Below are positions 1 through 64,000 of a DNA stretch of 64,000 nucleotides, piece after piece. The position numbers and the translations under genes are program-made. Positions within the stretch are counted from its first letter, which is position 1. Each line of letters opens with the position of its first letter. The stretch is from Tridacna crocea (lineage: Eukaryota > Mollusca > Bivalvia > Cardiida > Cardiidae). Location: NCBI GenBank assembly GCA_943736015.1, contig OX031068.1, positions 23,816,296 to 23,880,295 of the forward strand, read 5' to 3'. A model generated the notes under the pieces. That model was not told where the DNA came from and made no database searches. It was given only the letters and a program-made list of their open reading frames with translations.

Positions 1-715
1 TGCCATAGGTAATAATGTCATAGGTAAAAATGTCAGAGATAGTAAGTACATGATATGAAAAAACATGTGGCTCTGGCCTCTCACCAGATCCATTGAAGTA
101 AAGCCATTCTTTGTAGATTTGATAATATACCAGTTGTCCTATACATTTATGTATCATTTATTTATTTACCTTCATTGTATCCATGCTATACTGTGAAATA
201 ATTTTCTGTTTCATTCAGTAATGATAACATAACATGGCGCTGATTTAACCCTTTACCAAACAACCCTGGTTTTAACGACCCTGAGATAGGAGCCTAGAAA
301 AACATTGTGGGAAAATGAGAAAATGCTGGTAACCAGCATTATCTCCTTTTCCCGCACTGTTTCTGTCCTGCTGGAAACAACTTTCCATTTTTGAGTTAAT
401 TGCAAAACTTGATTAAAAACATTTGTGAAAAAGTATCTTTGACAAAAGTGTGTGATCTAAGTTCTTCTGTTAGTCCATATACCAATCTTGATTTTGACTG
501 ATTGCTATCTCAGATGATTCAGAGGCTAGAAATAAGTGAACCCTGACAAGATTTCAAACTTGCTAAGCCTTGACCAACTGAGCTAACCCCATATATTTAT
601 ACTATGATAAATACATCTGACCTTTTTACCTATCCTATGGCCTATTTACCTTTTTGACTCTGACATTTTTACCTATGACATTTTTTCCTATGGCAATTTT
701 ACCTATGAAATTTTT
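1..715. repeat. foldback element cut by the window start
   Basis: TGCCATAGGTAATAATGTCA at 1-20 recurs inverted near 660-715 (CTATGACATT, CCTATGGCAATTTTACC). A MITE sits inside. Confidence 0.5.
245..410 (+). repeat. TTAA palindromic MITE, 3' truncated
   Basis: Starts TTAACCCTTTACCAAACAA; palindrome present with mismatches. Confidence 0.8.
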
Positions 716-789
716 ACCTACATTCCCTGAAAATATTTATTTTATGGAGGTATAAATACAATGTTTCATAAAGCCTTTGTTTATTTCAA

Positions 790-902
790 TAATGGTCTAA
801 ACACCATTGAAAAGGGAGAAAATACTGGTTACCATGGTTTTCTCTTTTTCCCACAATGTTAATAAAAGCCTTCTCTCAGAAGACAATTTGGTAAAGGGCT
901 AA
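790..902 (-). repeat. TTAA MITE fragment
   Basis: Palindrome and GGTAAAGGGCTAA end remain. Confidence 0.65.
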
Positions 903-1224
903 TTATAGGACTAACAAGCTGATGGCCTATTAGTTGAAACAACTAGCTTTTTTATACCGTAACAACCCAAAATAACATTGCTGATGTCGTGCACAATGGC
1001 GCAAAAAAGTTACATGAACGTCTAAACATACTGGAGCGCTAATTAAATAGATAATTTCCAATGAAAATTAGTCATTTTATGCAGTGATGTCAAGGTGCCC
1101 TGCTCAAGTCCACTTGCTATGGGCATAATAAATCATGCGCTGTTTATATCTTTGTTCAATTGTTTCAGGTGAGCTAAAGATAATGGTTATAGCTGTCATT
1201 ACCTAAAAAATCATGTGATGATAT

Positions 1225-1385
1225 CAAACAATAAATGAATGGCAGGACTTGTCCTGAAACTTTTTAAAGATTTAAATATCTGTGCCACATTTATTTTGTC
1301 TTTGGTAAATGGTTATAATTTTTGTAAAGTCCAAAATTTTGTCCTTTAATGAAGGGTTCAAGTAATTTATGTTTCCAGCAGTGCA
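1225..1385. repeat. TTAA MITE remnant in HFM1 3' UTR
   Basis: TTATTTTGTC, TAAAGTCCAAAATTTTGTCC and AAGGGTT resemble the distal half of the MITE; very diverged. Confidence 0.4.
1290..1295 (-). promoter_or_regulatory. candidate HFM1 polyadenylation signal
   Basis: AATAAA on the minus strand, about 95 bases past the stop. It lies in DNA resembling the inner part of the TTAA MITE (ACAAAATAAATGTG), so the signal may have been supplied by the repeat. Confidence 0.4.
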
Positions 1386-1389
1386 CTAC

Positions 1390-1517
1390 TTACACTGGAC
1401 AAGTATAAAGTTCAGTACAGTTGTCCTTCTGCATTGACATATTAGTAGTCATATCTCCATCATTAAAATCTAGATCTGGTAATGAGTGAGTCTCTGCACA
1501 TTCTTGCTGGGCTTCCT
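1390..1517 (-). CDS. HFM1: HFM1 exon 32 (stop codon)
   Basis: [20 protein letters not shown] then [12 protein letters not shown] and a TAA. Acidic C-terminus; acceptor ATTCACAG. Brings the CDS to exactly 1275 codons. Confidence 0.8.
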
Positions 1518-4500
1518 CTGTGAATATTAAGAATAATATGAAAATCTAACATAGCAAATATACATGTACAAAGTAACCTTTGGTGATTGACTGCTTTTAT
1601 TGATCCCTTCCAAGGTGATAAAGTTTGGACTTTTCCAAATTCAAAGCATCTGCAGGCAACAAATTGAAATTGCTATAAATGACCTAACACCGTCTGATAG
1701 GATAGAAAATATAATGGGAAAAGGACAAATAGCCTGTCACAAATAACCTTATCATTTCCACACAATGTTTTCATAAGCCACCTTGCTCATTGTTGTTTAA
1801 ACATGATGAAGAGGTAAGTAGATTTCTCTGTTTGAAAAACATAATCTCTAGCACCAGGTTTGAAATAGAAGGTGAGGGTTTCTGTTAACCCATTACCACA
1901 CAATCCCTACTTTTGATGCCCCTGAGAAAGAAACCTTTAAAAATGTTGTGGGAAAAGGAAAAAATGCTGGTAACCAGCATTTTCTCCTTTTCCCACAATG
2001 TTTTCTACCCTTCACAAAACAAATTTCAAATTTTCAGCCACTTTTATTTTGTCGTCTGCAAATGCTTTCGATTTGGACAAGCCAAAAATATTGTCGTTTG
2101 GTAAAGAGTTAACCCTTTATTAAACAGTGCCTGGTTTTTAGAACCCTAAGATAGCTTTTAGAAAACATTGTAGGAAAACCAGAAAATGCTGGCAACCAGT
2201 ATTTTCCTCTTTTCCCACAATGTTTCTGCCCCTTTGAAACTACCGTAATCTCCTGCAAGCCCTTAGAATCGAACCAAGTCTAAAATTTTGTGGTTTGGTA
2301 TAGAACTAAAGAGCCTTCGAACTAAAGAGCCTTCTTTTTTCATTCTTTAGTGAAAAATTCCAACTTTTAATGACCCTCAAGATAGAAGCCTTTGAAAACA
2401 GCTGGGAAAAAGAGAAAATGCTGGTATATGCAGTATTTTCTTCATTTCTAACCAAGTTTCCTACTCTTTCAAAGACTAATTCCATTTTTCTCAGCAAACT
2501 TTGATTTCCGTGTTGGCTGCAAGTTTGAAATTTTGTTATCTTGTAAAAAGGCATAATAGGACTGTTTTGTTTTCCCTCTGGTAGCTGGTAAAGACAGGTT
2601 TAACCATGAAAAAGACAACTCAACTCCCCATTCTTTATGTCTATCTTTCCACCCCTACTCTTTATCTTTCTCTGTCTATCCCAAAGAAGAAACCACTTTC
2701 AAAAGATGTAGTTTTAACCCTGTACCAAACAATTCCTGGTTTTCACTACCCTGAAGCCTTTTGAAAACATTGTGAGAAAAGGAGAAAATGCTGGTAACCA
2801 GCATTTTTGCGTTTTCCCACAATGTTTCCTGTCCTTCCCCCAAAAAAACTCAAATTTTGAGTCAAAGCAATTTTGTCATCTTCAAATACTTTCCAGCTGG
2901 AAAGTCTAAAATTTTGACTTTTGGTATAGACTTAAATCAATAGTGAAGCTATAGATAAATATGTATTCTAAAGATTTGCTGAACCTTTTTTTTTAGTCTC
3001 AACAATGCATGAACACAAGGAAAAAATCCATCCAATCTCATCGGCCATTTTCAGAAATACTGGTAACAAAAATTTAAAAAAAAATCCTCAAAAGACATAC
3101 ATTTGCAGAAAAGGAAAATATTGCTTTCACCACCTAATTTCTAAGAAAGTTCTTAATTTACTAAACAATCTCTTGTTTTTATGACCCTGAGATAGAAAGG
3201 ATTGAAAGGATTCCATGCTGATAACCAGTATTTTCTCCTTTTCCCACAATGTTTTCTACTCTGCTGGAAACAAATTTCAATTTTTGAAATATTTACTTTG
3301 TTGTCTGATATTGCTTTCTATTTAGACCTGTCTACAATTCTGTCATTTGTTAGAGAGTTAAAACCATGTCTTTGGCAAGGGTAATTAACCCATTACCACA
3401 CAATCCCTACTTTTGACGTCCCTGAGAAAGAAGCTTTTAGAAAACATTACTGGAAAAGGAGAAAATGCTGGTAACCAGCATTTTCTCCTTTTCCAACAAT
3501 GTTTTCTACCCTTCACAAAACAAATTTCAATTTCAGTCACTTTTATTTTGTCACCTGCAAATGCTTTCAATTTGGACCAGGTTAAAATTTTGTCGTTTGG
3601 TAATGGGTTAAAAAAGACCTAGTATTCAAGCTTCACCCTTTACCAAAAATTATCATGTTTAAACAAGCTGCAGAAAAAGGCTTTTGAAAATTGAGGAAAA
3701 AGAAGAAAATGCCTGTAATCAGCATTTTCACCTCTACTTGCTATTACTTTGTCCTTTGAAAGGCAAATCAAATTAATTGAGCCAGATTTAATTTGTCATC
3801 AATAGATGCTTTTGATTTGAACAAGTCAAGTTTTTTCTTCTAGTTAATTTGTATACAAACATTTTTTACATTACCTACTCTACAGATCTCCCTGTGCTTT
3901 TGATACATCTCCAGTTCAGGCCAGTCACTTTTCCCTAACAAAGCAGAAGACTTCTTATCATCCCTTTTTCTACACGGTAAATTGTTGGCAGTGTCACTTG
4001 TATATGGTGAGCAATATAGAACTGATTTCCTATTTCTTTGTGGGAAATCTTTTGCCATTTCCATATTTCTTAGTGTTAAATCTTTGGCAATTTCACCTTT
4101 GTATGGAGCTAGGTTCCCTTTTCTTTGTTGTAAACCTTCAGCCATGTCACTTTGACAGAGTGAGGAATATGGAACAGCAGTCAATACATCCTCCTCTGTA
4201 TTGAAACTGTTGTCAAAGTCGGTATTGCAGTTGGTATCAAAGTTTGTAAAGGACGGATTTGGTGAATCATATACAAATGATGATCTGGGATTACAGGCAT
4301 ATTTAGTCAAGTCTATTGGCATCCTTTGACTTCCTTCATCAGCAAACTGTAAAATTTAAATAAATCTTTGAAGCCAAAATTGTCCTTTCTTGATACACCT
4401 TCAGATGTATTGTTCTTGTCTAGCAAAAAGTCTTTAACCTTCTTTAACCCTTTACCAAACAAACACTGGTTTTTACAACCCTGAGGTAGAAAACCTTTTG

Positions 4501-7500
4501 ACAACATTGTGGGAAAAGGAGAAAATGCTGGTTATAGAAAAAATGTGGGAAAAGGAGAAAATACTGGTAACCAGCATTTTCTCCTTTTCCCACAATGTTT
4601 TCTACCCTGCTGGAAACAAATTCCAATTTTTGAGTTATGATTATTTTGTCTGCAAATGCTTTCAACTTGGACAATTGTAAAATTTTGTTGTTTGGTAAAG
4701 AGTTAAATGTAATAATTTATCACAATAAAAGCCCCATGCCACATTTGATTACAAAAAAAAAATAGGCCAAGAAATATATAAGTACAGTAAACTATTTTAA
4801 CTAATTACCAAAGGACAATATTTTGTGCTTGTCCAGATCAAAAGCATTTGCAGACGACAAAATAAAAGTGACTGAAAATTTGAAATTTGTTTTGTGAAGG
4901 ATAGAAAACATTGTGGGAAGAGTCATAAAAGTCAATGCTTTCCACTCTCATTAAATTTAATTTTTTACTTTTGAATATATAAATAAACATCTTGTTAAAA
5001 AGAAAGGTTTTTAACAGCTAAGATATCTATTACTCCACATTAGAAAGCATCTGCATATGGCAAATTATATGCATATACCACTCAAATGATGGAATGTACC
5101 CTTGAAAGGGTAAAAAATGGACCAGTCTATGGAGAAAGTCCTGCTTGTCCCACCATATTTTCAAAGGTCTTCTTCACAGGATCAATAACCCTTTACCAAA
5201 CAATCCCTGATCTTCACAGCCTTGGAAAAGAAGGCTTTTGAAAACACTGTGGGAAAAGAAGAAAATGCTCGTAACCAGCATTTTCTCCCTTTCCCACAAT
5301 GTTTTCTACTCTTCCAAAGTCAAGTATCAATGTTTGAGTCATGTTTTTGTCGTTTGCAAATTCTTTAAATTTGGACAAGTCTAAAATTTTGCCGTTTGGT
5401 AAAGAGTTAAAACATGGGATGGTTACGTTAAGGATTTATTGTAGTTCTTGATAATAACAGATGTTATATTTTACCTGTAACTTTGGTTTTTTCATCAGGG
5501 ATGGTGTGAATGGAAACAAAGATGTCTTTGATTTCAGTTCATTTCTATGATTAGCAACCTTTTTGGTGGAGGCTGACTTGGGCTTGGGCTCATGGATTTT
5601 TGTTTGGTTCTGAAATATAGGTTGATCTCTTAAATATATTTTCAAAAAATACAAGGTATAAATAACTTCAACCCTTTACCAAATTACAAAATATTTGCCT
5701 TGTCCAAAGTGAAAGCACTTGTGAGTAACAATTTCAAGGTGGTTTAAATAGTGCTATTTTGCTGTGATAGGGTAGAAAACAGTGTGGAAAACTGAGAAAA
5801 TGTTGGTTACCAGCATTTTCTCCTATTTCCCACAATGTTCTGAAAACCTCTTCTACAGGGTCGTGAAATCCAGGATTGTTTTGTAAAGGGTTAATAATGC
5901 TACTGTACATGAACAAATGTGAAAATGTTGATGATAGAAAAATTGTTGATTAAAACCAATCTCCTCTTTCTAGGCAATGTTTGCAAATTTAGTTTGCTGA
6001 AATTTGAAAGAGATGTTGGCAACAGTATGGTAACATGTAGAAAGAATTAATGAAATTTATAATCTCATTAAATGTACTTTAGTAGAATTTCAGTGTTTTT
6101 TAGGATACAGACTACATCAAAGTGGAAGAAAAGAAACATTGAACAAAAATACAACCCTGACATTCAAACTGTCATCAAAATATTGTAGAATTCAAAATTC
6201 AGAAAAGATGCTTGATTCCAGCAGTTACTTCTAAACTGACAATGTTTTCAAATACTTTTAATGCAAGGCATAAAAAGTTGTGTTTGTTAGGGACCTAAAA
6301 AAATAGAGTTTAACCATTTACCACGCAATAACAACTTTTGACAACCCTGAGAAAGAAGCCTTTCGAAAACATTGTGAGAAAAGGATAAAATGCTGGTAAC
6401 CAGCATTTTCTTTCAAAATCAAAATTCAATTTTTTATTCACAGTTTTTTTGTCATCTGCAAATACTTTTAAATTGGACTGGTTCAAAATTTTCTCCTATG
6501 GTAGAGTTAAACAGACAATTAACCTTTAGAACCTTTTGAAATGGTCCTTTTCAATACAAGAGGGCCAATTTGGCCCTAAAGCACTTACCTGATTACATAC
6601 ATCTAGGACTGAAAAAGCTGACAAGATCTTAGTTGTCATTATATAGCTCAACACATGAGTGGTAGTGACCTACCTTTGGACTGACTCTATCTTTTTTCAA
6701 ACTTGTCAGAGATATCATCAAGACAAACATTTTGACAAACTTTCATGACTACAGAACATAAAATATGGCTTCAAGAGTACAAACATGGTTTCATCTGGCC
6801 CGGTGACCTACCATTTGATGTGACACGACTTAATTTCAAACTTGTCAAGGATATCAGACAAACTTTAAGACTAAGTTTCATGAGTATCGAACTACAAATG
6901 TGGCCTCTGAATTGCACACAAGGTAATTTTTTAGTGGTCGGACAATGCATGATGCACAACAGTCAATGGACACAGGATAAACACAAAAGCTCACCTTAAG
7001 CACTTGGTGCTCAAGTGATCTAATGTAAAGCAGATAAAATTTTGTAATTCTGATGTTGGTTTGGCCAAGATACTTTACAAAGACAATTAATATCCTAGAT
7101 CAGACTGCTTAATTTGTGCAGTCTGGTCTTAATCTACACTTTCCTATAAAGTAACAGATGTTTTTCTAAAGCACTTTTTAAGTCAACAAGTGAGCTACTA
7201 AGGGGCCATCCACCCATTTCCACCCATCTAGACCACTATCATACCTTTGTTTGTTTCTGATTTGGTCTTGCAGGTGTTCTTCCATTTTCTGTTTTACGGG
7301 TATCCTGAGTGAGAAACAAAAATGTATATACTTAAACCTTCCTGTGCCAATAACTCTCAGAGCAGATAAAAATCAGACTCACATAACCTGTTCTCTGATC
7401 TTGATTTACATTGTGTGCTATGATGAAATATTCTAATGGAAATATGAGGAACCCTAACATTGCTATATTTAGAGCTGTTTTTGTGACTTAAAATTTCTAT

Positions 7501-10500
7501 TACACAAAACTTATTGAATTTAGATAGAGACAACAAATTAATTGTAGCTTGAATGATGATCTCTGCCTTGGATAGGGTAGAAAACATTGTTGGAATGGAG
7601 AAAATGCTGGTTGTCAGCATTTTCTTCTTTTCCAACAATGTTTTCAAAAACTTTTCTGCTAAGGGTTGTTACAGCTCCAGATTGTGTGTTGAAGAGTTAA
7701 AAAACTCAGAGTTGTAATTGTTCCTATGATCATGAAGTCCAACTTACTTATAATGTCTTCTCTACAGCATTAGAATGATGCTCTATGTAAAATCAAATAA
7801 TAAAACAGTACAAATTATTATTTTCAATTTTCAATTTGTAATTTAGAGGGAGTACAGTAGTGTTATTAATGTGGCAAACAAAAATTCTTTATAAAATAGC
7901 ATACCTGGGTAGTTGCAGATGAGTTTGAAATCCTCACTCCACCAATATAGTTTGGAATATAAGTACAATCTATATCCAGTCCCACTGTCAAAAAATATGT
8001 GACCCGTAATGCAAAAAGGGATCACCTGGGAACTGCGAAAAGTGTCAACCCTGGTCAGATTGTGCATGGTCAACACTTTTCGCTTTTATAATATTTTCTG
8101 TATGAAAAGTAGTCATTCTACCTTGTTATACAATCATTTTTTAACTATTAACTTAAATTAAACTGCACTATCATTGATTTGTTTTCATCTAATTGATGTG
8201 CGGAATTTCCAGATTGTCCCTTTCTGTGTGGCAGTTCACAAATATTACCTTTTCACAGGAAGACAATATTGTAAGCATACCCATATTGAGATCACTTCTT
8301 AAACATGACTTATGAAATAAGATTTGTTCATGAAATGATGGAAGGGGATCATTATGGGTAGAAGAGAAAACGCTTGTGGCCAGCATTTTCTCCTATTTCC
8401 ACAATGCTTAAAAAAGCTTTCTTTCTCACTGCAGTAAAAACTCAGGATTGTATGGTAAAGGGCTAACTCTCTCACCTTTAACCATAAAGTTTCTGTTTTC
8501 TTCAAGCTGTTTGAAAGAATTAAAAGCTGTGAATAGGGGTTACCAAAAGTGCTACAAGAAATAAATAAAAGTGACCTCTTTTTTACAACAATTGAACAAT
8601 ATGAAAAACCACTGAAACTAGAAAAAAAAAAAAACATTTCTAAATGTTCCCTCTACATGCATTGATAAAGAAAAAATTTTCAAACCTAAAAAGCATTTCT
8701 TGAAGAAGAATACTAGCATCTATGGTCAATGGGAGATAACTCTTCACCAATAAAAGCAATAATAGTGTGTTGCACGACAAGAGTTTCATGTAGGCAGATG
8801 TACAAAGTTTCGTTAAAATGACTGCTAGTTGAGGGAGGAAATTGTGATGGTCTACCCATGTAAATGGGGGAGAACTAAAAATTGGTAGAGATTAATACTG
8901 ATAACCATATAGATTAAAAGTTTGATTCCACTACAAGCTAACAAAACATTCATTATACACCAAAAAAGCATTCAATTTCAGACAATAGTAATGTCAATAA
9001 TTGTATTTTTTTCATCAGTTACATGTATATGCTGGCAGCCAGTGTACCTACATGCTTTCCTGGAGTCTCTTTTGCCATTTCTTCGCACAGTTTTCTTTCC
9101 AAGCCACTGGCTTCTTTCCCACATAACCATGGTCACAACAATGATCAGCAGTGGGAGAGGAATGAATCCTGTCGCAATGACTATCATCAATCCTCGGAGA
9201 GAAATTGGCCGAGCCAGGGATCGAATCCATGGCCCCTTGTTCTCAAGTCCTACACGCTGAGCTACATGGGCTCAGCAGTAATGTCAAATATCAACAAAAA
9301 AAAGAAACAAGTTCAGCCTACCCCAGTCCTGACTGATGTAATGTATGTAGAGCTCTGGTCCTTTTGTAGCTAAATGCACCTCTAACTTTTTATTCCAGGA
9401 TGCTTCTTTCAGAAGTAGATTATCCCTAGAGTAAAATAATAGGAATTATCTTTACCTTGCCTGAGTTAGAAACAGTCAAGTCTTTACCAGGTGATGTACA
9501 TGTATGTTTAGACTAGTTCTAACTGAAAGCTTTTGGAGATGACAAATTAAATTTGATCCAAATTTTACCAGAATTTTCTCCTTTTCCCATAATGTTTTAA
9601 AATGACTTCATCCACGGGTCAGTAAAACTCAAGATCAGTTTGTAAAGGATTAACTCTTAAATCCACATTAAAGGATACACCATTAAGAAGAAAATACATG
9701 TAATACTAAAATGCAGAGAACTCTATCCCTCAATTTTAATTTTTGTGACCATGGTGAAAATACAAGTAAGCAACATTTTCTCTTCTCCTCAAATAATCTT
9801 TTTTACAAACAGGTAAACATCATTTGTTTGGCCATATTTCTTTCATTATCTGCACAGTTTGTCCTTGTAGGCAACTCTGATTAGGGATTGCATGCTGATT
9901 TTACTAAACCCATAAATTACAAGCCATAAGCTTCCTTGTGAATATGTCTTCTTACATCCACAATCAGAATGCATGTCTTGCACTGTCTGATCTTGACATA
10001 CACTCCCAATCAATATATCTTTACTGATTAACCATAAAAAAAGGCTTAAAGCCCTAGTATCTCAGTCAGTAGGGCACATGATTTGAGATCAGATCTACGG
10101 GCTTGATTCCTGGCTCAGCAAAATTCTTTTTGAGAATTAATGATAGTCATAGCTACAGGCTTCATTCCTTTCTCAGCACTGACTACTGTTTGGATAATGG
10201 CTATGCAAGAAAGCAGCTAGTGGCTTGGAAAGAATATTGCAGAGTATACTGGTAAAGAGAAACTCCAGGAAAGTATGGATATAATTATGCACTCACAAAA
10301 AAATGGTGATACATGTATATCTTAAATAATACACCACAATAAAATGAACCAATTAACAGAAAAAGATCTACATGATTCTTTGCTTCAACACTATCCTATT
10401 ATCCTGATCTCCAACCAGTAAAGTGCATGTATGACCACTGGATGACTTCTCTTTTAAATGCTCCCTGTTTGTAATCTGCAAAGAGATCACTATCTCTGCT

Positions 10501-13500
10501 TTATTCTCACTGTATCTTGCAATCTGAAAAAACATGAACACCATTCTATATATCTTCCATAAATCAGCTCATCATTATGTGTGGCTCTGACAAAGGCTTA
10601 CAAAAGGTCACATTCTGTCGAGCTTTCTATCAGCTGATCAAAATCATACTTGTAAATCTTTTTTTTAAAATCCATTGTACACCGTACACCTACAATTTGC
10701 ACAGTTTAAATCTTTATTATATACCTAGCTGTGAAATCCTGGAATTTCCCAGTGTAATAAATTTTGATATCATCACTTTTCTTTTTCGACTACATTTTTT
10801 TCGACTTTCAAACGCAAAATTACAAATACAAATAATGTTAATAAGGTATATAATAAATAGAAAAATCAACTGGTTATTTTTGATACGAAAAATATCTCAC
10901 TCGGACGCGTCGTAAGGCGTTCAAAAAACTCGTGCTGCGCACTCGTTTTTTCAACACCTAACAAAGCATCCTCATGAGATATTTTTCATCTCAAAATCAA
11001 CCAGTTGATTATCCTCTATTTAACACATCATCCCTTGTTTTAACTAGAGTTGTCACTGGATGTGACTTAATACTGCCACCAGCGCTTTAACAGAAATGGG
11101 CAATTACTAGTATTATGTACACAGACAGACACACGGACGGACACACAGATGGACACACTGAAGGACACGCGGACAGACAGGCTGATTCCAGTCTTTAAAA
11201 CTCCAGGTTGCATGGTAAAGGGTTAACTAAGCCTTCAAGAGAAGCCATCAAATAACAGACAATTAATATCCTGAAATACCTGTTCAATCACCAGTTCATA
11301 CTTTGGTAAGTTAAGTGCACCATCTCTGACTTGATTACCAAAAGGAGGATGTCTGTTAACAATCTGTGTATCATGTAAAATCAAGATTGGCAAAATCAAT
11401 TTGCTGTATGTTTTATGGCACAGATGTGCAATATATGTTAGATATTGCAATAAATATGGCTTTCACTGAATTAAATTCCCTACTGCTGTCATCAATATAA
11501 TTACTAAAATAATAAAAAATAATTACTAGATTTCTGTATCATTTTTTTCATTTTCAGAAAAAAACACATTGTTGACAACTTGATACTTAGTCTTCATAAA
11601 AACAACCCTGTGGTGGGTGTGGTGTCCATGGCTGTGAGGTAGAGCATTGGTGTCTTAACCATAAGGTCCTGAGTTTGATACCAGGGAGAGGGTGTCAACT
11701 TAGGGATTTTTTATTGGCCTACACATTTGGCGCTAGTACTGGTGTAGTTCCCAGGAAACAGAATTGAGAGAGATTAGTATCAGTTGTAAGAACTTGTTTC
11801 TCAATCAATGTAAAATAAACATGTTTAAACTAAACAACCCTGTGTTTTAAAAAAAATATATATATGAGGATGATTTTTAGAAACATGTGGAAAAAGAAAA
11901 TGCTACTTCTTCTTTGACAATCTTTTCTATCCTTTCGAAGACAAATCTGAACCTTTGAACCACATTATTTATGCAAAAGTTTTTTCAAAACTGACACTTC
12001 TGAAAATATGTTATCAAGTGAAGGGTTATGAAAAGGTAACAGAAACAATGACATACCAGTTCAATTTCCCTTGGATTTGTCAGTTCAATTTTCTCAAAGG
12101 TTGTAAGTCCAGCATTTACCAGGGCATTTGAAAGAGTTGGACCTGTGCAAATATAAATAAAAAGGCACCATGGAAGTCATTTTCAAAAATTAAATTATGA
12201 GCAGTTGAGCATGGGTATTCATAAAACTTCAAAGTACATGTATATAAATGCACTGTAAACTCTCTACCAATCGACAAAATTTTGGTCTGGCTCAAATTGA
12301 AACTATTTGCAGGTGACAAATTGCAAATGTACACAAAATTTCTTCTACAGGGCAGAAAACATTGTGGAAAACTGAGAAAATGCTGGTTAACAGCATCTTC
12401 TCCTTTTCCCAAAGCGTTTACAAAGGCCTGTCTAAAAGCCCGACATATGTCCAAGTTTTGCAAAGCGTTTCTTTCACACCAAACAAGAATGAAACATATT
12501 TTTGAAGCGCTAAAAGATGCATTTCAATAAAATGAACTTACCTATGCCCTCCAACTGTTTACTGACAAACTTGGAATTTTGCCATAATCTTGCTTTGAAG
12601 GATCTGCAGAGTTGGACTGCACTTAAAACTGACTTGTAATTGTTTGGTCTTTGTGATAAGAATTCTACTAAACCTAGGAGAATAGAAGTAATACTTTTAA
12701 CCCTTAACCAAACAATCCCTGGTTTTTACAACCCCGAGAATGAAGTCTTTTGAAAACATCGTGGGAAAGGGGAGAAAATGCTGGTAACCAGCATTTTCTC
12801 CTTTTCTCACAATGTTTTCCACGCTGCTAGAAAATAATTTCATAATTTGAGTTACATTTATTTTGTCATCTGCAAGTGCTTTTAATTTGGACCTGTCCAA
12901 AATTTTGTCATTTGATAAAGAGTTAAACTCTTTACCAAAGAATGGACATGCTCAAGTTAAAAGTACATGTATTTGCTGAGGACAAACTAAATGCTGTTCA
13001 AATTGTTAAAACTACCTGTATATCTACTTTCATTTTTTGTGCAATCTTATCTTGATTTACAAAGTTTTCAAAATCTTCTTTACATTTTTAAACAAAAACA
13101 ACTTTAGCTCAGTTTACAGGTCATTTCTTTTTACATAAGTGTCCCTTTTTACAGACCATGGCTTGTATATGTGTATATACATGTATTATATGGCTTGTGA
13201 CAAGCAAAAAGGGGCATTCAGACATTTGCGTAAGGTGTCGTCTCCGATCAGCCTGTGCAGTCTGCACAGGCTAATCCAAGATGGCACTTTATGACTACAC
13301 TGATTTTTTTTCTTCAGTAGACATATGCAAGACAGAAAATTGCATAAAAATGGAAAGTGTCATTTCAGATCAGCCTGTGCAGTCCACACAGGCTGATCCG
13401 AGACGACACTTTACGGAAATGTCCAAATAGCCTTTTTCGCGTGTTGCAGGCCATATAAGCAATTGGAGAACTCATTTTAAAGGTAATCAGTGTTTTGTAG

Positions 13501-16500
13501 GTTAGTATTTTTCAAGAACTTCCAAGTTGAAAACATATGACAGAATCAAACCAGACATGTGATATGAGTGAAAAACAATACAACCCTGTCAATTACTATC
13601 TAAATTTTCAGGGTAGCTAGCGTTTCCTTTTAAAAAGATTGAAATCACTAATGTTCTTTATACATGTACCTATATAGCATACATTTTTATATTTCAACTC
13701 TTTACCAAATGACAAAATTTTAGGCTTGTCCAATTTGAAAGCATATGCAGATGACAAAATAAATGTGACTCAAAATGTGAAACTTGACAGTAGAAGAGTA
13801 TAAAACATTGTGGGATAAGGAGAAAATGCTGGTTACCAGCATTTTCTCCTTTTCCCACAATGTTTTCAAAAGCCTTCTTTGGTTACCAGCATTTTCTCCT
13901 TTTCCCACAATGTTTTCAAAAGGCTTCTTTCTCAGGGTCATAAAAACCAGGGATTGTTCAGTAAAGGGTTAAATAATGAATACAACATTTGAAACTGTGA
14001 TAGGTCTCACATCTCATAATCCTGCATCCAACGCGGAAAATTCTCGATGTGTCTTGTTGTAGAGCAAAATCTTGGACCATTAAACACCCAAGCTGTGCTT
14101 GCACCAAACTGTAAAATAATCATCAGCATGTAATGCATGTGTTGTCAAACCTTATAAAACATTATCCTGTTCTAGGGTCTACAATGTAGAGGCCTTTTAA
14201 CAGCATGGTTGAAAATGCTAGTAAAACGTATTGCCTCCTTTTCACACAACTATAAACTGCTCCTTTTACCTAAAGTTGTCTCCTGGTTAACTGCATGGGA
14301 CTAGTAACCCATTACTACATAATCCCTACTTTTGACGACCCTGAGACAGAAGCCTTTAGAAAACATGGTGGGAGTGGGAAAAGGAAAAAATGCTGGTAAC
14401 CAGTATTTTCTCTTTTTCCTACAAGGTTTTCTAGCCTTCCCAAAACAAAGTTTAGTTTTTGAGTCATATTTAACTGTTTTCAATTTGGATAAGTCTAAAA
14501 TTTTGTTGTTTGGTTTAGAGTTAAATCTACTTCATTCAATGCCTTTCAAAAATGCTCTAAGAAATATCTCAGTCATGTCATTGCAGGCTCTCACTTATTC
14601 TTAATTTTCCTGTGGATTCTCAAGTATCAAATAGGTAAGGGCTATGCACCGTGTTACAACACATCCTTGTGACAAATTTCTCCTGCAGAAAAAGGCCTTG
14701 GGATTTCCCTGTTTTGATTTCTAGGTCAACACTACTGAGCCAATGAGGTTTCATATTGTATTTCAATGAGACTTGCCTGTGGCAATACTGATCTTCACAA
14801 ATTAACCCTTTACCACATGACAAGATTTTAGACCTGTCCAAACTGAAAGCATAAAATTTTGCAGCTGACAGCTTCAATATCACTCATATGAAATGAGTTT
14901 TCTTTAATAGGGTAGAAAACTTTGTGGGAAAAGGAGAAAATGCTGGTAACCAGCATTTTCTCCTTTTCCCACAATGTTTTCAAAAGCCTTCTCTTTGCGG
15001 GGTATTAAAAGTCGTCATTGTGTGGTAAAGGGTTAAAAGACAACAAAATTGAAAAAGAACCAAATACCAATAGAACTCTCAGTCTACAAAAAAAAAACAC
15101 CAACATTATTGCAATTTTAAGATTGCCTTTAACTGTAGTTTCAGCATAGTAGATAAGGTAGATCAAAGATTAAACTGTATGTTTTGAACAATCTGATCCT
15201 GATCTACATTACCTGCAGAGACAACAATAGTTTAGAAGGCACTCTAAGGATCATGAAATTATCTAACAGTAAAGTCAAGTTACCAATTAACTTTCATGTC
15301 TGTTGTTTTGATTTTTCCTTGCAAAGGATATCTGGAAGACAGGAAAAAATACATGAAACATAACCTGTAATGTAACTCCTTTACAAAAAGATTCCCTGTT
15401 TTACAATGCTGTCACAAAAGTCTTTTGAAAACTTTGTAGGACAGGGGAAAATGTGAGAACCAACATCTTTTCTCCCTTTCTCAAAAGGTTTTCTAGAAAA
15501 TCTTACCATAAAAGATGCATTTAACTTTTGTCTGAAAATACAATAATCATAGTGTAAAACTCATGAATTTTTTTTGTCATATAAACATTGAAAAACAGTA
15601 TTATATAGATAATTGATTAGCATATTTACTCTGAATTAATCAATCACCAGCCATGCTGACAACATCATAATTAAGTTGTTTAAAATCATAGAGAAAAACT
15701 GTAATGTTCCCTTTCTAAAAAAAGTTATTCAAAAAAAGTATTTTCCATTTCTTATCCACCTCTATGTCATTTCTGCCCATCTTGAGTATGTTTATAGAAG
15801 CCCTTTCTGGGAACAGATAAAAAAGAAATTGCCATCAGTTACAGGCCATGTCTGTCCCAGGCAAGGTTTCAATGACAAACTATATACACAGATGAGAGTT
15901 CCTAATTCTTGACAATTTTTATGAGGCATTTCAGCACTTGACTTCTGCAGGGATACAAAACAATTGATGGAGACATAAAAAGAAATGATGCAAGACTAAG
16001 TTCAATCAAAAAACATCTAACCTGATAGTAGTTCTATTCTTGTCTTTATTCAGTGTGTTCAATGTCTTCTTCTCATTTGTTCTCAGCTTGATGTCTTCAA
16101 ATTCTTCACACTTACTGATTATTGTTAGCTGTGAAAAGGAAGCAGATATATGAAGATGACATCTATAAATTTCTCCCATAATTAATCTATCATTCTGTAT
16201 TGTTCAGATGCTATTCTTCAGAGTGCAAATGCATTTGTCAAAAAAGACAGTTAAACTGTCTTTTAACCCATACAGAAAAACAAGCTAGCCATCCATTTAT
16301 CTTTTAAGAGTGATATTTAGCCTTTTCATGGGATAACTCTTACATTACAAACTAAAATATTTGGACATTGTATAAACAGAAATGAATAAATGAAAGGTCT
16401 AGGGCTACATATAATGTATATTTCACATGATATCAGGACATTTGCCCCCTGGACATCTGTCCCCGGACTTTGGCCCCCAGACTTTTGCCCCCCTAGGACA

Positions 16501-19500
16501 CCTGCCCCCTGAACATCTGCCCCTCGGCATTTGCCCCCATAGGACATCTGCCATCTTAGGACATCTGCCCCCTGGATATCTACCACCCAGACATTTGCCC
16601 CCGTAGGACATCTGCCCCATTAGGACATTTAACACACACACACACACCCACTTGTAAAACCCCCCAAACGGGGACCTAAGCTAGAAACCTACCAATCGGG
16701 GACCTGTATTTCTAATCATCGTAAGCAACTCAAATTTAGAATTTGACAGTTTCAGGGCAGTCCATTTTGTCTTAAGTACTGAAAAAAATCCTAAATCAAA
16801 GATTTCTTCATGTGAATTTTTACATGCAAAACGGGGACGTTTGTGTATACCAAACGGGGACTTTGTGTATACCAACCGGGGACATTGTGTATACCAAACG
16901 GGGACTTTGTGTATACCAAACGGGGACATTGTGTACAAAGAATGGGAAATCGAGTATACTAAACCGGAAGCATAGCACTGAGTTAAAAGGTTTATCTGAT
17001 ATTTCATTTTTACAGGGAAATTACCAGATATAGATCTACCTTCCAAAAGCAAACCTAGGAGTGACTATTAGAATCACTTGCAAAAAGGATCCTTACTGCA
17101 TACACTTGCACGCAATTATACATGTTTACCAGACCAACAGTAATACAAACCTAATTGATTTCAGAACGTTCGGGAAAATTACGACGTAGATCTATAAAGA
17201 TACTACTGTCAAGTAAACTCACAACGTCATACTGTTTAAAACTTGATCTACTAACTACTTAATGATTTAAACCATCGGTGCTTGTTTAAACGTTCAAGAA
17301 CTAGACATGTTATTTACATGTCCGCCATTTAAGTGATACTAAATCGTTGCAATGTCAATGATAAGTCCACCGATCGTATACTTTCTTGATTAGCAAAGTG
17401 TCGATGGTATTGTTTGCAGGCTAAGTATTGCATAGCTTCATAAATCTTTTCAAGAAGGAAGAAATGAAACCCAGTAATAAATGTGCATGTATGTGTTGTC
17501 ATACACGTTATTATAAATCGTATCTGCATGAGAGAGCTTCTAGGTTCGTTTTCAACCAACCATTCTAATAGAATTTCTTGGTCTTATTCTAGTTCACCCA
17601 ACTAGAAAGAATTCTAGTTTTAACGATTTTTTTTTCCGACAAAATTTTCGAAAGAGATTAACTAATAGCCAATACTAGCAAAGATTATTTGTTGCATGAT
17701 TTTCAAGTAGTGTTGCGTATTTTGAAAGAACTTAGTGTACATACAGAACGAGGAATACGATTAATCGATTGATTGGTTTTTATGTCGCTCTGAATATTAC
17801 TTCCATCTTATTACGGCGACAGGTCATACTAATTCATATTCATATATATCTCCAGAACCAGGCTGGGGCCGAAAGTTTGTTGACAGAGGAAAATGATGAG
17901 TATGTTCAATGAGAAATCTGTTCACATGGCACTAAAAGTGGTTGCTGGTGTTATAATTTTTGAAACTAAACGAGAAGTATATGTGTATGTTGAAATTTTC
18001 ATATTTTTACATACGTGCATGTCAATGTTCATCAGAATAAAAATATATTACTCAAAAATGTCTATCAGAAGTTCGATTTGCTGAATATCAGAATAATGAC
18101 TAGTGCCGGATCTCATTTATTAAGTAACTTCTTCAGTATCATAGTTGTATAATTACGGAAGCACAAACTTTGCAAACATTTGAAATGCATCGTCAAATCA
18201 CACGGGACGCAGATAATTCATCAAATCGTGCGATTTATACATCATTGCCTGCATTTCCAACCATCTGACGCTATTCGAAGGAAGATTTAGGTATTTAGAT
18301 ATTCGTGAAGTATAGAATAAATCCAAAAGTAGCAGTTTGAACAACAGTGCTTCCTAGAGTAAGGAAACGGTAAAAGTGATTTGCCAAAAAGGACTCTGTG
18401 TACATCAATATCTGTTTGATATACATAATAAAGGTATATAGGGAGGGTAAGTTATTTCCGAACGTCAAAAAATTATGTGTTTGCATAGAGAAAAAAAATA
18501 TAAAACTTTCATGTAAAAAATAGTTTGATTTTTAGAGAGTGAGTATAACTAATGAACCTATGTATGATAAAACAAGAAAAATCAATTATACTAAAAGCCA
18601 TATTTCAAACTTGCACGAGTGTATCATTAAAGACAACAGCGGATATTAAACTTATCAGAACGAACCTGATTGCCATATCAGGGATCGTTTGTTTACTTGA
18701 TTTCTTTTTCATACCAACGAAACTCCCGAACAAAAAATATGTTTTGATATGTACATTAATCAAAATTAAACTTATCATGTACAGGTACATGAACAAGCAA
18801 CAGCTACTTGATTAAGATATTCTTTACTAAACCCAATCTGTTACAGTTACTGATTTCAGGATTTACATATGTTAAGGAAAGAAATTTAACAAGAAAAGAG
18901 AAGGTACCGCTTATACTAGCAAAGCTTATCTCTTTTCAGCACACCTACACACACATTAATTGTTGAAAATAATGAACAAAGAAAACAAAAGAAAGAACAC
19001 TAAATACAATATATTCCTCTAAAGCTACATGTATTTATAGTTACTTTGAGTTGAGAGTTTATCTTTTCGAAAGCTGCATTTCATTGTCAATGGTTTATGG
19101 TTCGGTGTATAGGTCTGACAGGCTATTCGCCTATGTCTCGAAGGTGTTTCTATTCTTTACAAAGATTTTCAGATAACCTGTTAAGTTTCGCCTCTTCAGT
19201 GTTTTTTCTTCTCCTTTTATAATCACCAATTTTCATCTTTGTAATCCCTCCAGCCCCACGTCTGTCGAAAAAATTATGGTCTTTACAAAAAATAGACATA
19301 TGCAACGAATAGTGCTTTAATGATGTTGCATACATAGGGTATGTTTTTACCCCACGTTGTACCTCGTTTGTACCTGGGTGAATAAAAGGATTGTTCTGTT
19401 CTGTTTTGTTCTAACCGACAAGCTGCAAAATTGTGTTTCTTTTGGAAAATAATCAGACATCGATCTCTCATCTTTAATGCATTAAAGTAGATCAGGCTTT

Positions 19501-22500
19501 GAATGTACATATATTTTTTTAAGTGTGCGCAATGCAGTAGATAGAATTTCACCTGACCAGTTGAAGTCACAATGATGTGGAAAGAGCTTCCGCTCTAGAT
19601 TTGAGGTCTTTATTGTAATTCTCTTTAGCCTTGATTATACGTATATATTTGGACATATTTTTGTTACGCCATTCATACCTCTAGTGCTAGAGTTACCGTC
19701 TAATACCCGGTATGTATTAGTGGTGCTAGGATCTAAACAGCATTGTTATAAATTGAAATTTCTATTGATAAGTCAAAAGACTTTTCATAACGTGTTATGA
19801 GTCCGTCAGATGCTCTAACCTCTTGAAGTAAATTCTGTATTTCAAGTGCATTGTTTGTTTTTGCATGATATAGGTACGTTTTCTACGTTGTGACCCTGTC
19901 AAGAGTAAAGTTTCTTTACGATATGCCTATGTGGTCGAATCACCTATTCCAATCTATCTTACCGCGACCATGGAGCTTCGTGCTTCCCATTTATTTTTTT
20001 TTTTGTGTACGGGTGTAACGGTTTGTGGGGTGGGGGTGGCTGGAAGCAGCCGACAGGAGATTGCATACTTCTTGGGCGTAGCTGTATAAGCTTTAATTTG
20101 TGTGCGGGTGTAACGGTTTGTGAGTTGGAGGTGGGCTGAAGCAGCCGACAGGAGATTACTTATAATACTTCTTGGACGTAGCTGTATAGGCTGGCTATTG
20201 ATTGCTAGCAATATTTATTGCTAGTATATAAAATATTTTTTTGTGTGTGCGTTACGGTTTGTGGAGACGGGGTGGGGTTGAAGCTACATAAGTTGAAGAT
20301 TGCATAATTCTAGGGTAGAACAGATAACTGTCCCCAAAAGGTGATGTTACTTTTTGAATGGTCGCCTCTGGGTACAGAGACGATGAAGACAAAACCAGTT
20401 GAAAGTTCCGGACAGCTTTCAGTTTAAATGCTTAACATAAGAGAAAACTGCATTTCATCTGTTACTTGAGTTATATACATGTACATTCCCAAAAACATTC
20501 AAAATGGCCATCACGCACGATAAAATTTGTCAGTGTTTTTGCCGAGATTCACATGTTATAAACGACTTCTACAAGCTTTTTAGGTAATGAAAGATTCAAT
20601 GATTTGTCTTTGGTCATATTAGTTACTTAAATTTAATTACATTTCGCTGCAATATAGATTAAACCGTCGACACAGAAAAGCATTATAGCGCTTTATCTTT
20701 GCTGCTGGAAAATCTACGATGGACGTGAGACAGTTCAGTGCCTAATAAATGTCCAAATATGAAAAAAAAAAAATCACCATAGCGTCTCATCAATGAGATT
20801 AACTTCTTGGGCATAGCTGTATAAGCTGGCCACTGACTAACTCCTTAATATTCACGGGGGTAATACCAAAATCGCTATTTCTGCTGTCGACCGAGCTGGT
20901 ACTGCGTAAAGCTGCTGTCGACCGAGGAATACGGTTTTCGACCGAGCAGTACGGCTGTCGACAGGGGGACAAGGTGATTTAAATACGCTATAAGTGTGTA
21001 ATTTTACTACATGTTTCTATATTTTTGGGTTCAAACAGTTTCTGAAATATTTTGCTATTGTTTTAAGTGTTTTGGAAGTTTGGCTAATATCCTGTTTTAA
21101 CACTGAGCGCAGTTAATCGTGAAAATATGTAAAATAAGTATTTTCGGGGAAATGCGTGATTCTTATTCAGTGTCATGGCAAATCGAGGGCGGTACAATGC
21201 AGATACATCATAAGTATACATGATTACCTTTTATTTGTGTGTGTGCATGCGCTTATATGCATCTATGGCATCTTTTATGTTTTCGCTGATACTGCTGTCG
21301 ATGATCTGAAAGTTTACCGGGTACGGTTGTCGACGTTACTGGATACGGCTGTCGATGATTGATCGAGAGTGCAACCGACAGATTTTTCTTGGAAATAACC
21401 AGTTAAACAATAAAATTTCTGTTACATTCTTCGTCAGTCATTGTGTCCTTCGAAAGGGTTACAGTTTGTTGATTCAGATGTCAGTCTAGACGATTGTGTC
21501 GCTACTAGTGCTATGATTCATTCATTTCAACATATAAAATGGATGTATACATGCAGTTTGTACGTCCTGATAAATGCAAAACACCGTTGTGTATCCGTAC
21601 TTTTTGGCACAAGCATTTACTCATGGGTAAAAAGCAAGTCCTGTGGTTTGTGCACTCTTCAAGAACATGCAGTTAAGCAGATAGCAATGTTTAGTGTTTG
21701 GGCGGACCGTTTAGTTCGACAATTTGGACCAATAGCTTGTAAGGAATTATTAACTCTGCAGTTATCGTGTGCGAAATCAGGTTTACATGTGAGCTGTGAC
21801 GCAGGAAAATAGCAGTTATTGCATATGCGTACAGCAAAGGTTTAGGCGATCCTGCGCACCCCCACAGTCTCTTTCTCTAATGGAATCAGATCATCATACA
21901 ACATACGGAAGTAGCCAAACTTTCCATTTTCTGGATTTAGAGTTTTTTACGAAATTGTAGGGCCTGTGACGGATGCCTTGAGCACGCATGTTCAATGACT
22001 TCGTGATGGGCAGTGCACTTATACGAATAGTAGCAGCATATGTATTCAAGCATTTCGACGTTACACCAAAATGCGTCACTGTAAGTCCAGGAATTGGCCC
22101 AACTAGTATACATTAACCTGAAAATACACATATACACGTATAACACAACATAAAAGGATTTGAGAAAAATTATTTGTTGAGAAAATGCAAGTGGTTGCCT
22201 TTCACAAATCATAGCAGTATGCATAAGTCAGATGTCAGAAGCATGATATACGATGGATATCCTTGCAAATAGGATATTATGCCATGGCTCTGTTACCATA
22301 GCAACCAAAATGCTGTTTTCTGTTCACTTATAACTTTCAAAGAGAATATTTGCAATGGTATCCATCGTATACCATGCTTCTGATACTAAAATCCTGCATA
22401 CTGTTACGGGAGACCACTCCTTCCTGCATGGCATATACTCCCGATTTAAATACAATACCTGGCTACTGCGTCAGGGAGATATCTCTTTGGCTCAGTGGTT

Positions 22501-25500
22501 AGGGTGTTGGCTTTGCGTCCGGGAGTTCGGAGTTCGAATCCCGCTCCGATCCTTATTTCTGCCATGCATTTATTCATTTGTTTCTTTGTTACGGACTTCG
22601 TTCGTAAGATGGGGGCTCGTCCGGGATTGGCCATTGAGCCATTAATCCCATTTGTTGTCCAAAATCGGACTTCCTGCCTAATAAGGCTTCGAGTCATCAA
22701 TAAATGATGACTTTAAGAGGGGGTGTGTTACGGGAGACCACTCCTTCCTGCATGGCATATACTCCCGATTTAAATACAATACCTGGCTACTGCGTCAGGG
22801 AGATATCTCTTTGGCTCAGTGGTTAGGGTATTGGCTTTGCGTCCGGGAGTTCGGAGTTCGAATCCCGCTCCGATCCTTATTTCTGCCATGCATTTATTCA
22901 TTTGTTTCTTTGTTACGGACTTCGTTCGTAAGAATACCGCTATGATTTTGTAAAAGGCAAACACTTGCATTTTCTCAAACAAATAATTTTTCTCAAATCG
23001 GTGTTATATGTGTCAAATCAGTGAAAAATTTGAACTTGGAATGATCTTGGAACATGAAGAATGGTCTTGGAAAGAGAAACATTTTGACGTAAATTCCATG
23101 TAATCCGTCCAAATTTATAAGGAAATTATAGAGGTCTAAAATTGTGTTGTGTGAGTCCAAAATGAGACTGTAAGCTGATCATCACATATGAAATCATTAT
23201 CTTAATTAACATACCTATGCAATTTAATGCTATGTGACAAGGTGTCAGAAGATGCATTTATTCGGAATATAAACCTTTGTATCTTTTCTTATTTCTGATC
23301 CAAACATAGATTTTAAGGTTTCTTTGAAACCGCCTCGGTGAGGCGGTTCTAATGATCAACCAAAACCTATGTTTTAAACAAAAATAAGAAAAATAGCCCA
23401 TACCCCTGCAAGCCCCTCTTTTCACTTTATAAAGTGGGGTTCACAGGGGTTTGAACTGCACGGGATTGTTAACGTAATGAATAGTCACTTTGAAGCAAAT
23501 ACGCTCAAAGTTGACGGCATATAGAAAAATTCCCAGATAATGGACAAAATGCAATCTTTGCATTCAGTGCAATTGAATTTTTTTCTTATTGATTAGAAAC
23601 TCCTAACCGTTAGCTGAAAATGTGGAAAGTTTTCTTTGACCAGGTCAAAATATTTCAAAGCATGCAGCCGCTCTCTAGAGATAGCCATTGCAAATTACTC
23701 AAGGGCCGTATCTGCTGAGCAACCCTACCGATTACCATGACATTTGTTGCGAAATGTTCCTCTCTCCATAGGCGCTTGAAGTTCTTCGCTCTGAAAACCC
23801 CCTTAAAATGCTAAAAAATCAAGGTTAATATTGACGCAATCTATATGCAATTTCGTAATGGCTCATGTAGCAAAAATATTTAGAATTTTTGACCTGTTTT
23901 TGCATTTATACTTCAAGCGCATGTGCTCTTTCCGACATCATTCTTCAAGAGTATTTGCACATGTTTGCAGCCCTATTCCTTTATCAAAGCACTGAAAATA
24001 CTGACAGACTATCGAATTTGGAACTAGTGTGTGGTTATGGTAAATGTAAATCTTTGTTGATTTATACCTGATTGAAGAAATATTGTCATATCTGGTTTCT
24101 GGGTCCGTTCCAGGTCCATCGGTTCAATCTGGTTATTAATCCAAGTTGGTTCAATTCAAATGCAGTTCAATCCATTGACTTTACCCGACGCTCTTGACTA
24201 TTTTCTTCTCTAGGAAATATTACGATAAACTTCGGTTTGTTAACTTTCAATTTAAAACAGGTTTTTTTGTTGAGATGAAATCTCCTGCCTAAAAAGACAT
24301 CTTCAGATAGAAAGAAATAAGAGGTAAATTGTGTTTTGCATGTACACCTTGCCTTTTAGTTATTTCCATAGCATAGCATTTGAAAAGATAAGACAAATAT
24401 GATGCGGCCTATAAACAAAATTAATACGAAGTTTCATGAAATTTTGTCCAATAGTTAAAAAGATATCAGTCCGTAATGGAAACATACATCAAGCCCCCCC
24501 CCCCCACCCCTTTTCCGATGACACGGCATCAAATGAAAAAATGAAGAAGGAATCTTTATCGGTGGACTATCGTAAGGAATACATTAAGGATGTTTCACCA
24601 ATTTTCACCAAGGATTTTAAAAGATGTCTGTCTGGACAGAGGAGCAGACAGACAGTGTGGAACAAGATCAGGCTACACAGTCTGTGCAATCTGATCTTGG
24701 ATCTAAACTATAATGTTATTAATCAAGTGATTTCGTATTGGCCCAGTTACAGGTCCGAGGTCAGCCGTATTGGCCCGAGGCCGAGGATCAATACGGCTGA
24801 CCGAGGACCTGTAACTGGGCAATACGAAATCACTTGATTAATGACAATTTTATTAATTAATCCTTTTACGACCCTGAAAAAGAAGCCTTCTGAAAAGATT
24901 GTGAGAAAAGGAGAAAATGCTGGAAACCAGTATTTTCTCCTTTTTCCCACAACGTTTTCTACCCTGCTGGAAACAAATACCAATTTTTGGGTTATGTTTA
25001 CTTTGCCGCCTCTTTGAACGTGATTGGCTAAAAGTAAGCGCAGACGCTCACGCAAGTGAACTTTTGGCCAATCACATTCAAGGATTTCTGTATTGGTCGC
25101 GGGTCATCAATATTGATACGAGGTCAACTGTATTGATCGGAGGCCAAGTCGTATTAAGCCTGGGTCACGACATGTGTACTATACGAAGTCAGAAATGTGA
25201 CTGGTATCTCGTGGACCGGTTTCCATGTATAACTTCTATATATCCAATAGTTAATTAATAATAACCGATAATGGGATATTTTTCTTTTACAAAAATATAA
25301 ACATCCGCCAGAATGTTTTATTTAACCTTTTTTTAAGCAGGTTGAGGAATAACTTGGATTATACAGTTAATTAACCCATTACCACAAAAATTTTAGATCT
25401 ATCCAAATTGAAAGCATTTGGAGATGACAATTTCAAAGTGGCTCAAATGGTGCAATTTTGCTTTGATAGGAAAAAAAACCTGGGAAAAGGAGAAAATGCT

Positions 25501-28500
25501 GGTTACCAGCATTTTCTCCTTTTCCAACAATGATTTCAAAAGGCTTCTTCCTCACGGGCGTTAAAAGTTGTTGTTGTGTGGTAAAGGGTTAACAGCAACG
25601 GATGCAATAGTCAACTATTTAACTCTTTACAAAACCAAACATTTTACGGCCCTCCACATTAAAAGCTGTTCCAGACAATAAAGTTAAATGTGATTAAATT
25701 GATGAAAACATTCTAAAAGGGTTGAAAAAACACGAGAAAAGGGGAAAATGCTTGTATCTAGTATTTCCTTTTTCTTTTCCCGCAATGTTTTCAAAGGGCT
25801 TCTTCCCCACTAATGTGAAAACTTGGGATTGTGTGGTAAAAGGTTAACATACAAGACGTTAAACAACAGTTTAACATATCACTTTCGCATTCAAAATGAT
25901 CTAAATAAGGAATGACTGGAGGAATGAGAAAGGTTCCCTGGCCAGTTAGGGTTTGTGTAGCTGGGATTTGCTACAAGTCACCTGGAGGTATTACTTTTAG
26001 ATCCATTCATACTTTTATGTACTCCGGGGTAGAAATCAGTGATATGAGCCTGATTTGCATATAGGTCACTTACTTTACCTATAAGCAAGCATCATGTACC
26101 TTATAAATGACATCTTGTACAATCTACTGCTTTGAAAGTGGACAAGTTCAAATTGGGATGGTAGAGACTCTGCGCTTGAAGTCAAAGTTGTTGTAATGAC
26201 TGAATTAAGATTCTTAACAGTAAGGAGTATTTTTTGTGAGGCAGTATTTTGAAGCTGTGGGGTTTTTTGTTTACATTGAGTCTGACTCAATCTGGATGCA
26301 TATTTTGCAGTTTTATTCTTAATCTGATTTGATCTTTACATGTTTAAGTATTTACATCTGTGACCAGCCTTGTAGTCTGTTGTGTGAACTATATACGGGC
26401 GAGTTAAGGGTGGAGTCATTCTTGGCGACTGTTGCGCCTTTTAAGACACCAGTCCGCACAAACATACAATTTTCTTCATGGCTCCCAGTGAAATCTGCCT
26501 TATAGTGGAGATTTCAGTAATAGTCATAGAATAAATCATGTATTTTAACACAGATACATGAAATGTAGTTTTCATATTTTGTCGACAGCCGTATCATTCA
26601 GACTACGAAACCATCGACAGCCGTATCACTGGTAATCGACATCCGTATCCTGATATTTTTCAAAGGTCCATAAAATCTTCCAGAGTGCATGAATTATGCC
26701 AAACACACTTTGTTGTAGAAGCGTAAATTATACACGAAATATATAAGGCGTTTTTTTGCTTTCGTACCTTTTATAATGCATTAGATTAATGATATTCTAT
26801 GTAAATTGATTTTTTTCGAAAGAATGGGTATTTTATAGTGTTTTTCAGCGTCACAACTCTCTATAAGTGAACAGACAAATAACACGTTGTCTGTTTAAAA
26901 GATTGATAGCGTTTGTAAATGTTAATACTTACGTTTTTGCTTCTCCAAGGGCATCAAAGTCACCTTGTCCCCCTGTCGACAGCCGTACTGCTCGGTCGGA
27001 AACCGTATTCCTCGGTCGACAGCAGCTTTACGCAGTACCAGCTCGGTCGACAGCAGAAATAGCGATTTTGGTATTACCCCCGTGATATTTGTTGCCAGTG
27101 TATAATAAGTAATTGTGATTTCTTCGGCAATGTTTCTTTTTTTTTTTTAGCTTACCTGAGCATAACGTGCTCAAAAGGAGCTTTTACGATCACTGGGTGT
27201 CCGTTGTGCGTCGTCTGTCGTCAACAATTCTTTAAATATCAACTCCTCCTAAACCGGTGGGCCAATTTGGACCAAACTTGGCTGTAATGTTCCTTATGAG
27301 GCTCTCTTTAAAAAATGTTCACAGATTTTGATTTCGTCAAAAACTCTGGTTACCATGACAGCCAAATGGAATTTTCTAGGAAATTCTTTAAAAATCTTCT
27401 CCTCTGAAACCGCTGGTCAGATTTTAATACAATATCACAGAGATGTTCCTTGGGTGACCCTTTTCAAAAATTGTTCGTGAAATTTTGATCCGTCAAGAAA
27501 CGTGGCTCTTGTGAATGGGGGCTTCTTGCACTATACAGAAATAAAGGAATTCTTAGAAATTCTTCTTCTCTGAAACGGCTAGTCAGATTTTGAAATAATT
27601 TCACAGAGATGTTCCTTGGATGACCCTTTTCAAAACTTGTTCGCGAAATTTTGATCCGTCAAGAATCATGGTTCTGGTGAATGGGGGCTACTTGCACTAC
27701 ACAGAAATGAAGAAATTCTTTAAAATTCTTCTTCTCTGAAACGGCTGGTCAGAATTTGAAATAATTTCACAGAGATGTTCCTTGGATGACCCTTTTCAAA
27801 ACGTGTTCGCGAAATTTTGACCCGTCAAAAAATGTGGTTCTGGTGAATGGGGGGCTACTTGCACTATAGGGAAATGAAGAAATTCTTAAAAACTCTTCTT
27901 CTCTGAAACCGCTGATCAGATTTTCAAATTATTTCACAGAAATGTTCCTTGGGTGACTCTTTTCAAGAGGTGTTCATGAAAGTTTGATTCGTCAATGAAC
28001 ATGGCTCTGATGAATGGGGGCTACTTGCACTATATGTCCATGAAGGATCTTTTTTTTTAAATTCTTCTCTGAAACGGATGATCAGGTTCTGAAATGATTT
28101 CACAGAAATGTATCTCAGTTGAACCTTTTCAAAAATTGCTCGAAATATTTTGATCCATCAAGAAACATGGCTCTGTTGGCTGTGGGCTATTTACACTATA
28201 CAGATATGAAGAATTTCTTAAAAATTCTACTCTGAAATCGCTGTTTAGATTTTGAAAAAATTGGCTATGGTCCTCTCAAAAATTCAGGTGAGCGAACCAG
28301 GGCCATCTTGGCCCTCTTGTTTTTATATATATATATATATCTCTCCAAATAACTGGTATTTCTTAACTTGTTAAATAAATCAAAAGAAATCCTCAACCTG
28401 ATGGTAAAAAGCAAAATGTTGCCGTTTCAAAGTTATTATATGGGGAAAATTATCGCCTTATCGGACAGTGTGGATACATGATCTACACCTACAGCGCAAT

Positions 28501-29258
28501 CTGATCTTGATCTTCACTATCTGCTATAGGGTTTTGAGTCAGATTTAGCAGGAAATATCGAAATAATGTATCTTGAAATTTATCTGATGTATCATTGTTC
28601 TTCGATTTTTATGTGGAGAAACAGCCGGTGCACTATTTTCAAGAAAAAATCTGTTATGAATTTATTTTCGGAAAGGGCTTATAGGCTACATAGCTATGAA
28701 CTATCTTGTAGTCATATTTTCTTTAATTTCTTTGTTTAGGTGATCGCTGCTTTTCGCATTACTTTGACCGAAGTCGTTAAATAGAAATCATTCGATTTTT
28801 AACATGACGTTGTTTCACTATAAAATTACAAAACTGTTTCATTCAAAACTACGAAAAACCTAGGGTCTCTTCATATTGCTTACCTGTAATACCTTTTGTT
28901 CATTAACCCACTGGAAATGGCGGTAAAGTGTATGAGTTTTTTACAGCACAAACGGGAACCTGCACTGACAAAGTGTATGAATTTTTTACAGCACAAACGG
29001 GGACCTGCATTCCAACTGATACACACAAACTCGCATCATATCAGAATATGTGTATAACGTGTGTGTGCAGCTAACAGTCCAATCGGGGACCGCGTCAGAT
29101 TACTAATTAAATTTGACAGGTTGATAATGAGAGGGTCTGGAATGCGAATTTGAAATAAAAACCAAACGGGGACGTCCCCGTTTGGTAGGTGGTCCCCGGT
29201 TGGTTGGTGTGTATTCTTACAAAGTTCCCCGTTTGGGGGGTTTTACAAACACACCCAC

Positions 29259-29291
<33 letters not shown>

Positions 29292-32200
29292 GGACATTTG
29301 CCCCATGGACATCTGCCCCGACATTTGCCCCCTTAGGACATCTCCCCAGACATTTGCCCTGGTAGGACAACTGCCTCCTGGGAAACGATAAGCCTCTTCT
29401 AAATGATGTTGAAGAACTAATAACATCCTGAATTTTGCTTTATTTTTCTTAAAATGCAAAAAAAAAAGAATTTTAATAGGGGTTTACACCAAGTGGCCAG
29501 ATGAGTAACTGACTCTATAGTTATCATACTGGAAGTTTGATATTAAAACTGAAATCAATTAATCACCCAAACATTTTCAGCAACAGCAATGCTACAACAG
29601 CTGAGACTTTTTCACAGTAGCGGTCAAAATTACCATGTTACAAAATATGTGTATATCTCAAAGTTGCTTTTTTGAGATTGTCCCTTAAAGGAGCTGGAGG
29701 GGGCAGATGTCCAGGGGGCAGATGTCCTAAGGGGGCAGATGGGGGGGGGGCACATGTCCTAAGGGGGCAGATGTCTGGGGGGCAGATGTCCTAGGTTGGC
29801 AGATGTCTAGGGGGCAACCATCCAGGTGGCAGGTGTCCTAAAGGGGCAAGGGGGAGGGGGGGGGGGGGCAAATGGGCAAATGTCCTACACCCATTTCACA
29901 TTTGGAACACCTAAAAAGTGGCATTTGGACACTTGGGTTAAGTGTCAGCTCTGATCAGCCTGCACATTCCCAGAGGCTCATCTGAAATGTCACTTTACCA
30001 CTTCATTAGATTTTGTTTTACAGTAGACTAGCACAAATTAGAAAATTACATAAAAGTGGAAAGTGTCATTTTGGATGAGTCTGCGCAGATTGCAGGCTGA
30101 CCCAAGATAATGCTTTACGCAAATGTCTGAATGCACTTTTTTGTGTGCTGCGTGCCATTTAATTTACATTTCATGTTTTATTTCATATGTCTTACAGCTT
30201 TCAACTTACATTAACTGTTTCTTATTATTTTAATCAGGGCTCAAATCTTTGGATCATGTGGCTAAATGACATATTTAAGTAAGCAAGAGGACTTTGGCAT
30301 AGAGTTTCAAATTCTCTTTGGTTAAATGAAAAGTATGTAAAATAAAACACTTTTTGCCTTTCACCAAATGATACAGTTTTATAATAACATTAAAGAAAAG
30401 GGGCTTCTGCAAACTTTAAAAAAAAAAAAATGCTGGCAACCAGCTTTTTCTTTTTTACCACTATGTTTTCCACTCTTCCAAAACCAAAATCCATTATTAA
30501 CCCTTTAGCATACAGTACGGAGTTTTAACGAATCTAACAAGGAAGCCTTTGTAAACATTGTGAGAAAAGGAGAAAATGCTGGTAACCAGCATTTTCTCCT
30601 TTTCCCACAATGTTTCTAATATTTTATAGACATATCCAATTGCTTGTGTCACAATATTATGTTGTCTGGAAATGGTTTTAAGTAATGGTCTAAATTTTGT
30701 CATGTTGTAAAAAGTCCAAACCGCATTTAATTTATTGTAAGCTAAAGGTTGTTATCTGGAAAAAGACATACTAGTATTTGTTTCACATCTGACTTGCAAT
30801 TCATATTTACCAAATCTGGAATATTTTCCTCATCACCAATGGTACTGAAAAGCTCTGCTGTTTTATAAGAGATACAATACCTGGCCATAAGTCTCCCATT
30901 ATCTGAAATTGAGACATATGTGAAAGTTCTTGAACATTTAGAAAAAAGAATCATTATTTATGAAGTTTAAGAAATTGGCTGAAAACAAAAATGAGAAAAA
31001 TGAAAAAAAAAATCTACATGTATATGGCAAAAACAAGTCATACAAAAAGATAGCAATTCCCATTTGGGCTTAACCCTTTTTGAGACAATTACACCATTTT
31101 ATGATCTTTTGAAAATTCACAGGAAAAGAAAAATGCTGGTCAACATTATTTTGCTTTTTTCCACATGTTAACATCGTTTTTGTACACAAATCTCTTCATA
31201 TGAGCTAAATAAAGTTTCTGGTCTGCAAACAATTTCAACACAGTTAGGTCTAAAAATGTGTCACTTGGTAACAACAATAATTATACAATCAATATATGAA
31301 TGCTTAACCCTTTACCACACAATCCCTACTTTTGATGACCCTGAGAAAAAGGCTTTTAGAAAACATTGTGGGAAAAGGAGAAAATGCTGGTAACCAGCAT
31401 TTTCTCTTTTTCCAACAATGTTTTCTACCCTTCACAAAACAAATTTCAAATTTTCAGTCACTTTCATTTTGTCATCTGCAAATGCTACGATTTGGACAAA
31501 CCTAAACTTGTATTGTTCGGTAATGAGTTAAAAGAAAACATAGAAGTAAAAGGGTGACATTGCTTAGAACAAACTATTCTTCCTTTTGCCACAATCCTTT
31601 AAAAAAACAGTTCTAAACAAACAAGATTTCCAGGATTTCAAAGTCCCATAAATCAGGTAAAAATAAATAGGTTTAAACCATTGGCTATTTCAAGATGATA
31701 AGCCATATGTACTAAACTTAGTTTAAATCTGCTTATAATTATTCAACTGACAGAAAAAAGATTTTTCTGCAATTTTTCACTACTTTAAGGTCCATTAACC
31801 ATCATAGATTTCAACAGATTTTGAGTTAATCAAATCAATCAACTAGAAAATAAATAAAACTATGTAAGCTACCAATGAACAAACCTGTTGGCTTGACATC
31901 AAGTGTATCTTCATTCATCTTTATTAAGTCATGTCCAAGCAGCTGATTCAGGTTCTTCATACACAAATCTGTAGCAAGATTGACACCATAAATATAAGGA
32001 GTTTTCATCTTTTGCGAAATATTTTAACCCTTTAAGTATTAACCAAGGACAAAACTGTGGATTCGACTAAAGTAAATACATTTGCAGAAGACAATTTTAA
32101 ATGTTGCTTAACCCTTTACCAAATGGCAAAATTTTAGACTGGTCCAAATTGAAAGCATTTGCAGATGAGAAAATAAAAGTGACTGAAAATTTGAAATTTG

Positions 32201-35200
32201 TTTTGTGATGGTTAGAAAACATTGTGGGAAAAGGAGAAAATACTGGTTACCAGCATTTTCTCCTTTTCCTACAATGTTTTCAAAAGCCTTCTTTCTCAGG
32301 GTCGTTAAGTCAGGATTGTGTGGTAATGGGTTAAATGGTGATTTCTATATCTGATGGGGTAGAAAAAATTGTGGGAGGAGAAATGCTGGTTACCAGCATT
32401 TTTACCTTGTACCACGTTTTCAAAAAGCTTCTTCCTTAGGGTCGTTTATACTTGGGGATAGTGTGGTGATGGGTTAAACAGTATGTTGCAAATATACTGC
32501 TTTTGTGGCCAGTGCTGGTCAAGACAAAAGTGCACAGATGTTGGTTTGTGAAGATATTTAAGTTTATTTCCAGTGTTTCAGCCAGCTTTGATAAAAAGGG
32601 GGCCGGTTGGCCCCCTGAAATCCTAAACAGGGGCCAATCGTCTTGAGCAAGGGGGAGTAGGTGGGGGGGGAGTGTTTTCTTTCAATATTAGACTAAATAC
32701 ATACAACATTCTTTTTAAAATACCATAGGAATTAAAGATCCTCTTTCCTTTCAAGTTTGTCCCTTTCTGTGGAGCTTTGCCAAAGTCAAACAACTCAAAA
32801 TCATTGGGGGTTTTTTTGTTGTTGGGACCTTTCAGATTAATCAGGTTTTCGATCACCAGAAGTTTGTGATCCAATTACTTTTGCTATTTTTCCAGTATTT
32901 GATCGCCTACCTCTTCACTTTAATTTTGGCGTGTGAAAGAGTCGGTTAATTCTTCTTTTCATTTTACCGCCGGTTGTTTCGTAGTTCATGAAAATGTTAC
33001 TATAAACAGATTACCCGCTCTTTGTAGCTTTTTCTCAATTTACAAATGATTGATGTAAAAGGTGAGGAACCAGTACAAAAAAATTATGACTGGTTTTATG
33101 CATTCGATAGTTTATGTGGTAAGTACCACATGGTTAAAAGCAATCTCCGACCAGAGTTGTCATTCGTTACCTCACATACATCTCTGCGATGGGCTAAATG
33201 ACAAGGATCTTGTCGAACCGAGGAAAAGATGTTTTGTTACTGTTTACCTGTTTCATATGTAAAATTGTAAGTTAGACAAAGGAAATATGATTCTGGATAC
33301 ATTATAGGTGCGTTAAAACTGATGAATTTACCTGTATAAAATGGAACTATTTTTTTCGAGCCTCTTCACTTTTCAGAATCTTACGCCGATTTTAACAAAA
33401 ATGGCTGCGCCCATGAACGATGACAACTGATTTGACACACCGCTAGATCTAAGTTTGTACGATTAAAAATCAAGTAATCGTCCTTTAAAGATATTTAGGC
33501 TTTTCAGAAATCCCTCTTTTGTTCATTTCCTATCACTAAGTCTGATTGGTCCCATGCTGTTTGAACAGCACACGAAACAATCGATATTGGTCTTTCTTTC
33601 ACCGGCGTTTGTGTAGCCATTTTGAGTTATGGTCATGCGACAAAAAAACGATGTAATGACGGACTACTTTCTGAGCCCACTACAGAGGTGAATGTAATGA
33701 TCCGGAGTGCAAGAGAGTGGGTGAAAAGCACTAAGCGGTCACGATTTCGTTCCATTAATTTTCATACGCAATGCAGTTTTGTCCCATATACTTCCGCACC
33801 TTGGCGTGGTCGTGTACAGGCAAATCGATTTTTGGGGGCCTAATATGATTTTTTTGCACCAGATCTTGCGTGCCATGTTTGGAAATGTGCGGAAATCATT
33901 ATTTATTTGCGGGAATCCCGCAAGGGCGCATCCTAGCTGAAACACTGTATTTCATGCCTTTGGCATTAACTTAGTTCATTCAGCAGTTATTAGTCAGGAT
34001 TTTTTTTTTTTACATTTTCAATTTCCATAAGTCAGACTGTAAATATTACCTTGCAGCTTTTTTTCCAAAAGATTTTGTGTCAAACCAATGGGCATACCTG
34101 AAATGTAAATCAAATAACATGAATGCATCCATAGTAAGAACAAACTTGACCTGTTACAAAGTTATAGGAACTAAGTATCCCTTGTCTCTTGCATGCACAA
34201 TGTACATGAAATGTTTATGAAAATGGGACTGAAGTTCTTCAAGGCATTACCACAAGATGCTGAAATTTCCCATTCCAGGAATGATGGTTCATAAAAATAT
34301 TTTGAGGAACTCTCAGGCAGCTACTACATAAAAACCATTTTTTGTCCTTATCCTACCATGTTTTCTACCATTTAAAGGACAAATCAAACCATTCTTACCA
34401 ATCTTAACTCTTTGCCAAACAACAGAATTTTAGATTGGTCCAAAGTGAAAGCATCTGCAGACAGCAAAATAAATGTGAGTAAAAAATTGTTTCTGGAAGG
34501 TTACCAGCATTTCTCCTTTGCTCGCCATGTTTTCAGAAGGCTTCTCTCTCAGGGTCGTTAAAATTTGGGGTTTTGTAGTAATGGGATATATTGTCATCTA
34601 CAAATCCTTTCAGTGAAAGTTTCAATTTTTGTAGTCCAATAATGAGTTGATATGTGTACCATAGTGTCTAGGGTTTTTCATCACCCTTATATACAAGTAT
34701 GTAAACTTCAGCCATTCTACTGCTACAGATACATCTGTGATAGTTTCCAGTACAATTTCTGCATTAAGATGTTCTATAAGGTTCTTATGTAGATTGCTCT
34801 CAACCAGTTGGGTTCCATTCAGAAGACTGTCATACTTTTCCTGGAATTCAAGTTTGAAAATATTCTTTTTCAACTGTAAACAAATCATGATCAGATTATT
34901 TTATATTTTTTTTACTCATTTACCAAACAATAAAATTCTAGGTTTGTCCAAATCAAAAGCATTTGTAGATGACAAAATAAAAGTGACTGAAAATTTGAAA
35001 CTTGTTGTGTGTTGTGTGGTAACCAGCATTTTTTCCTTTTCCCACAATGCTTTCTAAAGGCTTTTTTCTCAGGGTGGTTAAGTAAGGATTGTGTGGTAAT
35101 GGGTTAACTTTATCAGTTGGTAAAATCTTAGAACTGTCTAAATTTGAGTTCTATACCCAGTTGTGGCAAACTTTCTTTCCAGCGATTTTTTTGCCTCTCA

Positions 35201-38200
35201 CCTCTGATGCATGTTAGAAAACTAGTCAGTGGCTTTGAAAAGAAAGTTATATCAGCACTAGTGTAAGAAAGCAAGGAAACACAAGGGTGGGTCACTGACT
35301 GCCCTGATATGACCTAAGATTTTATAATTGTGTTTTACACAAATACAAATATAAACCAAACTAAATTGGAAGTAATTGCAGACAACCAATTAAATGAAAT
35401 TCAAACGATCAACTTTGTTCTACAAAGCCTTCCCTAAAGATGATTGTTCGGTCAAGGGTTTAAGTGGGAAACAGTCTCCCAATATCTTGGTATATCAATA
35501 AGGTACAAGTCATTAGTAAAAATGCACACTTACAGATGTTACGTTACAAACAAAAAGAAGCTTACAAACTGCCTTGTGTATACATAGCAAATATTCAAGA
35601 AACAACAAGAATGCATGTGCCTATTCACATGATACATGTACTTGAAATACTCTCTCGTTTGTGTTAACCCTCTGCCTAATATGTGTTGCTCAGTGCACTT
35701 TTGTGGACAATTTTGTTGTGTGGTAACAAACCTTGGTCTGATATCTAGTCATTATGACTGCAGTTGCACTGGTATCAAACTGTGGTCGCCCAGCCCTGCC
35801 TATCATCTGTAGGACCTGTGTGTCTGAATACTCCTCATGACATCCCATATTGTAATACGTTGTAGACTTGATAATTACAAGATGAGCCGGTAGGTTGACA
35901 CCCATAGCTAGGGTGCTTGTGGCCACTAAAAAAGCAAAACAAAGTACAGTGTACTGACAATATTGAAATAAATAATATTGATACAAAAAATGACTAAACA
36001 GTTGTAGGAAAAATGTTCCCTTGTTTTTTCTTATTGGCAGATTCAAAAGAGTGATGCTACAATGAAAGTAAAAGTATTGCTGTTATTCATCAGGTGAAAG
36101 CTAAGTGTATAGCTCACTGCAAAGTAGTTGTTGTCTTCATTACCTTAACAGTTTTCACTTTCAACAAGAATAGTACCAAAATTTTGTCGCAAGCACACAG
36201 GTTTTTGAAGAATACCTTCCAAACAACATCCATAATTATGTTTTAACAATGTTTGTGATATTATTCTTTGCATCATTTTGATTCAATACATCAGAAAATA
36301 TACTAAGGTGATCCTAACAGAGATTCTGTTAAAAAAAAAAAATTGTAGAGCAAAAGGAATCTATCATCTATTGGAGACAGACTTTCAAAGATCAAAACAA
36401 ATGGACAAAAACAAATAATAGCATTGGTGAAGCAGCCACATAAAGATCGGTTCCTCATTGCAGAATGAGAATATATCCATTTCAATGCCTAAAACTTCTT
36501 TTTCTACCAAGTATTACAGTCTACACTACACTTCTCAAGAAATTGCCTTTAGAGCAAAAATTTCAAATTTTTACAAGATGGGTTGAACTACAGCATTGAA
36601 TCTCAGTATTCGTCCAGAGCATATTAAGTATTAAGAAATTTTTGAAAAAAAAATTCTAGCAAACATATTGTAATCATAAAAATAAAAGTCAGGATATACT
36701 AAACTTACACAGAACTGGTAAATCTCCATTTGCAAATATTTCCTCTACTGTCTTACGGTCTTGGAAGTCCATTCCAGCATGATGGTATCCTATACCTTTT
36801 ACGATCAGGTCTTAAATGAAATACATTGTAACAGTCATATCTAGTATGAAATATTCAGTCAAGTTGAGACCTTAAAACTTTACTCCATAGATACTCATTT
36901 CTATGCATTGCTTGTAGGAGCCTTTGGAAAACATTGTGGCAAAAGGTGAAATTGCTCGTGACGAGCAATTTCACCTTTTGCCACAATGTTTTCTATGCTA
37001 TCAAAAGGTGTCATATACACATAAGAAACAGCTTCATCTTTGCTGTTATTTAGGGTCAATTAGAGATACCATAGAAATGCCTTATGGGGTAAAGGGTTAA
37101 ACCAGTACTAAACAGTTTTGTGTTTGAACAAACCTGAGGCTTTTAACTCTATACAAACGATAAAATTTTAGACAGGTTCAAATTGAAAGCACTTGTATAT
37201 GACAAGACAAATGTCACTCAAAAATTGAAATTTGTTTCCAGCAGGATAGAAAACATTGTGGGAAAAAGAGAAAATGCTGGTTACCATTATTTTCTCCTTT
37301 CCCCACAATGTTTTCAAAACGTTTCCATCTCACTGTCAAAAAAACCAGGAATTGTTTGGTAAAAACAGCTTTGGTTAAAACTTAGCTGACAAAGAAGAAA
37401 TTCCTCATAGCCAGCATTTTCCGCCCCCCCCCCCTTTTTTCCCCCTCCTTGGCTTTTAGTCTTTCAAATTCAGCTCCCATTACCAGTGAGCCATATGCAA
37501 TTACTTCCAATACAGAAATACTCTGTAGCATGGTAAAGGGCTAGCTAATAAGCACAATTCTCATTTTGAATCCAATAGATTACCCAGACATTACAATCTC
37601 AAAAGTGTTTAGTAAGTGTTTTCACAAAATTTCACAGGTAAGATGCAAGATCAAATTGCATGTCCTTATCTACTGAAATAGCCAACTATCCAGATTGAAA
37701 ATTATTGGTACAAATAGTGTGAAGGCATCCATAAAGGAAAGCTTTAATATAGGTTTAGCCAAAAATCATTCAACAGTTAACTCTTTATCCCACAATTTTT
37801 TTGTACTCTACCAAATTGAAAGCATCTGCAGAAAACATAACAAATGTAGCCCAAGTGGTGATTTCTGTCTTTGATAGGGTAGAAAACATTGTGGGAACAA
37901 GAGAAAATGCTGATTACCATCATTTTCTCCTTGTAACCAGCATTTTCTCTTTTTCCATTTTCCACACTATGTTTTCAAAATGCTTCTTCTCCAGGGTCTT
38001 TAACACTTGGGATTGTTTGGTAAAAGGTTTAAGAAGTAAACTAGAGTTACCTCTAAGTTTAGAATCTTTGACATGAAATGATATATTCTGTAACTGTTGC
38101 CTGTGCTGACCACTCCTCACAAAAGAACTTTTCATGTCTTTAGCTAAGATATCTGCACCTTGTGTCACACTTTTTCTTGTTGAACAAAACTAGACAATAA

Positions 38201-41200
38201 AGTACATGAAACATTTCTCTAAAATAATTTCAATACCATAAGTAGAATATTTTAAATAACTATCAAAATGCAATCACTTTTATCATGCAGTAGATAAAGG
38301 TTTAGGCCCTTAATGAAGAGATTTTAGACTTGTGCAAGTTGACAGTATTAATGAGTTATGCTCTGTGAAGAGGGGGCTTATTGGATTTGCGAAAAGTATC
38401 GACTCATGTCAGCCTGCACTGCACAGTCTGCCTCTCAAAGAGTAAAAAGTATTGAGATAAAAGGAAAAAAAAAAGACATTCAAAATTCTGAGTGTAATCT
38501 CTTGAGAGTACCTTTGTAGATCGGGCTCATGTCCACAACCATCCTTAACACTATTCTTAGTCTTATTTTCAATAATTTTCTAAATATGAAAGGAAGACAA
38601 CTTCTGATTGGCTAAACCAAGTAGTTTAACCAATCAAAAGTTGTTTATTTTCTAAATCTAGAATAATACTACGAATAAAATTAAGAATGGCTGGCAAATA
38701 CCATCGAATGCAAATTTTGGTGGTCGGACCCTAAAGACATACTGTCTGATACAACTTTGAATACTCCCAAAGCAATCTAAGTTTTAGTATTTAGTCTTTG
38801 GTTTAACTCTTTACCAAACAACAAAACAAGAGGGAAATGAAGGCCCTGTATTGATCCACTGGTTGATAAGTAGAAAAACTACAAGCCAAACATTATAACA
38901 TTTGGCGAATTGGTTTTAAACAGGAAGACATACAAAATTTTCTTGTATAAAATCCTACAAGAAAGATATCCCCAGGGCAAATCCATTTTTAGCCACAAAG
39001 CTACAATTACTTGTACATGTACTTGAATCCTGCTGAAGATCCACTAGATAATGCCCCATACCAAATAAAACAGGTCTAGAATGTGTGTTTATAAACAAGA
39101 AGATTTTCAAAGTTTGCTCAATAAAAGGCCCTGTAAAACAACTTTACTCAATAAAAGGCTCTGTAAAACAAGAGACCAATGAGACAGTTAGGCCTTATGA
39201 TTAGCAACAAGAAGATTTATCAAGTTTTCACGATAAGAGCCTATGTAAGACGTGTGACCCCCTGGTGTGGGGCCAAACTTGACCCCCTCCCCCCCCCCCC
39301 CCAAGTTATAATTTGGGCCCTCTTGATAGAGATCCACTAGATGACTAGATGCAAAATCTGGTAGCCCTAGGTCTTATGGTTACATATGAGTAGATTTTTA
39401 AAGTTTCCGTACATACTTGGAAGCCCATGTAAAACTTGTGATCCCAGGGCAGGGCAAACTTTGACCCCAGGGCTACAATTTGGGCACCCTTTGTAGAGAC
39501 CCACAAGATCAAGCTACATGCAAAATTTGGTAACACTAGGCCTTATGGCTAGATGTGAGAGAATTTTGAAAGTTTTCCCCATATAAGCCCATGTAAAACT
39601 TGTGACCCCCCCCCAGAGCAGGAACACATTTGACCCCTGGGTTATAATTTGGACTGATTGTCAGTGTGCAGAAAATGGAAGAGGTCCACTTGATAAAACT
39701 ACATGCCAAATTTGGTAGCCCTAGGCCCTATGGCTAGGTAGAAGAAGAATTTTAAAGTTGTCCCTAAATAAGCCCATATAAAACTTGTGCCCCCACAACA
39801 GGGACAGGGCCAAATTTGACCCAGGGCTATGATTTAAAGAAACTTGTAGAGGTCTACTAGATAAAGCTACATGCCAAATTTGATAGCCCTAGGTTTCAAA
39901 CAAGAAGAGTTTTAAAGATTTTCACTATTTTTCAGTTTTGTTGCCATGGCAGACAGAGTTTTTGAAGGAGTACAATTCTTTAAAAAATTCTGAAGAGGAC
40001 TATAGGGGGGATCATTTCTGTGAAGTTTCATCAAAATTGGACAGGTAGTTTCAGAGACGAAGATATTTGAAATAAAAGTTACACATGCATGCACAGATGA
40101 ACGACAGACACCAGGCCACGACATAAGCCTGTTGGCCTTTGGCCAGTGGAGATAATTATAGAATGGTAAAAATTGAAAGCATTTGCAGACATCAAAATAA
40201 TTTTGACTGAACAATTGAAATTTGGCTTGGGAAGGGTAGAAAACATTGTGACCAAAAGAGAAAATGCTGTTTCCCACAAAGTTTTCAAAAGACTTCTTTC
40301 TTAGGGTTGTTAAGTTGGGATTGTCTTGTAAAGAGATAACATTGGTAGCATTCTGAGGTTAACAGAAAATAAGTCTACTTACTACAAGAGTTGGTTTCCC
40401 TTCACTGTATGTGTTGATGATTCCAGCTAGCTTGTAGTTCAAAGAAATGTCAAATTGAAATGCTGATTGTTTTTCAGAGAAATTGTAACCCAACACAACT
40501 TTTCTCAGCCTGACTGGGCGGACATTATCATCAAACCTAGAGAATGAAAAGAACAAAACAAAAAAAAATACACTGCAGTGTGACAGTAAGTACTACATTT
40601 GATTGAATAAATATATACTGCAACTATACTCAACTAATTCTGCAAGTTATCTTGGACTTCAGTCAAATGAAAAGAATAATATACTCAAAATAAATGGAGC
40701 AGGTATATTAAGATGGACTGCAAAAAAAGACATATTTCTGGTTTTATCAAGATGTCTCATGATATATGAAATACTGCAGGTTTCACACCACAAAGCATGT
40801 ATTATACAATCTGATTTTGTCTAAACCATCAATAAAAACAACAAAATGAAAAGAAGTCGCATTTTTAAAACAATTGCAAATCCACTGGTATGCCAGAAGA
40901 AACTCAGCAATTTTAAATGCAAAGATTAACATGTACGAACTAATCTACTGGAAAACTAGAGCTGTCACTGAACGTGACTTAACACCCCGCCAGTGCTTTG
41001 ACAGAAACAGGCAATTACCAGTATTTTGTACACAGACAGACAGGCTGACTCCAGTATACCCCCAGAAAACATTCGTTTTGCGGGGGTATGATAATGCAGA
41101 AAACAATTTGTAATAAGCAAAAACACAAATTTGCCCTTTGCTCAGAAATTTTGCTATATGCTAGCAAACTCCAGTGAAAAGTGTTATGCCTGGAAAATCT

Positions 41201-44200
41201 TCAAATGTAACAAGAGCGGCAAATTGTCGCAAGATACGCCCGTCTTACCCCAAGTTGTAAAGCTGGGGCATGCACCAGACAAAATTCAAGTATGAAAAAC
41301 AACAAAGGGCAATAACTCAAAAATTAAGCAAGCAAGAGTTGGGATTCCTGTGCACTGCACTCCCCATCAGTGAGATCTATCCACCCATGAAATTTCATAA
41401 CCGTAGCTAGTATAGTTTTGGAGATATTCACCGGACAAAATTCAAGAATAAAAAACGACAAAGGGCAATAACTCAAAAATTAAGCAAGCAAGAGTTATGA
41501 TTCTTGTGCACTGCACTCCCCCTCGGTAAGATCTATCCACCCATAACCCTAGCTACTATAGTTCTGAAGATATGCTCCGGACAAAATTCAAGTATGAAAA
41601 ACAACAATGGGCAAGAACTCAAAAAATAAGCAAGCAAGAGTTATGATTCTTGTGCACTGCACTCTCCCTCGATGAGATCTATCCACCCATAAAATTTCAT
41701 AACCGTAGCTAGTATAGTTTTGGAGATATGCTCCGGACAAAATTCAAGTATAAAAAACAACAAAGGGCAATAACTCAAAAATTAAGCGAGCAAGAGTTAT
41801 GATTCCTGTGCACTGCACTCCCCCTCAGTGAGATCTATCCACCCATGAAATTTCTTAAGTCTAGCTAGTATAGTTTTGGAGATATGCTCCGGACAAAATT
41901 CAAGTATGAAAAACAACAAAGGGCAATAACTCAAAAATTAAGCAAGCAAGAGTTATGATTCCTGTGCACTGCACTCCCCCTCGATGAGATCTATCCACCC
42001 ATGAAATTTCATAACCCTAGCTAGTATACTTTTGGAGATATGCTCCGGACAAAATTCAAGTATGAAAAACAACAAAGGGCAATAACTCAAAAATTAAGCA
42101 AGCAAGAGTTATGATTCCTGTGCACTGCACTCCCCCTCGATGAGATCTATCCACCCATGAAATTTCATAACCCTAGCTAGTATACTTTTGGAGATATGCT
42201 CCGGACAAAATTCAAGTATGAAAAACAACAAAGGGCAATAACTCAAAAATTAAGCAAGCAAGAGTTATGATTCCTATGCACTGCACTCCCCCTCGATGAG
42301 ATCTATCCACCCATGAAATTTCATAACCCTAGCTTGTATAGTTTTGGAGATATGCTCCGGACAAAGAACTGGACGCCACCCGCCCGCCACGGGTGATCCC
42401 ATAATACGTCCCGTCTTCGACGGGCGTATAACAAAAATGATATATAGGAGTGCTATGTAGAATTTTGTTTTATTAAACTTCAACAATGATTCATCACATT
42501 TGCAGAATAAAAACAGGTCCTTACAGACATACTTACTTATGGTATAACGCTGGACTCTTGTCTGTCCCAAGCCAAGCAGCAACCTACATGGTAAATAAGT
42601 ATATTTCATGCATTAATTTTGACAGAAACTTCTCAGTAAACTTTAAGCTTTTATTTCATGCTTTCTGGCAGGTTATCAAGAGATATCAGTAAAATATTTT
42701 TCGATATTTCATGGTTACAACTAGTGAAAATATAAATTTTCCTTAAATTTCTTGTGCTTGAAGTAATATTGTAATGTGTTGCTATGCGGCAGGGGTACAC
42801 CACGGGAATAATGTAAAAGAACTGTACTGGACTTTGATTAGGTTCTCCCCAGAAAGGGTTAAAGCCTGAAATAAACAGAATATTTGGGATTTTTTGGTAA
42901 AAGATCAAAATTTACTCCATTTTGTGAACATCATCGGTAATATTTTCAGTTGATGAAACATCTTTTTTCACCATTAAAAACAAATATCCTCTACTGTATT
43001 TATTTCACTGTAAAAGTAATAATTCCAATAATCTCGCACTTGAACGTATGTGAATTTCCCATGTGAGACTTTCAGATTATCAAATTCACTGCTCTTATCT
43101 GTGGTGTTGCATCTCTTTTTGACAACATTCACATTTTTCAGCTCTTGATTCTAAATTATTAGTAATATAAACATGATGGTACAATATCAATAATGTCTGA
43201 AACTATTACCTATACCCTAGAAATACATTATATAAAGGCATAAAAAAACCCAGTTTTTACTGTTTTTTGCAAAAAAGTGGAAAACTCTTTGCTTCTTAAC
43301 ATGATAGGGCATGTATTTCATCAATCAATTTTGGGTTAAGTTTGTGAAATGCATATCTTCCTTGTTACAAAAACACACAAATCATCTTCTGTGTATAGGT
43401 TTCACTTTAATCTAATTCTGTTTTATCTGTATTACTCAATAAATCTTTTTCACTCAGTACTGTTCTACTAACTGATTGTATTTAACACCATTCTCAGCAT
43501 TATTTCAGTCATATCCCGTAGGGGAATGAACCTATCCACATGCATTCCCAGATTTTCTGTACCAGTATGCTACCATCATCAAAACAGTGGTCAGCTGTGA
43601 GATAGGAATGAACCCTGTTGCCACAACTATCATCAAGCCTTGAAAAGACATTGGTCAAACTGGGAATTTTGAACCAGCACCCCCTAGTACAGTTCAAAGT
43701 AAGTTCATTAGTTTAACTCTTAACCAAATGAAAAAATTCAGACTTGTCCATACTGGAAACATTGAAGACGACAAAATAAAAGTGACTCAAAAATTGAAAC
43801 TAATGGCTTTAGAAGAGTAGAAAACATTGTGGGAAAAGGAGAAAATGCTGGTTACCAGCATTTTCTCCTTTTCCCACAATGTTTTCAAAAGCTTTCCCTC
43901 TCAGGGTCGTTAAAAGTCAGGATTGTGTAGTAAAGGGTTAAATAACTATGAATCTTATTCATACATCTTCTATATTTGTCAAAGTCGCCGACACTGCCAC
44001 AAATCTGAGGTCATGAAACTCATGTTTTCTGCCTGTCCCTGACCTTGACCTTGCAGCCTGTATGGTCTTCATCCTACTGATTACTCCTTCTACTGTTGCA
44101 CCACGGGTCTCATCATTCAGAATGTGTATCTGTTGACAAAAATGAAAAAGTACAGCTATCACTAAACATGATTATAACCCTCACAAGCTCCTTGTCACAA

Positions 44201-47200
44201 AAACAGGTCTTTGTCAGAGAATGCAGAATCATGTGGTGCAAGAGTAGGAGTTGAAAAAAGTTCCACATGGCGATAATTCCACAATTCGCAGCAGGGTCAT
44301 GAAAATTGCACATACACAACTTCATTTATACAGGAACACTGTGTGTAAATTTGAGTTCAAGTGTTGGAGTATTGTCTACGAACAATCGGATAAACAGACA
44401 GGCAGACGGACAGACAGATAGACAGCCAATGCGATTCCAGTACACCTCTTCCACTTCTTTGTGGGGGGGTATAATAATTTTGCTATAACCTAAAATCACA
44501 TATACATGTACATGTATAATATAAAGGTTTGCTACCCTTCAAATTTTCAGAAACACTGATGGAAAAGATGCAATAGCCTCTTAAAATTCAATTGATTCTT
44601 TTGTTCAAAATTCTTTAGTACTACTCTGAATGCAACAATACTTTGTCTATCATTCAAATATTCATATTGTGTGTTTACTCTTCACTTGTCAATCTCAAAT
44701 TAGTTTGCTATAGATGATGAAAAATTAAAGGTAGTTTCTACTCTTATTGCCACAATATTAGGTGAAAACATTAGATTTGTAAACCTAGAAGCCTTGTTCA
44801 CTCCCTGATGCAGGCCTTAGTCATCTCGACAAGTCTTTGTTTAACCCTTTACCACACAATTCTGACTTTTGACAACCATGAGAAAGATAACCTTTGAAAA
44901 CATTGTGGGAAAAGGAGAAAATGCTGGAAACCAGCATTTTCTCCTTTTCCCACAATGTTTTCTACATTTTCATGTCAAATTTCAATTTTTGATTCACATT
45001 TGTTTTGTCATCTGCAAATGCTTCAAATTTGGACAAGTCATAAATTTTATCATTTGGGAAAGAGTTAAGGCACTGCAGAGTCCTTGTCTTGAACAGAAAA
45101 AAAATCATAAAAGATGTGAACAACCCAGCTGTTACTATGAAATTACAAAAATTCTGCTGCGAAAAAAATATAACATCCCTTTAACCCATTACCACACAAT
45201 CCCTACTTTTGAAGACCCTAAGAAAGAAGCCTTAGAAAACATCATGAGCAAAGGAGTAAATGCTGGTAACAAGCATTTTCTCCTTTTCCCACAATGTTTT
45301 CTACCCTTCCAAAGACAAATTTTAATATTTGAGTGACTTTAATTTTGTCGTCTGCTAAAGCTTTCAACTTTGAACAGTTTTAAATTTTGTCATCTGGTAA
45401 AGAGTTAAAACAAGTGTATAGAGACACCAATAACTATATCACTAAATTATTGTAATCCCAAATCTGAATAAGGACTTATGATGATGGAAACTCATAATTA
45501 CATATAAGTACATATTCAGCTATTCTGAGGTCATCATACACCATCATAATTATGACCTTCTACAGGCCCTGAACCAACCTTGATTCTTTAATTGCTTATT
45601 TAAACCTATTTACAGGGACAAATTTGCCCAAACCTAAACATTTTGTTTTCATATTGCCATCTACTGTCAATTTAAGAACAGTGTGACACCAACATTATCT
45701 TATACAAACCTCATCTACTAAGAACAGATAAATAGCATGGACTACAGATTTGTTGTCCTTCCATCTTCTAGTCATACTGTCCCACTTCTCCTGTAATAAA
45801 ATATCTGTTTTAATCATCTTAGTTTCCTTATTATGGCCTGCAACACGTGAAAAGAGGCATTCTGACGGTTACGTAAAGTATCGTATCTGATAAGTAAAGT
45901 ATTGTATCGATCAGCCTGTTCAGACAGCACAGGCTAATCTGAAACAACACTTTCCGTTTTTATGTATTTATCTGTTTTGCGCATGTCTAATGTAGTCGTA
46001 AAGTGCCGTCTCGTAATTTACGCAAATATATGAAAACATGTTTCATAGAATAATAATTATAGTGAAAGAAGCTGTGGCATTCATTTGAATTCTAAATTGC
46101 TTCTGTAATCATCTGGCTTAATTTTCAAGTTTCTAAAACGAAAAAGGGTCCACCATGGTTAGGGTATGGGCTTGGAAGAAGAATATCAATAAGGCCACTG
46201 TTTGAGACAATACTGTTGGAGGTGAGTGATCACCTGACATTAGAGGTTTTGGGTTTGAAACAAAGATGAATGGGCCAACCTTTGGAGCTACCCACATCAT
46301 GGCCACATTACTGGATATGCTTCCAGGGCCTGTATTCACCAACCATTCTTAAGAATGTTCTTTATCTTATTATCCAGAATTTTCTACATTTGTAAATAAC
46401 ACAACTTCTGATTGGCTAAACCATTTGGTTTAGCCAATCAAAGGTTATGTTACTTACAAATTTAGAAAAACTTTTGGAAAATTCTCAAGAATGGTCGGTG
46501 AATACAGGCCCTGGAGGCAATTATAAAGAGTGGTTGATCACATTCAAGTTAACCTTTTACCAAAAAATCCTGAGTTTTAACAACCCCAGGGTAGAGGCTT
46601 TTTGAAAACACTGTTACAAGGAAAAGTAGAAAATGCTGATAACCAGTATTTTCTACTTTTCCCACAATGTTAACTTCCCTGTCAATGAACTTTGTAGCAC
46701 AAAATCATTTGTTACAATTTCAGATTTGTCTTCTGCAGATGTGTCCAATTTAGAAGGGTCTAAAATTGGCTGTTTAGGAAAGATTTATGATAAAGTGGTT
46801 GAACTAGGCAGGTATTATTACATTATTGACAGATATGAATGGCATATAAAAACTATTCAATCAAACATCCCAGAGTCAAAGGTAATTTACAGATTCCATT
46901 TACAACATGTAGCTGAAAACAAAACTATAACTTACTGGTGTGGTCAGTACAATGTTCACTTCTTGCAGTAGGTAGAAATCTTCTAGATCTGTGTCCCCTG
47001 TTAGCTCCATCACTTTCAAACCAAGAGGTTCAAACTTCTCTCTCCAGTCTTGGAACCTCTCACTACATAAAGCTTTTATTGGGGCCACTATTCACAATGA
47101 TTACAAAAAAACTGTTAAGAGATGACAATTTTTAGATTTATCCATATTTCAAAGCTTTTGTATGAGGCAAAAGATGATTAGATTTTTTTCTGGAAGGTTA

Positions 47201-50200
47201 GATAAAAAGTGTGGAAAAGGAAAAATGTTAGCTAGCAAGGTTTTTGCTTTTGTTTATCCTTTATCAAACAGTGTCAATATTTATTAAACCCAAAAAAGTA
47301 AAGTTTTTAGAACATTGAGAGAAAAACAGAAAACGATGGTAAACAGCTTTTTCTCCTTTCCTCATAATGTTTCTAAAAACTGCTGTTTAGTAAAACTTAA
47401 AGGGTTTTAGAAGCCTTCTTCTACAAGGCAGGAAAAAGATTGGATGGTATGACAACCTATTGGCCTTTAGGCAAACTAAAATAAAGAGTCGAACAACTTC
47501 CATATATGATCAACTTACTGGATATGCAAACTGGTCTTGGTCACCTTGTCATTAAGACATCAGTGGTTAAATATTGATTTACACTTATTATGACTTAAGT
47601 TTGCAGCAATGGTAAGATTTTGTTAAGGGACCAAACCCTTTTGTGAGCTTGATAATTGGAGGGCAAAATATAGTAGACAAGAATATAATATGTAAACCTT
47701 TACCAAACAATCCCTGTTTTTTACGACCCCGAGATAAAAGCCTTGAAAATATTGTGCGAAAAGGAGAAAATACTGGTAACCAGCATTTTCTCCTTTTCCC
47801 ACAATGTTTTCTACCCTGTTGAAAAACAAATTTGAATTTTTGAGTTATGTTTATTTTGTCATCTGCAAGTGCTTTCAATTTGGACCAATTTAAAATTTTG
47901 TCATTTTGTAAAGAGTTAAACCACTGATTTCACCTAGTGCTCCTGTATTGTTTCAAGCTATTTTCTTGTAAGATGTAAACTTTGTGACAGGTTATTACAT
48001 GAAAAACCGACAACTGTGATGACAAAAATGATGCATACTATACACAATTTTGAAGTTTTTGTTATATGCTGGTCCCATGTTTGTGAGCAAACTGATAATG
48101 GCCATTTCAAACACTGCAGTTTTTCCAGAACCAGTAGGAGAACAAAGAACCAAAGATTTGTCTGTGTAGAGCACCTGTAAAAGAGTGTTGAAAGCAACAG
48201 ACAAACATCTATGGCGTAAACAAAATCTATCAAGAGGCTCTCAGTTGGTCTGAATAACTCGCCACGCAAAACAGTGACTATGGAATTCTATTCAATATAC
48301 CAGTAGTAGGTTTGTATGGAAAGAGAAAGGAAACTGAACCAAAGCATAAAAATAATCTTGCAATTAACATATTTCCTCTGAAGAGTTGAAATTCTTCACA
48401 AAACCGGTAAGGATGTCATATCAACCTAAGCCTGTCTTCTTCCCTTCCCCAGTCAAATCTTCACATTTGAATGGAAAGATAACTAACTCTACCTTGTGAC
48501 CTATAGGTATGTTCTCCATATGAAGTTTATGTTACAAAAAACATGTAAAATTTTGAAGAACAATATTTTTACTTTAAATTTGAATAAAAAGGAAATAATT
48601 AATAAAACAACAAAATCACTCTCACATGGGAAAAATCTCACAAAAAAATTTACTTTACCACTGCAGTTGCATGAACTTGATTTCATCAGACTGTTGGTGT
48701 GCAGTGTTTTTACTGCTGTCTGATCAATTTGCTAGGCCCCTTATTTCTTTCTACAAAATATATACACTACATACACATACATTGAGGCCAAAGTGTTTTG
48801 CTAAAACAGAGGTTGGTATTTAGCCACTATGGTAAAACAACTCTCTGCATATGCAGCTAGGTCTAGCATCACTTGATGATTATAAATACTGTCTTGGTAT
48901 TGTACTACCTTTAGTAGGAACCTAGTAGAGCATTTACCTCCTAAAACTAAGGCTATGAATTTTATTCAAACACTGGTAACCTTCTGATAGCTCATGTATC
49001 TATATTGAAATTTGATTGCAGGCAACTCCATATACTTTTGCAAGTAGTTTGGATCAAGTTCCAAAAGCACAGAATGTTCATTCTGATCCAGATCAACACT
49101 GTCTCAAATTCTGTATAAAATTCTGGCCAAAATAACATTGGCTTTTTCTTGCAAAATGAGCTGTAAAAAGGTTGAAGTAATTGTAACAATAAAACTGAAA
49201 GAATAAGAATGGTAAAGAACATACATCATCAAAAACTTTTGACTGTACAACATTGAAGTACTGAAACTTGAAGACACATCTGTACTGTTCTGGTGGAAAC
49301 ATGTCAAGAGCCAAATATTACAAAATTTAGTTTGAGCAGGTTCAAAAAAAGGTTTGAACTCTAAGAAAAACAAATTGTTGAATCGAAAGTGGATAAAAGA
49401 TAATCCAAAATAGAAAATTAATTATATTCCTTTTAGAGAAGTACTTTGACTCTAACCATTTCATTATCATGTCCATTTTATCTCATGTATAGTGCTTTTA
49501 CCATCCCATCCGATCGAATACAATCTAATCCAATCCCATCCTATCCCATCCCTTACATGCCATCCGTCCCTTCCATCCATCACAAAAATCTCTAGTTTAA
49601 TAACCATGATAAAGAAAACTTTTAAAAACAGTGTGAGAAAAAGAGAAATTTCTGGTAACCATCACTTTCTTTTTTTCCCCCACAACACTTTCTACCAAAT
49701 AAAAGACAGTTATCATCATTTAAGCTACATTTAATTTTTTTTTTTAAGGTACTTTTGAGACTGGTCTTGCCCAAAATTTTGTCACATGTTAAAAAGTTAA
49801 ACTTTAATAAATTTTATTTTCCATACTTCATGAAGATGTTGTCAAAGTTATATTCTGTAAACTTTTTATGAGATGAAATGAGTTTATTCACAAGGAAGAA
49901 AATAAGTAAACTTCTCAAACAGAAAGGATATGAATTTCTAAAATAGATCTTAAACACATTCCTTGTCTCATCTTGGTGGCTGGCACTGAAAATATAAGTA
50001 CATTGTAATGGATTGGAAATGTTGAATCACAGATGTGATAAGATTTACCTTCATGCTGCTAAGCACAACCCACTGACCTTTCATGGACAGTGTAGATTAA
50101 GATCAGAGTGCACAGATTGTGCATTCTGATCTATAAGAAGATATATTTTTCTAAAAATAAATTTGAAATAGCATCATCCAGGTTTTTGACTGTCAGCTTA

Positions 50201-53200
50201 AAAGTTTTTTCTAATTTACTTAGGAGAGATAAGGGTTAAGAAAATACATGTGCAATAAAAAATTATTTCCTTACCACAATATTTTTTATGTCTCCATACT
50301 GAGGGGAACAAGCAGACCACAAATTAACTCTTTACTAAACAATCCCTGGTTTTGTGACCGTTTGAGAGATGCTTTCTGAAAACATTGAGAGATGCTTTCT
50401 GAAAACATTGTGGGAAAAGGAGAAAATGCATTTTCTCCTTTTTGCACAAGGTTTACTTCTATGTCAAGGACAAATCATGCTATTTAATTCTTTACCAAAC
50501 AATAAAACTAAAGACTTGTCCAAATTGAAAGCATTTGCAGATGACAAACACGGCTCAATCTTCAAAGATTATTTTGGGAAGGGTGGAAAACATTGTGGTC
50601 AACAGGGATGCTTTCAAACTTATTTCCTGTGGATTCTTTAACTCTTTACCAAATGACAAAATTACACACTGGTCCAAACTGGAAACATTTAAAGCATTCC
50701 CAAACAACAAAATTAATGTGACTGAATAAATGAAAATTGGTTTGACAAGGTTTGAAAACATTGTGGGGAAAAGGAGAAAATGCTGATTACCAGCATTCTC
50801 TCCTTTTCCCCACAATGTTTTCAAAAGGCTCTTTCTAATGGTTGTTAAAAGTTGGGATTCTGTGGCAAAGAGTTAAATGAGGTAGCATGTAAAAATCTGA
50901 ACAGTGGCTATACATACACACCAAAGCTGCTGGTGTTTGAAAAACACTGTTTTCATCATACTTGTCTCTGACCTGTGGCATCACTCTCTTGGACCTCTGT
51001 GTTCCCATCTTGAAAATTTTCTTTTCTGAAAAATAAAATTCTCGGTTATTATAAAACATATAACAGATTTTCTTCTCTAGTATAACATTTCATTTCTGAA
51101 AACTAAAGTCTCATTTTCATAGAATGAAGTTTTCGTACCTGAAAAATAAAGTATTCTTACTGAAAAGCCTCATTTATAAATAAAAACCTAGTAATATCAC
51201 TTCTTTACTTGTAAACAGTACAAATAGACAACCCTAAAATCCTGCATCAGCTTCCCCTTCAAATCCTGGTATCAATAAAAGAAATTGCTACTTTTGCTGA
51301 TGTTAATTTATTGGGTCACACCTAATTAATGCTCAGAGAAACTGAGTTTTATCCAAAGCAGATATGTAAGATACTATCACAAAATGAATCACAATACTTT
51401 CAGATTTCAATCACAGTTGAAACAAATAAAAGCTTACTCACTGGAATGTGAGCTCTCTTTGCTCACTTCTTGAGATCTATCGACTGCTGTATTTTCACTT
51501 CTGGACATTTTAACTTTTCTTACTACTGGGAACTGTGATCCAAGATAAATCTCTTGACTGTTTTCTCTAGTTAAAGTTTTGAAAAAACATTACATTAACC
51601 ACTTTGTAAACATTATATCAGGTACAAAATTTTAGTATTGTCCATTTGAAAGCTTCTGTAAAAGACAAATCAAAAAGTGTTTGATTGATATGATTTCTTT
51701 TTTATACAAGCAATCATTAGGTAGATTGAAATGGTTTAAAGCTCAGATCAATAAACCTAGTTTCATAAAGTTCCATAGATTTTGACCCAAAAACAGCCAA
51801 GGAAAGTTATAAAACAGATGTGGTAAGTAGCCAAGCTTTGGTAGCACAGTCAGTGGCATGCAGGACTTGAGAACAGGGGTCGTGTGTTCCTGGCTCTGCA
51901 ATTTTCTTTCTGAGGATTGATGATAGTCAATACAACAGGATTCATCCCTCTCCCACCACTGACCATTGTGTTACGAGTCAGGCGTAACTAGAAAGAAGAA
52001 GCCAGCAACAAACGATAACAATTAACAGAATTTATTAACAAAAATATCAAATAAACAGTGACAATATTACAATAGTACAAAACAATACCTTAGACGTTAA
52101 ATTCAAAAGACAAACTATTCCAGTCTTAATTCCAATGTGATCCTGATCCAAACTGAATGTAATCTAAGCACACAAAGTAATCCTCACTTTAGTCTAGTCT
52201 GATCCAAATCCAAACTGAATATAATCCAAGCACTAATTATAGGACACAAACACAAGATAATCCCCACTGTAGTCTGGCAATCATGTATTAACTAGTGAAC
52301 ACCGAGATGTAAAGAGCTTTTCCTTTTATAATAACAGAGAAACTTCCAGAAAATTCATGTTAAAATCAGTTGCATAACTTCTAGTAAACAGATTGTAAAA
52401 AGGCCTGGAAACTTCCAGCACAATATTCTGCAAGAGAGAATCCAGTTCTAAAAATAGCAACAGGGGAAAACCATTCAAAAATAGATACACACATGAACAA
52501 AGCTAATAATAACTGGGCATGTACATAACACTTCCCCCCTTGAAAAGAAAAAGAAAGGTTTATGAAATAAATCTTTCTTTTTTGCAATATTATTTATATA
52601 CACGTATATGACACTTTAACTGAAGTATTACAAAGGAAATAACAAACACAAATATTAATTATTTAAGACAAATGAAAATAATCAAGGTAATGAAAGTACA
52701 ATTTAAAAATTCAGTTTGAACATGATTAAGGGAAAATGACTTTTTGAATTTCAAACTCTTGAAAGAGCATCTGGTATAATGTTATCTTTCCCTTTTATGT
52801 GTCTTATGTCAAGATTAAACTCTTGAAGCAATAAACTCCACCTCAGTAATCTTTGATTCTTATTCTTAAGTTTGTGTAGAAAACTTAAAGGGTTATGATC
52901 ACTGAATACAACAATTGGTGAAGTTGAAGAGGTTAAATAAACTTCGAACTGCTGGATTGCCAGAATTAAGGCAAGACACTCTTTTTCTATGGTAGAGTAA
53001 TTTTTCTGATGTTTGTTAAATTTCTTAGAAAAGTAACAAACTGGGTGATCAATACCATTATTATCTTCTTGTAAAAGAACAGCACCAATACCAACATCAC
53101 TTGCATCAACAGCTAATTTGAAACATTTGTCAAAATCAGGTGCCAAGAGAACTGGTGCTCTCTTTAGTATGGCTTTCAGACGATCAAATGCATCTTGACA

Positions 53201-56200
53201 TTTGTCATTCCATTTGAACTTTGTGCTTTTCTTAAGTAAATTTGTTAAAGGTTCAGCAATACCCGAGAAATTTTTACAGAATTTCCTGTAGTAGCCAGCC
53301 ATACCAAGAAATCGCATCAGCTGTCTTTTACATTTAGGCACAGGAAACTCAGAGATAGCATTGACTTTAGCTTCTAAAGGTTTAACTTGACCCTGTCCCA
53401 CAAGATGTCCTAAAAATGTTACAGTAGCATGACAAAATTCAGTTTTTGCAAGATTCACAGTCAGTTTCGCTTTACTGAGTCTGTCGAAGAACTTCCTGAT
53501 TCTTTGAAGGTGGTCACTCCAACTGTCTGAGTAGATGATGACGTCGTCAATATATGCATCACAGCCATCTAATCCGCATATAACGTTGTTTATAAGTCGC
53601 TGAAACGTTGCAGGAGAATTTTTCATCCCAAACGGCATAACTTTGTATTGGTACAATCCGTTTGGAGTAGCAAAGGCTGATACTTCTTTTGCTCTATCAG
53701 TCAGTGGAACTTGCCAGAATCCTTTTAGCAGGTCAAATTTGGTGACATATTTAGAATTTCCAACTTTGTCAATACAGTCATCAATTCTAGGTATTGGAAA
53801 AGAGTTTGTTTTTGTCACAGAGTTCACTTTACGATAGTCAGTACACATTCTATAAGTTCCATTTGATTTAGGTACTAATATACATGGTGAACTGTAATTA
53901 CTCTGGCTAGGTTCAATAAAGTCATTTTCCAGTAAGTATTTTATTTCATCTTGGAGGTATTTCTGTTTCAAAGGATTCATTCTATATGGATGTTGCTTTA
54001 TTGGTTTAGAATCTTCCACAATGACATCATGATAGATTTTATCTGTTCTTGTGGGGATATCAGGAAATAAATGTTCATATTCATGTATCAACTGTTTCAG
54101 CTCTTCCTGCTGCGATGGTTCCAAGTGAGATAGTTTGTTGTTAAGATTTCTCAAAATATCAGAATTCTCAAGTTTAGATGGACCAGGATCAGATTTATCA
54201 ATGAAGTCCGAATTTACTTCAAGATCAGATACATTTGATTCTTGTGGGACAGTGTTTACAACTGTAATTGGTTTTGAAATAGAGCTATCTCTGTCAAAGT
54301 ATTCCTTTAACATATTTATATGACACATTTGTTTGTTTTTACGCCTTCCTGGAGTATTAATTATATAGTTTAAATCACTTGTTTTCTTGTCAATAGTGTA
54401 GGGTCCAAAATATCTTGCCTGTAGAGGTCTGCCAGGTATTGGTAAAAGAGCAAGGACTTTATCACCTGGTTTAAATTTTCTATCAATAACATGGTTGTCA
54501 TATCTTGCTTTCATTTTGCCCTGAGACATTTTAAGATTGGACCTAGCAACCTCACATGCCCTAGACAGTCTATTTCTGAAGTCAGAAACATACTGTAGTA
54601 AATTCAAAGGTGTTTCATCATTTGAGAGAAATTTCTCCTTCAAAAGTTTTAAAGGTCCACGAACAGAATGGCCAAAAACTAATTCAAAAGGACTGAAACC
54701 AAGAGATTCTTGTACAGATTCTCTGGCTGCAAATAGTAACAAATGGATGCCCTCATCCCAATCTTTTTCAGTGTCAAAGCAATATGATCTTATCATATTT
54801 TTCAATGTCTGATGAAATCTTTCTAAAGCACCTTGACTTTCAGGGTGATAGGCGGATGACCTGTATTGCTTGATTCCTAATTCATGCATAACCTGTTGGA
54901 ATATACCAGACATAAAATTTGACCCTTGATCAGACTGAACTGATTTTGGAAGACCAACAAATGTGAAAAACTTTATAAGAGCTTTGACTATTGACTTTGT
55001 TTTGATGTTCCTTAAAGGAATAGCTTCAGGAAAACGTGTAGAAGTACACATAATTGTTAAGAGATACTCATTTCCTGACTTGGTTCGAGGTAAAGGACCA
55101 ACACAATCTATAAGTATCCTACTGAAAGGTTCATCAAAAGCAGGAATAGGTTGTAATTGAGCTTTGGGAATGGTTTGGTTGGGTTTACCTACCATTTGAC
55201 ATGTATGGCAAGTTTTACAATATTTAGAGACATCTGATTTGAGACCAGGCCAATAAAAATGATTAATAATTTTGTGATAGGTCTTGTTTATACCTAGATG
55301 ACCTGACATAGGACTTTCATGGGCTATACTTAGTATTTCATGACGATATGACTTTGGAACCACAATTTGGTGGTAAACAGCCCATTCATCATCAGCTGGG
55401 ACATCAAATGGTCGCCATTTTCTCATAAGAATCCCATTCTTTATATAGTAACACATTGGGACCTGTGAAATTTCATCTTCAGGTAAAGCCCTAAAAATTA
55501 ATTTTGAAATCTCAGGATCAGTTTGCTGTTCCTGGATAAGCTGTGACTTTGACAGCGTGTCGTGACCTTGGTCAATAGACCTTGGTGGAGAATGGCAAGA
55601 CATTGACGAGTCTGTCTGAGTATCAGACAAACTGGGATCAAGAGACTTTTTAATCTCATTATTAAAATATTGACCGATAAAAGTATCCGTCAAGTCAATA
55701 TCAGAGTTTGAGTTTTCCAAAATGGCCTTTTTAGCCATAGCTCGGGTAACTGCACAAGAAGGATACAAGTCAGGAATTTCCTGCTCGATAGGGTCATCTG
55801 TTTGACCTATATTTGGTGTGTCAGTTACAAGTGGATTTACCACAACCTTATCTCCAGCTAAGTCATTGCCTAGCAATAAATGGACACCTTTAAATGGTAA
55901 GGAAGGTTTAATACCAATAACCACAGGCCCAGTAACCAAATCTGATGACAAATTAACATGATGGAGAGGGATATTAACAGTTCCACACTCTACACCCTGA
56001 ATAAGGACACTAGTACCGGAAGAAGTCTTCTCAGAAAAAGGCAGTATATCTGCTAAAATAAGAGATTGAGAAGCTCCTGTGTCTCTTAAAATTTTAATAG
56101 GGGTAGGTGGGCAATTATCACCTGAAAGTGATACAAAACCATTCAACATAAATGGTTCAAAAATCTCCATAGTAGAATCAGACTTGGGTTTTGTGACTAT

Positions 56201-59200
56201 GTCAATTGTATTGGTTTTGATAGAAGACTGTGGCCTTGGTCTAAGAGTGGTGAGCCCTGTTGGTTTGGCTTCATCACTTTCTAACTTCCTTTTTAATTTC
56301 CAACATTCAGAAACAAGGTGACCAGGTTTCTTACAATAGTTACAAGTGGGTCGAGATAAGGGATATTGACTTTTGGTTTCACTAGTAGAATTGGGTTTGG
56401 GTGTATTGGATTGACTGGGCATGCCAGATGAATTACCAGACATAAATTTATTTTGGGGATGTGAGGAAGTAGGTTTGGGTTTATTAATAAAAGAAACTTT
56501 ATGTGTAAGGTAGTAATCATCAGCCAGACGAGCTGCTTCTTCTAAAGTTTCAACTTGTTTTTCGTCTAAGAATGTCTTAACATCAAATTGAATACAACGT
56601 TTGAATTCTTCAACTAACATAAGTTGTCTGAGTTTATCAAAATTTTGGTCTATTTTCTTAGAACAGCACCATCTATCAAATAACTGTTCTTTGTTTCTAG
56701 CAAATTCAACATGAGTCTGGTTAGAATCTTTTTTACAATTTCTAAATTTTTGTCTATATGCTTCTGGGACCAGCTCATAACCTTTGAGAATAAGTTCTTT
56801 AACAGTCTCATAATGATGACATTGTTCAACACCTAGTTGTGTATAAATTTCACGAGCTTTGCCTATCAAAACACTTTGCAGAAGTAAAGTCCAGTGCTCT
56901 CTTGGCCAATTTAAGTTTTCTGCAACTTTTTCAAAGTGTAGGAAGTATTTATCAACTTCTTTTTCTTGAAATGGAGGAACAAGCCTAATATGTTTTGTAA
57001 CATCAAAATTGTATTCAATCTTTTGCTTCGGCTGATTTGCTCTTTCTTGCATTTCTATTTCCCTCATTCTTAATTGAAATTCTCTCTCCTTCTTTCTCTC
57101 TTCCCTTTCTCTTTCCTTCTCTCTCTCTTCCCTTTCTCTTTCTTCTCTCTCCCTTTCTCTTTCCCTTTCTCTTTCTTCTCTCTCCCTTTCTCTTTCCCTT
57201 TCTCTTTCCTTCTCTCTCTCTTTCCATTCTCTTTCTTTCTCTCTTTCCTGAATTTCTAATTGTCTGATCTGAAGTTTTAATTCAAGTTCTTTCGAACTTG
57301 AAACTGACTGAACGTCAACTATCAGGGAAAGAGCATTTTCATTAAAAATTTCCTCATCAACAAAATATTGTACCAAAATGTTCTTAATTTCATGTTTACG
57401 CATTGAAGATTTTATTTCAGACAATTTATAGTGCTTAGCAAGATTAAGCAAATCAGTCTTTTTACCCAAATTCAATAACTCCACAGATGGTTCAGCCGTA
57501 AATTTATCTAAGTCAAAAGACATGTTTGTTTGTTGCTGGATTCAAGTACAAAATTATTATAATTACTGATTAGTAAACGAATGCGTTAGTCTTATTTTCC
57601 AATCGATGGTTAATCCCAAAAGGAAAACGAATGCGTTAGTCTAGTTTCCAATCCCGGACAAGCCCCCAATTTCTGTTACGAGTCAGGCGTAACTAGAAAG
57701 AAGAAGCCAGCAACAAACGATAACAATTAACAGAATTTATTAACAAAAATATCAAATAAACAGTGACAATATTACAATAGTACAAAACAATACCTTAGAC
57801 GTTAAATTCAAAAGACAAACTATTCCAGTCTTAATTCCAATGTGATCCTGATCCAAACTGAATGTAATCTAAGCACACAAAGTAATCCTCACTTTAGTCT
57901 AGTCTGATCCAAATCCAAACTGAATATAATCCAAGCACTAATTATAGGACACAAACACAAGATAATCCCCACTGTAGTCTGGCAATCATGTATTAACTAG
58001 TGAACACCGAGATGTAAAGAGCTTTTCCTTTTATAATAACAGAGAAACTTCCAGAAAATTCATGTTAAAATCAGTTGCATAACTTCTAGTAAACAGATTG
58101 TAAAAAGGCCTGGAAACTTCCAGCACAATATTCTGCAAGAGAGAATCCAGTTCTAAAAATAGCAACAGGGGAAAACCATTCAAAAATAGATACACACATG
58201 AACAAAGCTAATAATAACTGGGCATGTACGTAACAATTATCTCCACAATGGTTATGTGGGAAAGCAGCCAGTGGCTTGAAAAGAAAATTGTGTGGAGCAC
58301 TGATAAAAGACTTTCCAGGAGAGCATGGATAGTTGCACTGGCTAACACAACATAAATGAAATCATGCTGAAAATGGCGTTAAACACCAAAACAACCAATT
58401 AATCAATTAGATGTGGCAAGTAATCAAATTTCGCATTATCAACCATACTTGCATTTTCTATCAATTTAAAGACTTTTTTCTAGGTCAATTGATACCTGAG
58501 AATTGATTGAGTATATGTAAAGCAACAGTTAAAAATAAGCTGTAAACAAGATCTAGGCATGTACTGGTGCTTTCATTCATTATAAATTATCCTGTACTTT
58601 CACTGATTACCTCCTGATTCAAGTATGCACCAGAAAATTACAAGAATCCTCATGAAATATAAAATTATTAAAATAAACTCTAAATTAAAAAATGAATACA
58701 TCATGTGGTGACACAGATAGAAAATAGAGATATAAGTTATTTTGTACAATTTCACCTTTTTTCAGAATATTTCTTAAAGCTTTGCATTTAAGACATTTAA
58801 AAAAGGTTTGTAGCCATGTAGTATTAAAACAGCAATTACCTTTCTGAAACCACCGGTTGATAGCTCTCACTTTCTGAAAAACAAATGCAAACATGTTACA
58901 CATTTACAGATTTATGAAAAATTGCCTGGAAACAAGACATCAGTAAAATACACGATCATCATTACAAGTGAAAAATACAGTACAAAATTTGACAAGCCAA
59001 TCAAATGACGATGGTAATTACACCTCTCTAGAGGTAAGACAGAAAAAAGATATGAACTATCATATTATCCATGAATAATGATTGTGCAGTTTAGGTACAT
59101 GTATGTCATAGGTGAATGGCCAAACCCAAGTAATGTGAGAACTTCTGACCAGACCCCATTGCCAAAGTACATGTATCATTCCATGTTTTAGAAATTTTGT

Positions 59201-62200
59201 TGCATGAATCACTCACCTATGTTAACATGTTTATGGCAAGAAAATATGTTTGAAGTAAACTGGATATGTGACTGAGCAATTTCATAACTAGACACTCACT
59301 GCAACTTAAGACATAATTGCTTTGAAATTGGTGATCTATTTATCTCCTCTTTAACTGTAACCAGAGCTCCAGGTAAGAGGGAGTGATGCTATCTTAAATT
59401 TGTTATTTCTCTTCCAAACTCTATGTTGTGTGTATTCATCAAAATTGTCTCTGAGTACCCACAACATAGGGTTTAACCCTTTCCCAAACGACAAACATTT
59501 GGACTAGACCAAATTGAAAGCATTTGCAGACGACAATTCAACTCTTGCTGAAAAGATGATTTCTGTCTATGATAGGGTAGAAAACATTGTGGGAAAAGGA
59601 GAAAATGCTGGTTACCAGCATTTTCTCCTTTTCCCACAATGTTTTCAAAAGGCTACTATTCCAGACCCGTAAAAACCAGGGATTGTTTGGGAAAGGGTTA
59701 ATAAAGAATAAATCATATTTTCAATTTTGAAATCAATATCACTCCCTCTATCTGAAGCCCTGTGTCATTATGGATATGTTCTGTGATACAAAGTTTTTCA
59801 AGTATTAGAGGCAAACTTACTGTTTTCAGACTGAACCTCAAAACTGTTTGTGATACCTATCAAAGGCAGTTGGCATTGCTTTTGAGTTTCTGGAAGCCAC
59901 TGTGAAGGTCTGAGGTCTAAAAGGGTGCTATCTCCACATCCCAGCAAACTGTCTAAGTCTGGGATATCGCTGACCACAGGAGCTTCTGGTACTGTTGTGG
60001 TTTCACATCTTAAAAATGAAATACATGTATAAAGCTAATCTTGTTTAGTGCACAAGTACAACCAGTCTCCAGTCTCTAAAACAAGTGCCAGTCTATGAAT
60101 TTTCTAGCACTTTAAATAGTGGTTGCTTACTTATCTACCCCACAATCCAGAGTTTTAATGCCCCTGAAGAAGTTGGCTTTTGAACACCACTTGGAAAAGG
60201 GGGAAAATAACCATTATCAGCACTTTTTCCTTTTGCTACAATGCTTTCAACCCTTTCATAGCCACAACTCATCAAGGGAGCCACATTTAATTTGTTGCCT
60301 TCAAATTTCAATTTGGACAAATCTAAAAAATTTTTTCAGGTAAATGTAGAACTGCTTATTATAAATTTTGGATAAGACAGGTTTGATTGTATTCAACACT
60401 TAACCCTTTCCCAAACAAGCCCTGGTTTTTACATGTCTGCAGTAAAAGTCTTTTGAAAAGACTGTGGGAAAGGGAGAAATTGCTCGTTACTAGCAATTTC
60501 TCCTTTTCCCACAGTGTTTTCTTCTCTTTTTGAGAACTTTCTGCCATTTTCTCCAAATCTGAAATTGCCGTCTGCAAACTCTTTTAGCTTGCAAGGGTCA
60601 AAAATGTATCACGTGGGAAAGGGTTAAAGTAAGAAAGTAAAATCAATATGAAGCTTCAACTAAAAAAGTATAATTTATACCGCTGTGTTGCTAAGAATAT
60701 TTTAACCCTTTACTCCATAGATACTCATTTCTACGCATTGCTTGTAGGAGCCTTGGGAAAACATTGTGACAAAAGGTGAAATTGCTCGTGACGAGCAATT
60801 TCACCTTTTGTCACAATGTTTTCTATGCTATCAAAAGGTGTCATATACTCATAGGAAACATCTTCATCCTTGGTGTTATTTAGGGTCAATTAGAGATACC
60901 ATAGAAATGCCTTATGGGGTAAAGGGTTAAAGAGTAATGAAGGTTGTGATTAACACTTAACCACACAATTCCGACCTTTAACAACCCTGAGAAAAAAAAA
61001 AATGTTGAAAATATTCAGTGAAAAGGACAAAATGCTGGTAACCAGTATTTTCTCCAGATGATTTCCCCCAACATTCATTATCTCCCACTAGATGGCACTC
61101 TATGAATACTCATCTATCTAATTTAGGCATCCTGGGTACAGAACCAAACCACTTTCCTACACAACAACCATTACTTTGAATTTCAAACTAAAATAAACTT
61201 TTACTCAATAAAACGCTACCTCGTGCAATTCACTCAGCTATGGTCAGCAGTTTAGAGAAATCTGGAGCTAAAGCAGGTCACATTTCTCCTCAAACATATT
61301 GATAACAGCTGTTTTCTACATTGCTACTTTATAGAGCGTAATATTACAGTCTGCCCATTTTTGGGGCTAGTGATACGTCATATAAGACAGGTACAACCTT
61401 CAAAGAATATGAAATGCGCCGACAACGCCCCAAGATTTTCTCCCCCTCACGAAACAAATTTCAATTTTTCAATCACTTTTATTTTGTAGTGTGCTAAAGC
61501 ATTTGCAGACAACAAAATAAATGTGAATCAAAAATTGAAATTTGATTTGGACTTATAGTCTTAAGAATTTTGTAGTTTGGTAATGAGTTAAAACAACACT
61601 TCCTGTAGTCTATGTTGATCTAAAATATCCTCAAAAACAACAAAGTTTTGTTTTGTACTCTAAAGCTAAAGTCACACATTACGTAGTTGACCGTAGTGAG
61701 GAATGACCGTAGATAGCTGTAATTAATATATCAAACATAGTTGAACATAGTTACACACAGTTAACTGTAATTAAACATGGGAATGAACGTAGTTTGAACT
61801 TATGGTTTGCCCGTGCTAAGCACAAAATTTTCGAACATGTTCAAAAATGTTACAGTTAACTAAGTTGTTGTGACTGTTCTGTAAATAAATGTGAATCAAA
61901 AATTGAAATTTGATTTGGAAAAGGTAGAAAAGATTATAGGAAAAGGAGAAAATTCTGGTTACCAGCATTTTCTCCTTTTCCCACAATGTTTTCAAAGGCT
62001 TTTTTTCTCAGGGTCATGAAATGTCGCAATTGTGCAGTACAGCGTTAATGCATCTCTGCTATGCATTATACCAAGCAACTCCTCATACCATTATGGATTC
62101 AACAAGTCCATTTTGTGTAGCAACAGACCAACTGGTCTTAGGACATACAGAAAAATTGGCCCACAGCAAAAAGTTTTGGCCAGGTCAGCCTGTATGGACT

Positions 62201-62706: not shown

Positions 62707-62762
62707 CCTTTTTTCTTTTATATGAGTTCTCCGCAGTGCAGTAACTCCACATAGTATGGGTA

Positions 62763-64000
62763 CTGTAATTTAATAACATGAAATATTAGCATGTACTACA
62801 ACATAGTTTTCAATATTTCTGAAACCATCAAACTAGGATCATTTCCATCATAGTTTTATGATTTTAATCCCTACAGTTTTAGGGCAATTGTGGCGTACAT
62901 ATGTGGATTGAGCCATTTTTCTCAGGGGTGGTCAAGTCAATCTCCAACCATGACAAAGATACAAATTTACACAATAAATGAGCCACACAGTCAGTCATGA
63001 CTTTGCTTCTTTTATCCTAAGCATGATGATCTGCTGTTCATAGATAAAACCACCTACTGAAGAGATGACGTCATTTGTATCATCTTTTGTGTATTCCTTT
63101 CAGTTGTGACTAATAACTAACGCAATATAGTGCACCGATATTGAGTTATGGGCATTTCTACAGTGTAACCGAAGGGTTGAAATTACGAACGCTGGTTATA
63201 AGTCCAAACACATGTGGTTGTAAATCCGAACACGTTGGCGATTTTCAAAAATTACCACTTCAAACACATGTTAATAGCAGTCTATACCAGTACCAGAAGT
63301 TGAGGGTAGTTGCGAACACACTTGTGTATGCAAACAACGACAACTCTGGACAGATATCTATCTTGACTTGGGTTCTCTCACAGATATCATGGTATGCTGA
63401 TGGGATCATAGTCTAATTAACATCCATGGGTTACTAGATCTAGATCTATAAAATCACCGAACGGAACAGAAAGAGGAAAAATCCCTTGAAATCTTGTTGC
63501 CTAGTTTGCATAACTGGAAAGTTTTGAAAATATTGAGACCATAAGGAGTTTTTGCTAATAATGCTCAATATCTCCTATTGTCACAATGTTCTCAACATCA
63601 TTTTACAGCAATGCTCAAGATATCAACATAACAGTGGATTTATTTTTTTAACATGAAACATGCAAATGAAACGAACTTATATCAGTGAACGAATTTTCTC
63701 CTGATTATCGCACCTTCAGTTATTGTAGTTAACACTGTTTACCTAATTCGCAATTAAAACCAGTCGGAAAAATAAGGTTTTAAATCCAAAGAATCAAACA
63801 TCTTCATTAACCATTTGTAATGTTTTAAAATGTCTATTGATGCAAGTAAATAATAGTTTCAGCATTACGAAAACAATACAAAATCAGATTTTTAGCCTTT
63901 TTGTGCCATGGGGTAACCTTAAGTAACAGTGTCGTTGGATTAGCGAATGCCACAATTTTACTCACCCGATTAAGGGTAGCAAAACAAAGTTGAAATTGTG
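62763..64000. other. region 5' of HFM1
   Basis: No convincing coding region. Expected to hold the promoter and possibly a 5' non-coding exon. A degenerate palindrome near 63510-63600 vaguely resembles the MITE hairpin. Confidence 0.4.
63066..63073. promoter_or_regulatory. CRE-like palindrome TGACGTCA upstream of HFM1
   Basis: Perfect 8-bp cAMP-response element about 360 bases upstream of the first ATG. CREM/CREB-type factors use this site in germ cells. One exact 8-mer is weak evidence; no TATA box or transcription start was identified. Confidence 0.3.

Follow-up and report, generated by a model that had tools for sequence, protein, structure and literature searches.

Arm-to-arm copying as an apparent route to new hairpin versions in a TTAA-ended MITE family of Tridacna crocea

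A 64,000-nt stretch of Tridacna crocea DNA (contig OX031068.1, positions 23,816,296 to 23,880,295; hereafter, the window), taken from an assembly of 1.05 Gb, contains copies of a MITE of ~229 bp that ends in TTAA and carries a 67-bp palindrome (33-nt arms and a 1-nt centre). The palindrome is placed off-centre, with a long side of 107 bp and a short side of 55 bp. Intact copies have TTAA at both ends, and the terminal inverted repeats begin with CCC, 15–18 of the first 20 positions (TTAA counted) being identical between the two ends in the seven typed consensus sequences. CCC at the terminal inverted repeats is typical of piggyBac, and TTAA is also used by Kolobok. By its TTAA and CCC ends the element looks like a piggyBac-like non-autonomous DNA transposon, and it would be moved by a piggyBac-type transposase. 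TTAA MITEs of the piggyBac type are likewise small, with TTAA ends and CCC-starting terminal inverted repeats, whereas the near-perfect 67-bp palindrome of this MITE lies at a distance from its ends and is conserved across subfamilies. The family made up 20% of the sequence in 19 sampled 10-kb stretches. A search of the window against Rfam returned no match at the gathering level, and a known structured RNA was rejected on that basis as the identity of the hairpin. The main arm, GAAAACATTGTGGGAAAAGGAGAAAATGCTGGT, numbered 1–33, is the reference for all arm changes given here.

Table 1 Copies of the MITE and its palindrome core in the window (mirrored, same change in both arms).
Feature	Coordinates	Strand	Core and arm changes
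D-subfamily element, short side first on + strand	36872..37100	-	core 36927-36993; mirrored 14, 21, 26, 31
D-subfamily element D2	60702..60930	-	core 60757-60823; D set plus mirrored 13 G>A
C-subfamily element	60400..60627	-	core 60455-60521; mirrored 8 and 26
A-type copy, right end decayed	46549..46790	-	core 46604-46671; mirrored 20 G>T
A-type copy	50638..50876	+	core 50754-50822; mirrored one-base G insertion
B-subfamily element	59473..59701	+	main-type palindrome 59580-59646, perfect
Main-type core, perfect	43820..43886	.	
A-type element	3385..3611	-	core 3440-3506; 12 G>T in both arms, neighbours unmatched
A-type element	14802..15036	+	core 14915-14981
A-type element	32108..32334	+	core 32215-32281
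A-type core, then 50-bp tandem duplication of right arm and adjoining flank	13802..13930	.	

An earlier note on this DNA had proposed that the palindrome arms change in concert, and this was confirmed, both in the copies it listed and beyond chance. The two D elements, the C element and the A-type copy at 50638 run from TTAA to TTAA over 228–239 bp; the copy at 46549 has TTAA at its start. Both D cores have 33-nt arms that are 100% complementary around one centre base. Relative to the main arm, the copy at 36872 shows mirrored 14 G>C, 21 A>T, 26 A>T and 31 G>C, and the four mirrored changes attributed to the two D copies are present over the whole arm, although the 20-mer quoted for them (positions 10–29) holds three, the fourth lying nearer the centre. 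The fifth mirrored change reported for the copy at 60702 (13 G>A) and the mirrored one-base insertion at 50638 were both recovered, as was the G-to-T of the copy at 46549, which occupies position 20 in both arms, beside an insertion in the left arm and further changes that lack a match. The C element, said to have its own set, does so at positions 8 and 26, but position 31 is changed in both arms to bases that do not match within the copy, and positions 6 and 18 are changed in one arm only.

A 24-base arm pattern (≤3 mismatches) had 56 matches in the window and none in any of 100 shuffles, and a 25-base pattern (≤2 mismatches) had 499,722 + 497,971 matches genome-wide, compared with 1 + 0 for a reversed-pattern control. 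That the variants trace to unrelated palindromes, an origin the earlier note had raised against its own reading, or resemble each other by chance might be argued from the flanks of the D and E subfamilies, which differ from those of the other subfamilies at 41–53% of aligned positions. The subfamilies nonetheless share their length, layout, TTAACCCTTT ends and an alike flank sequence adjoining the core; on this flank likeness and the near-zero controls, we rejected such an origin as extremely improbable.

Mirrored changes were compared with those in shuffled right arms by a permutation test on 283 copies (2000 shuffles; 4 cores with a score ≤60 left out). Three satellite copies were removed from a list of 100 copies. 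Overall, 56 mirrored changes were observed versus 21.6 expected, a value reached in 0/2000 shuffles; unmatched same-position doubles were raised as well (35 versus 21.0), because copies vary in age. Among copies with ≤4 changes (n = 201), mirrored changes numbered 13 versus 4.7 (0/2000) and unmatched doubles 4 versus 4.2; for copies with 5–8 changes (n = 49), the values were 17 versus 9.4 (9/2000) and 5 versus 9.6. The oldest copies, with >8 changes (n = 33), showed no clear excess of mirrored changes (26 versus 22.1; 355/2000). When the test was restricted to A-type copies (169 of 185, 16 being left out), 37 mirrored changes were found versus 21.6, an excess that became weak (26 versus 19.9; 142/2000) once position 8 was set aside, since the change there is the inherited A8 change.

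Genome-wide counts were made as exact 49-mer matches, and the full rate test covers one change, 20 G>T. Besides the copy at 46549, a total of 34 exact cores carry the mirrored form. The one-sided form with a T centre gave 352 exact 49-mers in the one orientation counted, i.e., ~704 in total assuming that the other orientation is equal; one-sided forms thus outnumber mirrored ones by ~20 to 1 (34 versus ~704, the mirrored form being ~5% as common). The expectation that paired arm differences exceed unpaired ones is not borne out for such private changes, whereas it is for differences between subfamilies. Independence predicts 1.9 mirrored cores (1.2–3.3 over the Poisson range of the core-number estimate), with ~66,000 unmutated cores extrapolated from 16 in 254 kb. 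A non-mirrored double control (left 20, right 19) had 4 exact cores, so that the mirrored form is 8.5 times as frequent as a control in which position 19 may have a rate of its own and three of the four matches lie within 9 Mb of one contig.

The best-scoring flank types of the 34 copies were A2 (n = 14), A1 (n = 9), A6 (n = 6), B (n = 2), A7 (n = 2) and C (n = 1). Their flanks formed 28 clusters at a distance of 0.15 and 22 at 0.18, counts inflated by truncated copies or weak flank assignments (e.g., L061, L072, L087–L089 and L091), while eight random draws of 34 full A-type copies gave 20–28 clusters at 0.15 (mean 23.4). As the 34 copies are as scattered by flank as random copies, the mirrored 20 G>T arose separately in most of them. 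Mirrored 24 A>C was found in 92 copies; 17 of the 20 fetched have A2 flanks, so this change was mostly inherited, having spread mostly within A2, and it was dropped as a second test of recurrence.

The recurrence would be only apparent if copies had exchanged sequence, by ectopic gene conversion or recombination, and a few mirrored cores had spread in this way, as the very high copy number might allow. The varied flank backgrounds of the mirrored 20 G>T cores are consistent with such exchange, as is T>C at position 8, found in mirrored form in A8 as well as in C. Core type, however, agreed with flank type in 139/139 scored copies of 220 (81 were unclear in flank type or orientation; 14 of 234 full cores had been left out for too little flank or as counted twice). 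None had a discordant core, defined as at least two of four diagnostic positions mismatched in either arm. Exchange also fails to explain two copies, L044 and L059, in each of which one arm shows copying from the other arm of that copy. We therefore do not favour exchange and consider it quite unlikely.

On its right side, L044 repeats its own long arm in inverted form, together with 8 nt of long flank (41 nt in all, with 1 mismatch close to the centre). Beyond the copied tract, part of the former short arm survives, with the former base still at position 13. L059, which belongs to the 34 copies above, has ~40 nt of long flank inverted on its short side (3 mismatches), after which short-flank sequence resumes; its centre is inverted. 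In these two copies, the only overshoots found, one arm is copied onto the other, running past the arm end. Among 256 cores typed by flank, 176 were long/short, one was short/short and none long/long, 79 having an unclear side. A changed centre base was the complement in 17 of 27 cases (P = 0.0015 versus 1/3), possibly including inherited inversions; for A-type copies alone the signal was weak (11 of 21, P = 0.06).

One-sided intermediates were detected in the D subfamily. Of its 20 full copies, 6 carry 13 G>A in the long-side arm only, 2 in both arms and none in the short-side arm only; among the 13 of these 20 whose selection did not depend on arm pattern, 3 have it in the long-side arm only. 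Its occurrence in several copies indicates that the one-sided stage was itself amplified, and new hairpins thus do not always arise with pairing intact.

At the subfamily level, all 21 pairwise comparisons of the seven consensus arms showed mirrored differences only, with no unmatched one. The majority consensus arms of A1, A2, A6 and B (from 4 copies for A6, as for E, 6 for B and, elsewhere, 8 for C) differ at 0/66 positions, whereas their flanks differ at 18–37 of ~160 positions (11–23%); this identity stands out less when the unit is the arm pair rather than the site (P = 0.02 to 2e-4 for each comparison). Shared changes were less common in the core than in the flank, while in A1, A2, C and E the two had similar singleton rates; in D, the core singleton rate was half that of the flanks (21/1299 versus 102/3232). 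Identical arms between flanks that are 11–23% apart support selection that would act at the level of amplifying lineages, and most of the hundreds of thousands of palindrome copies apparently decay freely. Conservation of the arms through copying alone is not favoured, because unbiased copying should, by reasoning, not slow substitution.

A conserved core could also be a symmetric protein-binding site, with one transposase domain binding both halves, the arms tracking its specificity and pairing being a by-product. The ends of piggyBac and piggyBat do contain palindromic motifs to which two C-terminal domains bind (PMC11707139), but those short motifs measure 14 and 19 bp, compared with 33 contiguous paired positions without an unmatched consensus difference here. 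Recurrence in dispersed copies would also be left unexplained, and we judge a binding site of this kind very unlikely.

Selection alone, under which the arms would mutate independently and compensatory second changes would be kept because an RNA or DNA hairpin is needed, accords with the mirrored consensus-level differences, with the conserved arm sequence and with the one-sided stage at D position 13, which would have formed a G.T pair on one strand. There is, however, no wobble intermediate for 14 G>C, 21 A>T, 26 A>T or 31 G>C, the mirrored form of 20 G>T has turned up repeatedly, above its non-mirrored control, in copies that are for the most part unrelated, and the overshoot footprints require copying. 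Selection on dispersed, decayed copies is also implausible by reasoning. We thus consider selection alone unlikely, if somewhat less so than exchange or a binding site.

The best account, and a probable one, is that template switching makes mirrored variants and that amplification favours intact hairpins. During DNA synthesis one arm would serve as template for the other. A mutation in one arm would thereby gain its mirror in the other, or the former pair would be restored; the centre base may be inverted in the process, and copying may at times overshoot into the flank. It would take place within single dispersed copies that belong to several subfamilies. Amplification would work best for elements whose hairpin is intact and nearly fixed in sequence, so that consensus-level differences would be mirrored and the arms near constant while the flanks diverge. 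The hairpin itself would then be what amplification requires, and copying, not selection, was presumably the source of mirrored changes at positions other than 20. Two observations support arm-to-arm copying directly: a mirrored change that has recurred in copies mostly unrelated to one another, and the two overshoot footprints. Of the interpretation offered in the earlier note, arm copying is therefore supported, as is selection, in amplifying lineages; that new hairpins arise with pairing intact does not always hold. More tentatively, and with slightly more doubt than belief, template switching could be the main engine of hairpin evolution here: mutations in one arm of source elements would be copied to the other arm, the perfect hairpins so formed would found subfamilies, and copying would replace compensatory mutation.

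The mutational process is already known, and it is its role in MITE evolution that looks new. Quasi-palindrome mutations in yeast (PMC3820800) are said to be a related system. The inverted repeats of the Foldback-type element Galileo are terminal, whereas the MITE palindrome is an internal core. Galileo resembles this MITE in being rich in inverted repeats and structurally dynamic but differs in its target duplications of 7–8 bp, and template switching is listed among the origins of defective copies (PMC4168063). Template switching at short inverted repeats has been described in 39 yeast protein-coding genes, with arm homogenisation, spacer inversion and recurrence at the same repeat, as in the MITE core (PMC8604942). 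In the MITE, unlike those yeast genes, a single palindrome is repeated hundreds of thousands of times, which makes the process countable, and its mirrored product can amplify as a transposon variant. Template switching also creates and maintains RNA hairpins, and the portions of PMC8794818 on this subject likewise report multi-base compensatory changes, a two-step passage from mismatch to mirrored change and an inverted-loop signature; that paper deals with RNA genes, and its main text does not contain the word 'transpos'.

Long hairpins change in sequence and yet stay perfectly paired; how they do so is an old puzzle, and the debate to date has drawn mostly on RNA genes. Because the MITE palindrome is so numerous, the frequency of one-sided mutation, of arm copying, of centre inversion and of overshoot could be counted directly and apart from selection. 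Arm copying appears to be one concrete route by which MITE hairpins are renewed in new versions, which then spread. If template switching is indeed the main engine, this would apply to a family that makes up roughly one fifth of the genome as sampled.

The MITE is about 229 bp long and has TTAA at both ends. Its 67-bp core, in which two 33-nt arms enclose a single centre base, lies between a long side of 107 bp and a short side of 55 bp; judged by its ends only, the element has the appearance of a piggyBac element. In the assembly (1,048,827,098 bases in 31 contigs, nearly all in C1–C18 of 40–77 Mb each; C19 has 57 kb; the window is C13:23816296-23880295), the arm pattern was matched with at most two mismatches 499,722 and 497,971 times, against 1 and 0 for the reversed control, and 212,346 cores kept the ten outer bases on both arms. 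The family covered 38,704 of 190,000 bases (20%) in 19 evenly placed 10-kb stretches (L009–L027), a large share for a single non-autonomous DNA transposon family, and 10,824 of 64,000 bases (17%) in the window.

Arm positions 1–33 refer to the reference arm GAAAACATTGTGGGAAAAGGAGAAAATGCTGGT. Besides the main type A, the arm types are A8 (A with 8 T>C, sitting in its own flank type, A7), E (26 A>T and 31 G>C), C (E with 8 T>C), D (E with 14 G>C and 21 A>T) and D2 (D with 13 G>A), and every change defining A8, E, C, D and D2 is mirrored, i.e., compensated in the opposite arm. The earlier note had named five copies whose arms change in concert, and all are present in the window, with small corrections only.

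Majority consensus sequences were built for seven subfamilies (A1, 53 copies; A2, 30; B, 6; C, 8; D, 20; A6 and E, 4 each and thus fragile). In 21 of 21 comparisons the consensus arms were separated by 0–4 mirrored pairs, with no unmatched position; the lone unmatched consensus position seen, position 18, belongs to a satellite array whose units contain the MITE core, outside these subfamilies. The arms of A1, A2, A6 and B are identical, and their flanks differ at 18–37 of 159–162 positions (11–23%). If arms evolved like flanks, the probability of no difference at 66 sites would be 4e-4 to 3e-8 per comparison, or 0.02 to 2e-4 when the 33 pairs are counted instead of sites. Individual copies show hardly any protection of the core, as singleton changes in core and flank show for A1 (48/3377 and 145/8497), A2 (53/1953 and 149/4806), C (22/526 and 62/1282) and E (10/264 and 22/645), D being the exception (21/1299 versus 102/3232). 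Shared changes were less frequent in the core than in the flank (e.g., A1, 92/3377 versus 702/8497), and thus the constraint falls mainly on the lineages that amplify.

Private changes were compared with 2000 shuffles of right arms within class in 283 copies (97 from the genome-wide core matches listed, 186 from the window and L009–L027). Mirrored changes numbered 56 against 21.6 in the shuffles; unmatched same-position doubles were also raised (35 versus 21.0), as expected for copies of different ages. Where a copy had no more than four changes (201 copies), mirrored changes were in excess (13 versus 4.7; 0 of 2000 shuffles) and unmatched doubles were not (4 versus 4.2), whereas the 33 copies carrying over eight changes gave no clear excess (26 versus 22.1). 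A-type copies alone, with position 8 left out, gave a weak excess (26 versus 19.9; 142 of 2000 shuffles).

To tell inherited from recurrent mirrored changes, we chose the transversion 20 G>T, found in the window copy at 46549 and the only change fully counted. Exact 49-mers, whose server totals may be lower bounds, gave 34 mirrored matches genome-wide, 352 one-sided matches with a T centre and 4 matches to a non-mirrored control (left 20, right 19). With about 66,000 unmutated cores (extrapolated from 16 in 254 kb), independence predicts 1.9 mirrored forms (1.2–3.3 across the Poisson range of the core estimate). The excess over the control is unlikely under equal chance (34 versus 4, P = 3e-7; 28 clusters versus 4, P = 1e-5). 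By best-scoring flank type, some scores being weak, the 34 fell into A2 (14), A1 (9), A6 (6), B (2), A7 (2) and C (1). Simple flank distances placed all 34 in 28 clusters at 0.15, a number inflated by truncated copies, and 22 at 0.18; eight random draws of 34 full A-type copies gave 20–28 clusters at 0.15, and so the mirrored copies are about as scattered as random ones, although L068 and L069, both on C7, are clearly related. Private one-sided forms outnumber mirrored ones about 20 to 1, the second orientation being assumed equal.

Mirrored 24 A>C occurred in 92 exact cores genome-wide. The flanks of 20 of these were assigned to A2 (17), A1 (2) and A6 (1), and at distance 0.18 the 17 largest fell in one cluster: this variant has been amplified inside A2. 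In D, 13 G>A was found in the long-side arm alone in 6 of 20 full copies, in both arms in 2 and in the short-side arm alone in none; 7 of the 20 came from loci picked by arm pattern, and the remaining 13 gave 3, 2 and 0, respectively. Loci picked later were long-side only (L046, L047 and L048) or mirrored (L044 and L045). Hence the one-sided form was itself amplified, and the mirrored form is most simply derived from it.

Two copies retain structures of the kind expected from a template switch with return. In L044, a D copy whose long arm carries GTGAC, the right side repeats, in reverse complement, the copy's own long arm together with 8 nt of the long flank, 41 nt in all with a single mismatch close to the centre; a short-arm remnant starting with the unconverted GCCAC comes next, and then normal short flank. 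In L059, one of the 34 mirrored 20 G>T copies, the short side holds about 40 nt of the copy's own long flank in inverted form, with 3 mismatches, beyond which short-flank sequence returns; the usual centre base is replaced by its complement. Across 161 copies, 17 of 27 changed centre bases were complements, a proportion that fits spacer inversion without establishing it. Flank typing of 256 cores, some from picked loci, gave 176 long/short, 79 with one side unclear, one short/short (L014:2469; arm of 88 nt, 9 mismatches) and no long/long core.

Features of the window and of sampled loci
Position	Strand	Feature
Window 4500-4602		Local rearrangement at palindrome; extra arm-like stretch at 4541
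Window 13830-13930		Local rearrangement at palindrome; 50 bp of arm and flank duplicated in tandem, 98% match
Window 27378-28262		Tandem array, 166-bp period
Window 35690-36082	-	Open frame matching Helicase_C; may be a host-gene exon
Window 41270-42365		Tandem array, 156-bp period
Window 52751-57541	-	1596-aa open frame, LTR retrotransposon: reverse transcriptase (residues 1223-1379) preceded by integrase domains (728-900), an order known from Gmr1-type elements; SCAN match
L001:1354-1994 and L003:1354-1563 (C1:25-42 kb)		Satellite derived from MITE core; ~144-bp spacing, unit contains core with changed centre and position 18 unmatched
L014:2414-2642		Element with a short side flanking each arm of the core (88-nt arm, 9 mismatches), an older fold-back form; a further short-side-like stretch follows
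L043:170-238 (C1:850600)		Diverged copy, candidate multi-base copying event; mirrored differences at 12, 13 and 18, longer centre, near-perfect arms

We conclude that arm-to-arm template switching, at replication or repair of individual copies, supplies mirrored variants and presumably also restores old pairs, and that elements whose hairpin is intact and near-constant in sequence amplify best. Two reports describe template switching as homogenising arms and inverting the spacer of short inverted repeats in yeast (PMC8604942) and as one origin of compensatory changes in RNA hairpins (PMC8794818); a search of open-licence literature with few terms found no report of it shaping a MITE family. 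We consider template switching with amplification favouring intact hairpins quite probably the best explanation, our confidence being slightly tempered by the weakness of the A-type test once position 8 is left out and by the milder outcome of the consensus test when counted by pairs and not by sites. The amplification filter must explain the step from mostly one-sided private forms to all-mirrored consensus differences; long-lived source lineages also have more copying time, an effect not separable from the filter here. Candidate roles for the hairpin are cruciform recognition by the transposase or a host factor, single-strand folding in transposition, and a folded transcript. Taken together, 20 G>T and 24 A>C suggest that in this family new hairpins are born and then spread.
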